The position numbers were made by a program, and so were the translations under genes. From positions 1-64,000 of the forward strand of contig PLAE01000162.1 of assembly GCA_003134035.1 (NCBI GenBank): a DNA stretch of 64,000 bases, given 5' to 3'. The notes beneath the pieces are model-generated. The model did no database searches and was not told the DNA's origin. It was given only the letters and a program-made list of their open reading frames with translations. The DNA comes from Candidatus Velthaea versatilis (GTDB lineage Bacteria > Vulcanimicrobiota > Vulcanimicrobiia > Vulcanimicrobiales > Vulcanimicrobiaceae). Positions 1 through 64,000 of the stretch are shown piece by piece; within the stretch, counting starts at the first letter, position 1, and every line of letters starts with the position of its first letter.

Positions 1-2
1 GC

Positions 3-2174
3 AACGAGTGGCGCAACGGCGGGTACCCCGCGTGGCTGCTCCGGCGCCCCGAGTACGGTATGCCGCTGCACGACGTCCTCGAAGGCCGCTATCCGGCGAC
101 GGCGACGCTGCAGAACGCGAACTCCGACGACGCCGCCGCGCAGTGGCTGCACAACGCGACGCATCTGCGGTACGCGAGCCGCTGGCTGCGCGCGGCGCTG
201 CGCGAATTCGTGCCCTTCGCTGATCGGGTCGTGGCCGTGCAGCTCGATGACGATCAGGGCGCCTACATCGACAACCAAACCTGGCCGGCGCCGCACTTCC
301 GCGCCTATTTGGCGACGCTCGCCGGCGTCGTGCGCGGCGTGACCGGCCCGCGGCTCCCGCTCTTCATCAATACGTACGAGATGAAAGTGACCGCCTCGGC
401 GCCGGTGTGGGCGATGGGCAACTGGTACCAGAGCGACGCCTATTCGATCGGCGAACACGATCGAGCCGCGCTCGAGTTCAGCGCCGGGCTGCTGCAGACC
501 CAGCCGCGCTTTCCCGTCGCGATGAGCGAGTTCCAAGCCGGCTGGCTGGCCCAGCCCGAAGACCCCGCGCCCCGGGCCGCCGACCCGACGAACACCACAC
601 TGGCGCTGCACACGCTGCTCGGTTTGGGCATGCGCGGCGTAGTCGACTTTCCAGCCCAAGATACGATCGATCCGGCCGGCTGGGAAGCACCCTTCGCGAA
701 TATGGCGTATCTTTGGGACGCGGCGCTGCGCGTCGATCTCACGCACTCCGCGCGCTATGCGCCGACCAAACGCTTCGGCGATATCGTGCGCACGGAGGGG
801 TCGCTGTTGGCCGGAGCTCGCCGCTACGCGGACGGCGCGATCGCCTATCTTACCTCGGCCTACGACGCGTGGCACATGACCAACAGCGACGTGTTCGCGA
901 TCGTTGCGCGGACGCAGGCCGCGCAACAGGCCTGCCGCGCGCGTCATTTGACCTGCGACCTGGTCGATCTGCGCTATGCGGACGACGCGGCGCTGCGGCG
1001 GTATCGGTGGCTGATCGTGCCGAACGCGATCGTCCGGCCGATGACCGCGTCGGCGCGCCGGCGGCTCGCAAGATATCGGGCGGCGGGTGGCCGCGTCCTC
1101 GACGGGCCGCCGGACGTCGTCGCGCCGCATGCCGGCGGGATCCCGGATGCGACCGTGCTGCTCGGACCCGGCGGGGCGGCATTTCTCGATATCGTCAACT
1201 ATGACGAACGGCAACGCGCGATTCCCGCTGCGCCGCTTCTTTTGCCCGGCGGTCGGGTGTGGACGGTCGGACCGCTCACGGTGCCCGCGCGCGAAGCGGT
1301 ACTGCTGCGGTTTGCGGCGCCGCGCGCGCGGCAGCGCCTCGGTGCGGGCGTCACGCGCAACGTCGCGCCGCATACCGCCACGGCGGAGTGCGATCGCTTG
1401 CCGGCAGGAGCGCCGATCAGCACGCCGCGATCGTTCGACGACGACAGCGCGGAGGACGGCTATTCGCGCCTCACGCTGACGAACGATCTCGTCGCGATCA
1501 CACTGGCGCCGAATGCCGGAGCAAGGGCATTCACCTTCGCGCCGATATCGGCGCACGGCTGTGTGCTCGACAACGCATTCACCTCGGTCGGCGCCTTGCG
1601 CGACGACGTCGCGCTCCAACCACCGCTCTCGGTGACCGATCGCATCGGCAAATACACACGCTCGTTTCCGGCCGGCATGTTCAACCGCCCATACCGCATC
1701 GTATCGCGCGCGATGACCGCGACGACCGCCTCGGCGACGCTCGAATATGCGGCACCGGACGTCGTTCCGAACGGCGCTCGGTTTACTCGAACATTGAGCA
1801 TCGTGAAAGGCGAATCCGCCGTTACCGTTACGGCAAACGTCTCGTTCAGCGCCGGACCGAACGCGGCAGCGCAGCGAGCCGTTCGTTACGACTCCGTCAA
1901 TACGCGCGGGGCAACGATCATCGACGAGCGGGCACGGGGCGCGGTCGGCTTCTTCTTCCCCGCGAGTGGACGGGTCGCGATCGTCGCCTGGCGACCGGCG
2001 CAGGTGGAGGCGGCGCAATTCCTCGCCGAGCGAACGTCGACGGTGCTGCGCTTGCAATTCGCGCCGGGCCGCACCGTCACGCGCTACGCGATCGAGCGGG
2101 CGGTCAATGTCGACGCGGCCCGTAACGACATGGCGCAAGAGCGCGACGCGCTAACGCCAACGGCGTACCACTGA
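3..2174 (+). CDS. GH35/GH42-like beta-galactosidase family glycoside hydrolase, 5' end cut by the window edge
   Basis: The open frame runs in from the left edge at base 3, so the ATG at 60 is probably internal. Before it the frame reads a W-x-N-G-G-Y-P-x-W-L-L stretch like the GH35 substrate-side loop. Numbering from that Met, residues 61-67 (QLDDDQG) sit where GH35 enzymes have Q-x-E-N-E-Y-G, so the acid/base Glu position is Asp65. Residues 156-161 (SEFQAG) match the nucleophile segment, with Glu157 present. Residues from about 440 on look like a beta-sandwich (mutarotase-like) tail. Such enzymes cut terminal beta-galactosides or related sugars. The upstream part, including any signal peptide, is outside the window. 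The TGA at 2172-2174 is followed by 370 bp of non-coding DNA. Family call fairly sure; activity uncertain because of the altered catalytic position. Confidence 0.72.
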   Translation, partial: NEWRNGGYPAWLLRRPEYGMPLHDVLEGRYPATATLQNANSDDAAAQWLHNATHLRYASRWLRAALREFVPFADRVVAVQLDDDQGAYIDNQTWPAPHFRAYLATLAGVVRGVTGPRLPLFINTYEMKVTASAPVWAMGNWYQSDAYSIGEHDRAALEFSAGLLQTQPRFPVAMSEFQAGWLAQPEDPAPRAADPTNTTLALHTLLGLGMRGVVDFPAQDTIDPAGWEAPFANMAYLWDAALRVDLTHSARYAPTKRFGDIVRTEGSLLAGARRYADGAIAYLTSAYDAWHMTNSDVFAIVARTQAAQQACRARHLTCDLVDLRYADDAALRRYRWLIVPNAIVRPMTASARRRLARYRAAGGRVLDGPPDVVAPHAGGIPDATVLLGPGGAAFLDIVNYDERQRAIPAAPLLLPGGRVWTVGPLTVPAREAVLLRFAAPRARQRLGAGVTRNVAPHTATAECDRLPAGAPISTPRSFDDDSAEDGYSRLTLTNDLVAITLAPNAGARAFTFAPISAHGCVLDNAFTSVGALRDDVALQPPLSVTDRIGKYTRSFPAGMFNRPYRIVSRAMTATTASATLEYAAPDVVPNGARFTRTLSIVKGESAVTVTANVSFSAGPNAAAQRAVRYDSVNTRGATIIDERARGAVGFFFPASGRVAIVAWRPAQVEAAQFLAERTSTVLRLQFAPGRTVTRYAIERAVNVDAARNDMAQERDALTPTAYH

Positions 2175-2546
2175 TCCTGGGCAGCGCGACTTTAGAGACA
2201 AGTGAACAGCCTGCAATGACGGCGGCTATGCCTCGCATGCGAGCGTCCGGATGAGGCGATGCGCCGAACTTGCGGGGATCTGCCAACTTGAACGTCACTT
2301 TTTATACCGTGTCCGGTTTCCGGTTAAACTCGAATAGAAACAACCGCTTTTGCTCGGTGCAAATGTTCGTCGATGCGATTCGGGCTGCAATCCGGGTAAA
2401 GGGTTTTGTCGAAAACAGAGACCGACAAAATCGTTAATATGTTTACACATTTTAACAGACAAGCCGAGCTTGCGCTCCCATGGGTAGTCGACGTGCGCCG
2501 ATATCTCCGTGGAATGAACTCTCACGTTCTCAGGAGGTAGCCCAAG
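2175..2546. promoter_or_regulatory. Intergenic region with AT-rich promoter DNA upstream of the solute-binding protein gene
   Basis: These 372 bp hold no credible gene. From about 2295 to 2460 the base composition is clearly richer in A+T than the flanks (for example TTTTTATACC near 2300 and TTAATATGTTTACACATTTT near 2434-2453), as expected for a promoter and long leader of the gene starting at 2547. I could not pick a single -35/-10 pair with confidence. The ribosome binding site is AGGAGG at 2532-2537. Confidence 0.45.
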
Positions 2547-4025
2547 TTGAATCACGTTGACGAGCTTTGCGCATCGTATGCTCACGCTGAAGTAAGCCGG
2601 CGGGATTTTGTCGGGCGTGCCCTTCGGGCCGGCCTCTCTATGGCTGCGGTGGGCGCCCTCTTCCGGATCTATACTCCGAGCGCGCAGGCCGAGGAGGCCG
2701 CCGGAGCATTGTCGCCGAGCGGCCCATCAAGCTCCTTCGACTACAAGAAATATGCCGGCGCGACGGTCACGCTGCAAGTTTCCAAGCATCCATACATCGA
2801 TGCGCTGAAGGCGAACGTATCGAAATTCACCGACTTGACCGGCATCAACGTCACCTTCGATATGCAGCCCGAAGCGCTGTACTTCGACAAGATCAAATTC
2901 GGCCTGGCGCAGAAGAGTTCCGATTTCGACGTCTTCATGCTAGGCGCGTACATGACGTGGCAGTATGGTCCGGCCGGCTGGGTCGAAGACCTCGGTCCGT
3001 ACATCAGAGATCCCGGCAAAACCGCCCCCGAATTCGATTTCGCCGATATCTTTCCGAACGTATTGGCAAACGACTCGTGGGACAATAAACCCGGCGACAA
3101 ACCCGGCACCGGCAGCGCGCACCAATGGGCGTTGCCATGGGGTTGGGAAAGCTACATGCTCACGTATCGTCGAGATATCCTGAAAAAACACGGATTGGCC
3201 GTGCCTCGATCGTATCCTCAAATCTTGAGCGTCTGCCAAAAGCTCAAGACGCTCGAACCGAAGATGATTCCGTTCCTTTCGCGCGGCGGCTTGAACTGGG
3301 ATACGGTTCACCCGGGCTTTTTATCGGGGTTCAGCGCCTTCGGCGGCCAAGACTTCGACGGGCAACTCCGGCCGACGATGAATTCGCAGAGTTCGATCGA
3401 GTTCACCGATCTCTTCACGAAACTCAATCGCGAATGCGGAATGCCCGGCGGCCAGTGGCCGTCCGTCGGCGTGTTCGACTTGCCGCACGCCGTCGGCAAC
3501 GGCGACGCGGTCATGTATCACGACGCGTCGGTCCTGGGCTTCTTCACCGATCTTCCGGGCGGCTCGAAACTCGGCGGACAGGGGAAAATCGCGTTCGCTC
3601 CGTCGCCCGGCCGCGACGGTCCGAGCGACTCGAACATGTGGATCTGGTCGCTCGGACTCAATGCCGGATCCAAGCAAAAAGATGCGGCGTGGCTGTTCAT
3701 GCAGTGGGCCGCGGGAAAAGATCACTTGTTGTTCGCCGGCACGAAATTCGGACACGCTGATACCATTCGTAAATCCGTTTTCAACAATCCGGCCTATCAG
3801 CAGCGGATGGCCGACCGGGCGGGCTACGTTCCGACGTTCAACGCCCAGGCCGAAAAGTCGCGGCTCATGTTCACGCCCCAACAAGAATTCTTCGCCGTGA
3901 CGGATCGCTGGGCGGGCGCCCTGCAAGATGTTTACGCGGGCCGAATGACCAGTGAAGCGGCCCTCAATCGCTGCGTTCAAAGGATTTCGCAGGAGATCGA
4001 ACTGCGCCCCGCGATCAGCGGCTGA
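2547..4025 (+). CDS. Tat-exported extracellular solute-binding protein, family 1 (sugar ABC type)
   Basis: 492 residues. The start is TTG at 2547, chosen because AGGAGG ends 9 nt before it. Residues 17-21 (SRRDF) followed by a hydrophobic stretch and an A-Q-A/E-E site near residue 48 form a twin-arginine signal peptide, so the protein folds before export. The mature part shows the SBP_bac_1 pattern: a beta strand, [11 protein letters not shown]-x-x-T-G-I-N-V, then F-D-V-F-M and a central hinge. Family members bind sugars or oligosaccharides for ABC importers. No permease or ATPase gene is adjacent. The next gene, 68 nt away on the same strand, is a chemoreceptor, which suggests this protein may feed ligand information to it. 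Substrate unknown; the upstream glycosidase hints at a glycan. Confidence 0.85.
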
Positions 4026-4093
4026 GCGCAAAACCCGACTCCGGTTCATTTACTCACGTGGCTCGTACCTTAAGCAAGGATGCAACGACTCTC

Positions 4094-6166
4094 ATGCAAC
4101 TCCGACTTCGTGCCCAGCTTTTTATCGCCCCGGCCATTGCGCTAGTGGCCCTCATCGTCGTCATCGGTGCGGCCTTCATCGGATTCGCTCAGGTCGAACG
4201 CGCCAGCGACGAACTTCTCGCGAATACCAATCTCCGCGAAAAGACCGCGGCTGTACGCGAGGCCGGTGTCCGCGAGCGAACGATCACCTATCGGTCGATT
4301 CTGACCGGGATGTCATCGGATTTCGCCGATTTTCAAACCGTTTCTGACAGCTCAACGCAAAATATGGGCTTCGTCGCCACACATACGGGATCGATCGTCG
4401 GCGCCCATGAGATCGCGACGGCAGCGGTCGACATCCTCGAACATCTCGAAGGAACATACCGCTCGATCGCCGGCGCCAACGTCTTGCACCGTCAGGAACT
4501 CTTCGCGATGTATGGCGGAGCGAAGGTCCGAAGCAAAATCGATCCGGCGCTCGTTCGCGACTCAGACGTTCAAGGCGACTTGCTCGATTCGACGCTGACC
4601 AAACTCATCGGCGTGATCGATCATGCCGTCGATGCTTCGCGCGACGAGGTCGCCGTCCGCGTGCGCATGCTACAAATTACGCTTTTGTTGGTCTTCCTCG
4701 TTGCTCTCGTCGGCACCATCGCCGCCGCGACCGTGGTTTCGGAGCGAATCCGGCGTCGCGTCACCGACGTGTCCGTCGCGCTGCAGTCGATTGTGCGCGA
4801 AGATCTCGCGCATTTGTCCTCGGTGATCAATCGGCTTGCGAGCGGCGATCTCACGGGAAGATTCTCTTCGAGCCGCACCACCTTTGAGAAGCCCGGTGCC
4901 GACGAGATCGGCACGTTGGTCACGACGTATAACGAACTCGCCGCTGCGTTGGGCGAGATGGGGACGCAGTTCACGGCTGCAACGAGCAACCTGCGCGATC
5001 TGATCTTGGGCGTGGCGATGACGAGCAAATCGCTGGCCGTTGCTTCCGACGAAGCGTCCGCGGCAGCAAAGCAGTCGAAAATTTCCGTGACGCAGATCGG
5101 CCAAGCCGTCGACTTGGTGTCCGTCGGTGCTCAGGATCAGGCAAGCAAAATTGCCGACACCGCGACCGCCATCGAAGAGCTGAGCCGAACGGCCGAACAG
5201 ATCGCGGGCGTTGCCTTGCATCAAGCCGAGTCGATTGCCCTGACGACGAGTGCTCTGCAGAAACTCGACGATGCGATCGGCAGCTTGTCCTCGCAGGGCG
5301 CGACGTTGACCACCGCCGCGCGAGAAGCATCCGCGGAAGCCGAAACGGGCAACGCCGCGGTCAGCGAAACCGCGCAGACGATTGTGCAGCTCAAATCAGT
5401 CTCGACGACGGCGGCGAACGCCATGTCGAGCCTCGAAGAGCGCTCGTCGAAGGTCGAAGAGATCGTCGATACCATTGAAGATATCGCGGATCAGACGAAC
5501 CTGCTCGCGCTCAACGCCGCGATCGAGGCCGCGCGCGCCGGCGAGCACGGACGCGGCTTCGCCGTCGTGGCCGATGAGGTTCGCAAGTTGGCCGAACGCA
5601 GCTCGACGGCAACCAAGGAAATCTCGAAGATTCTCAGTGACATCAAGCGCGAGACGATCGCCGCGGCCAACGCGATGCGAACCTCGTCGGGCTCAATGGA
5701 CTCGGGCATCGCCGTCTCGCAACGCGCGTCGCGCTCGCTCGAAAGCGTTGGTCGCGCGATCTCCACCACGAGCAGCGTGGCGGAGGCACTCGCCGGCCAG
5801 GCGCGCGAAATGCGCGACGCCTCGACGCGTGTCACCGAAAACATGTCCAGCGCCTCCGCCGCGGTCGAGGAAAACTCCGCGGCTGCATCCGAAATGCGCA
5901 GTACCACCGATCACGTGACGAACGCGATGGTGCCGGTCGCCGCGACGGCGTTGAAAAACGCCGACGCCGCCAAGGAAGCCGCGGAATCGACCCGTCAGCT
6001 CGCGCTCGGTATTGCGGAGATTGACTCGACGGCGCGCAGTCTGCGGGATCAAGCCGCGCAACTCGAGGACCTCGTTTCAAAGTTCATCTTCGAGGATGCC
6101 GATCAGGCCCGCACCGCTGCCCCACGTCGACCCGTACCGCCGCAAGCCCTTGCGATGCATCGGTAG
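4094..6166 (+). CDS. Methyl-accepting chemotaxis protein
   Basis: 690 residues from ATG 4094, which has AAGGA upstream and places the first membrane helix at the N terminus. A GTG at 4058 would add 12 residues but lacks a clear ribosome site. Order of parts: membrane helix about 6-28, a periplasmic all-alpha region of about 165 residues (four-helix-bundle type), second membrane helix about 195-216, HAMP domain, then a long Ala/Ser/Glu-rich coiled coil. Its hairpin tip near residues 460-485 carries the family signature [19 protein letters not shown] and [12 protein letters not shown]. It signals through CheW/CheA at the membrane. No C-terminal CheR-binding pentapeptide is visible. It is probably co-transcribed with the solute-binding protein upstream. 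No che genes lie in the window. Confidence 0.93.
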
Positions 6167-6179
6167 CGCAACCGCCAGA

Positions 6180-6214
6180 ACCCGGGCGGCTCTCTTGAAA
6201 GAACGTGCCCGGGT
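6180..6214 (+). terminator. GC-rich hairpin after the chemoreceptor gene, possible terminator
   Basis: ACCCGGGC at 6180-6187 pairs with GCCCGGGT at 6207-6214, giving an 8-bp stem with a 19-nt loop. It starts 14 nt after the chemoreceptor stop codon and lies before the tRNA gene. There is no T run, so it is not a textbook intrinsic terminator. Confidence 0.35.
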
Positions 6215-6238
6215 CGACGCGAATTCCTCCCTCGCTGC

Positions 6239-6321
6239 GGGGGCGTGGCGAAATGGTAGACGCAGTTGCCTCAAAAGCAACCGAGTGTGAGCTCATCTCG
6301 GTTCGAGTCCGAGCGCCCCCA
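6239..6321 (+). tRNA. tRNA-Leu (anticodon CAA)
   Basis: The 7-bp acceptor stem GGGGGCG (6239-6245) pairs with CGCCCCC (6314-6320), and the discriminator base is A6321. The anticodon stem GTTGC/GCAAC encloses the loop CTCAAAA, anticodon CAA, reading TTG codons. The long variable arm marks a class II tRNA, and the T arm has the GTTCGAGTC loop. CCA is not encoded. The 3' part is repeated at 15243 and 43874, as is typical of tRNA genes used as integration sites. Confidence 0.96.
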
Positions 6322-6334
6322 GGTCAAAATCAGC
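6294..6334 (+). repeat. Putative attachment site: 3' end of tRNA-Leu plus 13 bp downstream
   Basis: Bases 6294-6319 recur exactly (26 nt) at 43874-43899. Bases 6296-6334, including the non-tRNA bases GGTCAAAATCAGC, recur with two small differences at 15243-15280. The copy at 15243 extends past the tRNA into flanking DNA, as integration crossover sites often do. I infer an att core used by one or more integrative elements. No integrase gene is visible in the window. Confidence 0.6.
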
Positions 6335-6837
6335 AATTTGAGCACGAACTAGCCTGAAAAATTCGTATCTGGACTCAAAAAGCCGAGCGTGACTGAATGG
6401 GTTTAAGTCCAAAATGAGTCCAACTTCGACGGGCGCTCCTTAGTCAAGCGAGCGCTCGCCGAAGAAATCGCCGCAATGTCTCTCAGTTACCACGATTGGA
6501 AGTCGGTCGATCTGTCCTCCTGCTGCGAGAGCATAACGAGTCCGCGTCGCGCCTGCGAACAAATGAGAATTCCGGGAAAGTTGGGCCCGTGGGTCGCGGT
6601 CGTGCGGCGACCGCGGGCTCGCTGCCGCGAGGGTATTGGTCGAGCAAGTCATGCCCCAGCGTTGCGCGTTAGCAATGTCACGCCAGCCGCTCGACTCCCG
6701 GACGCGACTGACGCCGGCATACGGCGCAATCGGAGCGCCGGAATATGTTCATGTCGCCTGCCGCAAGCGGGGACTCGCGCGGCGGTTGCGCGCTCTGCTC
6801 AACGAGCTGTGACGATGCAGCCCTCGAGTCGGTCAGG
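6335..6837. other. Non-coding or decayed stretch downstream of tRNA-Leu
   Basis: About 500 bp between the tRNA and the HNH gene. The open frames here lack plausible composition, ribosome sites or recognisable motifs. This is where an integrase gene would usually sit in a tRNA-targeted island, but I see no tyrosine-recombinase R-H-R-Y pattern in any frame. Confidence 0.4.
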
Positions 6838-7332
6838 GTGAAGTTTTTTATCGCGACGTTTGCTGCGGGTCTCGTGTCGGTCACGGCAAGCACGAGGTTG
6901 GCGATGGCCTCGACACTTCCGAATTCGTCGACGACGCCCGGGACGATCGGTTCGAGCGATCCCACCATCGTCTGCGTTCGTGGCTATTCGCGCTCGGTGC
7001 GGCCACCGTACAGCTACGCCTGGCGCAAATTTCGGGTCAGCGTCTTTCGCGCGTACGGCATCCCGCACGAGCAGTGGCGCGGCTACACGCTCGATCACCT
7101 CGTTCCGCTCGAGCTCGGCGGCGCACCGGAGGATCTCCGGAACGTCTGGCCGGAGCCGAAAGCCGATGCGAAGCGCAAGGACGAGGTCGAAGGCGCGCTG
7201 CTCGCCGCAGCATGTTACCGGCATACGCTGACCCTGGCGGCGGCGCAGGCCGCGATCGCGCGCAATTGGACCACGACGCCGGTAGGGCTGCCGGCGATTC
7301 GAACGCATCATTACCCTCGGAGCAGCGAATAA
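6838..7332 (+). CDS. Secreted HNH-type nuclease-like protein
   Basis: 164 residues from GTG 6838; this start gives a clean N-terminal signal peptide (V-K-F-F-I-A-T-F-A-A-G-L) ending near residue 24. The core reads Y-T-L-D-H-L-V-P-L-E-L-G-G and later N-V-W-P-E-P-K-A-D-A-K-R-K-D, matching the D-H-x-x-P-x-x-x-G-G / N-x-W-P / K-D pattern of small exported HNH (beta-beta-alpha metal) proteins. The C terminus has the family's A-A-Q-A-A-I-A-R-N-W helix. It likely cleaves nucleic acid outside the cytoplasm. It stands alone with no immunity partner beside it. A damaged copy of its second half lies near the other end of the island at 14189-14428. Ribosome site weak. Confidence 0.68.
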   Translation: MKFFIATFAAGLVSVTASTRLAMASTLPNSSTTPGTIGSSDPTIVCVRGYSRSVRPPYSYAWRKFRVSVFRAYGIPHEQWRGYTLDHLVPLELGGAPEDLRNVWPEPKADAKRKDEVEGALLAAACYRHTLTLAAAQAAIARNWTTTPVGLPAIRTHHYPRSSE

Positions 7333-7392
7333 CGGCGGCGGGCGAATACAGAGTGCCACCCAGGTGGCCGTCAAACGCGTCATACTGATGTT

Positions 7393-7581
7393 ATGGATCA
7401 GCAGAACCCATTAACGGACCCGACCTCCCTCATCGCTTACCGGCTCGCAAATGGCGGCTCGTCGCGACGGTCTAAACCGGCTCACGCAGCAGCCAGCAAC
7501 ACACGGATGGCGTCCCCCGGAATCGTCGGGCTTGGATTCGTGATCGCCACGATCATCGCGATCACCCTGCTAGTGTTATAG
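7393..7581 (+). CDS. Small protein with one C-terminal membrane segment, unknown function
   Basis: 62 residues. The first 40 are polar and rich in Ser and Ala; the last 20 form a hydrophobic helix with V-I-A-T-I-I-A-I-T-L-L-V-L. This fits a tail-anchored small membrane protein. No ribosome binding site is obvious before the ATG and no family is recognised. It could be a chance frame; the intact hydrophobic tail ending exactly at the stop is the main reason to list it. Confidence 0.35.
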   Translation: MDQQNPLTDPTSLIAYRLANGGSSRRSKPAHAAASNTRMASPGIVGLGFVIATIIAITLLVL

Positions 7582-8023
7582 AACGTCCCCGATATTAGCG
7601 ATCGGCAACGGAAAATGCTGCGTCGAAATGGCCGGCGATCGACTTCGCCAGCGTGGTCGCGGTAAAAATCATGACGCTCAGCATCGTGAAAGCCGCCGAA
7701 GCGCGGATCTGTCTGGATGGAAAAGACGCCGCGATCGTTCGTGCACGTGACGAACAGATCGCGATGGCGCCAGGTCACCCGATTGCAGCGGCGATTAGTG
7801 CTGGCCCTGACGTCCGGCAGATAACGGCGCAGCTCGGCGGTGAGCACGCGGCACCAGGGGGCGAACTCCAGGCGGGGGCCGGGCGGTGGGACGGGGTGTC
7901 GCACGCTGCCGGATTGCCCGCCGGCGGCTTCTTCTCCCGGCCTGGCGTTCCCGATCGCCACGCCTCCAGCCAGCGACGAATCAACAATGTCATGCAGTTG
8001 GCACACGCGTAGCAGCTCATGAG
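7582..8023. other. Stretch without a convincing gene
   Basis: Frames are open on both strands (for example + strand 7653-8012 and - strand 7482-8042), but they overlap each other, neither shows family motifs, and neither start has a good ribosome site. I see no repeats or hairpins of note. Confidence 0.35.
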
Positions 8024-8287
8024 GTGGTGAGTTGCGAGGCATGCATGGCCGAAGAGCCGCCGCCGATGCTGTGCCTGGGGCGGTGCCCTCGCGAAAGCCG
8101 CCGCCGCTGCGCGTTCTGCGCCAATGTAGCGGCGGTCATTTGCGATGGTGAGCGATGCATCCGACCAATCTGTGACGATCATCGGTGGAGCGCTACCGAG
8201 GAGCTCGATTTGTGCCCGTCGTGCGAGAGCAAACTCTGCGCGGTGGCGGGAGCCCCCAAACAGATCGAACTATTTGGGTCAAAGTGA
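8024..8287 (+). CDS. Small cysteine-rich, probably zinc-binding protein
   Basis: 87 residues from GTG 8024 (GTG 8027 and ATG 8042 are alternatives). It contains a run of Cys and His pairs: C-E-A-C, C-L-G-R-C, R-R-R-C-A-F-C, C-D-G-E-R-C, I-C-D-D-H and C-P-S-C. This is a pattern of at least two or three treble-clef or knuckle zinc sites with no enzyme core. Similar short Cys-rich proteins are common in integrative elements. The tail is short and basic. Function unknown. The frame is open far upstream, but the composition there is unlike protein, so a start near 8024-8042 is preferred. Confidence 0.55.
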   Translation: MVSCEACMAEEPPPMLCLGRCPRESRRRCAFCANVAAVICDGERCIRPICDDHRWSATEELDLCPSCESKLCAVAGAPKQIELFGSK

Positions 8288-8445
8288 TAGCTGGGCGGAC
8301 CGTCGGCGCACGCACGACCGAGGCCGTTCAATTCTTGAACCTGGCCCCGAGGTTGCCTTGTTCACTCAATGGAGTCTCGGAGGGAAACAGTTCAAGGAGC
8401 GGCCATAAGGTCGAACGACGCTGATGAGCTTGGGGAAACGCTCGC

Positions 8446-9045
8446 ATGTATGAGTTGATCAAGAAACAAATAGCATCGGATTATTTCCAACAACGCTTTT
8501 CAAACGACGGTCAGCGCTTTGTCGCGTGGTACCTGCGGAATATACTTCTTCGCGATATGAACGAAACGCACGACGAAATCACAGACGGAGGCGACGACAA
8601 ACAGATCGACGCCATTGTCATCGACGACGACAAGTCACTCGTACACATCGTTCAAGGCAAATTTATACAGAGCGGGTCTGTAGATGCCGAGCCCTTGCGT
8701 GAAGTCTTGTCTGCATGGATTCAAATCAAGGACCTGGCGCGACTCCAGAATGTGGCGAACCAAAAATTGCAGCGCAAGCTCGCGGAACTGGCGGCGGCTT
8801 TGGATGAAGACTATGAGGTGTCGTTTGAACTGATTACGACCGGAACCCTGACGGAAGCGGCACTCCATGACCTCGAAGCGTTTCAGCAAGAGCTGGCCAA
8901 ACTTAGCGACAAAGAAGATTTCGATGCGACGATCCATGTAATCGATAATGACGAGCTTAGGCAGCGCTATGATTACTCAATCGAATCCGAACCCGAGCCT
9001 CAATTATACGCTGACGCTGGTCGGCAGCAAATACATGCATCATGA
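8446..9045 (+). CDS. AIPR-type abortive-infection protein, N-terminal nuclease-like half (frameshifted)
   Basis: 199 residues, of which the first 180 or so belong to the AIPR protein. Residues 47-73 (D-G-G-x-D-K-Q-I-D-A-I ... V-Q-G-K-F) look like a restriction-endonuclease core with D55 and Q70-x-K72 as metal and catalytic positions. The reading frame continues past about 8990 into an unrelated short tail. The protein's natural continuation (AIPR domain) lies in the +1 frame from about 8990 on. AIPR proteins are linked to phage resistance through abortive infection. The base composition is lower in G+C than the neighbours, a sign of transfer. Confidence 0.75.
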   Translation: MYELIKKQIASDYFQQRFSNDGQRFVAWYLRNILLRDMNETHDEITDGGDDKQIDAIVIDDDKSLVHIVQGKFIQSGSVDAEPLREVLSAWIQIKDLARLQNVANQKLQRKLAELAAALDEDYEVSFELITTGTLTEAALHDLEAFQQELAKLSDKEDFDATIHVIDNDELRQRYDYSIESEPEPQLYADAGRQQIHAS

Positions 9046-10204
9046 AATCGCTGGGACGCCGATCGTGATAGCCGTGGTCCCCCTTAAGGAATGCATTAAA
9101 CTGCCCGGGATTAAGGATGGCACGCTGTTTCAAAAGAACGTCCGGCAAAGCCTTGGATCGAGCAACATCGTCAACAAAGGCATCCGTAGCACGATCATTG
9201 GAGACAAGCGGTCTGATTTCTTTTTTTTCCACAATGGCGTCACGGCTCTGTGCAATAAGATGCAACTCGACGGCGATGCACTTACCTTGCGGGGCCTCAG
9301 CGTCGTTAATGGCTGCCAATCGCTGAATACCATTCTGTCGTGCAGCGAAACAGTCAAGAAACACAGCGATGCGTTTATCCTGTTCCGTTTTTATGAAATC
9401 CCACAGCGAGACCGTGCCGACAAGATTTCAATCTTCACGAATTCTCAGAGCGCAGTAAAGGCCAGAGACCTCCGCAGCAACGACAAACGCGTTCTCGCAA
9501 TAAAGAAGGCATTCGAGCTTAAATATCCATCCGGGTTCTTCATTACCAAGAGGGGCCAGACCGCGCCGCCTGAGAAAAACAAAGAAGAAGTGGTCGAGCT
9601 CTCAAACTTTGCCAAGAATCTGATGGCGTGGCATTCATTGCGGCCCAACCTGTCGTACGGCGAAACCAAGATTTTTGACAAATATTTCGAAACACTGTTT
9701 AAGAATAAGGACTATCCGCCCGAAAGCGTATTCGCCTTGAACGCGTGGATGAACGCCGTGATGAAAACATGGGTTTCGGCAAATCCGCTGAACCTCAATG
9801 AGACGCTTCTGGCAATGAGGGCCTACGCCCCCTTTCATCATCTCTATGCGGTCGAAATGTGTTTCTCGATTTCGAACAATCAATCCGATAAGGCTGCGAG
9901 CACCAGTAAGTCTTACGAGGCCGCAACGAAAGCAGGCATGGTCGATGACATCGTTAAGGTTGCTGGCATCAGCCTAAGCATGGCTCTTGAAGCGGCTGCA
10001 AACGAACCGCAACCATCCAACCGCGTCTTTAGCCCGCAAAACTGGATTAAGTCGAAGGGTTGTCTAGCCGGGATCAATGGGGCGATCCGAAATTATTTCA
10101 ATATGCTTCCGATGATGCCGGGTGGCGCCGAAATTAAGAAACAGTTGACCGCCGCGACACTGCTCCAACCACAGGATTTCGAGTATCGTTGGTCGGCTGA
10201 TTGA
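8948..10204 (+). CDS. AIPR-type abortive-infection protein, C-terminal AIPR domain (frameshifted)
   Basis: 418 residues; the true homologous part begins near base 8990, where the preceding frame stops making sense. It has the AIPR core: F-Q-K-N-V-R-Q-S-L-G, R-S-D-F-F-F-F-H-N-G-V-T, then L-S-V-V-N-G-C-Q-S-L-N-T, and I-F-T-N-S-Q-S-A-V-K-A-R-D-L-R-S-N. Together the two frames make one protein of about 590 residues, the usual AIPR length. The shift is +1 within about 8985-9010. It may be a real inactivating mutation, a sequencing error or, less likely, programmed. The start at 8948 has no good ribosome site, which supports one original gene. Stand-alone AIPR genes are typical of defence islands. 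Confidence 0.78.
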   Translation: MTSLGSAMITQSNPNPSLNYTLTLVGSKYMHHEIAGTPIVIAVVPLKECIKLPGIKDGTLFQKNVRQSLGSSNIVNKGIRSTIIGDKRSDFFFFHNGVTALCNKMQLDGDALTLRGLSVVNGCQSLNTILSCSETVKKHSDAFILFRFYEIPQRDRADKISIFTNSQSAVKARDLRSNDKRVLAIKKAFELKYPSGFFITKRGQTAPPEKNKEEVVELSNFAKNLMAWHSLRPNLSYGETKIFDKYFETLFKNKDYPPESVFALNAWMNAVMKTWVSANPLNLNETLLAMRAYAPFHHLYAVEMCFSISNNQSDKAASTSKSYEAATKAGMVDDIVKVAGISLSMALEAAANEPQPSNRVFSPQNWIKSKGCLAGINGAIRNYFNMLPMMPGGAEIKKQLTAATLLQPQDFEYRWSAD

Positions 10205-10563
10205 AGCGTTCGCGTAATTACTAAGTGGCGTGCTCCGTCACATGGGCGTCGGTTGTCAAACGCTGCCGTCAAGTCCATTGATCGCCGATATGCATAGCTT
10301 TTGCGGCCGCGGCTCGCCGGAACATGTCATGCGGCAGCGTCCTGTGCGCAGCCGGCCAAGCCGGCGGCCCGATACACGAAGTGGGCGGCTTCAGTCGCCC
10401 GCGCGCCGGCGGTCCAGATCGCTTTACTGTCCGCGCGCAGAAGGAGCCGCCGCAGCGGCGGGACGAGCACCTTTTTTCGCGCCCGGCGCGCCCACCGAAG
10501 ATCTCGGGACCACCGAATAAACAGAAGGCCGGAGCCAGGACCGGTCATATCGAATTCGGGAAA
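10205..10563. other. Non-coding stretch between the AIPR gene and the next small gene
   Basis: About 360 bp. The frame of the gene at 10564 is open upstream to 10324, but that extension is Pro/Arg/Gly-rich with no recognisable fold and no ribosome site. Nothing else is supported. Confidence 0.35.
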
Positions 10564-10881
10564 ATGAGCCTGTCAGAGCAGCACGCCGCCATCGATTGGA
10601 CCGCCGAGCCCGCAACGCCGCGCGAGAAGCAAATCCGCGCCGCGATCTTACGGAACACTATAAGCGAAGAGGGCGGGGAACTTGGCCGACTGAGGGAGTT
10701 GCTGTCCCTTAGCGCGGGCGGCGATATGGGTTTCCGGGAGGCGGATGCCGCTAGTGACTTCCGCGACGCCTGGGTACAAGCGGAGGCAGCTTTAAAGGAG
10801 CGGCGCCGCTTGCGCTATCGGGAAGTTATCGACGAGGCCATCCGCGAGGTTGATGGCAACAAAGAGTTTCCAATCTCCTAG
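10564..10881 (+). CDS. Hypothetical helical protein
   Basis: 105 residues from ATG 10564. The frame is open further upstream, but protein-like composition starts here, with GGGAAA just before the start. It is charged and probably all-helical (K-Q-I-R-A-A-I-L-R-N-T, A-A-L-K-E-R-R-R-L-R-Y-R-E-V). No family is recognised. It lies 30 bp before the pair 10912/11178 on the same strand and may be co-transcribed with it. Confidence 0.45.
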   Translation: MSLSEQHAAIDWTAEPATPREKQIRAAILRNTISEEGGELGRLRELLSLSAGGDMGFREADAASDFRDAWVQAEAALKERRRLRYREVIDEAIREVDGNKEFPIS

Positions 10882-10911
10882 CGTGGCGCCTCATGGTAGG
10901 AGGCCATTCCA

Positions 10912-11181
10912 ATGAAGGCAATTACCCTTATCTCAATTGCCAAATCCGTCGCGATGGAGATCGATGTCGTGGGCGTCACGGTCGACCGCTCGCGCACCAA
11001 TGGCCCGAGTTGGATCGCAAGCGTAGAGGCCACGTACGATGGCGCGCAGCATGTTCTCAGGGCCGAAGGTGCGTCAGCCGAAGACGCCCAAAGGCGCGCG
11101 CTAGCGCTTGGCGTCAAAGCGGCGCTGCCGAAACCGATTTTTGCCGAGCTGCTCGCGCTCAATGAGGACACGGACTCGTGA
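10912..11181 (+). CDS. Small hypothetical protein coupled to the DnaA-domain gene
   Basis: 89 residues with a strong ribosome site (AGGAGG at about 10897-10902). The sequence suggests alternating strands followed by a helix (A-S-A-E-D-A-Q-R-R-A-L-A-L-G-V-K-A-A-L), a layout like a double-stranded-RNA-binding fold or a small alpha/beta protein, but no family is certain. Its stop codon overlaps the GTG start of the next gene (GTGA at 11178-11181), so the two are translationally coupled and likely act together. Confidence 0.6.
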   Translation: MKAITLISIAKSVAMEIDVVGVTVDRSRTNGPSWIASVEATYDGAQHVLRAEGASAEDAQRRALALGVKAALPKPIFAELLALNEDTDS

Positions 11182-11591
11182 GCACCGAGAACGACGCAAC
11201 GCATACCATGGACTCCGAGATCGTGAACGACGACGACAATCTCCAGCGCGACGAACTTTGGAGCGCCGCGCTCGAACGCCTTCAAAGCGAATACTCGAAC
11301 GCAATCTTTGAAATGTGGCTTAAACCGATACGCTTAGTCGAGTTGGGGCCGTCCGAAATCGTGCTTTCCGTTCACTCGAAATTCGCACAGGATTGGGTTG
11401 AAAATCGCTTCAAAAGCGAACTCGCTCAAGTTCTTTGCGGCTTACTAGGCGAAGCAGTCGATCTTCGATTCATCGTTGCCGACGGTATTGAAGACGCGTG
11501 CGGTTCACCGGCACAGCGGAGCTCCAATGAACGCCTCGACCGCATCGAGGCACGTCTCGATGCGCTTGAAGCGCAAGCTGCGGCAGGATAA
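11178..11591 (+). CDS. Stand-alone DnaA N-terminal domain (domain I) protein
   Basis: 137 residues from GTG 11178. Residues about 26-90 match DnaA domain I: L-W-x-x-A-L-E-R-L-Q-S-E-Y, F-E-M-W-L-K-P-I, then I-V-L-S-V-x-S-x-F-A-Q-D-W-V-E-N-R-F-K-S-E-L. The AAA+ ATPase and DNA-binding domains of DnaA are absent. The tail (residues 115-135) is a short coiled coil (R-L-D-R-I-E-A-R-L-D-A-L-E-A), possibly for self-association. In full DnaA, domain I contacts the replicative helicase and regulators such as DiaA, HobA or SirA. A lone copy on a mobile island could load helicase at the element or compete with host DnaA. That role is inference. Confidence 0.8.
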   Translation: MSTENDATHTMDSEIVNDDDNLQRDELWSAALERLQSEYSNAIFEMWLKPIRLVELGPSEIVLSVHSKFAQDWVENRFKSELAQVLCGLLGEAVDLRFIVADGIEDACGSPAQRSSNERLDRIEARLDALEAQAAAG

Positions 11592-11672
11592 GCCAGAAAT
11601 AACCCCGCTCCGAACAGGACCTGCGCAGGTTAGCTGACGTTTAAGATTCGTGTGTTTCCAGCGATGCGGCGC

Positions 11673-12653
11673 TCAGCTACTGCCTAACTGGAGTATTCGT
11701 TTTGCCGCTGTCAGTAAAGCCGCACGCGCGGAGGGCGGTGACTCAATGGTCGCAGCGCCACCAAAACTCAGCACCCAAGCGACGACTTCTTCAAGCCGGG
11801 TGAGCGCGAACGTGAATGCTACGCTGCCGTCCCCGCGTTCCTCGATGTGGACTTCCGCCGGCCAACGGCGGCAACGAACAAACGCCGCGGCTTCCGGACC
11901 GACGCTTACGACCACGTTCTGCACGGGGCCATCGCCGACCATCGTACCAAACGAAAAGTGTAGTGCGTCGTCGAGATTTAGGCCCGGATCCGGCACGAAC
12001 GTATCGTATTCGATCGTCACGGCCTCCATGCGGTCGACGGCGAACAATTTGGGGACGTGCTGGCCCTCCACGATGCCCCAGACGTAGTACCGGCCGTCGT
12101 GCGCGTGGACGGCGTACGGCTGAATCGCGCGTTCGTCGCGTTCGCCGCCGGCCGTACGTGCGTACGTGAACGAGAGCCATCGGTGTTCGCGAACGGCTGT
12201 AAGGGCGCGATCAATCGCGGTCCAGAAGGAGGCGTCCGCCCGCGGCTGCGGGTGGCGCGACGTTACGACTGCCGCCGCATCCGGGTCGTCGAGCGCGATG
12301 CGCGCTTCGAGAACGGCTAGGACCTCTTCGAGGGCGTCATACGCCGGGCCGCCGAGGGCCGCGACCGTCGCGCGTACCTGCATGAGCTGCGCCCGAGTAC
12401 GCGCGTCGATGCCATAGCGCGCGACTGAGGCGGATTCAGGCAAGTGAAAGTGGGCGTCTGTGCGGTTATAGGTAAGCGGTAGACCAGCGCGCGCCAACTC
12501 AGCTTTGACTCGCTTAAACGAACTCTGCGACGTGACGTGTAAGAGCTCGAAGAGCCGCACCTTCGTGATCTTGCGCTCGCGCTCGAGGACCCGCAACACT
12601 TCGATGATGCGCTCGACGCGTCCGGTTCGCGCATCGGCGGCGGGGAGGGTCAT
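11673..12653 (-). CDS. WYL-domain transcriptional regulator with N-terminal winged helix
   Basis: 326 residues from ATG 12653 (a GTG at 12695 would add 14 residues but would put the palindrome described at 12651 inside the gene). N terminus: helix-turn-helix (I-I-E-V-L-R-V-L-E-R-E-R-K-I-T ... T-S-Q-S-S-F-K-R-V-K-A-E-L). Middle: WYL domain, with W-L-S-F-T-Y and I-Q-P-Y-A-V-H-A-H-D-G-R-Y-Y-V-W-G, where the signature W-Y-L is seen as Y-V-W. C terminus: WCX-like. WYL regulators sense ligands, often nucleic-acid-derived, and frequently control phage defence genes. It is divergent from the YbjN-like/ADP-ribosylglycohydrolase pair, with the perfect palindrome between them, so auto- and cross-regulation is likely. 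Confidence 0.85.
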   Translation of the reverse strand: MTLPAADARTGRVERIIEVLRVLERERKITKVRLFELLHVTSQSSFKRVKAELARAGLPLTYNRTDAHFHLPESASVARYGIDARTRAQLMQVRATVAALGGPAYDALEEVLAVLEARIALDDPDAAAVVTSRHPQPRADASFWTAIDRALTAVREHRWLSFTYARTAGGERDERAIQPYAVHAHDGRYYVWGIVEGQHVPKLFAVDRMEAVTIEYDTFVPDPGLNLDDALHFSFGTMVGDGPVQNVVVSVGPEAAAFVRCRRWPAEVHIEERGDGSVAFTFALTRLEEVVAWVLSFGGAATIESPPSARAALLTAAKRILQLGSS

Positions 12654-12676
12654 CCGATGACCCGGGTCATCGGATG
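12651..12676. promoter_or_regulatory. Perfect 26-bp palindrome, probable operator of the WYL regulator
   Basis: The 13-base half CATCCGATGACCC is followed directly by its exact reverse complement. It sits between the divergent WYL gene (its ATG at 12653 is the outer edge of the palindrome) and the gene starting at 12719. This placement lets one dimer control both directions and could block translation or initiation of the WYL gene itself. No other copy was noticed in the window. Confidence 0.7.
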
Positions 12677-12718
12677 GCCGCGCTGACACGGGCACCGACG
12701 CTACCGTACCATGGATGC

Positions 12719-13183
12719 ATGAACCCTCCCGATTCTGCTTCGAACGACCCGCTCCGTCTCAACCGGCTGCTCAAAGGCGCCGGCTTGCGATCCTACCGTC
12801 TTGACCCGAAGACGCGAATGGTGAACTTCGTCTGCCGGACGCGCGAATGGGCACTGGCCATTCGGCTGACGCCGGACTGGCTCAACGTCTCGACGCTGGT
12901 TTGTGAGCTTCCTAAGGAGCCGGGGGTCCGGGCGCGACTGTTGGAGTGGGTCATGCAAGCCAATCGCAGCTGCTCGCTCGTCAAGTTCGGCATTTCGGGA
13001 ACATGCCTCAACCTCGAACTCGACTACCGCGCCGAACATGTCGACGAGACGGTGCTCGCCAATCTCGTCAGCTTGGTTTACACCGTCGCTGAGCAGCAGT
13101 ATCCCCGAATCTTCCGCATCGTCAACGGCGACGACGTGCTAGAATCGCTCGGGCGCTCGCTCGAAACAGGTGCGGCTTCATGA
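12719..13183 (+). CDS. YbjN / type III secretion chaperone-like domain protein
   Basis: 154 residues from ATG 12719. The sequence follows the YbjN-type alpha/beta pattern: an N-terminal helix (L-N-R-L-L-K-G-A-G-L), strands with R-M-V-N-F-V-C and L-A-I-R-L, then L-L-E-W-V-M-Q-A-N and a strand-rich middle with L-N-L-E-L-D-Y-R. It ends in a long helix. The fold binds protein partners; YbjN-like proteins have no known catalytic role. Its stop overlaps the next gene's ATG (ATGA at 13180), so it is coupled to the ADP-ribosylglycohydrolase. Family call is moderate. Confidence 0.6.
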   Translation: MNPPDSASNDPLRLNRLLKGAGLRSYRLDPKTRMVNFVCRTREWALAIRLTPDWLNVSTLVCELPKEPGVRARLLEWVMQANRSCSLVKFGISGTCLNLELDYRAEHVDETVLANLVSLVYTVAEQQYPRIFRIVNGDDVLESLGRSLETGAAS

Positions 13184-14136
13184 CGCGGGCGGACCGGATC
13201 GCCGGCAGCATGTACGGCGCGGCCATCGGCGACGCATTGGGTTCAGCTTTCGAGTTTATCGACGCTGCGACGATTCACCGCACGTTGCGCGAGCCGTTCG
13301 TTTGGGACTATCGGCCAGCGGAGCACGGTTCATTGCTTCATCCGCGCGAACCCGGGCGACCAACCGACGATACCGCAATGGCGCTTTCGGTCGCCGCTAC
13401 AGTCGCCTGCGACGAGCCGCTGACTGCTGAGCTATTCGCGCGTCGGTTCCTCACCGATTTAGAACGCGACAAGGGGCGCTTTTCAGAGATGTTTTGGCGT
13501 GGAGGTCCAGGTGGCGCGACGACGCGGGCGCTCTCGCGTTTACGTGCGGGCGCTGATCCGGTAAGCTGCGGACATCGCGAAGACGGCGGCAACGGCGCGG
13601 CGATGCGCGTTCATCCGGTCGGGTTCTTGTCCGACCGCGACTCTGTTCTAAAAGTTGCCGCGCTCCAAGCGCGCGTGACGCACGGTCATCCCGCGGCGGT
13701 CGCCGCGGCACAAACAGTTGCGGTCCTCGTGCACGACGCGATCTCCGGGCGCGAACCATCGCTAGAACTGCCGATCGGCATTGACGATGCGACGTTGGCA
13801 GCAACGTGGCGGGCGATGCATCGCGATGTCATCATCGGCGGACCACTGCCGCCGCACCTGCGCAATATCGCGATGAGCGGGTGGGCCACCGTTGCAGGTG
13901 CGCATGCAATCGCGTCCACCTTCGCCGGCGAACCGGAGAGAGCGATCGCGGCGGCCGCCGCATCCGGCGGGGACACCGATACCGTTGCCAGCATCGTCGG
14001 AGCCATCGTCGGCGCCCGCTACGGCCTCGCTGCCCTTCCCCTTCGAGGGGTCGACACTTTACACGGTCGCGATTTGATTGATTCCGCAATCAGCGCTTGC
14101 TGTTCAGGATTGTGCGCCGAGAAGCAAGGAGTTTGA
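13180..14136 (+). CDS. ADP-ribosylglycohydrolase (ARH/DraG family)
   Basis: 318 residues. Family motifs in order: G-A-A-I-G-D-A-L-G-S (12-22), P-T-D-D-T (61-65, metal-binding T62/D63/D64), G-G-N-G-A-A-M-R-V, T-H-G-H-P, and G-G-D-T-D-T-V-A with metal ligands D265 and D267. These enzymes remove ADP-ribose from proteins or nucleic acids using two Mg ions. The first residues match the family start, and it overlaps the upstream gene by 4 nt. With WYL control and a YbjN-like partner in a defence-rich island, it may reverse or limit ADP-ribosylation by a toxin or phage enzyme. No ADP-ribosyltransferase gene is visible in the window. Confidence 0.92.
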   Translation: MTRADRIAGSMYGAAIGDALGSAFEFIDAATIHRTLREPFVWDYRPAEHGSLLHPREPGRPTDDTAMALSVAATVACDEPLTAELFARRFLTDLERDKGRFSEMFWRGGPGGATTRALSRLRAGADPVSCGHREDGGNGAAMRVHPVGFLSDRDSVLKVAALQARVTHGHPAAVAAAQTVAVLVHDAISGREPSLELPIGIDDATLAATWRAMHRDVIIGGPLPPHLRNIAMSGWATVAGAHAIASTFAGEPERAIAAAAASGGDTDTVASIVGAIVGARYGLAALPLRGVDTLHGRDLIDSAISACCSGLCAEKQGV

Positions 14137-14188
14137 GTGAGAGAATATGATCGAGAGCGGGGCCTGCTGATGGAGTCGCTGCAAGAGT

Positions 14189-14428
14189 CCGCTCGAGCTC
14201 GGGGGCGCACCGGAGGATCTCCGGAACGTCTGGCCGGAGCCGAAAACCGATGCGAAGCGCAAGGACGAGGTCGAAGGCGCCCTGTTCGCCGCAGCGTGTT
14301 ACCGCCATACGCCGACCCTGGCGGAGGCCCAGGGCCGAGATCGCGCGCGATTGGACGACGACGCCGGTGGGGCTGCCGGCGATTTGAGCGCATCACTATC
14401 CGCGGAGCAGCGAGTAACGTCGGCGGCG
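14189..14428 (+). pseudogene. Degraded partial copy of the secreted HNH gene
   Basis: About 240 bp closely match 7105-7342, roughly nine bases in ten by eye. The copy starts in the middle of the D-H-x-x-P-L-E-L-G-G motif, so the active-site His region and the signal peptide are missing. Small indels near 14310-14340 break the frame. It carries the same stop region and about 10 bp beyond. It lies just inside the right boundary of the island, while the intact gene lies near the left boundary. Confidence 0.75.
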
Positions 14429-14436
14429 CATGATTT

Positions 14437-14856
14437 TCACGGCGCGAGCGGGGGCGGCAGCAGGCCGGCGACATAGGCGACCGCGCGCGAAGCGCGTTCG
14501 AGCGCAAGCCGTCCTTCAGGAGCGAAAAACGCCGCGCCGGGAACGCCGCCGCCGATTGCATCCGGGTAGCGGGTCGTGACGTAGTACGGGTCGAGTCCGG
14601 CGAGATCTCCAAGCGCTTCGACGGCGTCGGGACGGTGCGAAGCGACTTCCTCGATCAGCACGCCGAGTTGATGCGTCCGCGGACGGTCGCCCGCAAGCCA
14701 AATCAATGCGGCCTTGAGGGCCTTCTCGGCAGCCTGTTGCGCGGCGAAACAAGCGGCGTCATAGCGGGCGCCTTCGTGGAGATAACGCGCTGCGTCGAGG
14801 TCGCGGCGCGCCTGCTCGAGCCAATTCCCCGCCAGCTCACGCGGGTGCTGCTGCAC
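14437..14856 (-). CDS. HEPN domain protein, partner of a minimal nucleotidyltransferase
   Basis: 139 residues, all helical. It has the HEPN pattern: W-L-E-Q-A-R-R-D-L-D-A-A-R-Y-L, Y-D-A-A-C-F-A-A-Q-Q-A-A-E-K-A-L-K-A-A-L, R-P-R-T-H-Q-L, and T-T-R-Y-P-D near the C terminus. The usual RX4-6H RNase motif is not obvious (only R-P-R-T-H, RX3H), so catalysis is uncertain. It follows the nucleotidyltransferase gene on the minus strand with a 20-nt overlap. MNT-HEPN pairs work as toxin-antitoxin modules in which the MNT part modifies the HEPN toxin, or as antiphage systems. Confidence 0.85.
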   Translation of the reverse strand: MQQHPRELAGNWLEQARRDLDAARYLHEGARYDAACFAAQQAAEKALKAALIWLAGDRPRTHQLGVLIEEVASHRPDAVEALGDLAGLDPYYVTTRYPDAIGGGVPGAAFFAPEGRLALERASRAVAYVAGLLPPPLAP

Positions 14857-15223
14857 CGATCCACACGCCTTCGCGCCTTGCTTGCGCGACGAATGGCCGG
14901 TCGCGAACGAGCGCCGCGAACTCTTCGACTCCGTACACGAGCAAATCGCAGGGAACGCCGAGTGAGAGCCGCTGCGCCAGCCGTGCGTGGCGACCGCCCG
15001 GATCGCCGCCGGCGGGCAAACTCGTTACGAGCATGATGTCGAGATCGCTCTCCGGACCAACGGCGCCAGTCGCGTACGAGCCGAATACTAGCGCACCGAC
15101 GATGTCCGCATCGTCGGCGACGACTGCGCGCAAGCGTTCCACGGCGGCATCCAATTTGCGGCGGCGCGCCGCGGCGCGGGCTATCCACCACGCCGGATAC
15201 GGCACCGTCCGCCAATCAATCAT
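14837..15223 (-). CDS. MNT-type minimal nucleotidyltransferase
   Basis: 128 residues. The motif G-S-Y-A-T-G-A-V-G-P-E-S-D-L-D is a perfect GSX10DXD nucleotidyltransferase signature, with a third acidic residue expected in C-D-L-L-V-Y. Such proteins transfer AMP to a HEPN partner and neutralise it. The gene starts 20 bp inside the tRNA-like repeat at 15243 and overlaps the HEPN gene downstream. Confidence 0.88.
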   Translation of the reverse strand: MIDWRTVPYPAWWIARAAARRRKLDAAVERLRAVVADDADIVGALVFGSYATGAVGPESDLDIMLVTSLPAGGDPGGRHARLAQRLSLGVPCDLLVYGVEEFAALVRDRPFVAQARREGVWIGAAAPA

Positions 15224-15242
15224 CGACTGATTCTAGCATGCC

Positions 15243-15280
15243 TCTCGGTTCGAGTCCGACGCCCCCCGGTCAAAATCAGC
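15243..15280 (+). repeat. Imperfect copy of the tRNA-Leu 3' end plus downstream bases (att-like)
   Basis: Seventeen bases (15243-15259) are identical to tRNA positions 6296-6312. After one missing G, CGCCCCC and GGTCAAAATCAGC continue the match beyond the tRNA. It lies 20 bp from the MNT gene start and probably marks the right end of the segment that begins at the tRNA, 8.9 kb away. Confidence 0.65.
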
Positions 15281-15851
15281 CGATCAAGCGCGATTTGTCA
15301 CGCTCCTGAAATATGCTGCGGTCCGTTCGATCCCTCTGATGTGCTTCATCCGGGTCGAGTCGGAAGCTGCATGCCGCGGCCATCTTCGCGACTCTATCGG
15401 AGTTTGAACAGTGAGTCATCGTTGACGTTCGTGACGTAGTGCCGGGGCCTACGACACACTGCATAGCGCTGACAGCCCTTCGCGGCGTCGGCCATGCCGA
15501 GCGCATAGGCAGCGTCGTTTGGAGACGGAACCGCTGCGTCGCAGTCCTTCGATCCGCTCCCTTCGTACGCACCCCGCGCTCCGCCGCCGCTCAGAACCAG
15601 CGCGCCGCTCCCGCCCGGGTATGCTTGCTCACGTTGCCCAAGCACGCCGCTGGCGAAAATCAGCGGGAGCAGGCCGGCGACGAATGCATCACACGGGTCG
15701 CCTGTGTGCGATTTGACACGCAGTCACACAATGCAACGATTCGGTCCGACGTGGCGCAACTATGGACGTCGGGCGACTCGATGCTCGAGGGTGTGCGCTT
15801 TGCAGACGCCTCTTTTGCAGATCCCGGTCGCGTGTATGATATGCTGCCTTC
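15281..15851. other. Gene-poor stretch with an orphan patatin-like motif
   Basis: No complete gene is supported. On the minus strand, bases 15603-15562 translate to ALVLSGGGARGAYE, identical to the glycine-rich oxyanion motif of patatin-like phospholipases, but the surrounding frame (15394-15645) does not continue as a patatin. A TATGAT at 15834-15839 could be a -10 element for the gene at 15852. Confidence 0.35.
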
Positions 15852-16274
15852 ATGGAATCGCGATCGTGCGCGCTGGTCGGGAGTATGCTCGTTGTCTTGT
15901 ATTCCGGCTGCGCGCTGGCGCCGGCGGCTTCAGTTGCCCAAGCGACACCGCAGCCGACGTACGCCTACACGTTTACTCCGGCCGCGGTCGCGGGTTCACC
16001 GAGGATCAACAAAGTCGAGCTCAATTCTGATCATCTGCAGGCGGGCGGACCGATTGCGATTCGAGTCACGACGACGCCCGACGTTGTGAAAGTCGTCACC
16101 GGCAGTCGTAGACGCAGCGGCACGCTTACGATGGCCGGGCCTGGGATATTCACGAGCGACTCGACGCTGCCCCGAGTCGGCGGACTTGCCACCGTTCGCA
16201 TTTCGCTTCATTTCGTCGCTACCACCGCGAGCGGTCAATCGACCTCCGTCGACGTTCCCGTCCATTACCGCTAA
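15852..16274 (+). CDS. Hypothetical secreted protein
   Basis: 140 residues. The N terminus is an export signal (L-V-G-S-M-L-V-V-L-Y-S-G-C-A-L-A-P-A-A-S-V-A-Q-A) with a possible but imperfect lipobox (Y-S-G-C). The mature part is Ser/Thr/Val-rich and predicted all-beta, with alternating strands (P-I-A-I-R-V-T-T-T, V-R-I-S-L-H-F-V-A-T-T), consistent with an immunoglobulin-like domain. No family name is assigned. It is a single gene with an open region on both sides. Confidence 0.6.
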   Translation: MESRSCALVGSMLVVLYSGCALAPAASVAQATPQPTYAYTFTPAAVAGSPRINKVELNSDHLQAGGPIAIRVTTTPDVVKVVTGSRRRSGTLTMAGPGIFTSDSTLPRVGGLATVRISLHFVATTASGQSTSVDVPVHYR

Positions 16275-17002
16275 CGTCGAGCTCGAAACGATTCAGGAGC
16301 GCACACGGTATGAGCCCGTACAGTAGCCGCGCGCGCATTTCTCCGCCACACGCCCGCACGATGGTTCACGACGTCGGCACGGCATTCTCGATCCGGACGG
16401 AGAACACGATGAGCGAGATACCCGCAAAGATGGCGTATAGGCGAGTTGTATAGACAAGACTGAGCAGTCCGAGATTGGGAAGGACGCCGTACGAGTAGCC
16501 GACTGAAACGCTCGCCTTACACGCGGAGTTCGGACTGGAGCGTGAGCTGCGGAGCAGAGGCTTCATCGCCAAGCGATTGAGGTGATCTGCGCCGCGAGCG
16601 GCGAGCCGGCGGACCTCGCCACTCTGCCGTTCGCCGAGCCCGGCCCTTCGATGACGCGGTGGCCGAGGCGCTGGGTGAGGACGAAGCAAACGCGCAGCCT
16701 TTTCCGCGAGGAGCTTAGTGTTGACCGCCGCCCACGATAATAATCGAATGCGCAGCCGTGTTTGCCGTTACCGTATCGCCGCCCCGCCCGCGAGTCTTTG
16801 AACCATGTGCAGCTCGTTCTACGAGAGAAGCTCAGACGTCTGCCGCTCCGCAAGTTCGTCTGCCATAAGAGTAAGCAGGATGTGAACGACGCCGCCACCG
16901 AGCCCAGACCATATTTCTGGGCGGTTGGCGCATCGCGAGCTCGACGAACACCGGCCATAGCCTGATGGCCGACCGGGCTTCCCCTTGGTTGGACAGGTCG
17001 GA
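16275..17002. other. Long non-coding or decayed stretch
   Basis: About 730 bp without a supported gene. The best candidate is a minus-strand frame 16366-16566 (66 residues with one hydrophobic stretch, L-G-L-L-S-L-V-Y-T-T-R-L-Y-A-I-F), too weak to call. The longer minus frame 16563-16958 is Arg/Ser-rich and looks like a shadow. Confidence 0.35.
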
Positions 17003-17026
17003 GGCGGTTTCCACGCGGAAACCGCC
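17003..17026 (+). promoter_or_regulatory. Perfect 10-bp hairpin in the leader of the first STAND gene
   Basis: GGCGGTTTCC (17003-17012) and GGAAACCGCC (17017-17026) pair fully around the 4-nt loop ACGC. The hairpin ends 17 nt before the ATG at 17044 and just upstream of the ribosome site (GAGGG near 17031-17035). It could be an operator or an RNA structure affecting translation. It lacks a T run and sits before a gene, so a terminator is unlikely. Confidence 0.5.
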
Positions 17027-17043
17027 GAACGAGGGCAGCCGAG

Positions 17044-19500
17044 ATGAGTGTGGGCGACTTCGGCTCCCTGCTCCGCGAATTCCGGTGCGCCGCGGGCCTC
17101 TCTCAAGAGGCCCTCGCGGAGCGCGCGCGCTTGAGCCCGGGCGCGATCAGCGCCTTGGAACGCAGCGCCCGTCGCGGACCCCAGCAGCAGACGCTCGCGC
17201 TCTTGGCAGAGGCGCTACAACTCGGGTCCGAGCAGCGCGCCCAGCTGGAAGAATCGGCCCACGCAGGCCGCCGCCGAGCTCCGCGCGGTTCCGCGGACGC
17301 GAGTCCGGCGGTGCCGCATAATCTGCCGCGCATCCTCACGTCGTTCCACGGGCGTGAAGCGGACCTGGCGGAGCTCGAGGAGCTGATCGCAGCTCGTCGC
17401 CTCATCACCCTGCTCGGCACCGGCGGAGTCGGCAAAACGCGCCTGGCACTGGAGGCGGCGCACCGCCAACTCGAGGGCATGCGATTTTCGGACGGAGTGT
17501 GGTTCGTCGATTTCGCGCCAACGAATTCTCCCGAACTCGTTGCGACGGCGATCGCACGAGTGCTGGGCGTGCCGGAGCAGTCAAACGTCGCCCTTCTGCA
17601 CACGATCGGTGCGGCGATCGCGCGCAAAAATATGCTGCTGGCATTCGACAACTGCGAACATGTCGTGGATGAATGCGCTCGCATCGCGGAAGCCCTGCTT
17701 CGCGATTGCTCCGGCCTCGTGGTGCTGGCGACAACGCGAGAAGCATTGCGCGTCGACGGCGAATGCGTGGTTCGCGTGCGGCCCCTGCCGTACGACGAGC
17801 ACCATCGTGGGGGACCTGCGCTCGACCTGCTGCTCCATCGTCTAGCCGAAGCGGATTTTAAGCGCTACTCACATCTGATCAACGGCGACGGCGCGCACGC
17901 GGCGTCGATTTGCAAACGGCTCGACGGCATCCCGCTCGCCCTCGAACTCGCGGCCGGTCGGGCGCGCGATGTACCCCTCGCTCACATCGCCGCCGGTCTC
18001 GATGAGCGTTTCGGCCTACTCGTGCACGGGCGTCGTACCGCCTTGCCGCGTCAGAACACGCTGCGTGGGATGATCGACTGGAGTTTCGCGCCGCTTGCGC
18101 CGAGCGAACAAGACCTTTTCGCTCGGCTCGGGCTCTTCGCCGAAGCGTTCACTCCGGAAGCGGCAAGCGCCATCTGCGGCGACGATGCCGGCGTCGTGCG
18201 GAGCGGCCTTGCCACGCTCATCTCGAAGTCGCTCGTCAGCGTGGTCGAAGACCGCAATGGCCATCTGCGCTATCGGCTCCTCGAATCGATGCGCGCGTAC
18301 GCACTGGATCGACTTCGCGAGCGCGGGGAGTACGACCGTTTCGCCTATCGCTTCGCCACATATTTTTGCGCGCGCGCCAAAGAAGCCGACTCCCGGTACG
18401 GCCGAATCACAATTAGCGAGTTCCTCGATTGTGTAGAATCAGATCTCGAAAACTTTCGCGCGGCACTCGAGTGGAGCCTCGGCCAGCGAAACGATACGAA
18501 ACTCGGCGCCGAGCTGGCGGGCGCCATGGGCTGGATTTACCGCCAAAGTGCGCTTTTCGTGGAGGGCACACGTTGGGCCGAACGCGGGCTGGCCGAAGTT
18601 CGAGACGCAGCCCCCACCCTCGTCGGGCGGTTGCACATGGCGCTCAGTATTTTTTGCCTGAACTCGGGTGAAATACATCGGGCTTTGGAAGAGGCCAAGC
18701 TCGCCACCGAAGCCTACCGTGGCGCACCAGCCTCGTCGAATCTGTCGTGGTCGCGCGCGCATGAAGGAAACTGCCTGCTCTTACTGGGCCGTCGCGACGA
18801 CGCCCGCGCCGCCATCGAAGAAGCGGTCGAGGTCGCGCGCGCGCAACAGGATATGTTGCGACTCGCAAACGCGCTCAACGCGTTCGCGCTGACGATTCCG
18901 ATCGAACGGGCGGCGGAGCGCTTGGCGCCACTCGAGGAATCGATACGCACGTATCGCGCCGCGTCCGCTGATGGTGATATGGTACCGATAGCGAATTTGG
19001 CCGAAGCGCTTTTCGCGACGGGCGATCTTGCATCCGCTCTTTCGTTTGTGTTGGACGCCATCGCTATGGCCCGCACGAATCGGGATCGCCCGTTCCTCGC
19101 GGCAGCGCTCATCAACCTCATGGCCTACGCCCTCGCGGCCGGTGACGTCGGGCAGGCGGAGCGAGCCGGGCAAGAGTCGATGCGCCTGGCGCGCGACATC
19201 GGGACGACGTACTACATGATGACCGGCTTGCAGCACCTCGGAAGCGTCGCCGCACGGCGCGGAGCGTTCGAGCGGGCCGCGCGCCTGCTCGGAGCTGCAA
19301 ACGCACAGTATCGGAAATTCGGTATCGTGCGCGAGTTCACCGAACAATCGCTCTACGATCGCTCGATCGAAGAAATTCGCGGCGCACTCGGCGAGGAACG
19401 GCTGCTCCTTCATCTTAACGAGGGCGCCGCGTGGCCGGTCGAGCGCGCCATCGACGAGGCGCTTCTACCGATCGTTTCGGGCGTCGAAGACCACGCCTGA
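17044..19500 (+). CDS. XRE-type HTH / STAND ATPase / TPR protein (copy 1)
   Basis: 818 residues. N terminus: XRE helix-turn-helix (residues 5-62; L-S-Q-E-A-L-A-E-R-A-R-L-S-P-G-A-I-S-x-L-E-R). Residues 100-360: NB-ARC-like STAND NTPase, with F-H-G-R-E, Walker A G-T-G-G-V-G-K-T (125-132), Walker B L-L-A-F-D-N-C-E-H (D202), sensor T-T-R-E, G-L-P/G-I-P-L-A-L-E-L-A-A-G-R, and a winged helix with D-W-S. From about 430 to the end: TPR-like helical repeats for ligand or partner binding. Family members are switch-like regulators or sensors; some STAND proteins are antiphage. A 5' hairpin precedes it. It is the most divergent of the three full copies. Confidence 0.88.
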   Translation: MSVGDFGSLLREFRCAAGLSQEALAERARLSPGAISALERSARRGPQQQTLALLAEALQLGSEQRAQLEESAHAGRRRAPRGSADASPAVPHNLPRILTSFHGREADLAELEELIAARRLITLLGTGGVGKTRLALEAAHRQLEGMRFSDGVWFVDFAPTNSPELVATAIARVLGVPEQSNVALLHTIGAAIARKNMLLAFDNCEHVVDECARIAEALLRDCSGLVVLATTREALRVDGECVVRVRPLPYDEHHRGGPALDLLLHRLAEADFKRYSHLINGDGAHAASICKRLDGIPLALELAAGRARDVPLAHIAAGLDERFGLLVHGRRTALPRQNTLRGMIDWSFAPLAPSEQDLFARLGLFAEAFTPEAASAICGDDAGVVRSGLATLISKSLVSVVEDRNGHLRYRLLESMRAYALDRLRERGEYDRFAYRFATYFCARAKEADSRYGRITISEFLDCVESDLENFRAALEWSLGQRNDTKLGAELAGAMGWIYRQSALFVEGTRWAERGLAEVRDAAPTLVGRLHMALSIFCLNSGEIHRALEEAKLATEAYRGAPASSNLSWSRAHEGNCLLLLGRRDDARAAIEEAVEVARAQQDMLRLANALNAFALTIPIERAAERLAPLEESIRTYRAASADGDMVPIANLAEALFATGDLASALSFVLDAIAMARTNRDRPFLAAALINLMAYALAAGDVGQAERAGQESMRLARDIGTTYYMMTGLQHLGSVAARRGAFERAARLLGAANAQYRKFGIVREFTEQSLYDRSIEEIRGALGEERLLLHLNEGAAWPVERAIDEALLPIVSGVEDHA

Positions 19501-19735
19501 GTTCCGCCGGCTCTCGTGTAACATTCGCGAATTACGGTACGCCTCCGCGAACGTGGCAAACGCGACTTTGTCGCGTGAAGACGGCGCTTGGCGGCGCTCC
19601 CGCCTTCGGGTGCACGTCGCGCGACGACTTGATCGCGAAGTCGCAGAACATCCATGGATTCAAACCAGTCCCGGCGCTTGGTATTTGCCGGCGATTCAGC
19701 TTCCGAAGCCCAATAGAAGCGCAGAACGGGCGTTG

Positions 19736-19975
19736 TCAGCCTCGCTCTTCGTCGCTTGGAGGTCGAACGAATTCTCGCGATCTCCGATCCGTCGAACCAA
19801 AATCTGCGTAATTCGTACGAGCCTGGGTCAGGCTGAGCGAATCGTTGGGGCCACCTCGAATCACATCTGCGTCATGGTCATCCTGTCCGTCGTCCTCCCA
19901 AAAACACACTTCACAAATGCGGTAGCCTCCTCGTTCGGGAAGGGTTTTGCAGTGACAACACGGGCATCGATACAT
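19736..19975 (-). CDS. CPCC-family cysteine-rich small protein
   Basis: 79 residues from ATG 19975; an ATG at 20020 would add 15. It matches the Cys_rich_CPCC pattern: Y-R-C-P-C-C-x-x-K-T-L-x-E-R-G-G-Y-x-I-C-x-V-C-F-W-E-D-D-G-Q-D, then G-G-P-N-x-x-S-L-T-Q-A-R-x-N-Y-x-x-F-G. The four cysteines (C-P-C-C and C-x-x-C) likely bind one zinc. Function is unknown. Family members often sit among immunity-type genes, as here. It is convergent with the STAND gene upstream. Confidence 0.82.
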   Translation of the reverse strand: MYRCPCCHCKTLPERGGYRICEVCFWEDDGQDDHDADVIRGGPNDSLSLTQARTNYADFGSTDRRSREFVRPPSDEERG

Positions 19976-20077
19976 CACTCCCGGTTGCTCCGGCTTGACT
20001 ACATTCACGAATGGCATCATTAGGAGAACGTCGGCAAGGGCGCACCTGCCGACAAGTCCAAGGCACTCAAGACAAAG

Positions 20078-20620
20078 TCACGCTAACCGCGCTCGCACGT
20101 CGAACCGGAACGCGGCGACGTCCGGTTCCGATGTGTCGATCAAGATTAGTTTGACGGGCATGAAGTGCGGGTCAACGTGGAATTCCGCCGCCGTTCTCGC
20201 CGCGGCACCGCGCGCGAGATCCCAGTCGCCCTCAAGTGGCCGGCCGGTGACGGTGTAGCCGTCATCATCGGCCAGTTCGGCGTCGAAATTACCCATCACC
20301 CGGCTGGGCGATCCGTTGCTGACGATCGCGCGAAAAATAAGAATCCGGTCGCCCGCGACCGCCGGCACGAGGGCTGGCGGTCCCTCGGCGTGATGTAGCG
20401 ACGCGGCACGCAAGCGGAGCTTGCCGTTGAACAGTGTGGAAGCCGGCCCGAAACCATGCGCGGCCGGGCCCGGCCCGCTGTCGCCGCCAAGTAAAAATGT
20501 CAGCAGCATCGGGTCGCATTCACAGGGCGCGGGCGCCCCGTCGCGACCGCAACGGACATGCGGGAAAATGATCGAGTTTGCATCGGTACCTCCGGTCGGC
20601 GTGAAAACGGCGAACCTCAT
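20078..20620 (-). CDS. Hypothetical protein
   Basis: 180 residues from ATG 20620; the frame is open to 20782, but the extension looks non-coding. Sequence features include C-G-R-D-G-A-P-A-P-C-E-C-D-P near residue 25-40 and a strand-rich C-terminal half with R-I-L-I-F-R-A-I-V-S and L-I-L-I-D-T-S-E-P-D. No signal peptide and no family recognised. Coding is supported by third-position G+C and absence of a better frame on the other strand. Confidence 0.5.
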   Translation of the reverse strand: MRFAVFTPTGGTDANSIIFPHVRCGRDGAPAPCECDPMLLTFLLGGDSGPGPAAHGFGPASTLFNGKLRLRAASLHHAEGPPALVPAVAGDRILIFRAIVSNGSPSRVMGNFDAELADDDGYTVTGRPLEGDWDLARGAAARTAAEFHVDPHFMPVKLILIDTSEPDVAAFRFDVRARLA

Positions 20621-20853
20621 GACGTTCGCAGAAAGCCTGAGCGAACGCCACGAACCGCTGCGACGAATACCTCGCACAAGTAGCAACGCACGGCGCCGGC
20701 CCGCGCTCAAATCGGAAGGCCACGTCAACGGAGGCGGCGGGAATTGGCTATGAGGCAAGCGCGCTAGCCGCGACGGCTTCACGACGGTGCGACTCGGGGG
20801 TAAGGCCGCGCCCCAAACGGCTCTGGACGCCTTGCGTATCGTCCTCTAAAGCG

Positions 20854-23316
20854 CTACATGCGAAGGTGCGGCTCGGCCGATTCGAGGGCTTCGGCGATGG
20901 CCGCTTCGATGGGTAAGGCCGCGCCTGCGTCGAGGTGGTGTTGTGCCGCCGTCATGCCAATCCCCGCACGGATTTGAGCCAGCATTCGATCGTAGAGTGA
21001 CCGCTCGGTAAACTCGCGTTCGAGTCCGAAGGCGCGATACAAGCCGTTCGAGGCTCCCGCCAGGCGCGCCGCGCGCACGTGGAGTCCGCGTCGGGCGGCG
21101 ACACTTCCGAGGTGCTGCAAGGAACACATCGCGACGCGGGATTTCCCCGCGTCGGCAAGGAGTTCGAGCGCTTCGCGCGCGACCCGATCGGCTTGCTCGA
21201 CGTCGTCGACGCCCAGCGCATAGGCCGCGACGTTCGCCAAGATCGAGGCGAGATTCGAGCGGTCGCTCGACTCGCGCGTCATCGCGAGGACTTGCAGCCC
21301 GCAGGCGAGCGCTTCGGCAAAGTTCCCCGCCGCGAAATGCGTTTCGGCCAGGCTCGCCCGCGCGACGATCGCATCCGCATCGCCGGCTTCGCGGTAAGCG
21401 CGGATCGCCTCTTCAAGCGGCGCGAAGCGCTCCGCGGCGCGCTCGATCGGGATGGTCAGCGCATACGCACTGAGCGCGTCCGCAAGGCGAAAGGCGTCCC
21501 GCTGCGCGCGCGCCACCGCGATGGCTTCTTCGCCAACGGTCCGCGCGTCGTCCGGCCGCCCCAGCAGATAGAGACAATAGACTTGCTGCGTGAGCGCCCA
21601 GCAGACGTCGGACTGGCGATCGGCGGCTTCGTACAGGGCAGCCGCGCGGACCGCGGCGTCGTAGGCATCCTTGAGTTGGCCAAAGTGAAAATAGAAGTGG
21701 CTCAACGCCATGACGAGCCGCCCAATGACGGCTGGCTCGGCGGTCGTCGCTTCGGTCAAGGCGCGCTCCGCCCAACGTGCGCCTTCACGGTTCAGCGCGG
21801 TTTTGCGGTATGCCCAGCCCAGCGAGCCGGCAAGTTCAGCGCCCAGCAGCGTGTCGTTGCGCTGCCCCAGCGTCCACTCCAGCGCGACCCGAAAGTTATC
21901 GATGTCCGCGACGACGAGATCAAAGAACTCGCGGTACGATAAGCGGCGGTGATTGGCGTCGGCCGTTTTCGCCCGAGCGCAAAAATAACCAGCGAAGCGG
22001 CGGGCGTGAATGTCGTACTGGCCGCTGGCGCGCAGCCGGTCCAGCGCGAAGGCGCGCATGGTCTCGAGCAGCCGGTAGCGCAGTCGGCCGTCATCCTCTT
22101 CGACAATCGTCACGAGCGACTTCGCGACGAGTGCGGCGAGGGTTTCGCAGAACTCGCGTGCGTCGTCAGCGCAAATGTCCCCGGCGGCATCGAGCGTAAA
22201 GGCACCGGCGAAAAGCCCGAGCCGCGCGAAGCTGTCTCGTTCGCCGGCGGCCAGCAAGTCGTAGCTCCAATCGATCGCGCTGCGCAGCGTGTGCTGACGC
22301 CGCTCCGCCGATCGGCGCCCGCCCCCCAGCAAACTGAATCGCTCGTCGAGACCTCTGACGATGGTTCCCAGCGAGAGGTCACGTGCGCGGCCGGCCGCGA
22401 GTTCGAGCGCCAGCGGCAGCCCGTCGAGCCGCTTGCAAATCGTCGCCGCCAGCGCGCGGTCGTCCGGCGAAATCTGCGAGAAGCGCGTGAAATCGGCGTC
22501 GATGAGCCGGTCCAAGAGCAAATCGAGTGCCGTGCCGGTCGCCTCGCGACCCTCCTGCGGCAGCGGCGCGACGCGAAAAACGCATTCGCCGTCGATGCGC
22601 AGCGCCTCGCGCGTCGTTGCGATCACGACCATGCCGGGGCAGCTGCTTAAGAGCGCTTCGGCGATGCGCGCACATTCATCCAACACGTGCTCGCAGTTAT
22701 CGAGGACGACGACGAGCCGCTTGGATCCGATCGCGCCGGCCAGGGTGAGGGTGGGCGCTTCGTTCGCACGTTCGCGAACGCTCAGCGCGCGCGCGATCGC
22801 CGAGGCCACCAGATCGGCCGATCCCAGCGGCGCGAGTTCGACCCACCAGACGCCGTCCGGGAACGCGTTCTTTTCCGCCAGCCCGTGCGCGAGTTCGAGG
22901 GCCAGCCGCGTTTTTCCAACCCCGCCTGATCCCAGCAGCGTGATCAAGCGCCGCACGGCGATAAGTCCGTCGAGTTGCGCCAGATCCGTTTCGCGGCCGT
23001 GGAACGAGGTGGGTGAGTGCCGAAGATTGTGGCGCGGCGGTGCCCCGCTCGCTGGGGCGAGCGCCGACATCCGCACGCCGCGCCGACGTCCCGCCGCCGC
23101 TGCTTCCTCGAGTTGGGCCCGCTGCGAAGGGTCCAGCCTCAGCGCATCGGACAGCAGCGACAATGTCGCCTGCTGCGGACCGCGCCGCGCGCTGCGCTCC
23201 AAGCTGCTGATGGCTCCCGGACTGAGCCGAGCGCGCTCGGCCAGCGCTTCTTGCGAGAGCCCGGCGGCGCACCGAAGCTCGCGCAGAAGATCGCCGAAGG
23301 CGCGGTCGCTGAACAC
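20854..23316 (-). CDS. XRE-type HTH / STAND ATPase / TPR protein (copy 2)
   Basis: 820 residues from GTG 23316. The open frame extends to 23538, but this start matches the length and first residues of the other copies (F-S-D-R-A-F-G-D-L-L-R-E-L-R-C-A-A-G-L). Same architecture as copy 1: XRE domain, Walker A G-S-G-G-V-G-K-T, Walker B V-V-L-D-N-C-E-H, winged helix, TPR-like tail with R-R-G-L-H-V-R-A-A-R-L-A-G-A. It is very similar at DNA level to copy 3 (29907-32375), so the two arose by a fairly recent direct duplication. Its GTG overlaps the stop of a 44-codon frame upstream by one base (TAGTG), so its translation may depend on that small frame. Confidence 0.88.
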   Translation of the reverse strand: MFSDRAFGDLLRELRCAAGLSQEALAERARLSPGAISSLERSARRGPQQATLSLLSDALRLDPSQRAQLEEAAAAGRRRGVRMSALAPASGAPPRHNLRHSPTSFHGRETDLAQLDGLIAVRRLITLLGSGGVGKTRLALELAHGLAEKNAFPDGVWWVELAPLGSADLVASAIARALSVRERANEAPTLTLAGAIGSKRLVVVLDNCEHVLDECARIAEALLSSCPGMVVIATTREALRIDGECVFRVAPLPQEGREATGTALDLLLDRLIDADFTRFSQISPDDRALAATICKRLDGLPLALELAAGRARDLSLGTIVRGLDERFSLLGGGRRSAERRQHTLRSAIDWSYDLLAAGERDSFARLGLFAGAFTLDAAGDICADDAREFCETLAALVAKSLVTIVEEDDGRLRYRLLETMRAFALDRLRASGQYDIHARRFAGYFCARAKTADANHRRLSYREFFDLVVADIDNFRVALEWTLGQRNDTLLGAELAGSLGWAYRKTALNREGARWAERALTEATTAEPAVIGRLVMALSHFYFHFGQLKDAYDAAVRAAALYEAADRQSDVCWALTQQVYCLYLLGRPDDARTVGEEAIAVARAQRDAFRLADALSAYALTIPIERAAERFAPLEEAIRAYREAGDADAIVARASLAETHFAAGNFAEALACGLQVLAMTRESSDRSNLASILANVAAYALGVDDVEQADRVAREALELLADAGKSRVAMCSLQHLGSVAARRGLHVRAARLAGASNGLYRAFGLEREFTERSLYDRMLAQIRAGIGMTAAQHHLDAGAALPIEAAIAEALESAEPHLRM

Positions 23317-23450
23317 TAGAGTCGTACCAGCGCGTCGCTGGCGGCTGGCTGGGTAGCGGCGACAACCGATGCCGCCGTGGCCGCAGCGAGCGCGGCCCCG
23401 CGCAGGCGCTTCATTCCGAACGCGCGCGCAGCATGGTCGTTGAATACCAT
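23316..23450 (-). CDS. 44-residue leader-type peptide coupled to STAND copy 2
   Basis: ATG at 23450 preceded by AAGGAG 12 nt upstream. The peptide has a basic start (M-K-R-L-R-G) followed by an Ala/Val-rich hydrophobic stretch (A-A-L-A-A-A-T-A-A-S-V-V-A-A), like a signal peptide or small membrane peptide. Its TAG stop shares one base with the GTG start of the STAND gene. It may be a real small protein or a translational coupling device. No similar frame is placed the same way before copies 1 and 3. Confidence 0.45.
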   Translation of the reverse strand: MVFNDHAARAFGMKRLRGAALAAATAASVVAATQPAASDALVRL

Positions 23451-23638
23451 CGTGGTGCTTCGCTCCTTGACCCGGTTGGGCGAATGGCATGTGGAATCGC
23501 CCGCGCGGATGCGCAAACGAGGAAGCGCCAACAGCCACGGTGTCGCCGCGGGCGCATCTGCCGCCATTATGTGCAAGCGACTGCCATCGGGAAATCCGTA
23601 CTTAGTACTGAATTTCTTTCTAAGTCTACCTAGCTAAG

Positions 23639-23661
23639 GGCCTGCTTCTCGCCGGCAGGCC
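23639..23661. terminator. Hairpin upstream of the leader peptide region
   Basis: GGCCTGC (23639-23645) pairs with GCAGGCC (23655-23661) around a 9-nt loop. It lies in an A+T-richer patch (23600-23635) between divergent transcription units. It could be a terminator or an operator; there is no T run. Confidence 0.3.
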
Positions 23662-24086
23662 GGGGGCAAGCGAGGCTAGCCGCGACGGGTAGGGAAGGCG
23701 GCGCGGCGCGAAGTGCGTTCTCCGCGAGACCTTCGCCGAAGCGCGCGAACGCCACCACCCTCCCACCCCCCTAAACCGATCGTCGCGCTGCTCAAAATGC
23801 CGGATTGCCGTTCCATCGTCGTGCGGTCATCACCAGCCGATCGAGAGCGCGAAATCCATGCGGCATAGACTCCGCATTCGCCGGCGTGCGCCGACGCAAT
23901 ATCCCCGTAAGGCAAGATCGTACTTGTGCGAGTTAGTTGTCTGAGCCGTCTCTGTCCCGGTACCGGCCCTTTCGATACGCTCGAGCGGACCTTCGTCGCG
24001 GCACCAACCATCGAACGACGGACGTTTTCTTGAGGATGGAGGAAGATGAGCCAGTTCCAACCTGCTCGCTGCGCTGCACCGCGTTG
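23662..24086. other. Divergent intergenic region without a gene
   Basis: About 425 bp between STAND copy 2 (leftward) and the lipoprotein (rightward). The lipoprotein frame is open from 23937, but residues before the Met at 24087 do not look like an export signal. A minus-strand frame spans 23676-24848 as the shadow of the lipoprotein gene. Promoters for both directions should be here; none is distinct. Confidence 0.35.
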
Positions 24087-24899
24087 ATGGGCATCCCTTT
24101 CGAATCCGCTCGACTGCGGCGCAGGACCGCGCTCGTCGTAGCCGGGGCGTTTGCGTTTACGTTCGGCGGGTGTTCGCGCGTTGCGACGATCGCGCCGCCG
24201 CCGGAATCGTCCGTTCCGCCGCTCGTCCTCGCGCAACGGTACGCCGACACCGCGGCCGAGTTGCCGGCCGGCGTGGACGCCGCCTTCGCCGTCGCGCGCG
24301 ATGAAATCGGTGCGGAATCGTATTCCGGGGCCTTGCTCGGAGCGGATGGTGCGTACCAGAATCGCGGCGCGAATTCGGTCGATCGCGCGCAGCTTCTCGC
24401 TCATCTGCTCGCCGCGAAAAACATTCCGCTCCGCGACGCCTCCCGCCGGCTCGACGCGACCGCGGCCGAAGCGCTCGCAACGCAACTCTTCGTGGCCCCG
24501 CGCGTGCCGATGAGCGCGGCCCCGGCGGCGAAAATCTCCGGCGACGATTCGGCGTACGTGCGCATCCGCGATCGCGGCGAACGCGACTTCGCCGGCGGGT
24601 GGTGGGAGATCGCACGCGACGTGTCGAGTGTGCGTGCTGTGTTCGAGGACCTCAATAGGGCGTTTCGTATGGTTCAGAAACCTCCCGCCGCTCCTTCCAG
24701 AGCAGGGGTCTGGGGCGTAAAGGCGGAGGCCCCAAAGCCGAAAGTTTATGAGATTACGCGTCCGCGCGGCGGACCAAGTAGTTTCGAATATGCGGTGGTG
24801 CTGACCGCGATCTTGCTTGCATCTCTGGCGACTCTCTATGCGATCCAACTCGCCGTCGAATACGTCATTTTAACGGTGATACCGGAACTCGAAAAATGA
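24087..24899 (+). CDS. Lipoprotein with transglutaminase-like (degenerate) segment and C-terminal membrane helix
   Basis: 270 residues from ATG 24087. The signal ends in a lipobox (F-T-F-G-G-C). Residues about 65-130 (A-R-D-E-I-G-x-E-S-Y-S-G-A-L-L-G, N-S-V-D-R-A-Q-L-L-A-H-L-L-A-A-K-N-I) resemble the start of bacterial transglutaminase-like domains, where N-x-x-D-R-A-x-L-L-x-x-L-L-R-A-x-G-I is typical. The Cys-His-Asp core does not follow, so it is a shortened or adaptor form. A hydrophobic helix (Y-A-V-V-L-T-A-I-L-L-A-S-L) ends the protein. Both lipid anchor and C-terminal helix would fix it in the membrane. Confidence 0.6.
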   Translation: MGIPFESARLRRRTALVVAGAFAFTFGGCSRVATIAPPPESSVPPLVLAQRYADTAAELPAGVDAAFAVARDEIGAESYSGALLGADGAYQNRGANSVDRAQLLAHLLAAKNIPLRDASRRLDATAAEALATQLFVAPRVPMSAAPAAKISGDDSAYVRIRDRGERDFAGGWWEIARDVSSVRAVFEDLNRAFRMVQKPPAAPSRAGVWGVKAEAPKPKVYEITRPRGGPSSFEYAVVLTAILLASLATLYAIQLAVEYVILTVIPELEK

Positions 24900-25014
24900 A
24901 CGTCGACGCACCCGAACGCCGGCACCCGCGTATGTTCATGGAGACCATTTCCTGTAGTGAATGTTCCGAAGTTCGGCGCACCTTGCCGTCTGCCGTTCGC
25001 CGCGGGAGTTCGTC

Positions 25015-25365
25015 GTGAAACGCTTCCGTGACCGATACCCGGAGGTGCACAATTTTTTTGCTTGCACCTTCCACCAAGATTGTTGGAACAGGTTACCAGA
25101 TGGTTCCGAACCCACGATGGTTGCCGTGCTGAACGACGCGTTCGAGCTATACAGCCACTCGGAAATGCTCGAGCTTCAACGAACGTTCCGCGACTTTCTT
25201 CGAGAAGCGTCAAATCTCGACGACGAGTCGCTCGGCACCATTCTTCAGCACGAATTTGGTGCTTCGTACTATGCACCGTGGGACGGGTCGACGTATCGCG
25301 CCTGGCTTGAATTCGTTGACAAGCAACTCGACGAAACAATCGCGGAGCGTATGCGCCTGGTCTAG
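25015..25365 (+). CDS. CdiI-like contact-dependent inhibition immunity protein
   Basis: 116 residues from GTG 25015, which has GGGAG six bases before it. The family pattern is clear: R-Y-P-E-V-H-N-F-F-A-C-T-F-H-Q-D-C-W at the start, a helix with L-R-E-A-S-N-L-D-D-E-S-L, then F-G-A-S-Y-Y-A-P-W-D-G-S-T-Y-R-A-W-L-E-F-V-D near the end. These proteins block a toxin domain delivered by contact-dependent or polymorphic toxin systems. No toxin gene is next to it, so it is an orphan that could protect against neighbours' toxins. Substrate toxin cannot be deduced. Confidence 0.8.
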   Translation: MKRFRDRYPEVHNFFACTFHQDCWNRLPDGSEPTMVAVLNDAFELYSHSEMLELQRTFRDFLREASNLDDESLGTILQHEFGASYYAPWDGSTYRAWLEFVDKQLDETIAERMRLV

Positions 25366-25504
25366 CGCCGGACAAATGCCGGTTGAGCGGATCCGACAAG
25401 CAACTCCGCGGCGCTCATCGTCCGTTCGCGCAGCGACATGCCGCGATTACAGCAGCGTTCCGGCGACGAGTGGGCGTGATCCGGTGCATGAAGCCGGGAC
25501 GTCA

Positions 25505-25530
25505 CTCGTACGAGTATCTCACACGAATAC
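25505..25530 (+). promoter_or_regulatory. Tandem 13-bp direct repeat, copy A
   Basis: Two adjacent 13-bp units, CTCGTACGAGTAT and CTCACACGAATAC, follow the consensus seen at four other places (29196, 34983, 35543, 43119). It lies 90 bp upstream of the ATG of the secreted TPR protein at 25621. I read it as the binding site of a regulator that recognises direct repeats. Confidence 0.6.
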
Positions 25531-25620
25531 AATTGGCGCTGGTGCTGCGTGCGATCTCGCGTGAAGATCGTATTGCCGGCCCAGATCCGGCATCCATGCT
25601 CTTGCGCTCACGAGGAAATC

Positions 25621-27219
25621 ATGCGCTTTTTTCTCTCCACGGCCTTTGCCGCGGTCGCTGCGGCAACGCTTTCCGCTTCGCCCCTTGCTGCCCAAGCGTC
25701 GGGCGGGGTACGCATCATCGTCCAGGCGTGGCAACCGGCGAATCCGGCCACGCAAAACAACAACGTCGTTCTCGATCGTCCGGGCTTGCTCGAAGACGGG
25801 CTCAACGCCGGATGGGCCAAGGCCCGCACGCCGATCTGCGACGCGCTCGAACAGGAACTCGGGAAGCCCGATCGGGTCGCCCCCGGATTCTCACTTTACA
25901 ACATGGACTGTAAGATGGCCCAGAGCGGCTCGTTGAACGTGACCGGCGCGCAGAACAACGTCGTCAACATCCAATACCGCTTGCCGGGCAACATGTTCCG
26001 TGCAACGTCCACGCAACCAAGTGTCGCGGGCTCGTACGCCGACCCGTGCGCGTTCTTCTACTATGACCTCGTGGCGACGACGAGTATTCACCTCGATACG
26101 CTCGACGTCGATGCGTTCAGCGTCGCAACCCAAAACGTCTCGCGACCCGATTCGTGCAATGCCGCGGGCGACGTCGCGAAGTTCGTGGCAACGACGATTC
26201 ACTTTTTCGGCGGTCCCGACTTTCTTGCCCTAGCACAAAATACGCTCACGCAGCAGCAAAACGTTATGACCGGCGACCTCAATGCGGCGGTGAACACGTT
26301 CGTCGGACCGTTGCGGTCTTACAGCGGGCAGTACGCGAAGCAGTCGAGTTGGGTGCGTCACGGCGACCTCTATTTCGCCTTCGCGCCGAGTTACGTGCCG
26401 CAGCCGCTCTCCGCATCGCTCAACGGTGCGATCGTGATGCCCAAGGCCCGCTGGCACGATCCCGCTCCGGATTGTTCGGTCTTCCGCATCACCGGGAACG
26501 TCCAAACCGGTCCGGCGCCGATCCTCGATCCCGAAACGCTGCGCGTCGGAGTCGCGCCGCACACCGCTGTGGGAGCGGCCAGCGCAAGCGGCGCCGCCGC
26601 TGATGCCGGCGACCGGTACGTCTGCACCTACGCGATGAGCGGCCTGCCCCCCGCGGTTCCGGTCACGTTTCAAGCCCTCGGGCGTCCCAACAATATCGCC
26701 AACAACTACCTCACCCTCATCGGCCCGGATGGTTGGTCGGGGACCGACACCCTCCCGAGCAGTGCGCCCAAGCGGGACTTCCTGGCCGAGGAAACATCGA
26801 CGGCGAACTTGCACGTTAATCAGCAAGTGCCGCAGGTTTTCGTCAAACCGGGTGGTCCGGTGGAAACGAACGATCCTCGGCAATTGTTCCAATCCGGCAC
26901 ATCGCTCCAGCGCGTCGCGCTCAACCCGCAGCCGCTGCCGCCCGCAGGCGTCAACGCGCTGATTTCAAGCGGCAACGCGGCCTTCGCGCGGAACGATTTC
27001 TCCACCGCGGCAACGCTCTTCGGACGCGCCGTCGCGACGAACCGTGCCGACCCGATCGCCTTGCACAACCTCGCGCTCGCGCACGCCCGGCTCGGCAACA
27101 CGTCGCTCGCGCAGAACGAGCTGCGCACGGCGCAAACTCTCGCTCGCGGAGCCGGCGATATGGTCACGGCAAACGCGGCAGCGCGTTCGATCATCGTCGT
27201 GGGCGGCGGTCAGCCGTAG
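25621..27219 (+). CDS. Secreted protein with C-terminal TPR repeats, function unknown
   Basis: 532 residues from ATG 25621, which has GAGGAA upstream and begins a clean signal peptide (M-R-F-F-L-S-T-A-F-A-A-V, cleavage after L-A-A-Q-A). The long middle is beta-rich with several Cys and many Asn-Val-Thr patterns (G-A-Q-N-N-V-V-N-I-Q-Y-R-L-P-G). The last 90 residues form two to three TPR helices (A-L-I-S-S-G-N-A-A-F-A-R-N-D-F, A-L-H-N-L-A-L-A-H-A-R-L-G). It probably acts outside the cytoplasm in a protein complex. The tandem repeat operator lies upstream. Confidence 0.62.
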   Translation: MRFFLSTAFAAVAAATLSASPLAAQASGGVRIIVQAWQPANPATQNNNVVLDRPGLLEDGLNAGWAKARTPICDALEQELGKPDRVAPGFSLYNMDCKMAQSGSLNVTGAQNNVVNIQYRLPGNMFRATSTQPSVAGSYADPCAFFYYDLVATTSIHLDTLDVDAFSVATQNVSRPDSCNAAGDVAKFVATTIHFFGGPDFLALAQNTLTQQQNVMTGDLNAAVNTFVGPLRSYSGQYAKQSSWVRHGDLYFAFAPSYVPQPLSASLNGAIVMPKARWHDPAPDCSVFRITGNVQTGPAPILDPETLRVGVAPHTAVGAASASGAAADAGDRYVCTYAMSGLPPAVPVTFQALGRPNNIANNYLTLIGPDGWSGTDTLPSSAPKRDFLAEETSTANLHVNQQVPQVFVKPGGPVETNDPRQLFQSGTSLQRVALNPQPLPPAGVNALISSGNAAFARNDFSTAATLFGRAVATNRADPIALHNLALAHARLGNTSLAQNELRTAQTLARGAGDMVTANAAARSIIVVGGGQP

Positions 27220-27311
27220 CCGCCTCGACAAACTGCCTGGCGTTTTCCGGTGTTCGCCAAAAGAACCGGCACACTGCGCTCGGACCCTGCTGGAGAAAGA
27301 AGCTGTCAACT

Positions 27312-28499
27312 ATGCAAGTTCTCGAAACGTCACGCTTTCCGATCAAGGCGTGGATCGACGGCGTCGAATGCGACGATGCTACTCGCCGGCAGCTTGAAAA
27401 CATCGCGTCGTTGCCGTTCATCCACTCGCACGTCGCGGCCATGCCCGACGTGCACTTCGGTATCGGCGCGACCGTGGGTTCGGTCATTGCCACGAAGGGT
27501 GCGATCGTGCCGGCCGCCGTCGGCGTCGACATCGGCTGCGGAATGATCGCCCAGCGTACCAGTCTGTCCGAGCGGGATCTCCCGGACGATCTGCGAGCCA
27601 TGCGCTCGACGATCGAACGCACCGTGCCGGTGGGCGCCGCGGTCCACGGGCGGGTGCCGCCATCGGTCGACACCGCCTGGGACGCGCTCGCGGGCCGCTA
27701 CGACGCGATCCGGCGCAAGCACCCGAAGATCGAAACCAAGAATGCCCGCGAATCCTTGGGCACCATGGGCGGCGGTAATCACTTCTGCGAGATCACGATC
27801 GACAACGAGGGGCACGTGTGGGTTGTGCTGCATTCGGGGTCGCGCGGGCCGGGCAATCGGATCGGCACCTATTTCATCGAACGCGCGCGCAAGGAGATGG
27901 AACGCCTCGGGATCGGCCTGGCCGACCGCGATCTCGCGTACCTCACTGAGGACACAGAGTCGTTCAGTGATTACGTCGACGCCGTCGGCTGGGCGCAGGA
28001 CTACGCTGCGGCCAATCGCACGAACATGCTCGATCGCGTGCTTGCCGCTCTGCGTCATCGGTCGCTGGGCCTGCCGAGCTTCACGCTGACCGAGAAAGCC
28101 GTGCATTGTCACCATAACTACGTCGCTCGCGAACACCACTTTGGTGCCGACGTGTTCGTGACGCGCAAAGGCGCCGTGCGTGCCGGCAGCGGCCAGCTCG
28201 GCATAATCCCCGGCTCGATGGGCGCGCGATCGTTCATCGTGCGCGGGCGCGGGAACCCCGAGTCCTTCGAGTCATGCTCGCACGGTGCGGGCCGGCGTCT
28301 AGGGCGCAGCGAGGCGAAGAGGCGCCTGACCGTCGCGGACCTCGAACGTGAGACGGCGGGAATCGAGTGCCGCAAGGACGCCGGCGTCCTCGACGAAGCT
28401 CCCTCAGCGTATAAGTCGATCGATGCCGTCATGGAAGCCCAACGCGACCTCGTCGAAGTCATCTATACGATGCGTCAAGTCGTGTGCGTGAAGGGCTAG
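27312..28499 (+). CDS. rtcB: RNA-splicing ligase RtcB family protein
   Basis: 395 residues. Diagnostic motifs: M-P-D-V-H-F-G-I-G-A-T-V-G-S-V, G-V-D-I-G-C-G-M (Mn-binding Asp and Cys), G-T-M-G-G-G-N-H-F-C-E-I, L-H-S-G-S-R-G-x-G-N, C-H-H-N-Y-V and S-C-S-H-G-A-G-R with the guanylylated histidine at H324. RtcB joins 2',3'-cyclic-phosphate or 3'-phosphate RNA ends to 5'-OH ends using GTP and acts in tRNA or rRNA repair. The usual partner RtcA or archease is not next to it. It is a little shorter than the archaeal type, as for many bacterial forms. Confidence 0.95.
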   Translation: MQVLETSRFPIKAWIDGVECDDATRRQLENIASLPFIHSHVAAMPDVHFGIGATVGSVIATKGAIVPAAVGVDIGCGMIAQRTSLSERDLPDDLRAMRSTIERTVPVGAAVHGRVPPSVDTAWDALAGRYDAIRRKHPKIETKNARESLGTMGGGNHFCEITIDNEGHVWVVLHSGSRGPGNRIGTYFIERARKEMERLGIGLADRDLAYLTEDTESFSDYVDAVGWAQDYAAANRTNMLDRVLAALRHRSLGLPSFTLTEKAVHCHHNYVAREHHFGADVFVTRKGAVRAGSGQLGIIPGSMGARSFIVRGRGNPESFESCSHGAGRRLGRSEAKRRLTVADLERETAGIECRKDAGVLDEAPSAYKSIDAVMEAQRDLVEVIYTMRQVVCVKG

Positions 28500-28717
28500 A
28501 GCGCAGCGTTTACCGGGGATCGATTCGAAACCCGGTCTCCGCTCAGGGATGGCGACGTGGAACAGCTGCTCGCCAATAACGAGACGGAGGTAGGTTCGAA
28601 TGGCCCTCTTGGAGTCTTCGTTTGTCGGTCGCGGCAGCTCCGCTGCGACGTTCCACGGCGACGTGGCTCACATGCTCCGTCGCTATTGCGCTGCGCCTAG
28701 CCACGATCGACGGCATC

Positions 28718-28987
28718 TCACGCGGGCGGCTTACCCGGTATGGGGTTTTTGCGCTCGCCGCCGCCCATCCCACTGCCGCCACTTGAGGTAGTATCCAAGC
28801 TAAGATCAACTTCGCTAGCAACAAAGGCGCACAAAAGAAACGCAACCGCTCTGAACAGCCAACGCAGAACAAGCATCTCGCGGGTCTGGAGCTTGTCGGG
28901 CGGGTTGATCAGCCAAGCAAGCAAGCGCACCACTGGATACTCGCATCGAGGGTCGGGTTGAGGTGCATCTGGCGCAGAGATGTTCAT
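28718..28987 (-). CDS. Small membrane protein
   Basis: 89 residues from ATG 28987 (the longer frame to 29104 is Arg/Cys-rich and unlikely). A hydrophobic helix (V-L-R-W-L-F-R-A-V-A-F-L-L-C-A-F-V-A) in the middle is preceded by a basic, proline-containing region and followed by a Gly/Ser-rich tail. It faces away from the tandem repeat operator at 29196 and may share it. No family recognised. Confidence 0.45.
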   Translation of the reverse strand: MNISAPDAPQPDPRCEYPVVRLLAWLINPPDKLQTREMLVLRWLFRAVAFLLCAFVASEVDLSLDTTSSGGSGMGGGERKNPIPGKPPA

Positions 28988-29195
28988 ACAGCCACCGTTA
29001 TGACGAGGGTGAGATCGCGACCGTTTTTGGCACGGGCAATGGCGACGGCGGGCGCACCTGTGCGCGTTGGGCCCAGCGCGATGGCGGCGACATGTGCGAG
29101 CCATGTTGCCGTGGAGCGCGGCGGCCGATGGTCGTGCAGATTTTTCATTGCCCTACGAGTATCGCACGCTGCCCGTCGCGCGCCAAGCGTCGGAG

Positions 29196-29221
29196 CTCGC
29201 ACGATTAACTCGTACGAATAC
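29196..29221 (+). promoter_or_regulatory. Tandem 13-bp direct repeat, copy B
   Basis: Units CTCGCACGATTAA and CTCGTACGAATAC lie side by side between the divergent genes 28987 (-) and 29353 (+). The upstream flank GCGCCAAGCG is shared with copy C at 34983, so these two intergenic regions are related. Confidence 0.58.
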
Positions 29222-29352
29222 GCTTAACGGCAGGACCCTTCGAGCCGTTCGCACGCGATCGGGTCCGCCTGTCACCCCGCGGCGCACCGCGACCGCGCCG
29301 CTTCGTCCGTCTGAAAGACAGTCGCGACCGTTTCCAGGGTGCCGGAGGTGCC

Positions 29353-29652
29353 GTGCAGATCGAAGTCTCAGATCTCGGAAACATCGCCGGACTCGCCACG
29401 CTCGCCGACGCGGCAGCGAACTTCGGCGAATCCCAAGACGATGAAGGCTATGAGAAAAATGTCGACGTTGCCGGCCAGAAAGTTCACGTGTCTTGGAAGA
29501 ACGCGACCAAACACAGCGAGCTTCTCAGCCTGGTCGACAGCCGCTTCGCCGTCGGCGTAACTGGCGACGGTGTCGACGTGGATGTCGCGCTCAAGGCGCT
29601 CCAAACAATCGACCTCGGCAAATTGCGCAGCCTGGCAGCGCAGACGAACTGA
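29353..29652 (+). CDS. Small conserved-looking protein, function unknown
   Basis: 99 residues from GTG 29353 with GGAGG five bases before. Residues form an acidic, soluble protein: E-V-S-D-L-G-N-I-A-G-L, then D-D-E-G-Y-E-K-N-V-D-V-A-G-Q-K-V-H-V-S-W, and G-V-D-V-D-V-A-L-K-A-L-Q. The layout resembles the C-terminal domain of larger membrane-linked proteins of unknown function, where a Y-E-K motif and V-x-G-x-G-V-D-x-x-x-L recur. Here it is free-standing. Confidence 0.6.
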   Translation: MQIEVSDLGNIAGLATLADAAANFGESQDDEGYEKNVDVAGQKVHVSWKNATKHSELLSLVDSRFAVGVTGDGVDVDVALKALQTIDLGKLRSLAAQTN

Positions 29653-29906
29653 ACGTGCATTGTTGCAGCTGGCCTTCATCGCGCAAAAAGACTATGCGAT
29701 TAGTCTCTTATCTCAGAGCGTCCGTCATGACCTCGATCGCAATGGCTGATCGAATGAGGATATCCGTGGCGAGTTGCGCGCCCTATTTGTATGGCGTCAC
29801 CGTGGGGGGCCTGCGCAGAAAATTCCAGCGCGCCTTCCGCCGACCACCGGCGAAATTACCTCCACCGTTTATGCACGACGGTGGCAATGCGGGGGCAGGG
29901 ACGACG

Positions 29907-32375
29907 TCACGCCCGAGAAGCTTCTGTCGACTCGGCCGGTTCGAGGGCTTCGGCGATGGCCGCTTCGATCGACAAGGCTGCGCCGTTGTCGAGGTTTTGT
30001 CGTGTCGCCGTCATGCCGATCCCCGCAGTGATTTGCGCGAGCGTTCGATCGTAGAGCGACTGCTCGGTGAATTGGCGTTCGAGTCCAAAGACACGGTACA
30101 AGCGGTTTGAGGCACCCGCCAAGCGCGCCGCGCGAACGTAGGAGTTGCGGCGGGCGGCAACACTGCTGAGGTGCTCCAGACAGTGCATCGCGACGCGGGT
30201 TTCCCCGCCGCCGGCAAGGAGTTCGAGCGCTTCGCACGCGGCCCGATGGGCCTGCCCGTCATCCTCGACGCCGAGAGCGTAGGCCGCGACGTTCACCAGC
30301 GTCCCGGCGAGATTCGAGCGGTCGCGCTTCTCGCGAATGATCGCGAGGACTTGCAGCCCGCAGGCGAGCGCCGCGGCATAATTGCCCGTCGCATAATGCG
30401 TTTCGGCCAGGCAAGCCGTCGGGACCATCGCATCCGTGTCGCCGGCGTCGCGGTACGCGCGAATCGCGTCTTCGAGCGCTGCGAAGCGCTCTGGGGCGCG
30501 CTCGATTGGGATAATCTGCGCATACGCGCTGAGCGCGTCCGCGAGGCGAAAGGCGTCCCGCTGCGCGCGTGCCACCGCGACGGCTTGTTCGCCGACGGTC
30601 CGCGCTTCGTCGGCCCGACCCAGCAGATAGAGGCAGTAGACTTGCCGTGTGAGCGCCCAGCAGACGTCGGACTGCCGATCGACGGTTTGATAAAGCGCAG
30701 CCGCGCGGATCGCGGCGTCGTAGGCGTCTTTGAGTTGGCCAAATTGAAAATAAAAATGGTGCAACGCCATGACGAGCCGCCCGATAACGGCGGGTTCGGC
30801 GTTCGGCGCTTCGGCCAAGGCGCGTTCCGCCCAGCGCGCGCCTTCACGGCTGAGCGCGGTTTGCTGGTACGCCCAGCCGAGCGCGCCGGCAAGTTCGGCA
30901 CCGAGCAGAATGTCGTTGCGCTGCCCGAGTGCCCATTCCAGCGCGGCCCGAAAGTTATCGATTTCCGCTCCGACGAGAGCAAAAAACTCGCGCCCCCCTA
31001 CGCGGCGATGACTGACGTCAGCCGCTTTGGCCCGGGCACAATAGTACTCCGCGAAGCGGCGGGCGCAGCTGTCGTACTTTCCGCTTGCGCGCAGGCGGTC
31101 GAGTGCGAAGGCGCGCATCGTCTCGAGCAGGCGGTAGCGCAGCCGGCCGTCATCCTCTTCGACAATCGCCACGAGCGACTTCGCGACGAGCGCGGCTAGC
31201 GTTTCGCGAAATGTCCGTGCGTCGTTCGCGCAGATTTCCGCAGCGGCATCGAGCGTAAAGGGAGCGGCGAAAAGCCCGAGCCGCGCGAAGCTCTCGCGTT
31301 CGCCGGCGGTCAGCAACTCGTAGCTCCAATCGAGCGCGCTGCGCAGCGTGTGCTGACGCGGTCCCGCTCGTCGGCGCCCGCCTCCCAGCAAACTGAATCG
31401 CTCGTCGAGACCCGTCACGATCGTTTCGAGCGAGAGGTCGCGTGCGCGGCCCGCGGCGAGTTCGAGCGCCAGCGGCAGCCCGTCGAGCCGCCTACAAATG
31501 GTCGCGGCCAGCGCGCGGTCGTCGGCCGAAATCTGCGCGAAGCGCGTGAAGTCCGCATCGATGAGCCGATCCAACAGCAAATCGAGCGCCGTTCCAGTCG
31601 CTTCGCGGAACTCCGTCGGCAGCGGCGCGACGCGAAACAAGCATTCGCCGTCGATGCGCAACGCCTCACGCGTCGTCGCGATCAACACGATCCCGGGGCA
31701 GCTGCCGACCAGCGCTTCGGCGATGCGTGCACACTCGTCCAATACGTGCTCACAATTATCGAGGACGATGACGAGCCGCTTGGACCCGATCGCCCGGGCC
31801 AGGGTGACGGTGATCGGTTCATTTGCGCGTTCGCTAACGCTCAGCACGCGCGCCATTGCCGAAGCCACCAGACCCGGCGACCCGAGCGGCGCCAACTCGA
31901 CGAGCCAAACGCCATCCGGAAACTCGTTTTTCTCCACGAGCCGGTGCGCGAGTTCGAGGGCCAGCCGCGTTTTTCCAACGCCGCCCGAGCCCAAGAGCGT
32001 GATCAAGCGCCGCACGGCGATCAGGCCTTCGAGTTGCGCCAGATCCGTCTCGTGCCCGTGAAACGAAGTGGGTGAATACGGGAGATTGTGGCGCGGCGAT
32101 GGCGCGCCCGCGGAGGCGAGCGTCGACATCCGCACGCCGCGACGACGTCCCGCCGTCGCGGCTTGCTCGAGCTGCGCCCGCTGAGAAGCGTCCAGCCGCA
32201 GCGCGTCGGAGAGCAGCGAGAGTGTTGCCTGTTGGGGACCGCGCCGCGCGCTGCGTTCCAAGCTGCTGATCGCGCCCGGACTCAGCCGAGCGCGTTCGGC
32301 CAGCGCTTCTTGCGAGAGCCCGGCGGCGCACCGAAGCTCGCGGAGAAGATCGCCGAAGGCACGATCGTTTACCAC
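29907..32375 (-). CDS. XRE-type HTH / STAND ATPase / TPR protein (copy 3)
   Basis: 822 residues from GTG 32375. The frame is open to 33317, but the first 314 codons of that frame are the antisense shadow of the relic at 32457. Same domains as copies 1 and 2: XRE domain (N-D-R-A-F-G-D-L-L-R-E-L-R), Walker A G-S-G-G-V-G-K-T, Walker B V-I-V-L-D-N-C-E-H, G-L-P-L-A-L-E-L-A-A-G-R, D-W-S-Y-E-L-L, long TPR-like tail. Nearly every block matches copy 2, 9 kb upstream in the same orientation, which points to duplication and divergence. Role: regulator or sensor of unknown trigger. Confidence 0.88.
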   Translation of the reverse strand: MVNDRAFGDLLRELRCAAGLSQEALAERARLSPGAISSLERSARRGPQQATLSLLSDALRLDASQRAQLEQAATAGRRRGVRMSTLASAGAPSPRHNLPYSPTSFHGHETDLAQLEGLIAVRRLITLLGSGGVGKTRLALELAHRLVEKNEFPDGVWLVELAPLGSPGLVASAMARVLSVSERANEPITVTLARAIGSKRLVIVLDNCEHVLDECARIAEALVGSCPGIVLIATTREALRIDGECLFRVAPLPTEFREATGTALDLLLDRLIDADFTRFAQISADDRALAATICRRLDGLPLALELAAGRARDLSLETIVTGLDERFSLLGGGRRRAGPRQHTLRSALDWSYELLTAGERESFARLGLFAAPFTLDAAAEICANDARTFRETLAALVAKSLVAIVEEDDGRLRYRLLETMRAFALDRLRASGKYDSCARRFAEYYCARAKAADVSHRRVGGREFFALVGAEIDNFRAALEWALGQRNDILLGAELAGALGWAYQQTALSREGARWAERALAEAPNAEPAVIGRLVMALHHFYFQFGQLKDAYDAAIRAAALYQTVDRQSDVCWALTRQVYCLYLLGRADEARTVGEQAVAVARAQRDAFRLADALSAYAQIIPIERAPERFAALEDAIRAYRDAGDTDAMVPTACLAETHYATGNYAAALACGLQVLAIIREKRDRSNLAGTLVNVAAYALGVEDDGQAHRAACEALELLAGGGETRVAMHCLEHLSSVAARRNSYVRAARLAGASNRLYRVFGLERQFTEQSLYDRTLAQITAGIGMTATRQNLDNGAALSIEAAIAEALEPAESTEASRA

Positions 32376-32456
32376 AAGGCTCGCGATCTTACTACGACCC
32401 TTCGCCGACTTCCTCGGCGGCAGTAACCAGCCCTCCGGATCGAAGGCGAACGGGTC

Positions 32457-33190
32457 GTGCATGTGCAGCCCCTCGCCTATGCCGATGCCGCCGCGGAGAG
32501 CCCGGCGCTCACTCTGCTCATCGATCGTCTCGTCGACGCCGATTACCGGCGCTACAGCGAGTTGCGCGCGCAGGACCGCGTGCTGGCGGCGCGGATCTGC
32601 CAGCGTCTCGATGGGCTTCCGCTCGCGCTCGAGCTCGCCGCTGCACGCGCGCGCGATCTGCCGTTGGCGCACATTGTCGCCGGCCTCGACGAACGCTTTA
32701 CGCTGCTGGGGGCTGGGCAGCGAACGGCCGACCGGCGCCATCATACGCTGCGCGCCATGATCGATTGGAGCTACGCGCTCCTCACTTCGGCGGAGCGTGA
32801 GCTCTTTGCGCGCCTGAGTCTCTTCGCCGGAAGCTTTACGCTGCAGGCGGCCGTCGCCGTCTGCACGCCGGAGGATCCGGCCGGCGGCCGCGCGGCGCTG
32901 CAATCGCTGGTGGCCAAGTCGCTCGTGACGATGGTCGAAGACCGCGCGGGCGAAGCGCGTTACCGGCTTCTTGAATCGCTGCGTGCGTACGCGCTCGACC
33001 GCTTGCGCGAAAGCGGCACCTACGACGCCGGTATGCGGCGCTTCGCGACATATTTCGCGGAACTGGCCATGTCGTGCGATGCCCGCTCCGGGCACATGCC
33101 CAACGGTGCGCTCTTCGCGCTCGTGGAGCCGGAGATCGCAAACTTTCGTGCGGCACTGGAGTGGTCGCTCGCAGAAGGCCACGATCCGGC
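32457..33190 (+). pseudogene. Relic of a fourth STAND protein (middle part only)
   Basis: The frame matches STAND residues from just after the sensor region (A-L-T-L-L-I-D-R-L-V-D-A-D-Y-R-R-Y) through G-L-P-L-A-L-E-L-A-A-A-R-A-R-D-L, D-W-S-Y-A-L-L and F-R-A-A-L-E-W-S-L. The HTH, Walker A and B on the N side and the TPR tail on the C side are missing. The sequence is followed by a join to unrelated codons near 33190-33230. It lies head-to-head with copy 3. It should not bind ATP and is probably non-functional. Confidence 0.75.
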
Positions 33191-33553
33191 GCTCCGGCAG
33201 CATTTGCGGCACGATGCAGAGCGCTCCCCGAAGCAAAGCCGGTGCGCACAGCCTCGTGGCCGTGCAAAACGACACCGTCGCAACGCAAATCCCCGTTACG
33301 TTCGTGCCGCCGATCATCGTTCGTTAAAACGGGACCGACCGGCTGTCCGGGGACAGCCGCCTCTCCTGGTGTTTGTCAGCGCCGCCTCGGGCGTAAAGAA
33401 CCAGGTCCGCGATCGCCACAGCGATCGTTTCCTCGTGAACCTCGAGGCCAACGAACTTGAGGCTGTAGCCAACGCCGTTGAGCATACTGTCGCACTTTAT
33501 GTCCGGCTCCTTTCGCGTGTAGCTCTGCTTCGCGGTCTTGCCGCCCGTGCAAC

Positions 33554-33940
33554 CTACACTTCGCGACTGGGGCTGAACGAACGATCTAATGTCTTTCGCG
33601 CTTTCTGCAGCGGCAGACGAGGAATGGGGCGACCTGGCGAAATGAAAACCTGCTCGACCGGTGTTTTCGGATAGACCCAAGTCGACCAGTTGCTGACCAG
33701 CCAATCTGGACAGATACGATGGCCATCATACGCGCCCGCTGATTCTTTCGGCAGTAGGACCAACGTCAGTCCCGCCTTGTAACCGCTGTCGACCATCAGG
33801 CCGAGACTTCGGCCGTGATCCGTAGGATCGAAGACAAGAAGGTCGACAATGGATTCATAGGGCGAATGAGCCGGAAAGCGCAGAACCGCGCCGCGCCAGA
33901 TCGCGCCGCCGGTCCAATCTACTAACTTTGTCCAAACCAC
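33554..33940 (-). CDS. Imm45-like immunity protein
   Basis: 128 residues. It follows the Imm45 pattern: K-L-V-D-W-T-G-G-A-I-W-R-G-A-V-L-R-F-P-A-H-S-P-Y at the start, D-L-L-V-F-D-P, L-G-L-M-V-D-S-G-Y-K-A-G-L-T-L-V-L-L-P, W-L-V-S-N-W-S-T-W-V-Y-P and V-F-I-S-P-G-R-P near the end. Such proteins neutralise toxin domains of polymorphic toxin systems. No toxin lies beside it. It is the second of three immunity-type genes within 10 kb. Confidence 0.8.
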   Translation of the reverse strand: MVWTKLVDWTGGAIWRGAVLRFPAHSPYESIVDLLVFDPTDHGRSLGLMVDSGYKAGLTLVLLPKESAGAYDGHRICPDWLVSNWSTWVYPKTPVEQVFISPGRPIPRLPLQKARKTLDRSFSPSREV

Positions 33941-34125
33941 TCTATCCTCCCGGGTTCAGGATCGCTTTCGGCGCCGTCGCCCGCGCATCCATCATGCGCG
34001 TCCGAGCCCACGGTACCGAAGTGACAGCACCTCGAGCACGACCGCGAACTTCGGAATGTTCTTAAGGAATACCGGCCGTCGCAGCGACTCCAGGGGACAG
34101 CGACTTCATCTTGCCAACGACGGCG

Positions 34126-34662
34126 CTAGTAACGATCGGCGAGTTCCGACCAGAATCGGATTTGCTTGATTGGTCCAACGATCGGTCCTCGGTCGCTCAC
34201 GAACTCACGCTCGAAATAGTCGGCGATGTTCGCACCATAGTAAATGACGTCAGATTGATGGATCGAGAAAACGGGATTGCCGGATTCGTTGGGTTCACAC
34301 GGCAGGTAGCGATGGTAAACGAGAGGCACCAATTTGGGTGCTTGGTTGACGACCTCGCGTACAACGTCCGCTCGCGCTTCGGCGGTAGCGGGGCGATCTC
34401 CCCATTCGGGCCACCACAAGTCGCTGTTCTCGACGTCAAAAATGAGGCCGCGCAATGGCGCTGCCAGCATTCTTCGGATCCTCTCCGCGTCGAATCTCCA
34501 ATCATAACCTTGAACGGGCCGGCGCTCCAAAAAGAACGCAATGAGGTCGGGTGGAAACGTGAGTCCAAATGTTTCCTGCGCGAGATCGAGCTCGTGCTGT
34601 GTGTAACCTTCGGCCCAGATGCGTGTGTCAGATTTCACCGGGCCATTGGGCGGCGTTATCAT
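34126..34662 (-). CDS. SMI1/KNR4 (SUKH) family immunity-type protein
   Basis: 178 residues from ATG 34662 with AAGG eight bases before; the longer frame to 34989 is not protein-like. SUKH features: Y-T-Q-H-E-L-D-L-A-Q-E-T-F-G-L-T-F-P-P-D-L-I-A-F-F (split here for length), Y-D-W-R-F, I-F-D-V-E-N-S-D-L-W-W-P-E-W-G, and P-V-F-S-I-H-Q-S-D-V-I-Y-Y-G. SUKH proteins often give immunity to nuclease toxins of contact-dependent systems. No cognate toxin is nearby. Confidence 0.82.
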   Translation of the reverse strand: MITPPNGPVKSDTRIWAEGYTQHELDLAQETFGLTFPPDLIAFFLERRPVQGYDWRFDAERIRRMLAAPLRGLIFDVENSDLWWPEWGDRPATAEARADVVREVVNQAPKLVPLVYHRYLPCEPNESGNPVFSIHQSDVIYYGANIADYFEREFVSDRGPIVGPIKQIRFWSELADRY

Positions 34663-34982
34663 GAAGTACCTTTCGCAAAGTGAGCGTTGCCGCACGTGAT
34701 CGCGCCGCCGACGGTCCCAACCCCCTGAGCGCTTGCGCAACTCCATCGCGGCTGCGCAAGCCCGATCCGAGCAAGACGGCGTCCGCCGTAGACATGACGA
34801 TGGCGGCGACCGCTGCAAATCGGCGACCGACGAGCGCCGGGGCTGGGCTATTTCGAACGCGAGATCGAGGCCGGCTTCGGCACGGGCGACGGCCATGACG
34901 AGCGTACTCAAGCGATAGTCCTGCTGGTCGTTCATCGCATTACGATCATCGCACGCCGCGGATCGTGCGCCAAGCGACGGAA
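34663..34982. other. Intergenic stretch upstream of the SUKH gene
   Basis: About 320 bp with only unlikely frames. The right part resembles the 28980-29195 region in its last 50 bases before the tandem repeat. Confidence 0.3.
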
Positions 34983-35008
34983 CTCGCACGATTAGCTCCT
35001 ACAAATGC
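34983..35008 (+). promoter_or_regulatory. Tandem 13-bp direct repeat, copy C
   Basis: Units CTCGCACGATTAG and CTCCTACAAATGC; the second unit is the most divergent of the set. It lies 49 bp upstream of the frameshifted gene at 35058. Confidence 0.5.
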
Positions 35009-35057
35009 GCCGGGTGGCACGATCCAGTCGGGACGCTGTCGGCGTCGCTGTAATCGT

Positions 35058-35398
35058 ATGTCGCTGAGCGACCGGACCGACGTCGCGGAGCACGAGTCCG
35101 GCTCGCACACGCTCGTTTTCGCCGCGATCGTTACGGACCTGGCGCGAAGCACGGATGACATCGATTTCGCGGCCGCTTTACTCGGCGACGACGGAACGGT
35201 AGTCGCCGGCCGGCACCAGTCGGGTAAGTGGACGCAGCAGCCGCAACGGCTGATGCGCCTGGTTATCGGGTTTCCGTGGACTGGTACTTCACGCCGGCGG
35301 AACTCTTTCTCATCGCAATCGGCGCCGCGGACCAAACCGCGTTGCGTCTCGCGATCCGGGTCAAAGCGGGCCAGAACGGCGTCTGCTCGTACGATTAA
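35058..35398 (+). pseudogene. Hypothetical protein gene broken by a frameshift
   Basis: From ATG 35058 the frame reads a plausible start (V-A-E-H-E-S-G-S-H-T-L-V-F-A-A-I-V-T-D-L-A) up to about H-Q-S-G-K-W-T near 35230. A plausible ending lies in a different frame (Y-R-V-S-V-D-W-Y-F-T-P-A-E-L-F-L-I-A-I-G and A-D-Q-T-A-L-R-L-A-I-R-V-K, TAA at 35396-35398). The two parts join somewhere in 35225-35265. Together they would make about 112 residues. It may be a broken gene or carry a sequence error. No family recognised. Confidence 0.45.
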
Positions 35399-35542
35399 GC
35401 CAGAGCCGACAAACATCGCGCGGCGCTCGCTGCATCGAAATAGACCCCATCGAGTCGACGCTGAGAGCGCCGCGATGACAGAGAAGGCGACGCGTGATCG
35501 ATCATTAGGTTGGCCCACCTGACGCGGGCCGGCACCGGGCGA

Positions 35543-35606
35543 CTCACACAAGTAATTGGCACAAGTAGTACCGAGTCTGGACCAGGCAATCCCGGCCTGG
35601 GATACT
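35543..35606 (+). promoter_or_regulatory. Tandem 13-bp repeat (copy D) with downstream promoter
   Basis: Units CTCACACAAGTAA (35543-35555) and TTGGCACAAGTAG (35556-35568). Ten bases further on, TGGACC (35578-35583) and GATACT (35601-35606), spaced 17 bp, look like -35 and -10 boxes. The repeat would then lie about -70 to -45 from the start of transcription, the usual place for an activator. The same arrangement is kept at 43119-43178. Confidence 0.6.
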
Positions 35607-35624
35607 GCGGACATGGAGGTTTCT

Positions 35625-36161
35625 ATGTTTCACGCACTCCGCGCACTCGCTGCGCTCGTCCTCATTTCGGCAGTCGCCGGCCACGCAGGCCCGGTCAACG
35701 CCGACGCAATGTCGGATCAGAAGAAAGCGTTTAAGGCGACCGGCGTCAACCCGCTCGGCGCCAAACCGTCCGAATGCACCATTTTCACAAGGAGCGATGC
35801 CGAACGCGTCTTCCACGCGCCGGTCGTGTACTTCGATTCGGACTTTACCGAATATTCCAAGACGCCGTGCGCGTGGACCCTTCGTCCGAAGGATTGGGAT
35901 TTCGCAGTCTTGGTTTCACGTGGCAAAGAGCCATTTATTCCTCCCCAGGCCGAAAACGACGGCGGTCTCCAAACGAGCCAAGTTCGCCACGTCAAGGGCG
36001 TCGGTCAGGACGCGTACACCTCGTACCTTCATTCCAGCACCGGCGGTATGTACGAAGCCATGGTTCTTACATCCAAAGGTGTCACGAACGTTATGCTGGG
36101 CGAAAAAGCCGGCAACGCGGACACCACCCTCGCGATCGCGCGCATAACCGTGGACCGCTAG
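35625..36161 (+). CDS. Small secreted protein, paralogue 1 of 3
   Basis: 178 residues from ATG 35625, with GGAGG six bases before. The signal peptide (A-L-R-A-L-A-A-L-V-L-I-S-A-V-A-G) is followed by a mature domain with family marks C-T-I-F-T-R-S-D-A-E-R-V-F-H-A-P-V-V, a second Cys (C-A-W), H-V-K-G-V-G-Q-D-A-Y-T-S-Y and A-I-A-R-I-T-V-D-R at the end. Two cysteines suggest one disulfide. The pattern loosely recalls DUF3558-type lipoproteins. Close relatives lie at 36478 and 43201. Confidence 0.72.
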   Translation: MFHALRALAALVLISAVAGHAGPVNADAMSDQKKAFKATGVNPLGAKPSECTIFTRSDAERVFHAPVVYFDSDFTEYSKTPCAWTLRPKDWDFAVLVSRGKEPFIPPQAENDGGLQTSQVRHVKGVGQDAYTSYLHSSTGGMYEAMVLTSKGVTNVMLGEKAGNADTTLAIARITVDR

Positions 36162-36195
36162 CGAAACCGACGCACCCTCCGGCCGACCCCGGAGG

Positions 36196-36310
36196 GATTT
36201 GATTCTACGAGCCCCAGCGTCGCGATGACAGCGAAGGCGGTGTGGCGAGGCTGGTGGACGATGATCATAGCGCTTTTCCGATGAGTTATTGATCGTCGGC
36301 TCGCATATCG
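36196..36310 (-). pseudogene. Relic of the 5' end of a divergent secreted-protein gene
   Basis: About 115 bp resemble the first 100 bp of the gene that starts at 43050 (-) plus its upstream edge (shared blocks such as AGCCCCAGCGTCGCGATGAC and AAGGCGGTGTGGCG). Here no open frame continues leftward. The relic lies upstream of paralogue 2 just as the intact gene lies upstream of paralogue 3, so the divergent pair was duplicated and this half decayed. A more worn copy is at about 35465-35530. Confidence 0.6.
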
Positions 36311-36477
36311 TTCGCGAACCGTTTAGCACGACTCAAGTGAAATTCGCGCACGCATTCTCGGGGTTGGACGCGGCGCTTCTTCCCTGAGAGAATGCGGTCA
36401 CGAACGGTCGTATGGGACCAAACCCGCCGATACAATGAACCGCTGGGCATAATACTGGGAAAACGTAGGAGAATCTC

Positions 36478-36984
36478 ATGTCAATCATCCGACAAACGCT
36501 CGGCGCGCTCATCGTTGCGGTGGCGTCCACCGCGCAAGCTAACGCTGATGAGGGCTTCGATCAGGAGCGCATCTACAAGGCTCTTGGCGTCAATATCTCG
36601 CACATCGCCGGCAAGCAATGCACCATCTTTACCAAGACCGACGCCGAGAAAGAGCTGTTCGGGCCGGTCGTGCGTGTCACGGCAGGGCCGGCAAAGTGGA
36701 TGTGCGCGTACGAACTCGCAAAGCCGGAGACGGCTGGAATCAGGGTTTGGCGTGAGCCGCGCTCGGACTGGCAGCCGCCGCGTCTCAACAGCTACAACAG
36801 CCACATCACCCACGTGAAAGGTGTCGGTCAAGACGCGTATACGTACTACTTCTATGTTCAAGAGGGCGGCGTATCGGTGGCCGATGTGGTCACGTCCAAA
36901 GGCGTAACGAGGGTCGTGGGGCGGGAGGCATTCGGCGGTGAGGTGACTCTGCTCAGAATTGCACGAATGATTATGAATCGGTGA
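36478..36984 (+). CDS. Small secreted protein, paralogue 2 of 3
   Basis: 168 residues from ATG 36478 with AGGAG upstream. Signal peptide L-G-A-L-I-V-A-V-A-S-T-A-Q-A-N-A. Mature part keeps Q-C-T-I-F-T-K-T-D-A-E-K-E-L-F-G-P-V-V, M-C-A-Y-E-L, H-V-K-G-V-G-Q-D-A-Y-T-Y-Y, D-V-V-T-S-K-G-V-T and A-R-M-I-M-N-R. It is the most diverged of the three and lacks a clear tandem repeat operator. Confidence 0.72.
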   Translation: MSIIRQTLGALIVAVASTAQANADEGFDQERIYKALGVNISHIAGKQCTIFTKTDAEKELFGPVVRVTAGPAKWMCAYELAKPETAGIRVWREPRSDWQPPRLNSYNSHITHVKGVGQDAYTYYFYVQEGGVSVADVVTSKGVTRVVGREAFGGEVTLLRIARMIMNR

Positions 36985-37006
36985 AGCTCTTACCAGATGT
37001 GGCGTA

Positions 37007-37026
37007 AGGCCCCGGCTTTTCGGCCT
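37007..37026. terminator. Possible bidirectional terminator between convergent genes
   Basis: AGGCC (37007-37011) and GGCCT (37022-37026) pair around a loop containing CTTTT. It lies in the 81 bp between the stop of paralogue 2 and the stop of the VWA gene. Confidence 0.3.
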
Positions 37027-37065
37027 GTGTGGGCGCGATGGCTATGACGCATCAACCCCGCGGTT

Positions 37066-38868
37066 TTAGGCGAAACGGAAGATCGACGCGCGGGTGGGGA
37101 ACCCGAGCGTTCGCGATTCCGGGAGCAAGATCGCACAGCGGCGGCGAGACGCGAAGCTGTCGCAGACGCCGTCGGTAATGACGAGGATCGGTCCGGCTTC
37201 GGGGAAATCAGGCGCACGTTCGAGGAGGTCGATGCCCGGCTGCATACGCGTGCCGCCGCGGCCGCGCAGCTCGATCCGATCGCCAATCGTTTCCGGCGGC
37301 AAGTAGCCGTGGTCGAATGCGGCGACGTCGCACGACACCAGCCGCACGCCGGCGACATCGCGCGCGACGGCAAACGATGCGATCGCGCCGAGCGCGTGAC
37401 CGAGGATTTTCCGGTCCATCGAACCCGAGGTGTCGACGACCACGCCGAAGGTATGCGTGCGCTCGTCGTGGGGACGCACGTAGCGCGGGAGCGGGATATC
37501 GCTTACGCCGCCTTGACGGCGGCTCGCGCGCACGTACGTACGGCGCAGCTCGCGACTGGGGAGAACGCCGTCGATCCAGCGCGCGAGCGCAACATCCCAC
37601 GGAATCGGCGGCTGGGCGAGCGCGTGGATCTCTTCGATGAGTCCGCCGGGAAGCGTCCCCCACTTTCCGGCGAGATGAACGCGCAGCCCCTCTTGCAACG
37701 CGGTACGGTAGAACTCATCCAGCGTCACACCCTCGTCTCGCGACCACCAATTCGGCCGCTCACCGTCGAGCATATCGCGGCTGCCCTTTCCGCGCAGCGT
37801 ACCCAACCGTCGCAGGCGACGCAGATCGGTCGCGATCCGGTCGTAAACGCCCTCGCACGACAGACCCGTCAGCTCGGGATCGTAGAGAACGCCGAGCGGC
37901 ATCTTTCCGATCGCCATCTGGACGAGCCAGTCGTTGATGACGTAATCGCAAGCGACGTTCCAAAGATACGGATCTCGTCCGTTGCGGCGCAGGTCGTGAC
38001 GAAGCGCGGCGTGCAGCACCTCGTGCGCCACGACGAACCGCACTTCGGACCACCCAAGTCCGGCGGCCGGATTGATGTAGAGCTCGCGTGCGGAGACGTT
38101 GACGGCGGCGACGGCGATATTTTCGCGGCGGCAGATGTCGATGTCGTAGATGAACCGGAATCGGCTGACGACCCCCGAGAGGAGCGGAAAATAATCGATG
38201 AACCATTCCCGTGCGTCACGCACGTTTTCGGGAAGGCCGTGCGGAACGGCCAAATCCCCATGGGCCTGCTCGACCCCGCGCTCGAGTGCGCGCTGCACCG
38301 AAGCGGCGAACGCCCGCTCGAACGACGAGTATTGCCGTGAAAGCGTCCAGAACCGCTGCTGCCAACCATCATCGAGCCAAAAACATGCTTCGCTCCCCGC
38401 GATCCCGAACGATGGTAACTCGTGAAGATCCGCGCGCTCGCAGAGGACGCGGTAGAGTTCTTCGCGCGATGCGGAGACCGGCAACCCGTAGGTGGCGGGG
38501 TCGGGTAGCTCCTTGGGCGGGGTTCCCAGTGGGAGCGCGCCGAGAAACCGCGCGATCTCGATCTCGCAAGCCCGCGTCCATGCCGCACGTTCGCCACGAA
38601 ACACGAAGTGTCCGAACGCCAGGTGCAGCCAGGCGTGCGCCATCGCATAGATCCAGGTCTCGGTGTCGGCGGGATGATCGAGGTTGACGTACACCCAACC
38701 GTTCTGGCTCACCCGGCAATAGCCGTTCGCGCGTACGTTCGGGCCCACGAACTCGCATTTCGTTTCGTTCGAAAAATCGCCGAAAAGCGGGTGTGCGCGC
38801 AGCGCTTTCATCGCCGCCTCGAACGGCATCCTACCTCTGAACTCGATCGGCTTACTTGACCGCATCAT
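37066..38868 (-). CDS. VWA-like protein with metallopeptidase-like N-terminal domain (DUF2201 type)
   Basis: About 600 residues from ATG 38868 (ATG 38865 is equally possible); overlaps the end of the MoxR gene by 17 nt. The N-terminal domain carries H-E-V-L-H (H282) in a V-A-H-E-V-L-H-A-A-L-R-H context, as in predicted metallopeptidases linked to VWA domains. The C-terminal domain has the MIDAS start D-T-S-G-S-M (D479) and later G-G-T-R-M and I-T-D-G-V. MoxR-VWA pairs act as chaperone-like machines that insert metals or remodel complexes. Target unknown. Cytoplasmic; no signal peptide. Confidence 0.85.
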   Translation of the reverse strand: MMRSSKPIEFRGRMPFEAAMKALRAHPLFGDFSNETKCEFVGPNVRANGYCRVSQNGWVYVNLDHPADTETWIYAMAHAWLHLAFGHFVFRGERAAWTRACEIEIARFLGALPLGTPPKELPDPATYGLPVSASREELYRVLCERADLHELPSFGIAGSEACFWLDDGWQQRFWTLSRQYSSFERAFAASVQRALERGVEQAHGDLAVPHGLPENVRDAREWFIDYFPLLSGVVSRFRFIYDIDICRRENIAVAAVNVSARELYINPAAGLGWSEVRFVVAHEVLHAALRHDLRRNGRDPYLWNVACDYVINDWLVQMAIGKMPLGVLYDPELTGLSCEGVYDRIATDLRRLRRLGTLRGKGSRDMLDGERPNWWSRDEGVTLDEFYRTALQEGLRVHLAGKWGTLPGGLIEEIHALAQPPIPWDVALARWIDGVLPSRELRRTYVRASRRQGGVSDIPLPRYVRPHDERTHTFGVVVDTSGSMDRKILGHALGAIASFAVARDVAGVRLVSCDVAAFDHGYLPPETIGDRIELRGRGGTRMQPGIDLLERAPDFPEAGPILVITDGVCDSFASRRRCAILLPESRTLGFPTRASIFRFA

Positions 38869-39910
38869 GCCTCTGTGCGGTGACGATTCGCGGCAGATCG
38901 CGAGCAAGCTCGATGAGAAACCAGGCGGGAAGCGAGCCGCTTCCGTCGGCGACGACGACCATCTGCGCCATCTCCAAACTGATTGACGCTAAATCGCGAA
39001 TGAGGGCTTTGGCGCGAAACGCCAGCTCGGGCGTCTCGGTGACCGCTTCGGGAAGCTCTTTGACGAGCATGGCGCGGAAGGACTGCGCGAGAAAATAGAG
39101 GATGTCGCGCTCTTCGGCCTTACGCGGCCATGCGGCGTCACCCTTGACGATGGCGTGGAGCGTATAGCGATGAAGGAGCTGCCGACGAAACCCGCGGAAT
39201 TGCCCGGCGTGCTCGGCCGAGAGGCAGCCGGTCGCGAGCAGGTTGAGCGTCGCATCGTCGAGCGCTTCACCGTACTCGTGCAGCGCGTCGCTGAGCATAT
39301 GCCACGAACGCGGGCTCGAGAACGTGTCTTCGTGTTTGGGCGGCTGCGACCAGAGATGATCCGGACGCAGGCCGATGTACTCGACGACGAGCGGATGGAT
39401 ACCGGCTTGCGACGCCCAGGCTAGCCAGTCGCGATGCGATGGCGTGAGATGGATGTGGATCATGCGATTGATGAGCGCTGAGGACATCGGCTTGACGATC
39501 GCGTTGTCCTGCGCGCGGTTTCCCGCGCCGATCACGACCGACCCGCGCGGAAGCTCGTACTCGCCCAAACGCCGCTCGTGAATCAGGCTATAAAACGCTT
39601 TTTGCACCTCGTGCGAACACGCGTTGAGCTCGTCGAGGAAAAGGCAGTAGGGCTCTTCACGCGCGATCGTCGTCGGCGGCGCAAAGCGGCTTTTCCCGCC
39701 GACGATCTGCGGCACGCCGATCAAATCTTCGGGCGCGAGCTGGCTCCCCAAGAGCGAGATGCACGGAATTCCGACCGCATCGGCGAACTGCGTCACCAGC
39801 GCCGATTTCCCGATCCCCGGCGCTCCCCAGATGAAGACCGGGCGCACCGGTGCGATATGGAGCAAGAACTCCGTTAGTCGCGCTGGTGTGAGCGTGATCC
39901 CCGGATTCAT
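38852..39910 (-). CDS. MoxR-family AAA+ ATPase
   Basis: 352 residues from ATG 39910, chosen over the longer open frame because the AAA+ fold starts here. Walker A G-A-P-G-I-G-K-S (29-36), Walker B C-L-F-L-D-E-L-N (D93/E94), sensor I G-N-R and arginine-finger region R-M-I-H-I. It ends overlapping the VWA gene. It would drive the VWA protein with ATP. Its ATG overlaps the stop of a 70-codon frame upstream (ATGA). Confidence 0.88.
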   Translation of the reverse strand: MNPGITLTPARLTEFLLHIAPVRPVFIWGAPGIGKSALVTQFADAVGIPCISLLGSQLAPEDLIGVPQIVGGKSRFAPPTTIAREEPYCLFLDELNACSHEVQKAFYSLIHERRLGEYELPRGSVVIGAGNRAQDNAIVKPMSSALINRMIHIHLTPSHRDWLAWASQAGIHPLVVEYIGLRPDHLWSQPPKHEDTFSSPRSWHMLSDALHEYGEALDDATLNLLATGCLSAEHAGQFRGFRRQLLHRYTLHAIVKGDAAWPRKAEERDILYFLAQSFRAMLVKELPEAVTETPELAFRAKALIRDLASISLEMAQMVVVADGSGSLPAWFLIELARDLPRIVTAQRHDAVK

Positions 39911-40119
39911 CGGCAGCCTGGTTTCGCCGGACAGCTCGCGAGAATTGCATCCGCGACTAGCCGCGCCGGGACAATGAATGCGTATTCTGCTTTTACGCCC
40001 GCGCCGCTCGTCTGCGGGAATACCTGGTGCATGTGACCCTCCGTCGTCATAGTCGCAAGATCGGCGCGGGCCGCGCCTAATACGACGATCGCGCCGGCCG
40101 CTCGGAGACGCCACTTCAT
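39907..40119 (-). CDS. Possible small exported protein coupled to the MoxR gene
   Basis: 70 residues from ATG 40119, beginning with a basic hydrophobic stretch (M-K-W-R-L-R-A-A-G-A-I-V-V-L-G-A-A-R-A). Its TGA overlaps the MoxR start by 4 nt, and it begins 52 bp after the secreted-protein gene upstream on the same strand. The ribosome site is weak and there is no family; coding is uncertain. Confidence 0.35.
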   Translation of the reverse strand: MKWRLRAAGAIVVLGAARADLATMTTEGHMHQVFPQTSGAGVKAEYAFIVPARLVADAILASCPAKPGCR

Positions 40120-40171
40120 TCTTGGTTCATTGCTGGGCCGCGGGCGGCGCCGATCCGACGAGGGCGTTCAT

Positions 40172-41374
40172 CTAGATCTGCCGATAGCCATCCGGTATCT
40201 CGAATATCCCGCTGGGCGGAGTCGCGTCGGTGCGCAGGTTTCCACGCTCGATGACGAGCGTATAGCGCTCGGAGCCGGCGCTCGTTGTACGCTGGATCGC
40301 GTTTGCCTGATACATGAGTAATTGGTCGGCGGGGATCTTCGTGCCGGTTGCGATGACGGCACCGCTGGGGGCGCACGAGTCGCGGACGTCGGACGGCGCG
40401 AACGGCGACGAATTCGCCGCGGTCGACGCGATCCGGATCGGCGCGAAATACTCGACGCGATCGGAGGTGACGGTGGCTTGCGTACAGGCGCCGGCGCTCG
40501 CGGGCACGTTCATGACGACGTGGGTGTGGAAACCCGTCGCGGGCATTTGGCCCAGCGTCGCCGCGGGAAGCGGTTCGACCCGACTCGTCAGTGCCGGATT
40601 TCCGGTTGCGGAAGTGGGCTGGGACATGACCGATGCGGATCGCGAGAGAGACGGATCGTACGCAGTGACGCGCACGGTGCGGTTCCCATCGTCGATCGCA
40701 TACGTTTTACCGACGTCCGGCGCGAAGACGATCGCGACGTGTTGATCGGGATCGTCGATACGCACGCGTCCGGTGCTCGCAATCGTATAGGTTCGCAGCG
40801 ACCCGCGAGCGTACTGATCCTGCCCTTGGGCGGGCACGCCGGCAGGCGTGCCCGCGGGGGCGCCGGCGCTCGCCGCGTGTGGATATCGTGCTGCGGTCTG
40901 CGCTTGCGCGGCGAGATATCCGGAAAGCATCTGCGCGCCGCTGGGCGATACGTCCGGAAGTACGTACGTTTGAACGAGCGCGTCGAGCCGACCCTGGCCC
41001 GCGAGCCCCAGCGCACTCGCGACGGGCGCGAGGGTGGCGGCGTCCGAGGCGATGTGCAAGGTCTGACCGACCTGGCCGCTCGCCCCGACGATGCTCACCG
41101 CGTTGTCGAGTTGCGTTCCCGCGACGCTCAATCCGCGCAACGCCCCATCGAGGAATCCGCGTTTGCGCGGGGGCGCGCCGACGTGCGCGATTTGGCGCAG
41201 ACTCTGATCGAAGGCACCGGGCGGCGGAACGTCGCCGCTGGTATAGACGTGATCGATCTCGTCGAATGTGACGATCGCCGGCGTCGCTACGGGGTCCTCG
41301 GCGCGCGCCGCGCTCGCTGCGGCTAGGGCGGCGATCGTCACGGCGGCGATCGCCGTTCTCATCGTGCGGCTCAT
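40172..41374 (-). CDS. Hypothetical secreted protein
   Basis: 400 residues from ATG 41374, which overlaps the stop of the gene upstream (ATGA). A signal peptide (M-R-T-A-I-A-A-V-T-I-A-A-L-A-A-A-S-A-A-R-A) is followed by a low-complexity Ala/Gly/Pro region near residues 180-205 and a C-terminal half rich in strands (H-T-H-V-V-M-N-V-P-A-S-A-G-A-C, Y-T-L-V-I-E-R-G-N). Two cysteines may form a disulfide. No family recognised. It is co-transcribed with the larger secreted protein at 41371-43050. Confidence 0.62.
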   Translation of the reverse strand: MSRTMRTAIAAVTIAALAAASAARAEDPVATPAIVTFDEIDHVYTSGDVPPPGAFDQSLRQIAHVGAPPRKRGFLDGALRGLSVAGTQLDNAVSIVGASGQVGQTLHIASDAATLAPVASALGLAGQGRLDALVQTYVLPDVSPSGAQMLSGYLAAQAQTAARYPHAASAGAPAGTPAGVPAQGQDQYARGSLRTYTIASTGRVRIDDPDQHVAIVFAPDVGKTYAIDDGNRTVRVTAYDPSLSRSASVMSQPTSATGNPALTSRVEPLPAATLGQMPATGFHTHVVMNVPASAGACTQATVTSDRVEYFAPIRIASTAANSSPFAPSDVRDSCAPSGAVIATGTKIPADQLLMYQANAIQRTTSAGSERYTLVIERGNLRTDATPPSGIFEIPDGYRQI

Positions 41375-43050
41375 CGGTCGTAGTACACGAGATCGAGCTG
41401 CGGGTTGCTGTAGACGGTTTCGCACTGGGCGTTCATGAAAGCGTCGAGTCGTTCGTTATCGTTGCGGATGACGAATCCATAATTGAGGCCACCCGCCATG
41501 ATCGCAGCGACCTGTTTCGTGACGTCCGCACTCACGGTGGGACCGGTATCGGTTAATTGCGCGGGGGCGTCGCTGAAGTTTCCCTCGATCCAAGCTGCGG
41601 CGTCGTCCTTCCACCAAAATTCGGTCCCGCTCCCGACCGTGGTCGCGCATGAATGATTGTTGCCCGCACCGTACGATGACTGGATCGTCAAGTGCAGCTG
41701 CGCGGAGACCAAGCGTTTGTTGCGCAACGCGTCCGCGCCCACATCGAAGGCGACGGCATACCGGCGGATTTTGTTACGCCAACTATCGCCCAAAATGTTC
41801 TGATTCGCCCCGTAGCTATAGCCGACGACGGGCCCGTTCGGGATAGAGACGTCTGCAGGATACCCACCGTGCTCACGGTCCTGCCATGCCCCTCGGTCGT
41901 ACATCGCGTCGAGCGTTCGCGTCACCGTGGCCTCTCGAGCACAGTAAGCCGGCCCAGCCAGCGATTCGTTCGATCCACGGGTCGCGGTGACGACGTAGCA
42001 CTGCGGGATCGGACCCGACGCGACCGGCGGCAGGTTCGCGAGCGTCCGCGCCCGACCGCTCACGGTCGCGATGGCCGGACCGCGCTCGACGCCGGCGAGC
42101 GCGTAGAGGCGATAACCGTCGACGGATGCGTCAGCGGGGGCATCCCAGATAAGCACGAGATTCCCACCCGAGATCATCGATTGACATGAAACGACGCCGC
42201 CGATTTGGCCGCCGAATTGAGAGGAGGCGTGCAGGTGCGTTTCGCAGTCGCCGACGTTGCTAGCGGCGCGCAGGCCTTGGGGAACGCCGATGGGCACCAC
42301 GGCGAGGTTGGGCTGGACGAGCGCAGCGAGGGGCGGGCTCGGCTTCGCCACGGTAAACGGAACGATAGGCGCGGTGATGTTCGTCGTTGGGCGCGCGGGA
42401 TTGGCCGTCGCAATCGAAGCGGGCGCGGCGGGATTTGCCGTGACAAGCGCAGCGGGCGCCGATCCACCGAATAGCTTTTGTGCTTGCGATCCGAGAAGCG
42501 GTTGCGTCGGCGCGAGCGACGGCCCCGGCGCCTTGGTCTGGCTGGACGCTTTGGGATTGCCCAACGCCGTCGCCTGTGCGCAGAACGCGGCGGGAATCGT
42601 GGCCGATACGTTCGCGACCGAGGACGTCAGCCGCGTATGCGGCGACAGCGGATCGGACAGGTACACGCCAAAGGCGTGGTCGCCGGCGACGGCGGCGGGG
42701 TTCTTGCTCGGGTCGAAACCGGGGTCGAGGGAGATTGGTACGTCGATCGAGCCGGAGCCGTGCGCGGCGAGTTGTGGCAACTGCGCGGACCCGGCGAGTT
42801 CGTGCGCCGTGTCGAGCACCCGAATGTTCGTCGGCGACGAGGGCGCGTTGCCGTGATTGTCGGCCCGAATGTGGACGGTCGCGATCGGGAACTGCAGGTC
42901 GCAGCGCGCGGCCAGCGTTACCGTCGGCACGGAGAACGACATCGACGCGCCCTCCGGGCGGCCGGCCGATCCGGCAGAGAGATTTGATGCGACGAGCCCC
43001 AGCGTCGCGATGACGCAGAAGGCGGTGTGGCGCGGCGGGTGGGCGATCAT
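41371..43050 (-). CDS. Secreted protein with fibronectin-III-like and DNRLRE-like domains
   Basis: 559 residues from ATG 43050. Signal peptide F-C-V-I-A-T-L-G-L-V-A-S-N-L-S-A-G. Then an immunoglobulin-like domain, a long Ala/Pro linker (residues about 170-250), a fibronectin-III-like segment (L-V-L-I-W-D-A-P-A-D-A-S-V-D-G-Y-R-L-Y) and a C-terminal domain resembling DNRLRE/carbohydrate-binding modules (A-Q-L-H-L-T-I-Q-S-S, D-V-T-K-Q-V-A-A-I-M, N-Y-G-F-V-I-R-N-D-N-E). It is probably an extracellular binding or surface protein. Divergent from paralogue 3, with the tandem repeat operator between them. Confidence 0.66.
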   Translation of the reverse strand: MIAHPPRHTAFCVIATLGLVASNLSAGSAGRPEGASMSFSVPTVTLAARCDLQFPIATVHIRADNHGNAPSSPTNIRVLDTAHELAGSAQLPQLAAHGSGSIDVPISLDPGFDPSKNPAAVAGDHAFGVYLSDPLSPHTRLTSSVANVSATIPAAFCAQATALGNPKASSQTKAPGPSLAPTQPLLGSQAQKLFGGSAPAALVTANPAAPASIATANPARPTTNITAPIVPFTVAKPSPPLAALVQPNLAVVPIGVPQGLRAASNVGDCETHLHASSQFGGQIGGVVSCQSMISGGNLVLIWDAPADASVDGYRLYALAGVERGPAIATVSGRARTLANLPPVASGPIPQCYVVTATRGSNESLAGPAYCAREATVTRTLDAMYDRGAWQDREHGGYPADVSIPNGPVVGYSYGANQNILGDSWRNKIRRYAVAFDVGADALRNKRLVSAQLHLTIQSSYGAGNNHSCATTVGSGTEFWWKDDAAAWIEGNFSDAPAQLTDTGPTVSADVTKQVAAIMAGGLNYGFVIRNDNERLDAFMNAQCETVYSNPQLDLVYYDR

Positions 43051-43118
43051 CGTGGTGCGTCTCCGAACGGGTGATTGATCCTAGGCTCGCACACCGGACG
43101 CGAGCCGGCCACGCACGA

Positions 43119-43144
43119 CTCACACAACTAATTCGCACAAGTAG
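43119..43144 (+). promoter_or_regulatory. Tandem 13-bp direct repeat, copy E
   Basis: Units CTCACACAACTAA and TTCGCACAAGTAG. Downstream TGGACG and GATACT, 17 bp apart, repeat the promoter layout of copy D. It lies between the divergent genes 43050 (-) and 43201 (+). Confidence 0.6.
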
Positions 43145-43200
43145 TCCCGAGGCTGGACGAGGCACTCGCGCCCTGGGATACTGCGGACATGGAGGTTCCT

Positions 43201-43710
43201 ATGTCTCACGCACACCGCGCACTCATTGCGCTCGTCCTCATCTCAGCCGTCGCCGGCCACGCCGGCGGGGTCAACGCCGATACGATCTCCGATGCGAAGA
43301 AATCGGAAATGAAGGCGCTCGGCGTCAAACCGTCCGATTTCGGAACATGCACCATCTTTACGAAAGGCGATGCCGAACGCGTCTTCCATGCGCCAGTCGT
43401 GCACGTCGAAACGGAAATGGACAAGCACGACTGCGCGTACGGCCTTGCGAAGGATCCGTCGGCTGGAGTCAACGTCATGCGCGAAAAACCGCCCTTGTAT
43501 CCGCCTAGCACAGACGCGTACACGAGCCAAATTCGCCACGTCAAGGGCGTTGGTCAGGACGCGTACACGTACTACATGAACGCGGGCGCCGGCGGGATAT
43601 ACACCGCCGATGTTCTCACGTCCAAAGGTGTAACCGAAGTTGTGCTGGCCGAAAAAGCCGGCAACGCGGACACCGCCCTTGCGATCGCGCGCATGGTCAT
43701 GAACCGCTAA
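43201..43710 (+). CDS. Small secreted protein, paralogue 3 of 3
   Basis: 169 residues from ATG 43201 with GGAGG six bases before. It is closest to paralogue 1: the leader DNA, signal peptide (A-L-I-A-L-V-L-I-S-A-V-A-G-H-A-G), C-T-I-F-T-K-G-D-A-E-R-V-F-H-A-P-V-V, D-C-A-Y-G, H-V-K-G-V-G-Q-D-A-Y-T-Y-Y and A-I-A-R-M-V-M-N-R are nearly the same. Function unknown; exported with one likely disulfide. Confidence 0.74.
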   Translation: MSHAHRALIALVLISAVAGHAGGVNADTISDAKKSEMKALGVKPSDFGTCTIFTKGDAERVFHAPVVHVETEMDKHDCAYGLAKDPSAGVNVMREKPPLYPPSTDAYTSQIRHVKGVGQDAYTYYMNAGAGGIYTADVLTSKGVTEVVLAEKAGNADTALAIARMVMNR

Positions 43711-43873
43711 GCGACCAGGCCGATTGTCACGCCACGACGGCCGATGCAAGCCGCTTTCCGTCGTTTTATAGCCCCGGCGTCTGCATGACGGGTCCGGCAA
43801 CACGATAAACGAGGCCAAAACAAGTCCAAGGGGGCTGACCCTTCCCTTATGAGTAAATGGACTTCCAGACCCA

Positions 43874-43899
43874 CATCTCGGTTCGAGTCCGAGCGCCCC
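43874..43899 (+). repeat. Exact 26-nt copy of the tRNA-Leu 3' end (att-like)
   Basis: Identical to bases 6294-6319 of the tRNA gene (end of the variable arm, T arm and acceptor strand except its last C). No other tRNA part is present here, so it is not a tRNA gene. It lies 53 bp from a toxin-antitoxin pair. It may be the far boundary of a larger island starting at the tRNA. Confidence 0.68.
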
Positions 43900-43951
43900 A
43901 AATTAGGGCCGACAACGAAAACGCCGACCCCGTCCCGCAGCTGGGGCGGTT

Positions 43952-44359
43952 CTACAGCGTGTTCAGCAGCGCGACTCCGAGCTGCTCAGCAATGCCGCGA
44001 AGCCTGAGGTCATTGGACGCCAATCGTGCTCCGGTTCCGAGCGATACGGCGACATAGGCGGCATCGTATGCGGTCAGCCCGTGGGAGTGCGCCAAACGAA
44101 ACTCGTGCCCCAGCGCTTCCGGGCCTCGCAGTTGCGGTCGCAACGCGCGGAGCGCATCGAGCGCTTCGCGCGCTGATTCCAGATCGATCCGATCCCGCCG
44201 CAGCGCCATGAGCAATCCATTTTGCACTTCATAGGCCCACAGCACCGGAACGACGAGTTGATCGTCAAGCGCAGCGGCAACGGCAGCTCGCGCGAACACG
44301 GAATCTTCGTCAGGCAGCACAGCGGCAAGTGCCGTCGAGGCGTCGATGACGACGCTCAC
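43952..44359 (-). CDS. PIN-domain toxin (VapC type)
   Basis: 135 residues from GTG 44359, which overlaps the antitoxin stop (GTGA). Acidic PIN residues are all present: D6 (V-V-I-D-A-S-T-A-L), E44 (A-Y-E-V-Q-N), D99 (L-T-A-Y-D-A-A-Y-V-A) and D117 (L-A-S-N-D). PIN toxins cut RNA, often tRNA or rRNA, with Mg or Mn. It sits next to the tRNA-like repeat and would help stabilise an island. Confidence 0.9.
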   Translation of the reverse strand: MSVVIDASTALAAVLPDEDSVFARAAVAAALDDQLVVPVLWAYEVQNGLLMALRRDRIDLESAREALDALRALRPQLRGPEALGHEFRLAHSHGLTAYDAAYVAVSLGTGARLASNDLRLRGIAEQLGVALLNTL

Positions 44360-44622
44360 GAAACCCGGTGGCCCGCGTCGATGAGCTCGCGCCACGTTTC
44401 GCCGGAGCGCAAGATCGTCTGGCCGCCGTTGCGTTCGCGAATGCGCTCGCGAACCGCGTCGATTTGTGCCAAGATCTCGCTTGGCGTCGTCGTCGCAGGC
44501 GATACGAGTGCGACCGGCCGATTGTTGCGAGCGATGATGATCCGTTCGCCCCGTTCGACGCGCTCGATCAGCCGGGAGAGATGCATCTTTGCCTCGGCGA
44601 TGTTATAAACCTGGTCATCCAT
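44356..44622 (-). CDS. Phd/YefM-type antitoxin
   Basis: 88 residues from ATG 44622. N terminus is the Phd fold (Y-N-I-A-E-A-K-M-H-L-S-R-L-I-E-R-V-E-R-G-E-R-I-I-I-A-R-N-N-R-P-V-A, written in parts), which binds DNA and represses the operon. The C-terminal half would wrap the toxin. It precedes the PIN gene with a 4-nt overlap. Confidence 0.88.
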   Translation of the reverse strand: MDDQVYNIAEAKMHLSRLIERVERGERIIIARNNRPVALVSPATTTPSEILAQIDAVRERIRERNGGQTILRSGETWRELIDAGHRVS

Positions 44623-44691
44623 CCAGCCTAGTCTAGTCGATTGATCATCTTTCGGCAAGCGAAACGGCATGTATCCGCGGGACAGGCGCGA

Positions 44692-46065
44692 TTACACCGC
44701 ACCGATCTCACTCACCGCACCGCCATGGTCGGCCAGCCACGCACTGCGCCGGGCGAACAGCGGCGGCACGAGTTCGTTGACGCGATCGATGAGTTCGGCG
44801 AGATCGGCGGTTTGCAGAACGCCGCCGTCGACGACGATGCGTCCGCCGACCATGGTGAGGTCGACGTCGGCACCTTGGACGGCGTGCACCAGGTTGTGAT
44901 GCACGTTGAGGTCCGGCCCGGTCAGGAGCGGCGTCATGCGCGGCGTCTTCGTGCGCACGGCAATGAGGTCGGCCGCTTTGCCGGCTTCGAGCGAACCGAT
45001 CGACGCGCCGAGTCCGAGGGCTCGCGCCCCGCTCGAGGTCGCCATCTCGCAGATCGACCACGCATCGAGCGCGGCGGCGTCGAGCTGCGAGAATTTCGCG
45101 AGCAGCGACGCGGTCTTCATCTCCTCGAAGAGGTCGAGATTGTTGTTCTCTTTTTCGCCGTCGGTGCCCAAGCCGACGGCGATGCCCGCATCGAGCAACG
45201 CTTGCACGGGCGCGGCGCCGCTGGCCAGCTTCATATTGCTGATCGGATTGTGGGCAACGCCGACACCGCGCTCGGCCAAGACGGAAATCTCGTCCGGCCA
45301 GAGCCAGCAGCAGTGCGCCAGCAGCACGTGATGCGCGTCGAGCACGCCGAAGCGTTCCAGTGCGCGCACGGGCCGAACCCCGTAGCGGCGCAGCGTCTCC
45401 TCGACGTCGAAACGGCTTTCGTTGCTATGGGTGTGCAGCGGGACGCCGTAGTGCCGGCTCAGCGCGGCTGCGCGCTGCAACGCGGCGGGAACGGCGTAAA
45501 AGAGGTGCTCGAGGCCGACCCAAACGTTGATCCGCCCGCGTTCGGCGCCGTGCCACGCCGCGATGAGCGCTTCGTTCCCGTCGTACGTCTCGAAGTAGTC
45601 GTGGTCGGGATGCTCGGCCACATATGGCACGAGAACCGCACGAATGCCGAGGTCGCGCGCGGCGCGCGCGCTGCCGTCCATGAATCGCCACATATCGACG
45701 ATGGTCGTCGTGCCGGACAGCAACGCCTCGGCGTAACACAGGCGCGACGCGGCTTCGGCATCCTCGGGACGCAGTACGCGATGCATCGGATCGATGAACC
45801 GTTGCAGCCATTCCCAAACGGGAAGACCCTCGGCCGTGCCGCGCAGCAGCCCCGAGTGACAGTGGGCGTTGATCAACCCGGGCATCAACAAGCGGTCACG
45901 CAAATGGCGAACCGGCGCATCCGGATGCGCGGCGATCAGCCGGGCGGCATCGTCGACCGCTCCGATCGTGCCGTCCGCTTCGACGAGCACCGCACCGTCG
46001 ACGAGCAGGCTTCGCCGGGCCGGCACCGGCAGAACGAGATCGGCGCGCAGCAGTTGGCGTTGCAT
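44692..46065 (-). CDS. Amidohydrolase of the SAH/MTA deaminase and chlorohydrolase group
   Basis: 457 residues from ATG 46065, with AAGGA seven bases before. Metal-site motifs: N-A-H-C-H (H68, H70), H-T-H-S-N-E-S, H-C-C-W, and G-T-D-G-E-K-E-N-N-N with the catalytic Asp. The fold is a TIM barrel with a small beta sandwich made from both ends (A-D-L-I-A-V-R-T-K-T-P). The group deaminates adenosine derivatives, guanine, or dechlorinates and deaminates triazines. The N-N-N after the Asp is unusual for classic SAH deaminases. It diverges from the oxygenase genes and likely belongs to the same pathway. Confidence 0.86.
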   Translation of the reverse strand: MQRQLLRADLVLPVPARRSLLVDGAVLVEADGTIGAVDDAARLIAAHPDAPVRHLRDRLLMPGLINAHCHSGLLRGTAEGLPVWEWLQRFIDPMHRVLRPEDAEAASRLCYAEALLSGTTTIVDMWRFMDGSARAARDLGIRAVLVPYVAEHPDHDYFETYDGNEALIAAWHGAERGRINVWVGLEHLFYAVPAALQRAAALSRHYGVPLHTHSNESRFDVEETLRRYGVRPVRALERFGVLDAHHVLLAHCCWLWPDEISVLAERGVGVAHNPISNMKLASGAAPVQALLDAGIAVGLGTDGEKENNNLDLFEEMKTASLLAKFSQLDAAALDAWSICEMATSSGARALGLGASIGSLEAGKAADLIAVRTKTPRMTPLLTGPDLNVHHNLVHAVQGADVDLTMVGGRIVVDGGVLQTADLAELIDRVNELVPPLFARRSAWLADHGGAVSEIGAV

Positions 46066-46165
46066 GTGGCTTCCTTCACGAGTCCGATGCCGGTTTGAGT
46101 GCCGTTTACGTTGGCGTAGACCCGCCGTCCAGTTGGCCAGCTTGCGCGCTGATCGTTTGTCGGAT

Positions 46166-47077
46166 GTGCGGCGGCACTCGCACATCTATGATCCTCGGGT
46201 GTTGGTAGAAGCCGCCGACCGGCCGGAATCCGTGCTCTGGGATGATTGGCACGTCGTCGCCGAAATCACGACCCTCGAGCAGTTCGGCCGGATGACGTCG
46301 ACGCTGTTCGAGCGCGAACTGCTCATTACGCGCGAAGATAAGGCCGTTCACGTCGCGTACGCCGACGGCTCGGGTCGAATCGCCTCGACGCTCAAATACG
46401 GCTACGTCTGGGCTTCGCTGGGCGCCGGGGATCGCGAACTCGTCGACTTTCCCGAGGCGGCGGAGACCGACCGGCACGTGCTGACCGTCGGGTCGCTCGG
46501 CATCCGCACGTCGGGGCTGCGGCTGGTCGAAAACTTCATCGACGTGGCGCACTTCCCGTTCGTTCATACCGGTTACTTGGGCGCCGAACCCGACACGGAA
46601 GTCCAGCCGTATACGATCCGGGTCAGCGCAGACGAGGTGTGGGTTGAGAGCGGCTCCTGCACCCAACCCATGGCGTCCGCGGCCGCGCCGGGCGCCGCGC
46701 AAATCGGCTATGTCTTTCGCGTCTTGCGCCCGTATACGGTCGTGCTCTACAAGACGAACACGCACGCTCCGACGCGCCAAGATCTGCTGCTGCTCATGGT
46801 GCAGCCCGTCAGCCAGGAACGCTGTATCGCGCACGTCCTCGCATTGGTCTTAAATTTTGAGGACGCCCGCGACATCCGCTCGTTTCAGCGTTTGATCACG
46901 GGTCAAGACAAGCCGATCCTCGAAAACCAGCGGCCGTCACGGCTGCCGCTCGATCCGCGCAGCGAACTTCCGGTTCGCGCCGACGCGGCGGGGACCGCCT
47001 ATCGCCGTTGGCTTGTCGAACGCGGTGTCAGCTACGGCGCCATCCCGCCAATCCGCGCGGTCGCGTTCGTCGGTTAG
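46166..47077 (+). CDS. Oxygenase with mononuclear-iron domain but no Rieske cluster
   Basis: 303 residues from GTG 46166 (TTG 46157 and GTG 46199 are alternatives; ribosome site weak). The start resembles vanillate-demethylase-type oxygenases (W-D-D-W-H-V-V-A-E, L-F-E-R-E-L-L-I-T-R). Where the Rieske C-x-H and C-x-x-H should be there is only a short link (H-V-A-Y-A-D-G-S-G-R-I-A-S) to Y-G-Y-V-W-A-S-L-G. The catalytic domain is complete: V-E-N-F-I-D-V-A-H-F-P-F-V-H (N123, D126, H129, H134) and D-K-P-I-L-E-N-Q-R-P. Electrons must come from another protein; the next gene supplies a Rieske domain. It would hydroxylate or demethylate a small molecule. Confidence 0.8.
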   Translation: MRRHSHIYDPRVLVEAADRPESVLWDDWHVVAEITTLEQFGRMTSTLFERELLITREDKAVHVAYADGSGRIASTLKYGYVWASLGAGDRELVDFPEAAETDRHVLTVGSLGIRTSGLRLVENFIDVAHFPFVHTGYLGAEPDTEVQPYTIRVSADEVWVESGSCTQPMASAAAPGAAQIGYVFRVLRPYTVVLYKTNTHAPTRQDLLLLMVQPVSQERCIAHVLALVLNFEDARDIRSFQRLITGQDKPILENQRPSRLPLDPRSELPVRADAAGTAYRRWLVERGVSYGAIPPIRAVAFVG

Positions 47078-47120
47078 CATTCGCGGTTTGACGACGACTG
47101 TGGCTGCCGCCAAGGCGCAA

Positions 47121-47837
47121 ATGGAACGAACGAATGTCCCCGCCGCAGACGGCTGGGTCGCTGCCGTGCGAAGTGCGGAACTCGTGGGGCGGCACGTCGC
47201 GATCGCGCGGCTCGCCGACACCGACATCGCGCTCTGGCGCGATGCCGACGGCCGGGTCAACGCCTGGGAGAATCGCTGTCCGCATCGCGGCATGCGCTTG
47301 AGTTTGGGCAGCAACACCGGCACGACGCTCATCTGCCGCTATCACGGCTGGCGTTTCGATTCGGGCACTGGAGCCTGCAGCTTCATCCCCGCGCACCCAC
47401 GCCAGATCGCGCCCAAAGCGGCCGCCGTACGAACGTACGCGAGCGCTGAGAAGTACGGATTCGTGTGGGTCGGCTTCGCGAAGGCGACCGGCCAGCCGGA
47501 CATTGCGGACACCGTCCCGGAATCGCCGCTGACCTTTCGCAGTCTCACATTCCATGCGCCGCTGGCGGCCGTGCATGATGCCTTGATGCACGAAACGGGC
47601 GCCGTCGCGCTCGGTGCCACGGCTATCCGCGTGCAACTCCGGTTTTACGACACCGAGCTGTCCGCCGTCTATCTCGTTGCGGCGCAGTCCGCATTCGCCA
47701 CCCTCGTGCACGGCTTCGCGGCGGAAGCGGTCCCCGAATCGGCGCGGCTGCCGCTGCTGCGCGCGCAGGCCGAGCATCTCAAGACACTGCGTAAAACGAT
47801 CGTGGCCCAAGACTACGCACTGACCGGACGGGCTTAA
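47121..47837 (+). CDS. Rieske [2Fe-2S] protein, partner of the cluster-less oxygenase
   Basis: 238 residues from ATG 47121 with AAGG just before (TTG 47088 would add 11). Rieske ligands are C53/H55 (C-P-H-R-G) and C72/H75 (C-R-Y-H-G-W). After the Rieske domain and Y-G-F-V-W-V-G-F, the sequence keeps about 110 residues of the oxygenase fold (S-P-L-T-F-R-S-L-T-F-H) but has no H-x4-H iron site. So it can hold the cluster but not the active-site iron. It most likely pairs with the gene 44 bp upstream to make one working oxygenase. Confidence 0.85.
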   Translation: MERTNVPAADGWVAAVRSAELVGRHVAIARLADTDIALWRDADGRVNAWENRCPHRGMRLSLGSNTGTTLICRYHGWRFDSGTGACSFIPAHPRQIAPKAAAVRTYASAEKYGFVWVGFAKATGQPDIADTVPESPLTFRSLTFHAPLAAVHDALMHETGAVALGATAIRVQLRFYDTELSAVYLVAAQSAFATLVHGFAAEAVPESARLPLLRAQAEHLKTLRKTIVAQDYALTGRA

Positions 47838-48829
47838 CCGGCGGGCGCGTACGTCTGTCGATAGCGCGCGGCGAGATGCTCGCCGACGGTGGCCGGGGCG
47901 AAGTCGGGCGCGCCGCGCGCCGGCATGCACGTCGGCACGCATGCGACGCGGTAAAAGTAATCGGGGTCGATGAAGGTTGGCGCGGAATAGCGGCTGCGGC
48001 CACGGCCACTGGTGTTGCTGATAACGCGATGCATGCTCGCCCGATACAGTCCGTTGGTGAGCACGGGAAACATCTCACCCAGATTGACGATGAACGTGTC
48101 GGGGATGTACGGCGCGGCAATCCAGTCGCGCGCCGGGCTCCGCACTTCGAGGCCGCCGATATCATCCTGCAGCAAAATCGTGAGCAGCCCCCAATCGACG
48201 TGCGCGCCGGCACCCAACGTGCCGGCCGGCAGAGACTCGGGCCGCGGCGGATAATGCAGCAGGCGGGAGACGTAGGTTGGCTCGGCCAAGCCATCGTCAA
48301 AGTAGGCTTCGGGCAATTCGAGCGACAGCGCCAAAGCGCGCATGATATGCCGCCCGAGCGCGAGCATCTGCGTCAGGTAGCGCTCGAAGTGATCCCGCAG
48401 TTGCGACGGATTGCGCGGCCATTGGTTGGCGCCGGTGTTGGGCACGCCGGCGCGCACGTACGGATGCTCGGCATCCAAGTCGTTGCCGATCAAGAAGCCC
48501 TCTTTGAAATCGGCGGGCGTACCGGCGTCGAGCGTTTGCGCGGCGATCGGCTCGTAGCCGCGCGTACAGTTCGAAAAACGGATGTCGATCTCGCGCTTCT
48601 CGTGTTCGGGCAGATCAAAAAACGCACGGGCGAGCGCCAAGTGCTCCGCCGTGAGCCACGCCGGGACGCCGTGATTGCGCACGTAAAAGAAACCCGTCGC
48701 ACTGCCGGCCGCGCGAATCTCGCGCGCGACGGCGCGACGGTCGGCGAGGTCGCGGGAAAAACTCGGTTTCAAATCGACGACGGGTATCGAATCGCACCCG
48801 CCAGATGCTTGCGGCAGGGGCTCGCGCAT
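47834..48829 (-). CDS. 2OG-Fe(II) oxygenase of the isopenicillin N synthase type
   Basis: 331 residues from ATG 48829, with GGGAG ten bases before (GTG 48838 is too close to the site). N-terminal DIOX_N part (I-P-V-V-D-L, G-F-F-Y-V-R-N-H-G-V-P). Iron ligands H210 and D212 (G-A-H-V-D-W-G-L-L-T) and H267 (M-H-R-V), with R280-x-S282 (R-Y-S) for the 2-oxoglutarate carboxylate. It should use O2 and 2-oxoglutarate to hydroxylate a small molecule. It is convergent with the Rieske gene (4-nt overlap of ends) and lies inside the catabolic cluster. Confidence 0.9.
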   Translation of the reverse strand: MREPLPQASGGCDSIPVVDLKPSFSRDLADRRAVAREIRAAGSATGFFYVRNHGVPAWLTAEHLALARAFFDLPEHEKREIDIRFSNCTRGYEPIAAQTLDAGTPADFKEGFLIGNDLDAEHPYVRAGVPNTGANQWPRNPSQLRDHFERYLTQMLALGRHIMRALALSLELPEAYFDDGLAEPTYVSRLLHYPPRPESLPAGTLGAGAHVDWGLLTILLQDDIGGLEVRSPARDWIAAPYIPDTFIVNLGEMFPVLTNGLYRASMHRVISNTSGRGRSRYSAPTFIDPDYFYRVACVPTCMPARGAPDFAPATVGEHLAARYRQTYAPAG

Positions 48830-49100
48830 CAGTGACACTCTCCCAAACAGTTACTAGAGAGGCGGTTTTCCGACTTTCATTCGCGAGAATACGCGAAAGC
48901 GACGCCTCGTTGCAATCGCCACGAAAGACGGGAGGACGACCGGAGTTGGAATCGCCGATGCGTGCCGTAGCTCCGATTCGAACGACAAATGGCCGAAGAC
49001 AGGCGCTTCCGGCCAGACCATCATCGGTCCAGCGGCGTGAGCAGCGCCGTGCCTTGCCACGCTGTCCGGAGCTTCTTTTGTCGATATCCAGCAGCGCCAC

Positions 49101-49757
49101 ATGCCCTTGAACACCGACGCGCCGGCGGTCGAACTGTACGAGTACGAGTTGAGTGCCGACTCGTATAAAGCACGGCTGCTCCTGAGCATCCTTGGCATGC
49201 CCTACACGCCGCGCCTCGTTGAGTTCTACCCGGCCCGGGAACATCGGTCAGACTGGTTTCTTGCGCTCAATCCGCGCGGCGAGTTGCCGGTGCTCGTGGA
49301 CGGCGACGTCACCATCGACGACGCCCAACGCGTCCTCGTCCACCTGGCGACCGCGCACGATCCCAGTGGAAACTGGTATCCGCGCGGCGATCCGGCGGAT
49401 ATCGACAAGCTGTCGATGTGGCTTGCGTTTGCCGCTGCGCTGACGAAGACATGCGGCGCCGCGCGCCTACACGACGCGCTATTGCACCACCACATCGACG
49501 TGGCGACATGCCGCTCCGACGCACTCGAGCTTTTGCGCAGCCTCGACGAGCATCTGTGGTTCGGCGAGCAAGAAGGTCAAGCGTGGCTGCTCCCGCGCAC
49601 CGAGCCGACCGTCGCCGACATTGCCTGTTTTCCCGATGTCGCGCTGGCCGAAGAGGGCGGCATCGCGCTCGACGAGTTCGGTGCGATCCGTCGCTGGGGC
49701 GATCGGATCCGTGCGATCTCAGGATTCATCACGATGCCCGGGATCTTTCCGCGTTAA
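49101..49757 (+). CDS. Glutathione S-transferase-like protein
   Basis: 218 residues. N-terminal thioredoxin-like half: V-E-L-Y-E-Y-E-L-S-A-D-S-Y-K-A-R-L-L-L-S, then F-L-A-L-N-P-R-G-E-L-P-V-L-V-D-G with the conserved cis-proline P-V-L. C-terminal helical half with P-T-V-A-D-I-A-C-F-P and a closing W-G-D-R-I. A Ser near residue 18-21 is a possible catalytic residue. GSTs of catabolic clusters open rings, remove halogens or isomerise products. Confidence 0.85.
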   Translation: MPLNTDAPAVELYEYELSADSYKARLLLSILGMPYTPRLVEFYPAREHRSDWFLALNPRGELPVLVDGDVTIDDAQRVLVHLATAHDPSGNWYPRGDPADIDKLSMWLAFAAALTKTCGAARLHDALLHHHIDVATCRSDALELLRSLDEHLWFGEQEGQAWLLPRTEPTVADIACFPDVALAEEGGIALDEFGAIRRWGDRIRAISGFITMPGIFPR

Positions 49758-49799
49758 GAACGGCCGACGAAACGGTCGCGAGCGTTTACTCGCGGGCGG

Positions 49800-50942
49800 C
49801 TACGGCGGCGGCAACGCCGCATGTAGCTGCGATTCGATGCCTTCGGCACGCAGAGCCACCAGCCAGACCCGCAGTCGTGCATAAAACGCCCGCCGGTCGG
49901 CCGATGCGAGACTCAAGGCGTTCGAAAATTCCGCGTTTGCGATGCTTTCACGACAGAAGGCTTCGCGGATAGCGCCGGCTTGCGTGCGGACCAACTGCGT
50001 CGAAAGATCGGCCAAGACCAGCATTTGGAGATCGAAAACCGCGCGATTGAGATTCGCTTCCCAACGTGCGGGCCGGCTCGCAGCTTGAACGTAGCGGCGA
50101 AAGCAGTGCTCTCCGAAGACGGACAGACAATTCGCGAGCGAGCGCTCGAAGACCGCCGCCATCTCGCTGGTTCGCTGCTGGTCCGCGTTGCGATTGGAAC
50201 GCATGAAGTCGTTGAGCAGCGTCTTGACCGGGGGTCGGTAGTCGGCCATGACCGAGCGCAGCGCGAAGAACCGCAACGCGAGCTCCTCATGCTTCATGCG
50301 CAGGTCGGCGTCCGCTTTCCCGACGGCGGACAGCCACGCCGGCGTCCGAACCAGATCGTGCAGCAGCTCATTGAACGGACCGCGAAACACGCAGTTACGA
50401 AGTTCTTGGTCGTTGAGCGGCATGCCGCCGGTGCTCAGGCGTTCGAACAGCTCGAAACGCAGCGCGGCCGGCGAGGCCGCGGAGATCACGGCGCAGCGCA
50501 GCGTGCGACCAAGGATCGCTCGCGACTGCCGGGCAGGCAACTCCCGCCAGCGCTTGCCGTTCAATTCCGGCAAAAGCTCGAGCCGCTGCAGCGCGTACCG
50601 GCCCGCGTGGTACTGTTCGACCGCGCGCAGCCGCTGCTGACCATCGACGACGACTTTGATCCCGTCGTCGTCTTCGGCGAAGTAGAGCGTCGGGATCGGA
50701 ATGTTGAGCACGATCGATTCGATGAGCTTCGACTGCCGGTCGCGGCCCCAGATGTTCTGTCGCTGGAACTTGGGGTGGACCACGAGCGTTTTTGACGCGA
50801 TCTCGCCCAGCAGCGCGCCGATAGGGACTTCGTCCGACGTGCTGATCACGCCGCGGCCAAGTTTCACGTCGTCCCACTCGGACGGCCCGTCGCCATGCTC
50901 TTGGGGCGCTTGGAACGCCGCCGCTGAATTGGAAACATTCAT
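49800..50942 (-). CDS. DUF262 (GmrS-N/ParB-like) domain protein
   Basis: 380 residues. The N-terminal 150 residues carry the DUF262 marks: P-K-F-Q-R-Q-N-I-W-G-R-D-R-Q-S-K-L-I-E-S-I-V, I-P-T-L-Y-F-A-E and V-V-V-D-G-Q-Q-R-L. This ParB/Srx-like fold hydrolyses nucleotides in the GmrSD modification-dependent restriction enzyme. The DUF1524 HNH nuclease half of GmrSD is not seen; the rest is helical. It may be a stand-alone defence protein placed among catabolic genes. Confidence 0.82.
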   Translation of the reverse strand: MNVSNSAAAFQAPQEHGDGPSEWDDVKLGRGVISTSDEVPIGALLGEIASKTLVVHPKFQRQNIWGRDRQSKLIESIVLNIPIPTLYFAEDDDGIKVVVDGQQRLRAVEQYHAGRYALQRLELLPELNGKRWRELPARQSRAILGRTLRCAVISAASPAALRFELFERLSTGGMPLNDQELRNCVFRGPFNELLHDLVRTPAWLSAVGKADADLRMKHEELALRFFALRSVMADYRPPVKTLLNDFMRSNRNADQQRTSEMAAVFERSLANCLSVFGEHCFRRYVQAASRPARWEANLNRAVFDLQMLVLADLSTQLVRTQAGAIREAFCRESIANAEFSNALSLASADRRAFYARLRVWLVALRAEGIESQLHAALPPP

Positions 50943-51447
50943 GACGATGCGGGCCTCTTTTGCTGGACGGCGAGACCACCCATTTCGCGTCGACCGCGGG
51001 CGAGCGAAGTCGAGGACACCGATCCGGCCCGTTGTCTTATGTCGAGTAGTAACGGCGCGGTCCTAGACATTTGTCTAGTGACCCGTCATTCGGTGCGATC
51101 TATCGTTTCAACCAGCACGGATCCGGTTTAAGGACACGGCCGCAATTGCAGACGAGTTCTGCAAGGTGCAGCTAGCATTGTTCGCTCGATAACGCGACTC
51201 GATTGGGTCGTCTGCGGGTGACACTCCGAGCGTGAATGGCACCGCCCGAGCGCGGTACATCAAATCTCTTTTGATGCCGGGGAGCGGTTGCTGCACTGCC
51301 GTGCGGCCCGCACCATTCACGAGGACTCATGAAACGTCGCACGCGGCGGTCAGACGACCGTCCTTTGACCGATCGATCTTCCGCGCAACGCAGCCCCCAA
51401 TCAGGCCGCCGCCAACGCGCGCGACGCCCCGCTTCGGGAGTTCCGCG
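50943..51447. promoter_or_regulatory. Divergent control region with inverted repeat
   Basis: About 500 bp between the DUF262 gene (-) and the catabolic operon (+). At 51063-51078, CTAGACA and TGTCTAG form a perfect inverted repeat around TT, with partly matching GGTC and GACC outside. This looks like an operator for a dimeric repressor of GntR/TetR size. The operon's start codon has GGGAG upstream. The flavoenzyme frame is open back to 51232, but the first 72 codons lack family similarity. Confidence 0.5.
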
Positions 51448-52875
51448 TTGAATGACGTAGCTTCGTTCCTGTCCCACATAAGCGATGTTCCGACGATAAC
51501 GGATGCCGCAACCGTCCGCCGGCGTAGTCTCGATATGTCGACCTTCTTCAGCCCGACCATGCGCCGGGAAGCGGCCGAGAAGTTTGCCGAGCTCATCGTC
51601 AGGCCGCGCGACCGAGCCGACGTGATCGCCATCGCGCGCGCGGCGGCGATCGCGCGGATGCCGCTCATGATGCGCGGAGCGGGCACGTGCAACTTCGGCC
51701 AAGGCATCCCGCTGCGCGGCGGGGCCATCGTCGACATGACCGGACTCTCCGAAGTTCTCTGGGCGCGCAACGGTCACGTTCGCGCTCAGGCCGGTGCTCG
51801 GTTGATCGCCATTGACGAATTCACGCGGCCCAGCGGATGGGAGCTGCGCATCCATCCGTCGACGAAACGTGCCTCGACGATCGCCGGCTTCATCGCCGGC
51901 GGCCACGCCGGCATCGGGAGCGTCACGTACGGCATCCTGCGCGACCGCGGCAACATCGTTGCGATCGAGGCCATTTCCGTTGAGGAGGAACCGCGCAGCG
52001 TGGAACTGCGCGGCGACGACGTCAACTTAATGCATCACGCCTACGGAACCAACGGGATCATTACCGAAATCGAAATGCCGCTGGCGTTCGCTTGGCCCTG
52101 GATCGAAACCGTCGTGAATTTTCCCGACTTCATGGCCGGCGCGCGCTTTTCGTACGAGTTGGCGAGCAGCGACGGGATCATCAAGAAAGTCATCACGGTC
52201 GACGCTGCCCCGAATTGGGAATACATGGCGGCGATGCGGCCCTTCGGCCGCGCCGGCTGGACCATGGTGCGCAGCATGGTCGCCGAGCAATCGCTGGACG
52301 CATTTCGGTCAGTCGTCGCGGCGCACGGCGGCGAGACGACCGTCGAAGCCCCCGAAGGCGCGGGGCCGTACCGCGCACCCCTGTGGGAATTCGCCTGGGG
52401 ACACACGATGTTCCAGATCAGTAAGGAGCGTCCGGGCCTCATCGGTAACACCGGCTTGTATCTCGATCCGGATGTGCTCACGGCAGTCGAGCGAAGCTAT
52501 CGCCGCTTTGCAAGCTTGGGCGCGATGCATTTCGACCTCAAGCGCTACAACGGGCAAATCGGCTTCCAAGGCTCGCCGTTCTACGCCTTTACCAACGAAG
52601 CGCAGATGGCCGATGTCATTCGTGGGATGGCGGCGGACGGCGCGATGGTCGCCAACAACCACACGTTCATCGGCCGCAAAAACGGCGTGATCGCCGTGAA
52701 CGACGGCGAAGCGGAGTTCAAGGCCAAGATGGATCCCCACGGCCTGATGAATCCGGGCAAAGCCGCATCGGAAGCGCCCCCGCCGGAGGTCCATGGCAGC
52801 GCCGGAGCCGCCCTGCCGACAACGGGCTGGGCGTACGAATCGCGCGGCGCGTCCGCGGTCACGGTTCCCTCATGA
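51448..52875 (+). CDS. FAD-binding PCMH-type oxidoreductase
   Basis: 475 residues from TTG 51448, chosen for the GGGAG eight bases before and the family start. PCMH FAD domain: V-R-P-R-D-R-A-D-V-I-A-I-A-R-A-A, M-R-G-A-G-T-C-N-F-G-Q, S-T-I-A-G-F-I-A-G-G-H-A-G-I-G-S and Y-G-T-N-G-I-I-T-E-I-E. The end, M-D-P-H-G-L-M-N-P-G-K, is the typical FAD-oxidase C-terminal motif. It would oxidise a hydroxyl or amine compound such as a hydroxy acid, sugar or alkaloid. First gene of the five-gene operon; overlaps the next by 4 nt. Confidence 0.85.
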   Translation: MNDVASFLSHISDVPTITDAATVRRRSLDMSTFFSPTMRREAAEKFAELIVRPRDRADVIAIARAAAIARMPLMMRGAGTCNFGQGIPLRGGAIVDMTGLSEVLWARNGHVRAQAGARLIAIDEFTRPSGWELRIHPSTKRASTIAGFIAGGHAGIGSVTYGILRDRGNIVAIEAISVEEEPRSVELRGDDVNLMHHAYGTNGIITEIEMPLAFAWPWIETVVNFPDFMAGARFSYELASSDGIIKKVITVDAAPNWEYMAAMRPFGRAGWTMVRSMVAEQSLDAFRSVVAAHGGETTVEAPEGAGPYRAPLWEFAWGHTMFQISKERPGLIGNTGLYLDPDVLTAVERSYRRFASLGAMHFDLKRYNGQIGFQGSPFYAFTNEAQMADVIRGMAADGAMVANNHTFIGRKNGVIAVNDGEAEFKAKMDPHGLMNPGKAASEAPPPEVHGSAGAALPTTGWAYESRGASAVTVPS

Positions 52876-53876
52876 GGTTCACTCGCCGCCGCTGGCTGAG
52901 CGGACTCGCATCAAGCTCGCTGGCTGCGCCCTTCATCGTGCGCAACGCGGGCGCCACCGGTTTGACGAAGGTCGTGTATCAGACGGCGTGGGTACCCGAA
53001 CCCGACGAGGGCGGCCTGTATCAAGCGCTGACGGCGGGCATCTACACCTCGCACGGACTGGACGTCGAAGTCCGCGCCGGCGGACCGCAGCTCAACGCGG
53101 TCGAACAGTTTTTGGCCGGGAAGGCCGATTTCATCACCATCGACAGCTTCCGGGCAGCCGCGATGGCGGCACAGGGCTTGCCCGGCGTCGCGGTCGCCGC
53201 GTTCTATCAAAAACCGCCGCACGTGATTCTCTCGCACCCGCAGGCCGGAAACGACACGCTGGCGGACCTACGGGGTAAGCCGATCCTCATCTCCGATGGT
53301 GACCGCCAGTCGTTTTGGATGTGGCTCAAGGCAAAGTATGGCTACAGCGACGATCAAGCGCGGCCGTACACGTTCAACATGGCGCCGTTTCTGGTCGACA
53401 AAAACCTGAGCATGCAAGGCTTCATCACCAGCGAGCCCTACCTGGCGCACCAAGCCGGTGTCGATCCGGTCGTCCACGTTTTGGCGGATCACGGTTATCT
53501 TGCGTATTACGACATCATCCTGGCCGCACCGCGCATGATCGCCGAGCGCAAAGACGTCGTTGCGCGCTTCGTCGACGCGACCATTAAAGGCTGGCAGAGC
53601 TATCTCCACGGCGATCCCAAGCCCGCCAACGATGCAATCAAAACGGGGAATCCCGGCACGACCGATGACGCGATCGCGTATGCGCGCGGCGCGATGAAGC
53701 GGTATGGGCTCTTTGATTCGGACGACGTGAAACGCGGCGGCCTCGGCGCGATGAGCGATGCAAAGTGGAACGGCATCTACCGGTCGCTGGCCGCGGTCGG
53801 AGCGCTGCCGAAGGGCGTCGACATCCGCAAAGCCTATACGCTCGAGTTCGTCAACAAGCGCGTCGGCGCGGCGTAG
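52872..53876 (+). CDS. NMT1/THI5-type ABC transporter substrate-binding protein
   Basis: 334 residues. A twin-arginine-like signal (F-T-R-R-R-W-L-S-G-L) precedes a mature periplasmic protein: Y-Q-T-A-W-V-P-E-P-D-E-G-G-L-Y-Q-A, G-L-D-V-E-V-R-A-G-G-P, D-F-I-T-I-D-S-F-R-A and P-Y-L-A-H-Q-A-G-V-D-P. The NMT1 group brings in pyrimidines, riboflavin precursors, taurine, nitrate or aromatic acids. The ligand cannot be stated. ATGA overlap with the flavoenzyme. Confidence 0.9.
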   Translation: MRFTRRRWLSGLASSSLAAPFIVRNAGATGLTKVVYQTAWVPEPDEGGLYQALTAGIYTSHGLDVEVRAGGPQLNAVEQFLAGKADFITIDSFRAAAMAAQGLPGVAVAAFYQKPPHVILSHPQAGNDTLADLRGKPILISDGDRQSFWMWLKAKYGYSDDQARPYTFNMAPFLVDKNLSMQGFITSEPYLAHQAGVDPVVHVLADHGYLAYYDIILAAPRMIAERKDVVARFVDATIKGWQSYLHGDPKPANDAIKTGNPGTTDDAIAYARGAMKRYGLFDSDDVKRGGLGAMSDAKWNGIYRSLAAVGALPKGVDIRKAYTLEFVNKRVGAA

Positions 53877-53880
53877 TCGC

Positions 53881-54681
53881 GTGCTGCTCGAACGCAACGA
53901 TTCGCCCCCATCGGGAGCACTGCTGAGGCTGCGCGGCGTCACCAAACGGTACACGAGCGGAACCGTTGCGCTGCGCGACGTGGACCTCGTGATCGGACGG
54001 CACCAGTTCGTCTCGCTGCTCGGCTCGTCGGGCTGCGGAAAGAGCACGTTGCTCAAGCTCATCTCCGGCTTGGGTCAACCGTCCGCGGGCACACTGGATT
54101 GGCCGGCGGCTCCGGGCGGCGCACGCCGGCCGGAACTGTCGTTCGTCTTTCAGGAACCGACGCTCTTACCGTGGGCTACGGCGCTGCGCAACGTCGCGCT
54201 GCCGCTGCGCCTAGCGGGGTTGGACAGGGGAGAGATCGAGGAGCGGGCGCGGCGGGCGTTGGGAACCGTGGGTCTGGCCGGGTTCGAGCGCGCCTATCCG
54301 CGCGAGTTGTCCGGCGGGATGAAAATGCGCGTTTCGATCGCGCGCGCGCTCGTCACCCGCCCGTCGATTTTGCTGATGGACGAACCGTTTGCCGCGCTCG
54401 ACGAGATCGCGCGGACACGGCTCAACGACGATCTGCTCGCGCTGTGGCAGGAGCAGCGGTTCACCATCGTGTTCGTGACCCACTCGGTGTTCGAGAGCGT
54501 CTACCTCGCGCAGCGGATCGTCGTGCTGGCAGCCCGTCCAGGCCGCGTCGCCGCCGACCTCGACGTCGATGAGGCCTATCCGCGCTCGCCCGCTTATCGC
54601 ACGTCGGCAATCTATGCCAAGCACTGCGAGCGCGTTTCGGCGGCGCTCGAGTCGACCATGACGGCGGAGTCCGCGCGATGA
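53881..54681 (+). CDS. ABC transporter ATP-binding protein (NitT/TauT/NMT1 family)
   Basis: 266 residues from GTG 53881, 4 nt after the previous stop. Walker A G-S-S-G-C-G-K-S-T (48-56), Q-loop F-Q-E-P-T-L-L-P-W, ABC signature L-S-G-G-M-K-M-R-V, Walker B I-L-L-M-D-E-P-F-A-A-L-D-E and switch His (T-H-S). It powers import with the binding protein upstream and permease downstream. Confidence 0.95.
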   Translation: MLLERNDSPPSGALLRLRGVTKRYTSGTVALRDVDLVIGRHQFVSLLGSSGCGKSTLLKLISGLGQPSAGTLDWPAAPGGARRPELSFVFQEPTLLPWATALRNVALPLRLAGLDRGEIEERARRALGTVGLAGFERAYPRELSGGMKMRVSIARALVTRPSILLMDEPFAALDEIARTRLNDDLLALWQEQRFTIVFVTHSVFESVYLAQRIVVLAARPGRVAADLDVDEAYPRSPAYRTSAIYAKHCERVSAALESTMTAESAR

Positions 54682-55496
54682 TCCGCGCCAAATCTCCGCC
54701 GGGTTCGCGGCTGCCGGAGAACGTAGCCGCCGTCGCCGCGCCGGCTAGTCTTGGCATCGCGCTGCTCGTGTTCTGGGAGATCGTCGTGCGGGTGCGCGGA
54801 ATCCCGCCCTACGTTTTGCCGCCGCCGTCGCTGATCGGCGCGGCGCTCGTGCGTGACTGGAGCCTGCTTTCCGGATCGCTCTGGACGACGCTTTCGATCA
54901 CGCTCGAGGCACTGGGCTTGGCCGTGGTGTTCGGGCTGGCGTTTTCCGTCCTCTTCGCTCAGTCGCGCTGGATGGAGCGCGCGTTCTTCCCGTACGCGGT
55001 GATCTTGCAAGTCACGCCGATCGTCGCCATCGCTCCGCTCATCATCATTTGGGCCAACAACACGCTGATCGCGTTGCTGTTCTGCGCCTGGCTGGTCGCA
55101 TTTTTTCCGATTCTCTCCAATACGACGGTCGGATTGAATTCGGCTGACCACAATCTGCTCGACTTGTTCGCGCTCTACGGTGCGAACCGCTGGCAAACGC
55201 TGCGCTATCTGCGGCTTCCCGCAGCGCTGCCCTATTTTCTCTCCGGCCTGCGAATCTCGGGCGGACTGGCGCTCATCGGCGCGGTCGTCGCGGAATTCGT
55301 GGCGGGAACCGGCGGAACGAAGTCCGGGCTCGCTTTCCGCATTCTTGAAGCCGGTAATCAGCTCAATATCCCGCGCATGTTTGCCGCGCTGACCCTCATC
55401 TCGCTGTGTGGGGTGGCAATGTTCTTGTGCCTCACGATCGTCTCGCACCTCGCCTTGCGGCATTGGCACGAGAGCGCCGTCCAAAGAGAAAGCTGA
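54678..55496 (+). CDS. ABC transporter permease (BPD type)
   Basis: 272 residues with about six membrane helices (A-S-L-G-I-A-L-L-V-F-W-E-I-V-V at the start, W-L-V-A-F-F-P-I-L-S-N in the middle). The EAA-like loop reads A-N-R-W-Q-T-L-R-Y-L-R-L-P-A-A-L-P-Y-F. The gene overlaps the ATPase by 4 nt. A single permease gene implies a homodimer. Confidence 0.95.
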   Translation: MIRAKSPPGSRLPENVAAVAAPASLGIALLVFWEIVVRVRGIPPYVLPPPSLIGAALVRDWSLLSGSLWTTLSITLEALGLAVVFGLAFSVLFAQSRWMERAFFPYAVILQVTPIVAIAPLIIIWANNTLIALLFCAWLVAFFPILSNTTVGLNSADHNLLDLFALYGANRWQTLRYLRLPAALPYFLSGLRISGGLALIGAVVAEFVAGTGGTKSGLAFRILEAGNQLNIPRMFAALTLISLCGVAMFLCLTIVSHLALRHWHESAVQRES

Positions 55497-55497
55497 T

Positions 55498-56844
55498 ATG
55501 CACGCCGGGTTTTTTCCGCTGCCGGACCGGCCGCGGTTCGCACTGCGCAACCTCACGGCGCCCGGATCGCTCCTGCCCAAGCACGCGGTCACGGGCGACC
55601 TGTGCCGGATCGATCTGCTCGTAGAGAACGGGCGGATCGCGGCGCTCGAGCCGAGCGGTACGCTGCCCGACGCGCTCGGTCCGGATCTCAACGGCTCGAT
55701 GGTGCTGCCGGGTCTGATCGACGTTCACACCCACCTCGACAAAGGCCACATTTGGCCGCGCCGGCCCAATCCCAGCGGCGACAAGACGGGCGCCGCCCGC
55801 GCGACGGCCGACGACCGCGCAGCGCGCTGGACGCCCGAAGACGTTCGGCGGCGCATGGATTTCGGGCTCGCCAGCGCCTACGCCCACGGCGTGGTCGCAA
55901 TCCGCACGCACCTCGATTCGCTCGCGCCGCAAGCGGCGATCTCGTTTCCGGTGTTTCGCGAGGCTCGCGACCGTTGGGCCGGCCGAATCGATCTCCAGGC
56001 GTCGTCGATCGCGACGCTCGACCTGTTTTTGCGTGACGAGGGCCGGGAGCTAGCGGACATCGTCGCGGAATCAGGCGGACAGCTGGGATGCGTGACGGCG
56101 TTTGCCGATATCGCCAACGTGCCGCTGCCGCCCGAATTCGATCGAGCGCTCACTACGCTCTTCGCACTCGCGCGCGAACGCGACCTCGATGTCGATCTGC
56201 ACGTCGATGAGACGGGCGACAAAGAGGTGCTGACGCTCATCGCGATTGCCCAGATCGCATTGCGCGTGAAGTTTCGCGGGAAGATCCTGTGCGGCCACTG
56301 TTGTTCGCTGGCGCTCCAGACCGACGAACGGATCGCGCGGACGCTTGACGCCTGTTTCGAGGCCGGGATCTCGATTGTCAGCCTGCCGACGGTCAACATG
56401 TTTCTGCAAAGCCGGCAGCCCGGCATCACCCCGCGTTGGCGCGGCGTACCGCCGGTCCAGGAAATGAAGGCCCGCGGTCTGCGCGTCGCCATCGCCGGCG
56501 ACAACGCGCGCGACCCGTTTTACGCCTACGGGGACCACGATATGCTCGACACGTTCACACAGGCGGTGAAGATTCTCCAGCTCGACTATCCTGTGGGCGA
56601 TTGGATCGACGCCGTCACCGCCAATCCGGCCGCGATCATGGGCTTGACCGATCGTGGAACGCTCCGGGCCGGCGGGCCGGCTGATCTCATTGTGCTGCGC
56701 GCGCGAAACTATTCCGAGCTGTTGGCCCGCCACCAGGAGGATCGCGTCGTGTTGCGCGCCGGGCGCGCCATCGACACCACCTTGCCCGATTATCGGGAGC
56801 TCGACGACTTGATGGCCGAACTCCCGGCCGCGGCGCGGCACTGA
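55498..56844 (+). CDS. Cytosine-deaminase-like amidohydrolase
   Basis: 448 residues from ATG 55498, one base after the permease stop. Metal site: D-V-H-T-H-L-D-K-G-H (H77, H79), a middle H-V-D-E-T, G-H-C-C-S-L, and A-G-D-N-A-R-D-P-F-Y-A-Y-G-D-H-D-M with the catalytic Asp, as in CodA-type cytosine/isoguanine deaminases. The enzyme removes amino groups from ring amidines or opens cyclic amides. As part of the import operon it likely acts on the imported compound or a product of it. The substrate may differ from cytosine. Confidence 0.88.
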   Translation: MHAGFFPLPDRPRFALRNLTAPGSLLPKHAVTGDLCRIDLLVENGRIAALEPSGTLPDALGPDLNGSMVLPGLIDVHTHLDKGHIWPRRPNPSGDKTGAARATADDRAARWTPEDVRRRMDFGLASAYAHGVVAIRTHLDSLAPQAAISFPVFREARDRWAGRIDLQASSIATLDLFLRDEGRELADIVAESGGQLGCVTAFADIANVPLPPEFDRALTTLFALARERDLDVDLHVDETGDKEVLTLIAIAQIALRVKFRGKILCGHCCSLALQTDERIARTLDACFEAGISIVSLPTVNMFLQSRQPGITPRWRGVPPVQEMKARGLRVAIAGDNARDPFYAYGDHDMLDTFTQAVKILQLDYPVGDWIDAVTANPAAIMGLTDRGTLRAGGPADLIVLRARNYSELLARHQEDRVVLRAGRAIDTTLPDYRELDDLMAELPAAARH

Positions 56845-56956
56845 TCCAGCCTCGGTCGCCGATTCAAAACCGGTCACCGATGCTTAACGTGCGGCCGCAC
56901 ATGGTCTTCGTCGACGACTCTGCTGAGGATGAGCCCGGGAACTGGCCTCCGCGTAG

Positions 56957-57167
56957 TTCACGCTCATCATCGGGACGCCGCAGGAAGTCGCGGGCGAGAT
57001 CACCGATGTGATCGCGCAAAACCGAAGGGCACCGGTTCTTGGTCGGACCGGGCTGCACGGTTCCCGTCGTCGTGCCGGCGGCGAACTTCGAGGCGATTCG
57101 CGACAGGGTTGCGCGGCACACGCTACGACGAAAGCGCCGGGCGCTGCCGGCAGAACTCGCGGCATGA
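56957..57167 (+). pseudogene. Relic of a uroporphyrinogen-decarboxylase-like gene (C-terminal end)
   Basis: After an in-frame TAG at 56954, the frame reads F-T-L-I-I-G-T-P-Q-E-V-A-G-E-I-T-D-V-I; after a shift near 57005-57025 it reads H-R-F-L-V-G-P-G-C-T-V-P-V-V-V-P-A-A-N-F-E-A-I-R-D-R-V and ends at TGA 57165. This matches the UROD C-terminal G-T-P-E-E-V ... L-x-P-G-C-x-I-P-x-x-T-P-x-x-N pattern. Nothing of the N-terminal three quarters is present. Homologues act in porphyrin synthesis or, in catabolic clusters, as methyltransferase-like enzymes. Not functional. Confidence 0.6.
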
Positions 57168-57170
57168 CCG

Positions 57171-58841
57171 TCAACGTGGAGGCAACGCGCGCACCGAGAC
57201 GACGAGCGCCGAACCCGCCGGCCCGCCGCACACGACCCCGAGCGTGATGATGCGCGCATCGGCGCGCCGCGCCGAGGTTGGATCGCCGCCGGTACCCGGA
57301 TTGACCGGATAGCCTGGGAACGAGGCTCCCGCGACCGACAGCCGCAAGGCCTCGCCGGGCGCGAGCGTCACGCATGTCGCGCGCATCGGTACGTCGATCG
57401 GCCCGGCCGCTGGCGCGGGGACGCGCCGGTATCCCGACGCGATCTCGAACGAACGGCCATCGGCGAAGACACGCGAGAGGACGCACGCCAGATCCACGTC
57501 CGGCGCATCCGCCGTGATGTGCAGGGCGGCGACCACATCGCCCGCAAGCGCGAGCGGCTCGTCGAACGGCGCCGAGGTGAACGTCAGGACGTCGGGACGC
57601 ATCTCGACCGCGGCGCGATCGACCGGCCCCGCCGGCGACCCGTGCGGCCCGCCCAGCGTCGGCGCCGGTCGCCACGGATCATGCACCCAATACTCAATCG
57701 AGCACGACGCCGGCGGATCGCGTGCGAGGACGCCGTCGCGTTCATCGAGTGCCGCACGTCCCGCACCGCCGAGCGAGAAGCGCATCGTCTCGCCGGGCCA
57801 GGAGTCGAAATCGACCCAGTCGCGTGCGCCCATATCGAACAACCGGACCGGCGGCTCACGCTCGACGTCGTTGGCGACGCCCTTGAGCCAGCGGTCGAAC
57901 CAGCGAATCTGCAGCTGATCGATCTGGCCGATCGCGGCCGGGCCAAAATCGAGCGAACCCGCGCGGCGCGACCACGGCGCATGCACCCAAGGGCCGACGA
58001 CCAGCCGCGTGGTGAGCGCTCCCGCGGCGGCCAGCGCGCGATACGCAGCGAGGGTTCCGGGCAAATGCGTGTCGTACCAGCCGCCGACGAAGAGCATCGG
58101 CGGACCGTGCGCGGCGAGCTCGCGGACCGTGGCGGCAGGCGATATCGTTCGCCAATACGGCGCATCCCGCGGCGCGTCGAGCCAATCGAAATAGTGCGTG
58201 TAGCGGCGATAGCGCTCCATCACGTCCGGGCGCGCCGCAAACAGATCGCTCAGCGGGAGATTCCCCGCCGCCGCGCACAGCTCGGCGAACGCGGCAGCGT
58301 CACCGCCGAGCCGAGCGCTTTCCGCCGCCATTTGAATTGCCCAACCCAAGCCGGCGCGCAAACAGAACGCGTCGTTTTCATACGCCCAGTCCGTGCGCAG
58401 ATCCCAACCGATCATCGCCGGTGCGAGTGCTTTGAGTGCCGGCGGCCCAAGTGCGGCCGCCAGTAACTGATCCGTCCCTTGATACGAAAATCCGTACATG
58501 CCGACCGCGCCGCTCGATTGGGGCAGCTGAGCGGCCCACGCAACGGCATCATAGCCATCCTCGGCTTCGCGTTCGAACAGCCGGAAGACGCCCTCGGAGG
58601 TGCCGCGCCCGCGCACGTCCTGAATCGCGACGATATAACCGCGCGCGGCATACCACGTCGGGTGAGCGTAGACGATCGTCGAGGCGATCTTCCGGCCGTA
58701 CGGCTGGCGCATCAAGAGCACCGGATACGTGCCGGGATCCGCCGGGTGATACACATCGGCGTCGAGTCGCACGCCGTCGCGCGTGCGCATCGACGCGCTC
58801 GTCCATACGACATCCGGCTGCGCGGCATCGTTTCTCTTCAT
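57171..58841 (-). CDS. CocE/NonD family hydrolase (X-Pro dipeptidyl-peptidase S15-like)
   Basis: 556 residues from ATG 58841; the open frame to 59090 has no family similarity. Alpha/beta-hydrolase core: D-V-R-G-R-G-T-S-E-G, nucleophile S119 in G-F-S-Y-Q-G, F-V-G-G-W-Y-D-T and G-P-W-V-H for the His. C-terminal jelly-roll domain with typical W-V-H-D-P-W-R-P and G-x-L-A-x-x-A-x-A-x-L-H-I. It hydrolyses esters or amides, for example cocaine-like esters or glutaryl-type amides. Convergent with the catabolic operon and possibly part of the same pathway. Confidence 0.9.
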   Translation of the reverse strand: MKRNDAAQPDVVWTSASMRTRDGVRLDADVYHPADPGTYPVLLMRQPYGRKIASTIVYAHPTWYAARGYIVAIQDVRGRGTSEGVFRLFEREAEDGYDAVAWAAQLPQSSGAVGMYGFSYQGTDQLLAAALGPPALKALAPAMIGWDLRTDWAYENDAFCLRAGLGWAIQMAAESARLGGDAAAFAELCAAAGNLPLSDLFAARPDVMERYRRYTHYFDWLDAPRDAPYWRTISPAATVRELAAHGPPMLFVGGWYDTHLPGTLAAYRALAAAGALTTRLVVGPWVHAPWSRRAGSLDFGPAAIGQIDQLQIRWFDRWLKGVANDVEREPPVRLFDMGARDWVDFDSWPGETMRFSLGGAGRAALDERDGVLARDPPASCSIEYWVHDPWRPAPTLGGPHGSPAGPVDRAAVEMRPDVLTFTSAPFDEPLALAGDVVAALHITADAPDVDLACVLSRVFADGRSFEIASGYRRVPAPAAGPIDVPMRATCVTLAPGEALRLSVAGASFPGYPVNPGTGGDPTSARRADARIITLGVVCGGPAGSALVVSVRALPPR

Positions 58842-59212
58842 GCCGCCGTCGTCCAAGAGAGCATCGGGCGATACCAGAAAAACTGGCGCGATTTTGCCAC
58901 CAGCGTGTCTACCGCGGTCGTCTGAGGTCTGTCGCGCAAGCCGGCCGGCAGCGCGGCCTGCGCGAACCCGCGCAGCGGGTCGGTAAGCGTGTGCACAGGC
59001 GATCGTTTCTCGGCCGAACTCGGTCTTTTTTCCGCCATTGGCCAGCAGAGCGTCGGGGCGGCTGTGCGAATGGAACGCTGTCCGCACCACCGATCGGCGA
59101 CGGATCGCTGCAGTTCTCGCGAGCCGAATCGGCGCCGTGGACCCCTGACACGGCGCCCATCCGGTATTTATGTCGTCGAATAAGCGACGTTCACGCTCAA
59201 GCCGCTAATCTG
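58842..59212. other. Intergenic stretch between the hydrolase and a small gene
   Basis: About 370 bp. The open frames on both strands are Arg-rich and unlikely. The promoter of the hydrolase should be near 58850-58950; none is clear. Confidence 0.3.
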
Positions 59213-59524
59213 ATGAGTAAGTGTGAACGTGCAGTCCAGGACGGACCGGTTCGGCGTGAGCTATTGCGACACGGCTCGAACGCTCGTGGCGAGAAAAACG
59301 ATCTGATGGAGCGGGTAGGTACCGACGAGCGGTGCGCCGCTATTTTTCTTTGCAAGGAAGACATGCGGCGGGAGATCGAACGGACCGCCCCCAGGCTGCT
59401 GACCCGGAATGACCTGACATACCCCGAGGAGCGGTCACGCCTCACGCGGGTCTTGACGGCTATCGTGCCGAGTTTGCGTTCTTCCGTGCCCGATCCGATT
59501 CGGACGCCGGCGAGTTTTCTGTAA
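59213..59524 (+). CDS. Hypothetical small charged protein
   Basis: 103 residues from ATG 59213, rich in Arg, Glu and Leu with two Cys. It has a helical look (R-R-E-L-L-R-H-G-S, K-E-D-M-R-R-E-I-E-R-T). The G+C is lower than in the neighbours. No ribosome site and no family; it may be a chance frame. Confidence 0.3.
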   Translation: MSKCERAVQDGPVRRELLRHGSNARGEKNDLMERVGTDERCAAIFLCKEDMRREIERTAPRLLTRNDLTYPEERSRLTRVLTAIVPSLRSSVPDPIRTPASFL

Positions 59525-59529
59525 CGATC

Positions 59530-60531
59530 TTAGCTGTGAGCGGATAGCGCTTTGAGTGCCTCCCGGACTGCTTCGTCCTTGGACCAGCAAGCTCCGATAG
59601 CAGGGACGACTTGTTCGGCGCGCATCGAGTCATCACTGCATACGGCCTCAGCGGCGTCGAGCGTCCAGCCGTCGACGAAGATGGCGACCCGGTGCAATAA
59701 CCTCCGCTCCTCGCTACTCAAAAGACCATAGCTCCAATCGATCAACGCGCGCATCGTCCTATGGTGCGCCGATCCGGTTCTGCTCCCACGCGTCAATATT
59801 GGTAGCGTCATATCCAGGCGCTGCGCGAGGTTCGCAACGCTGAATGTACGAACGCATGCTGCCGCAAGCTCAACCCCCAATGCAATTCCCTCGACACGGC
59901 GGCAAATCTCAGCTACGAATGGCACATCATCTTGACTTAATGTGAAAATCTGGTCTACTGCTTGTGCACGCTCAGCAAATAGGGTCATCGCGCTAAACTG
60001 CGAAACATTTGTCAAGGGCACGTCTTGCTGCTTATGCTTTGGGTAGGTTAGGGACGGAACGTGGAAAATGGTTTCGCAGGCAATTCGCAGCGGCTCACGG
60101 CTAGTAGTAACGATGTATACGTCAGGCGCAGCCAGCAGTATCGCTTCGACAAGTTGCGCTGCGGCATCAATAACGTGTTCACATGTGTCCAGGAGAAGAA
60201 GCATGCGCCGCCGCTTCAGCGATTCAGTAACGGCGAGTCGTATGGGCCGCTCGCCGCTATCCGCGATGCCCATCTCCGCGGCGAGCTTGCCGTCGATAAG
60301 AGCGCCGTCGGTGAGCGGCGCAAAGTCGATGAACCACACGCCATCCGCGAAACCCCGATGCAGGACGCGGCCGACCTCCAAACTTACGCGCGTCTTGCCG
60401 ATGCCTCCCGTCCCAACGAGCGTCACAAGGCGCCTAGTCTTGAGGAGATCGCATACTTCGGCAACCGTTCCAACGCGACCGATCAACTCCCCGGTTGGCG
60501 CTGGGAGAATGCTTTGGGATCGAGCTGCCAT
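59530..60531 (-). CDS. Truncated STAND (NB-ARC-like) ATPase
   Basis: 333 residues. It starts directly at the ATPase (L-I-G-R, Walker A G-T-G-G-I-G-K-T, Walker B L-L-L-L-D-T-C-E-H, T-T-S-R-E-P-L, G-I-A-L-G-V-E-L-A-A, D-W-S-Y-G-L-L) and stops soon after the winged helix (A-E-A-V-C-S-D-D). Both a DNA-binding N-terminal domain and the TPR tail found in the 17-32 kb copies are missing. In relatives an OmpR- or SARP-type domain usually comes first. It is probably a decayed gene, though the ATPase core looks intact. Confidence 0.68.
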   Translation of the reverse strand: MAARSQSILPAPTGELIGRVGTVAEVCDLLKTRRLVTLVGTGGIGKTRVSLEVGRVLHRGFADGVWFIDFAPLTDGALIDGKLAAEMGIADSGERPIRLAVTESLKRRRMLLLLDTCEHVIDAAAQLVEAILLAAPDVYIVTTSREPLRIACETIFHVPSLTYPKHKQQDVPLTNVSQFSAMTLFAERAQAVDQIFTLSQDDVPFVAEICRRVEGIALGVELAAACVRTFSVANLAQRLDMTLPILTRGSRTGSAHHRTMRALIDWSYGLLSSEERRLLHRVAIFVDGWTLDAAEAVCSDDSMRAEQVVPAIGACWSKDEAVREALKALSAHS

Positions 60532-60738
60532 CAGCGGGGGACTATGATTAATGCTGGGCGTGGCATTGCGTACGACACGCTTGCGGGCGTAAAGCTGTCG
60601 AGTAAGGCCATGGGACGATCATATGCGAACGTATGTTCTGAAATGCTACGGAAATGCTCGCCGCTGCACTCGGGATTTGATCCGGTCGTTCCACTATTGA
60701 TAGGTTTAGAACCCAAGCTATGCGGTGAAGCCCACAAA

Positions 60739-61002
60739 ATGCGCAAGAGCACATCAGCGACAGGCCGGCGCGTACTTTCGGGAGAGCTTGAGCGACGCGG
60801 ATTGCTTCTTCCGCAAGACCTGATCCTCGAGGTCGAACAGAAGATTCTCGATCTCCGTCGAGCCGATCGAAAAGTGTCGTTCTCCGCTTTCGCCGAGGTG
60901 GCGCTTCGATCGCTCTTGGCGGCACCGGATATCGCCGCCACCTTGAGCACCCATGGTGCCTGCGCACGTCGACCCAATATCCAGCGGGAGCAGCACCGAT
61001 GA
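60739..61002 (+). CDS. Small protein upstream of and overlapping the hybrid kinase gene
   Basis: 87 residues from ATG 60739; the frame is open further upstream as a shadow of the STAND gene. It is helical and charged (L-E-R-R-G-L-L-L-P-Q-D-L-I-L-E-V-E-Q-K-I-L-D-L-R-R), loosely like a small DNA-binding or partner-binding protein. Its TGA overlaps the kinase ATG (ATGA at 60999), so the two are coupled and likely form one signalling unit. Confidence 0.5.
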   Translation: MRKSTSATGRRVLSGELERRGLLLPQDLILEVEQKILDLRRADRKVSFSAFAEVALRSLLAAPDIAATLSTHGACARRPNIQREQHR

Positions 61003-64000
61003 GCACGACTGAGCAAATCCGCGGTACGCAATCGACGCCCATCGACTCTCTCATCGCACATTGCGATTGGGCGAACTTCACCTTGGGTGACCCGAGTACG
61101 TGGTCGCCCAGCTTGCGAATCGCCTTTGAGATCTGTCGGTCCTCGCGCTTTCCGATCATCCTGTTTTGGGGTCGCGATCTCATCCAATTGTATAACGACG
61201 CCTATGCGCCGGTTCTCGGGGCGCGCCATCCTGCCGCGTTCGGTCAGCGCGCCCGTGAGTGTTGGCCTGAAATCTGGGATGCGATCGGACCGATGCTCCA
61301 CGGGGTCTTGGACACGGGTCAGGCGACGTGGTCGGAAAACCTGCTGCTGCCGTTGGAACGCAACGGCGTTCCCGAGGAATGCTATTTTACGTTCTCTTAC
61401 AGTCCCGTCCAAGACGGCGAGCACGTAGGCGGAGTGTTCTGCGCCGTAACCGAGACGACGGCAATGGTTCTGCGCGAACGCGATGCGCGTGAGCGGGTCG
61501 AGGCGCTCGCCGAACTCGATCGGCTCAAATCCGAGTTCTTCAACAACGTCAGCCATGAGTTTCGCACGCCGTTGACGCTGATGCTCGGGCCGCTTGACGC
61601 CCTCACGAAGACCGCGGACGACGCGCAGCGGCCGTTGATCGACATCGCGCGGCGCAATGCTCTGCGCCTTCTCAAGCTGGTCAATACCTTGCTTCAATTC
61701 TCGCGGCTAGAGTCGGGCCGCCCGCAACCACGTTTCGTCCAGACCGACTTGGCCGCCCTGACCGCCGACATCGTGGCCGGCTTTCGATCGGCAGTTGCGG
61801 ATGCCGGACTCGAGCTCGGTGTTCGGATCGATCTCGCGCACGCCGTGTTCGTTGACGGCGCGATGTGGGAGAAGATCGTTCTCAATCTGCTCTCCAATGC
61901 GCTCAAGTTCACGCTCGAAGGAACAATCCGCGTGGAGTTGACGGCGACCGATGCGGCCGCTGTGCTCGTGGTCAGCGATACCGGCGTCGGCATGGCGGCC
62001 GACGAGTTGCCGCACATCTTCGAGCGTTTCCGCCAGATTCGGGGCGGGGCGTCTCGTTCACACGAAGGCAGCGGCATCGGCTTAGCGCTCACCCGTGAGC
62101 TCGTCGAGTTGCACCGCGGCACGATCATCGTCGACAGCACACTCGGCCGGGGAACGGCGTTTCGCGTTTCGATTCCGCTGGGTCGCGCACACCTTGATTC
62201 GGCGCTGATCGCGCCGGGCACGGGCGCCGTGCACGGTACCTCGATCGAGCAGTACCTTGCCGACGCGCAGGCAACGATCGGAGGAACCCTCAACGATCGC
62301 TCATCCGAGCGGCGAGCGGATTTCAGTGCGAAACGTGCGCGAATTCTCTTTGTCGACGACAACCGCGATTTACGCGACTACGTATCCCACATTTTGACGC
62401 CCGTTCACGACGTCGTAACGGTGAAAACCGGACGCGAAGCGCTTACCGCTGCGCGATCGGCGTCGTTCGATCTCATCGTGAGCGACGTCATGATGCCTGA
62501 AATGGACGGCTTCGCCTTGCTTGAAGCTGTCCGCAGCGACCGCGGCTTGGCAGCGATTCCGTTCATCTTTCTTTCCGCCCGGGAAGGCGAGGAAATCGAA
62601 GGGTTGCGGCACGGGGCGACGGATTACCTCATCAAGCCCTTTACGGCCGAGGAGCTTGTCGCGCGCGTTAATGCCGCGGTGGACACCGCGCGGCGTCGGG
62701 AGGCGTTCGTCGAAGAACGAACGCTACAGCGCTGGTTCGATCGCCAGGGCGACAGCACGACCAACGAAATTGGGCTCCGCGCCTTTGCCGATCGACTTCC
62801 GATACCCATCTGGCAGCAAGATATCTTCGGGTCCGTCTCCTACACCAATCGCGCCTGGCATGACCTGCTGCGACTACCGCAAGATCCGTCGTCGCACACA
62901 GCCGAAGCGTGGAAGCGGGTGATCCATCCAAACGATTTTCCGCGGATGGTCGAACGAACGACGTCCGCAGTCGATTCGAGGGACGCCTTCGAGCTGGCTT
63001 ACCGGCTCAAGCCGAGCGACGGCGACGAGCGCGCCTACCGGTGGTACGTCGCCCGTGCTGTTCCGCAGTACGATGCGAACGGCGATTTCAAGGGCTGGAT
63101 CGGTTCGATCATCGATATGCACGAGGCGCAATTGCGCGAGGATACCGAGCGCCGATTGCGGCTCGAGGCGAGCAACGCCCTCGCGCAATTCCAAGCCTTG
63201 GCCGACAACGTCCCGCACGTTGTCTACACACGTGCGCGAGATGGTTCCACCGATTGGGCGAATCGGCGCTGGTACGAACTGACACAACTGCCCCCCGAGA
63301 CCGCGCTCACGCCCGATGGCTGGCAGCAGATCATGCCGCCCGAAGACTTCGCCCGCTTGACGGCGGTTCGGGTGCATGCCTTTGCCCGTGGCGAAGCGTA
63401 CGAAGCGGAAGTTCGGCTCAAAGCCGTGCAGCAGCCGGACGCCGCGTATCGCTGGCATCTCATTCGGGTCGTGCCGGTTCGCGACGCCGACGACACGATC
63501 GTCCGCTGGATCGGCACCGGCACGGATGTCCACGACCGGCGCATGGCCGCCGCCGAGCGTGAACGCGACCTTCGGGCGTTGTCCGAAGCGCTTCCGACGA
63601 TTGTGTGGACCGCCACTCCCGATGGCGCGGGCGAGTACTTCAATGGCCGGCTGACCGAATATTCCGGACTATCACCGGATCAGGCTGCCGGCGATGGCTG
63701 GCTTTCGCTGGTCCACGCGGACGACGTCGAACGCACTGCGGACACCTGGCGTGCTTCTCTTGAAGCGGGGTCCCGCTACGAAGTCAATTACCGGCTCCGG
63801 CGCAACGATGGCGCGTACCGCTGGTTTTCCGTCTGCGGTCTCCCGCTCTACGATACGAACGGCTCGATCGTGCGCTGGATCGGAACGTGCACGGATATCG
63901 ATGATGCGCAGCGCTCGTACGACCGCGAACGACGTGCTTCGGAAGCGTTCCAGCAGGCGGCTCTGCCGACGTCGCTGCCCGTAGTACCGGGGCTGACGTT
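60999..64000 (+). CDS. Hybrid sensor histidine kinase with receiver and multiple PAS domains (3' end outside the window)
   Basis: At least 1000 residues from ATG 60999, with GGGAG nine bases before, open to the window end. Order: N-terminal PAS/GAF-like sensor (D-W-A-N-F-T-L-G, L-Y-N-D-A-Y-A-P-V-L-G), HisKA with phospho-His H186 (N-V-S-H-E-F-R-T-P), HATPase with N-box near 296 (N-L-L-S-N-A-L-K-F) and G-box D-T-G-V-G-M near 325, receiver domain with D496 (I-V-S-D-V-M-M-P-E-M-D-G) and Lys in Y-L-I-K-P-F, then three PAS/PAC units. The last residues (A-F-Q-Q-A-A-L-P-T-S-L-P-V-V-P-G-L) resemble the link to a SpoIIE-type PP2C phosphatase in related proteins, so one may follow. No membrane helix is visible; cytoplasmic. 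Confidence 0.92.
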   Translation, partial: MSTTEQIRGTQSTPIDSLIAHCDWANFTLGDPSTWSPSLRIAFEICRSSRFPIILFWGRDLIQLYNDAYAPVLGARHPAAFGQRARECWPEIWDAIGPMLHGVLDTGQATWSENLLLPLERNGVPEECYFTFSYSPVQDGEHVGGVFCAVTETTAMVLRERDARERVEALAELDRLKSEFFNNVSHEFRTPLTLMLGPLDALTKTADDAQRPLIDIARRNALRLLKLVNTLLQFSRLESGRPQPRFVQTDLAALTADIVAGFRSAVADAGLELGVRIDLAHAVFVDGAMWEKIVLNLLSNALKFTLEGTIRVELTATDAAAVLVVSDTGVGMAADELPHIFERFRQIRGGASRSHEGSGIGLALTRELVELHRGTIIVDSTLGRGTAFRVSIPLGRAHLDSALIAPGTGAVHGTSIEQYLADAQATIGGTLNDRSSERRADFSAKRARILFVDDNRDLRDYVSHILTPVHDVVTVKTGREALTAARSASFDLIVSDVMMPEMDGFALLEAVRSDRGLAAIPFIFLSAREGEEIEGLRHGATDYLIKPFTAEELVARVNAAVDTARRREAFVEERTLQRWFDRQGDSTTNEIGLRAFADRLPIPIWQQDIFGSVSYTNRAWHDLLRLPQDPSSHTAEAWKRVIHPNDFPRMVERTTSAVDSRDAFELAYRLKPSDGDERAYRWYVARAVPQYDANGDFKGWIGSIIDMHEAQLREDTERRLRLEASNALAQFQALADNVPHVVYTRARDGSTDWANRRWYELTQLPPETALTPDGWQQIMPPEDFARLTAVRVHAFARGEAYEAEVRLKAVQQPDAAYRWHLIRVVPVRDADDTIVRWIGTGTDVHDRRMAAAERERDLRALSEALPTIVWTATPDGAGEYFNGRLTEYSGLSPDQAAGDGWLSLVHADDVERTADTWRASLEAGSRYEVNYRLRRNDGAYRWFSVCGLPLYDTNGSIVRWIGTCTDIDDAQRSYDRERRASEAFQQAALPTSLPVVPGLT

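Follow-up and report, generated by a model that had tools for sequence, protein, structure and literature searches.

A tandem 13-bp direct repeat occurs several times in the window (the whole stretch of DNA analysed, 64,000 nucleotides of Candidatus Velthaea versatilis contig PLAE01000162.1), which raises the question of what protein reads it and to what effect. Judged from sequence, the repeat is probably the operator read by one clade of STAND regulators, which would activate genes for apparently exported proteins.

Tandem repeat sites in the window

A sequence-only reading had reported five copies of the repeat, each made of two abutting 13-bp units, and all five were found in place (sites A to E). 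Two further sites (F and G) were obtained with a weight matrix built from these five. The sites are the following.

25505..25530, + strand: site A, tandem 13-bp candidate operator, 90 bp 5' of secA, with CTGG 8 bp downstream
29196..29221, + strand: site B, tandem candidate operator, 131 bp 5' of a 99-aa ORF (29353-29652)
34983..35008, + strand: site C, tandem candidate operator with a weaker second unit
35543..35568, + strand: site D, tandem candidate operator with -35 TGGACC and -10 GATACT, 56 bp 5' of secD
43119..43144, + strand: site E, tandem candidate operator with -35 TGGACG and -10 GATACT, 56 bp 5' of secE
23920..23945, - strand: site F, sixth tandem candidate operator, from the weight matrix
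20658..20683, + strand: site G, weak tandem copy with a degenerate first unit, from the weight matrix

The contexts of the five copies were also as had been described. Over 60 bp, the upstream flanks of B and C are 73% identical, where the eight unrelated pairs reach 18-33%; the downstream flanks of D and E are 88% identical over the same length, and the flanks of A resemble those of no other copy. At D and E, the end of the repeat is followed after 9 bp by TGGACC or TGGACG and then, after 17 bp, by GATACT. At site B, CAGG at +9 stands in place of CTGG at +8. The ORF 3' of site C (from 35058) looks broken by eye. Site E lies 68 bp from the divergent gene 41371-43050(-) and site G lies 37 bp from the divergent gene 20078-20620(-).

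Sites F and G and three STAND regulator genes were absent from the sequence-only reading, as were a lone half-site at 35386-35398(+) and a copy of the D/E type near 36329-36396, judged by eye to be decayed. The known RNA elements in the window consist of one tRNA.

Search for the repeat in the genome and its relatives

The five copies had been proposed to define a regulon. When the organism's own genome (4.74 Mb in 276 contigs) was scanned allowing up to 3 mismatches, six matches were obtained, all inside the window, and the reversed-pattern control gave 0; the repeat is thus present beyond chance, as one local cluster and not genome-wide. A genome-wide regulon in this organism was accordingly rejected, only two matches (C58 and C145, 3 mismatches each) being found outside the window with a loosened pattern. 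The motif had been expected to lie outside genes, and on our reading of the ORF lists the six matches do lie between likely genes (sites C and F overlap mechanical ORFs that were judged doubtful). Because five of the six matches had been used to build the pattern, only 23920(-) is independent in this genome, and the relatives provide the real independent test.

The pattern was loosened at one position between the first scan of the relatives and the scan of the family (99 genomes). With the loosened pattern and up to 2 mismatches, 8 sites were found in G141, 4 in G015, 1 in G007 and 6 in the own genome, and the other 95 genomes gave 5 sites, one each in G003, G024, G037, G050 and G068. G141, G015 and G007 represent other genera of the family (Ca. 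Eremiobacterota). For their 13 sites, against a background of 5/95, the Poisson probability is about 5e-21, calculated without a genome-size model. Counts at 3 mismatches were unusable in the relatives: 60/99 genomes are hit, and many are hit by the reversed control as well. The pattern was also joined to the -35 core and searched across 84,980 species, each represented by one genome, a set from which the records of the own genome were possibly absent. Eight stretches were found; six were assigned to G141 (3), G007, G068 and G015, and the two in Bacteroidota were taken as chance matches.

For the analyses below, 22 sites were assembled: 7 from the window, 8 from G141, 4 from G015 and one each from G007, G068 and G037. 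The 2-mismatch matches of G003, G024 and G050 were left out of this set, as were four 2-mismatch matches in other families of the phylum. The sites are not all independent of each other, D and E being copies and those preceding secA being orthologues.

Genes beside the sites

Genes of the window that adjoin the sites, or whose homologues do so in relatives, are listed below; export was judged by eye from the first residues of each protein.

25621..27219, + strand: secA, apparently exported protein of 532 aa with C-terminal TPR; conserved target
35625..36161, + strand: secD, 178 aa, apparently exported, two conserved Cys
43201..43710, + strand: secE, secD paralogue
36478..36984, + strand: third secD paralogue, whose upstream site looks decayed
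41371..43050, - strand: 559-aa protein, apparently exported; CBM96 matched weakly, below cut-off
40172..41425, - strand: apparently exported 417-aa protein
20078..20620, - strand: gene without Pfam match, with homologues in the G007 and G141 clusters

Conservation upstream of orthologues had been named as one test of the proposal, and it was observed: the site lies directly 5' of secA in the window, in G015 (79 bp) and in G141, and beside genes of the 40172, 41371 or secD type in G007, G141, G015 and G068. The order in G007 is 41371-homologue(-), site, secD-like(+), 40172-homologue(+), secA(+), STAND(-). On G141 C163 it is site, secA(+), STAND(+), 40172-homologue(-), site, 20078-like(+), 41371-like(+), and on G141 C181 the site sits between a STAND gene(-) and a secD-like gene(+). 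Homologues of 41371-43050 were found on site-bearing contigs of G007, G068 and G141; those of 40172-41425 adjoin sites in G007 and G141, with a short match in G068. Some sites point away from the neighbouring gene, namely those of G015 C122 and G141 C496 (41 and 56 bp from secD-like genes, respectively), G141 site g (41371-like gene) and window site G (20078 gene). The proteins encoded after G141 sites a and d appear to be exported and have no Pfam match; no convincing target was found for the G037, G015d and G141h sites. The window gene 6745-7332, shared with G015 C122 and G141 C496, has no Pfam match and is not regulator-like.

The predicted fold of secA was compared with Foldseek. The best match was SPLUNC1 (lipid-binding fold, E 1.1e-3), followed by TPR proteins, with none at E 0.001 or below; a second look covered residues 439-532 only. 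From the model, a lipid-binding fold and a TPR tail are only weakly hinted at. For secD the best Foldseek match had E 0.01, and DUF3558 was matched by three secD-like relatives at E 0.07, 2e-4 and 2e-3, below its cut-off.

STAND regulators and their probable link to the repeat

Three full-length STAND genes and the remnant of a fourth are present in the window.

17044..19500, + strand: STAND1, HTH_3-NB-ARC-TPR regulator
20854..23316, - strand: STAND2, HTH_3-NB-ARC-TPR regulator, start set by alignment
29907..32375, - strand: STAND3, HTH_3-NB-ARC-TPR regulator, 83% identical to STAND2, start set by alignment
32430..33206, + strand: remnant of a fourth STAND gene, corresponding to residues 234-491 of STAND1 (57% identity)

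Pfam places HTH_3 at the N-terminus of all three proteins (E 1.6e-11, 3.8e-11 and 1.2e-10). NB-ARC is above cut-off in each; TPR_12 is above it in STAND2 and STAND3 and slightly below it in STAND1 (28.5 vs 30.1 bits). All HTH matches are N-terminal, and at E 0.01 neither a LuxR-type HTH nor a SARP-type match (OmpR-like plus BTAD) was found in the three proteins. A sequence comparison of STAND2 with solved structures gave no match at E 0.001. At the STAND2 start, a short ORF terminates in TAGTG.

Proteins 55-83% identical to STAND2 form a clade that occurs in 4/99 family genomes (the own genome, G000, and G141, G007 and G015), and the best match listed outside it has 47% identity. In a phylum sample of 149 genomes, family included, the clade was found in 4 at E 1e-150. 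The HTH-STAND architecture as such is present in 77/99 family genomes (E 1e-60 or better). XRE-type STANDs are NLR-like, and genomes of this Eremiobacterota family carry several of them each. The recognition helix reads SP[GS]AIS in 8/8 clade members, and SPGAIS was found in 0/54 readable STANDs of other clades. Three of the eight members are incomplete: the G141 C181 protein matches residues 2-542 within a 601-aa frame, and those of G015 C285 and C110 are cut by contig ends.

It had been asked whether a DNA-binding regulator co-occurs with the repeat in related genomes, and this one HTH_3-NB-ARC-TPR clade does so in most cases among the family genomes. Nineteen of 24 sites fall in the four genomes with both the STAND clade and secA; at 46% identity or more, secA is found only in G000, G141, G007 and G015, which are the STAND-clade genomes. 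With the own genome excluded, sites with at most 1 mismatch occur in 3/3 clade genomes vs 4/98 genomes overall (P 3e-5). The idea of one regulator for a secreted set is supported by this co-occurrence, with the qualification that in the own genome the set is one local cluster.

Alternatively, another regulator, such as a response regulator or an orphan HTH protein encoded elsewhere, could own the repeat, the STAND genes being only co-clustered with it. This strikes us as unlikely, though less so than the other alternatives. Regulators of the OmpR/PhoB type typically use direct repeats that lie upstream of the -35 box, and the repeat has that position. A tandem site in the 1 kb upstream was seen for just 2/8 clade STAND genes: that of G141 C181 (79 bp) and STAND2 of the window, whose start is 603 bp from site F, itself flanked by STAND2 and a likely lipoprotein gene, 24087-24899(+). 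Site c is the G141 site that stands 79 bp before a STAND gene, and the G141 C163 STAND gene is reached by a site only via secA. The STAND gene with the closest candidate operator may be truncated, which slightly lowered our confidence. In addition, G068 has a good site and no clade STAND (best E 1e-80; the bin is 95% complete and 5% contaminated). Against another regulator, no recognisable regulator besides STAND was common to the fetched site-bearing contigs of at least three genomes, a comparison that a distant gene would escape, and on G141 C181 the site has a STAND gene on one side and a secD-like gene on the other. That contig also carries, some 0.9 kb further along, an HxlR-like gene (named by eye), which falls outside the shared families.

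Upstream regions of other STAND genes were also compared. Sixty were fetched (58 of other clades and 2 of G015), and the incomplete L172 was dropped, leaving 57 of other clades. A tandem site was found on either strand in 0/57, using a regex that recovers 17/22 sites, and a lone half-site in 3/57 on the gene strand and 4/57 on either strand. The rule that every STAND gene has 13-bp tandem repeats upstream found no support: at least 10/13 matching at period 13 was seen in 2/57 of these genes, vs 0-7 at other periods, which is no excess.

Promoter geometry

CTGG stands exactly 8 bp after the second unit in 11/22 sites, from five genomes, and is absent from +8 in the other 11/22. In 10/11 CTGG sites, the exception being G141d, a constant spacer of 17 bp leads to a -10 box resembling nAnRAT. 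Across the 11 CTGG-aligned sites, the -10 columns hold A in 10/11, then R in 11/11, A or C in 11/11 and T in 10/11; the null for these columns assumes independent bases, although D/E and the secA orthologues are related. This geometry is consistent with a sigma70-type promoter whose candidate operator is centred near -57. From the end of the second unit to the -10 hexamer is 32 bp; with a transcription start assumed 7 nt past that hexamer, the two units would cover about -70 to -45.

On the reverse side, CTGG occurs at +5 in 3/22 sites (G141 b, c and f), and at all three a divergent gene lies at a distance of 41-212 bp. The P value of 3e-4 is uncorrected and belongs to a position picked post hoc after many had been viewed, so the hint of two-way operators is only suggestive. 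Several sites do lie between divergent genes, and a subset of them may control both neighbours.

Repression by a STAND protein bound to the repeats is improbable. The sign of regulation is not fixed by sequence, but the repeat stops 9 bp short of the -35 hexamer and leaves the promoter uncovered, and the -35 and -10 boxes match TTGACA/TATAAT poorly. An operator upstream of an uncovered, poor-match promoter is the usual layout for activation. It is very improbable that the repeats have no part in regulation and only mark an element that duplicates or moves: the own-genome sites do lie within about 23 kb with STAND duplicates, a STAND remnant and secD paralogues, and B/C and D/E are copies, but the flanks of site A are unrelated to those of B-E, and the sites in other genera keep the promoter geometry and precede homologous genes.

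Proposed mechanism

If the repeat is the operator of the STAND clade, the protein would bind DNA with its N-terminal XRE-type domain (HTH_3), use its NB-ARC ATPase as a switch and sense an inducer through its TPR part. In the activated oligomer, two protomers would occupy the two direct repeats, which lie at about -70 to -45, and would bring RNA polymerase to a weak promoter of the sigma70 type (CTGGwC, a 17-bp spacer, nAnRAT). Apparently exported proteins (secA, the secD family, 40172 and 41371) would be expressed from such promoters, and the operator would perhaps serve both sides in some cases. More tentatively, XRE-type STANDs in general might activate transcription in response to a ligand, with an operator private to each clade, and this cluster would hold the first such operator with its targets. 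If true, it would constitute a sense-and-export module with a patchy distribution across genera.

With a candidate operator, a promoter geometry and a target list, the regulator becomes testable in vitro and no culturing is needed. The approach also offers a way to find the targets of other STAND clades.

Comparison with known systems

In a literature search limited to titles and abstract openings, no operator or target set was described for an XRE-type STAND. By mode of action, the closest known systems appear to be MalT and AfsR. The DNA-binding domain of MalT is C-terminal and of the LuxR type, whereas the window STANDs have an N-terminal HTH_3 and a candidate operator of two 13-bp direct repeats near -57. 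The likeness lies in the STAND switch with a TPR-like sensor: MalT of E. coli is a STAND activator that multimerises, binds several boxes cooperatively and recruits RNA polymerase (PMC4381067).

AfsR and the large SARPs of Streptomyces combine a DNA-binding domain with NOD (STAND) and TPR parts, and promoter recognition there involves a dimer on two direct repeats (PMC10936776). These repeats are 11 bp long, centred at -29.5, with the upstream one overlapping the -35 box; they are 11 or 22 bp apart, and the 3' repeat is 8 bp from the -10 box (PMC10936776). Compared with that description, the window proteins have HTH_3 and not a SARP domain, the 13-bp repeats lie wholly upstream of the -35 box, and the spacing differs, being 13 bp with the end of the second unit 32 bp before the -10 box. 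Other XRE-NB-ARC-TPR proteins, common in this family and without assigned targets, have the same kind of architecture; the present clade is set apart from them by its own recognition helix and by a candidate operator with targets.

STAND genes and the putative operator region

Two features were recorded next to the HTH_3-NB-ARC-TPR genes STAND2 (20854-23316, -) and STAND3 (29907-32375, -), putative readers of the operator:
23313-23460 (-), short ORF with an exported-looking product, ending in TAGTG at the start of STAND2
32300-33206, remnant of a fourth STAND gene, head-to-head with STAND3

Because the short ORF terminates in the TAGTG at which STAND2 starts, the sequence suggests that the two are translationally coupled. 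The remnant opposing STAND3 looks like a recombination scar. Another STAND-like stretch, more remote at about 33% identity and falling outside the clade, was observed at 59626-60585 (-).

In the Pfam search, 24961-25365 (+) matched a CdiI_2-type immunity protein (E 1.2e-9). The operator region also includes an RtcB RNA ligase gene (27312-28499, +) and, at 37066-40114 (-), an AAA_5 (MoxR-like) gene adjoining a DUF2201 gene. Upstream of the third secD paralogue, at 36329-36396, a decayed operator of the D/E type was recognized by eye, its -35 box still readable.

Related genomes

The clade STAND was absent from G068 (a bin with 5% contamination) despite a site on its contig C27, accompanied by fragments like the genes 40172 and 41371; this contig is possibly misbinned. 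Gene 6745-7332 (+) had no match in the Pfam search; an HNH-nuclease-like stretch was discerned by eye in its product. Stretches homologous to this gene were found on two site-bearing contigs, G015 C122 and G141 C496.

What the first reader, a model, noticed from the sequence alone, without database searches (positions are those of the whole stretch)
46166..47837. Rieske oxygenase split into two complementary defective genes
The first gene keeps the mononuclear-iron ligands (D126, H129, H134) but has lost the Rieske cysteines and histidines. The second, 44 bp downstream, has a perfect Rieske site (C53/H55, C72/H75) but no iron-site histidines. Each lacks what the other has. The caffeine demethylase NdmC, which relies on a Rieske domain carried by NdmD, is the precedent I know for division of this kind. 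Here the donor is itself a truncated oxygenase, which looks like duplication followed by complementary loss.
Basis: partly seen in the sequence, partly recalled or inferred. Interest (0 to 1): 0.76.

Follow-up and report, generated by a model that had tools for sequence, protein, structure and literature searches.

The report
Split Rieske oxygenase, NdmCDE-like, Rieske half unfused
Two neighbouring genes each encode half of one iron oxygenase (one keeps the iron site, the other the electron-delivering Rieske cluster), and the same pair plus a helper protein recurs in many bacteria as an apparently unfused version of the caffeine-pathway enzyme NdmCDE.

Summary
Gene 1 (46166-47077) is a VanA_C-type Rieske-oxygenase catalytic subunit with H129/H134/D248 intact but the Rieske domain collapsed. 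Gene 2 (47121-47837) has a complete Rieske domain (C53/H55/C72/H75) on a shrunken C-terminal domain with no iron-site motif.

The pair is not a local accident. A second copy lies elsewhere in this genome. In 22 genomes and 7 plasmid records, each Rieske-less subunit has a Rieske half on the same contig (31 of 33 loci in the same stretch), with a GST-like gene. Each half forms one clade. In 12 of 31 cases the Rieske half is fused to reductase or ferredoxin domains, as in NdmD; here it is free.

So this is a split oxygenase resembling NdmC + NdmD's N-terminal module + NdmE. Purine genes (and sometimes formaldehyde dehydrogenase) lie near relatives, suggesting N-methylpurine demethylation. Substrate, complex geometry and electron donor are untested. 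NdmCDE is the published precedent; the free Rieske half as a degenerate oxygenase paralogue is the new part.

The parts
46166..47077 (+). Gene 1: Rieske-less catalytic subunit (NdmC-like), 303 aa; iron ligands H129, H134, D248; bridging D126
46235..46423 (+). Collapsed Rieske domain within gene 1 (residues 24-86): flanking strands kept, cluster-binding part deleted
   Evidence: hhalign prob 95.9, E 5e-9 against Rieske-half profile; domain 1; strands in model
47121..47837 (+). Gene 2: Rieske half, 238 aa; corresponds to the N-terminal ~230 aa of NdmD-like reductases
47154..47480 (+). Rieske domain of gene 2 (C53, H55, C72, H75, bridging Y74)
47520..47834 (+). Shrunken catalytic-type domain of gene 2 (residues 134-238), no iron-site motif
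   Evidence: hhalign 38.0 vs shuffled maximum 18.8; AF2/Foldseek
49101..49757 (+). GST-like partner (NdmE-like), 218 aa, present with every split pair examined
44692..46062 (-). Divergent TRZ/ATZ-type amidohydrolase (deaminase family), also divergent next to the second copy on C156
47834..48838 (-). 2-oxoglutarate/Fe(II) oxygenase, related to one in Klebsiella and Pseudomonas NdmCDE-like clusters; possible pathway member

Best explanation
Genes 1 and 2 encode the two halves of one Rieske non-heme iron oxygenase that arose by duplication and complementary loss. Gene 1 binds the mononuclear iron and the substrate; gene 2 supplies the Rieske [2Fe-2S] cluster in trans, through the D126 (gene 1) / Y74 (gene 2) interface; the GST-like protein at 49101-49757 holds the complex together, as proposed for NdmE. 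It works like NdmC + NdmD (N-terminal Rieske module) + NdmE but without fusion to a reductase, so electrons must come from a separately encoded donor. Most likely reaction: oxidative N-demethylation (formaldehyde release) of an N-methylated purine or related N-heterocycle. Shown: sequence anatomy, homology, gene linkage. Inferred: trans electron transfer, GST role, complex, type of reaction. Guessed: the exact substrate.
For: Complementary motifs. 37 of 37 split catalytic subunits keep D-x2-H-x4-H and none has a Rieske motif; all 31 partner halves match the Rieske-half profile, 30 of 31 with the strict C-x-HRG...C-x-YHG motif, and none has the iron motif. Rieske half within the same stretch in 31 of 33 loci and on the same contig in the other two; GST gene in all 31. 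Second copy in the same genome. Split catalytic subunits one clade (100/99), Rieske halves one clade (100/99). Gene 2 aligns along 95% of its length to the N-terminus of 588-aa NdmD-like proteins. NdmC without Rieske cluster, Rieske domain split off to NdmD, and NdmE required: PMC4408171. Neighbours in related clusters: xanthine dehydrogenase, XdhC, guanine deaminase, BMP-type transporters, glutathione-dependent formaldehyde dehydrogenase in 5 loci.
Against: No model of the complex. No dedicated reductase in the cluster, and in the ~90% complete genome only one PF00970 reductase, in a di-iron monooxygenase cluster, and no PF14759 reductase. The window has no xanthine dehydrogenase or formaldehyde dehydrogenase match among the markers used, so the purine link rests on relatives. 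Gene 2 and the GST gene are separated by a reverse-strand gene here.
Confidence: 0.75

Rival explanations
1. The split oxygenase is real but hydroxylates a ring position of a purine or pyrimidine (as HpxD-type oxygenases do) or acts on another N-heterocycle; it is not an N-demethylase.
For: Full-length relatives include proteins annotated HpxD, and HpxO lies in the Pseudomonas clusters; the window carries deaminase-type amidohydrolases and an NMT1-type transporter rather than xanthine dehydrogenase.
Against: The characterised relative of this split architecture is an N7-demethylase; formaldehyde dehydrogenase genes sit in five related clusters.
Confidence: 0.2
2. Gene 2 is an ordinary Rieske ferredoxin that serves several enzymes, and gene 1 is a separate oxygenase that happens to lie beside it.
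For: Rieske ferredoxins feeding oxygenases are common; gene 2's Rieske domain also matches small Rieske ferredoxins in the PDB.
Against: Best matches are oxygenase Rieske domains (SxtT 1.3e-23 vs about 4e-6 for ferredoxins); gene 2 has a shrunken catalytic-type domain; gene 1 relatives lack a Rieske centre of their own, and each half is one clade with constant linkage.
Confidence: 0.04
3. The two genes are decaying remnants of a broken oxygenase operon.
For: Each lacks half of the canonical motifs.
Against: Motifs conserved across 37 and 31 homologues from 22 genomes and 7 plasmids; two diverged intact copies here (56% and 42% identical).
Confidence: 0.01

Closest known systems
NdmCDE, N7-demethylase complex of Pseudomonas putida CBB5 (PMC4408171)
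   Same: Catalytic subunit without a Rieske cluster, Rieske cluster supplied by another polypeptide, GST-like third protein; purine context
   Different: In NdmD the Rieske module is fused to a flavin/ferredoxin reductase; here it is a free 238-aa protein with no reductase nearby; substrate unknown
ndmCDE-like clusters in Klebsiella, Pseudomonas, Sinorhizobium plasmids
   Same: Catalytic subunit 41-47% identical and GST 47-55% identical to the window proteins; Rieske half 29-34% over the shared N-terminal part
   Different: Fused Rieske-reductase; Sinorhizobium has two catalytic paralogues per Rieske-reductase
Rhizobium/Shinella plasmid clusters: Rieske protein, oxygenase alpha, GST, amidohydrolase, BMP transporter
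   Same: Free Rieske half, catalytic half, GST, amidohydrolase
   Different: Rieske half first in the operon; a more distant amidohydrolase; a BMP-type transporter instead of the window's NMT1-type
Full-length Rieske oxygenases SxtT/GxtA, NdmA/NdmB, HpxD
   Same: Same folds and domain homology
   Different: Both metal centres in one chain

Membership tests
Rieske non-heme iron oxygenase superfamily | 2-His-1-Asp iron site in a VanA_C-type catalytic domain | tested here: met
   Gene 1: H129, H134, D248
Rieske non-heme iron oxygenase superfamily | Rieske [2Fe-2S] motif C-x-H...C-x2-H | tested here: met
   Gene 2 only
Canonical oxygenase alpha subunit | Both centres in one polypeptide | tested here: not met
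   Gene 1 lacks the Rieske motif, gene 2 the iron motif
NdmCDE N7-demethylase | Catalytic subunit without a Rieske cluster | tested here: met
NdmCDE N7-demethylase | Extra Rieske domain fused to the reductase (NdmD) | tested here: not met
   Gene 2 ends at 238 aa; no reductase in the cluster
NdmCDE N7-demethylase | GST-like NdmE partner encoded nearby | tested here: met
   49101-49757; alignment A6
NdmCDE N7-demethylase | Common ancestry with NdmCDE proteins | tested here: inconclusive
   One clade with Klebsiella/Pseudomonas/Sinorhizobium clusters of the kind the literature calls ndmCDE homologues; CBB5 sequences not held
NdmCDE N7-demethylase | N7-demethylation of 7-methylxanthine | not testable with these tools
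   needs an assay
Rieske ferredoxin of three-component systems | Small single-domain protein serving an oxygenase that has its own Rieske centre | tested here: not met
   Two domains, and the partner has no Rieske centre

The most novel reading that the evidence does not exclude
A widespread, largely uncharacterised class of hetero-oligomeric Rieske oxygenases in which the two metal centres sit on two complementary degenerate paralogues with a GST scaffold, able to use a separately encoded electron donor; NdmCDE is a derived branch in which the Rieske paralogue was later fused to a reductase, which would explain the extra cluster and extra domain of NdmD.
Probability: 0.6. Interest if true: 0.68.

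Novelty: new variant of a known kind. Interest (0 to 1): 0.57.

Why it matters
Canonical Rieske oxygenases pass electrons between subunits that each carry both centres. Here the donor and acceptor roles are separated onto different paralogues, so donor and acceptor sites can be mutated independently. It suggests how NdmD came by its extra Rieske cluster, gives a simpler system for the unsolved NdmCDE complex (PMC13237722 says its structure is unsolved), and points to an uncharacterised purine-related pathway in rhizobia and soil bacteria.

Tried and rejected
Viral contig scan: no relative. Literature searches for 'split Rieske', for 7-methylguanine with Rieske, and for separately encoded Rieske and catalytic domains: nothing. 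Loss of the glutathione-binding Ser in the GST as evidence for a purely structural role: the window protein has Asp-Ala there, but other members keep Glu-Ser or Asp-Ser, so not used. Deducing the amidohydrolase substrate from NCBIfam: no model reaches its cut-off. Dedicated reductase in the genome: not found. Pseudogene and ferredoxin readings rejected as stated under rivals.

Full report
1. Observation. Gene 1 (46166-47077) and gene 2 (47121-47837) are both open, 43 bp apart, on the + strand. Gene 1 matches VanA_C (3.2e-21) and not the Rieske domain; gene 2 matches the Rieske domain (2e-20, residues 12-94) and no catalytic domain. Against solved structures both find the same proteins: SxtT at 1.4e-21 for gene 1, covering the C-terminal part 112-333, and SxtT at 1.3e-23 for gene 2, covering the N-terminal part 23-122. 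One correction: D126 corresponds to SxtT Asp161, which with Tyr76 bridges the Rieske cluster and the iron across the subunit interface; the ligands are His164, His169 and Asp280 (PMC7293229), that is H129, H134 and D248 here. Tyr76 corresponds to gene 2 Y74. D126 is invariant in nine aligned gene-1 sequences and Y74 in eight aligned gene-2 sequences; D-x2-H-x4-H is present in 37 of 37 split catalytic subunits and C-x-HRG...C-x-YHG in 30 of 31 Rieske halves. The two bridging residues are thus divided between the two proteins and conserved.

2. Each half is a reduced copy of a whole oxygenase. A profile of Rieske halves aligns with the N-terminal part of the catalytic-half profile (prob 95.9, E 5e-9), the cluster-binding residues falling in a deletion. 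The C-terminal domain of the Rieske halves scores 38.0 against the catalytic domain profile; 100 column-shuffled profiles reach at most 18.8. AlphaFold2 models from shallow alignments have moderate confidence (mean pLDDT 61 and 69). Foldseek finds full-length Rieske oxygenases first for both with probability 1.00, but TM-scores are only about 0.45 and rmsd 8-12 A, so this supports fold and homology, not geometry. For gene 2 only Rieske fragments of outside oxygenases were in the alignment, so its C-terminal domain was not modelled on catalytic domains.

3. The arrangement is conserved. The same genome has a second set on contig C156: the same divergent amidohydrolase, catalytic half (56% identical), GST, Rieske half (42% identical). 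A Rhodospirillales MAG (L004) has catalytic half, Rieske half, GST and guanine deaminase, with xanthine dehydrogenase and XdhC a few kb away. Among genomes sampled, split catalytic subunits occur in 1 of 149 of the window's phylum (only this one), 7 of 385 of the class of L004's genome (an eighth match is full-length) and 15 of 399 of a sample of its phylum (two further matches are full-length). I examined 33 loci from 22 genomes and 7 plasmid records: 31 have a Rieske half in the same stretch and all 31 have a GST gene; in the other two (L047, L081) the Rieske half lies on the same contig, about 12 and 7 kb away. So 'homologues routinely alone' is not the case. Rarity in the window's own phylum suggests lateral acquisition (inference).

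4. Free versus fused. Of 31 Rieske halves, 19 are free and 12 are fused to reductase or ferredoxin domains (two of these broken by frameshifts in the deposited plasmids). Intermediates exist: L084 has a free half with a separate reductase gene in the cluster, L079 a half fused to a Fer2 ferredoxin domain without a recognised flavin domain. Rooted on full-length oxygenases, the other lineages are free and the fused forms lie within one supported subclade (98/93) that also holds the window's free forms; about three changes are needed, so free-first with more than one fusion is favoured but not proven. The window proteins are nearest to the C156 copy, then L004, then the Sinorhizobium type.

5. 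Function. NdmC lacks a Rieske cluster, NdmD carries an extra one, and the GST-like NdmE is required; [quoted passage not shown] NdmE is proposed to be structural and the NdmCDE complex is structurally unsolved (PMC13237722). In canonical enzymes the Rieske cluster is about 12 A from the iron of the neighbouring subunit (PMC12445004); division onto two subunits is compatible with that. Related clusters contain BMP-type transporters, xanthine dehydrogenase, guanine deaminase, NCS2 permeases and, in five loci, glutathione-dependent formaldehyde dehydrogenase. I infer oxidative N-demethylation of an N-methylated purine; 7-methylguanine or 7-methylxanthine would fit the deaminases, but that is a guess. 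The window's own neighbours (amidohydrolase, 2OG/Fe(II) oxygenase, NMT1-type transporter, second amidohydrolase) indicate an N-heterocycle but not which.

6. Electron donor. No reductase is near the pair. In the ~90% complete genome only one PF00970 reductase was found, in a di-iron monooxygenase cluster, no PF14759 reductase, and five Fer2 matches. The donor is open and is the weakest step of the mechanism.

7. Verdict. The system is a variant of the NdmCDE type: it works like NdmCDE, but it is not filed as NdmCDE because the defining fusion is absent and the activity is untested.

Noticed in passing
L019 (G000 contig C156) 1-2725: Second, diverged copy of the whole set in the same genome, with the GST gene between the catalytic half and the Rieske half.
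   Followed up: yes
L079 6107-7417; L084 6051-9070: Apparent intermediates: Rieske half fused to a Fer2 ferredoxin domain only (L079), and free Rieske half with a separate reductase gene in the cluster (L084).
   Followed up: partly
L021 8977-10785, L070, L072, L077: Two tandem Rieske-less catalytic paralogues served by a single Rieske-reductase, perhaps for two methyl positions or substrates.
   Followed up: no
L085 6835-7821, L086 6843-7910: Full-length oxygenases near the split family in the tree, beside BMP-type transporter genes; candidates for the pre-split state.
   Followed up: partly
window 49803-50942 (-): Lone GmrSD_N (DUF262) domain protein inside the catabolic region.
   Followed up: no
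window 43952-44670 (-): PIN-domain toxin-like gene with a Phd-like antitoxin-type gene (VapBC-like pair) next to the amidohydrolase; the antitoxin reading is from sequence appearance only.
   Followed up: no
window 51460-56844 (+): FAD-linked oxidase, NMT1-type ABC transporter and a second amidohydrolase (Amidohydro_3): probable N-heterocycle uptake and breakdown operon.
   Followed up: partly
L024 10856-12614: NdmD-like gene of P. putida pPp1290 split into three reading frames in the deposited record, while the P. fulva copy is intact.
   Followed up: no
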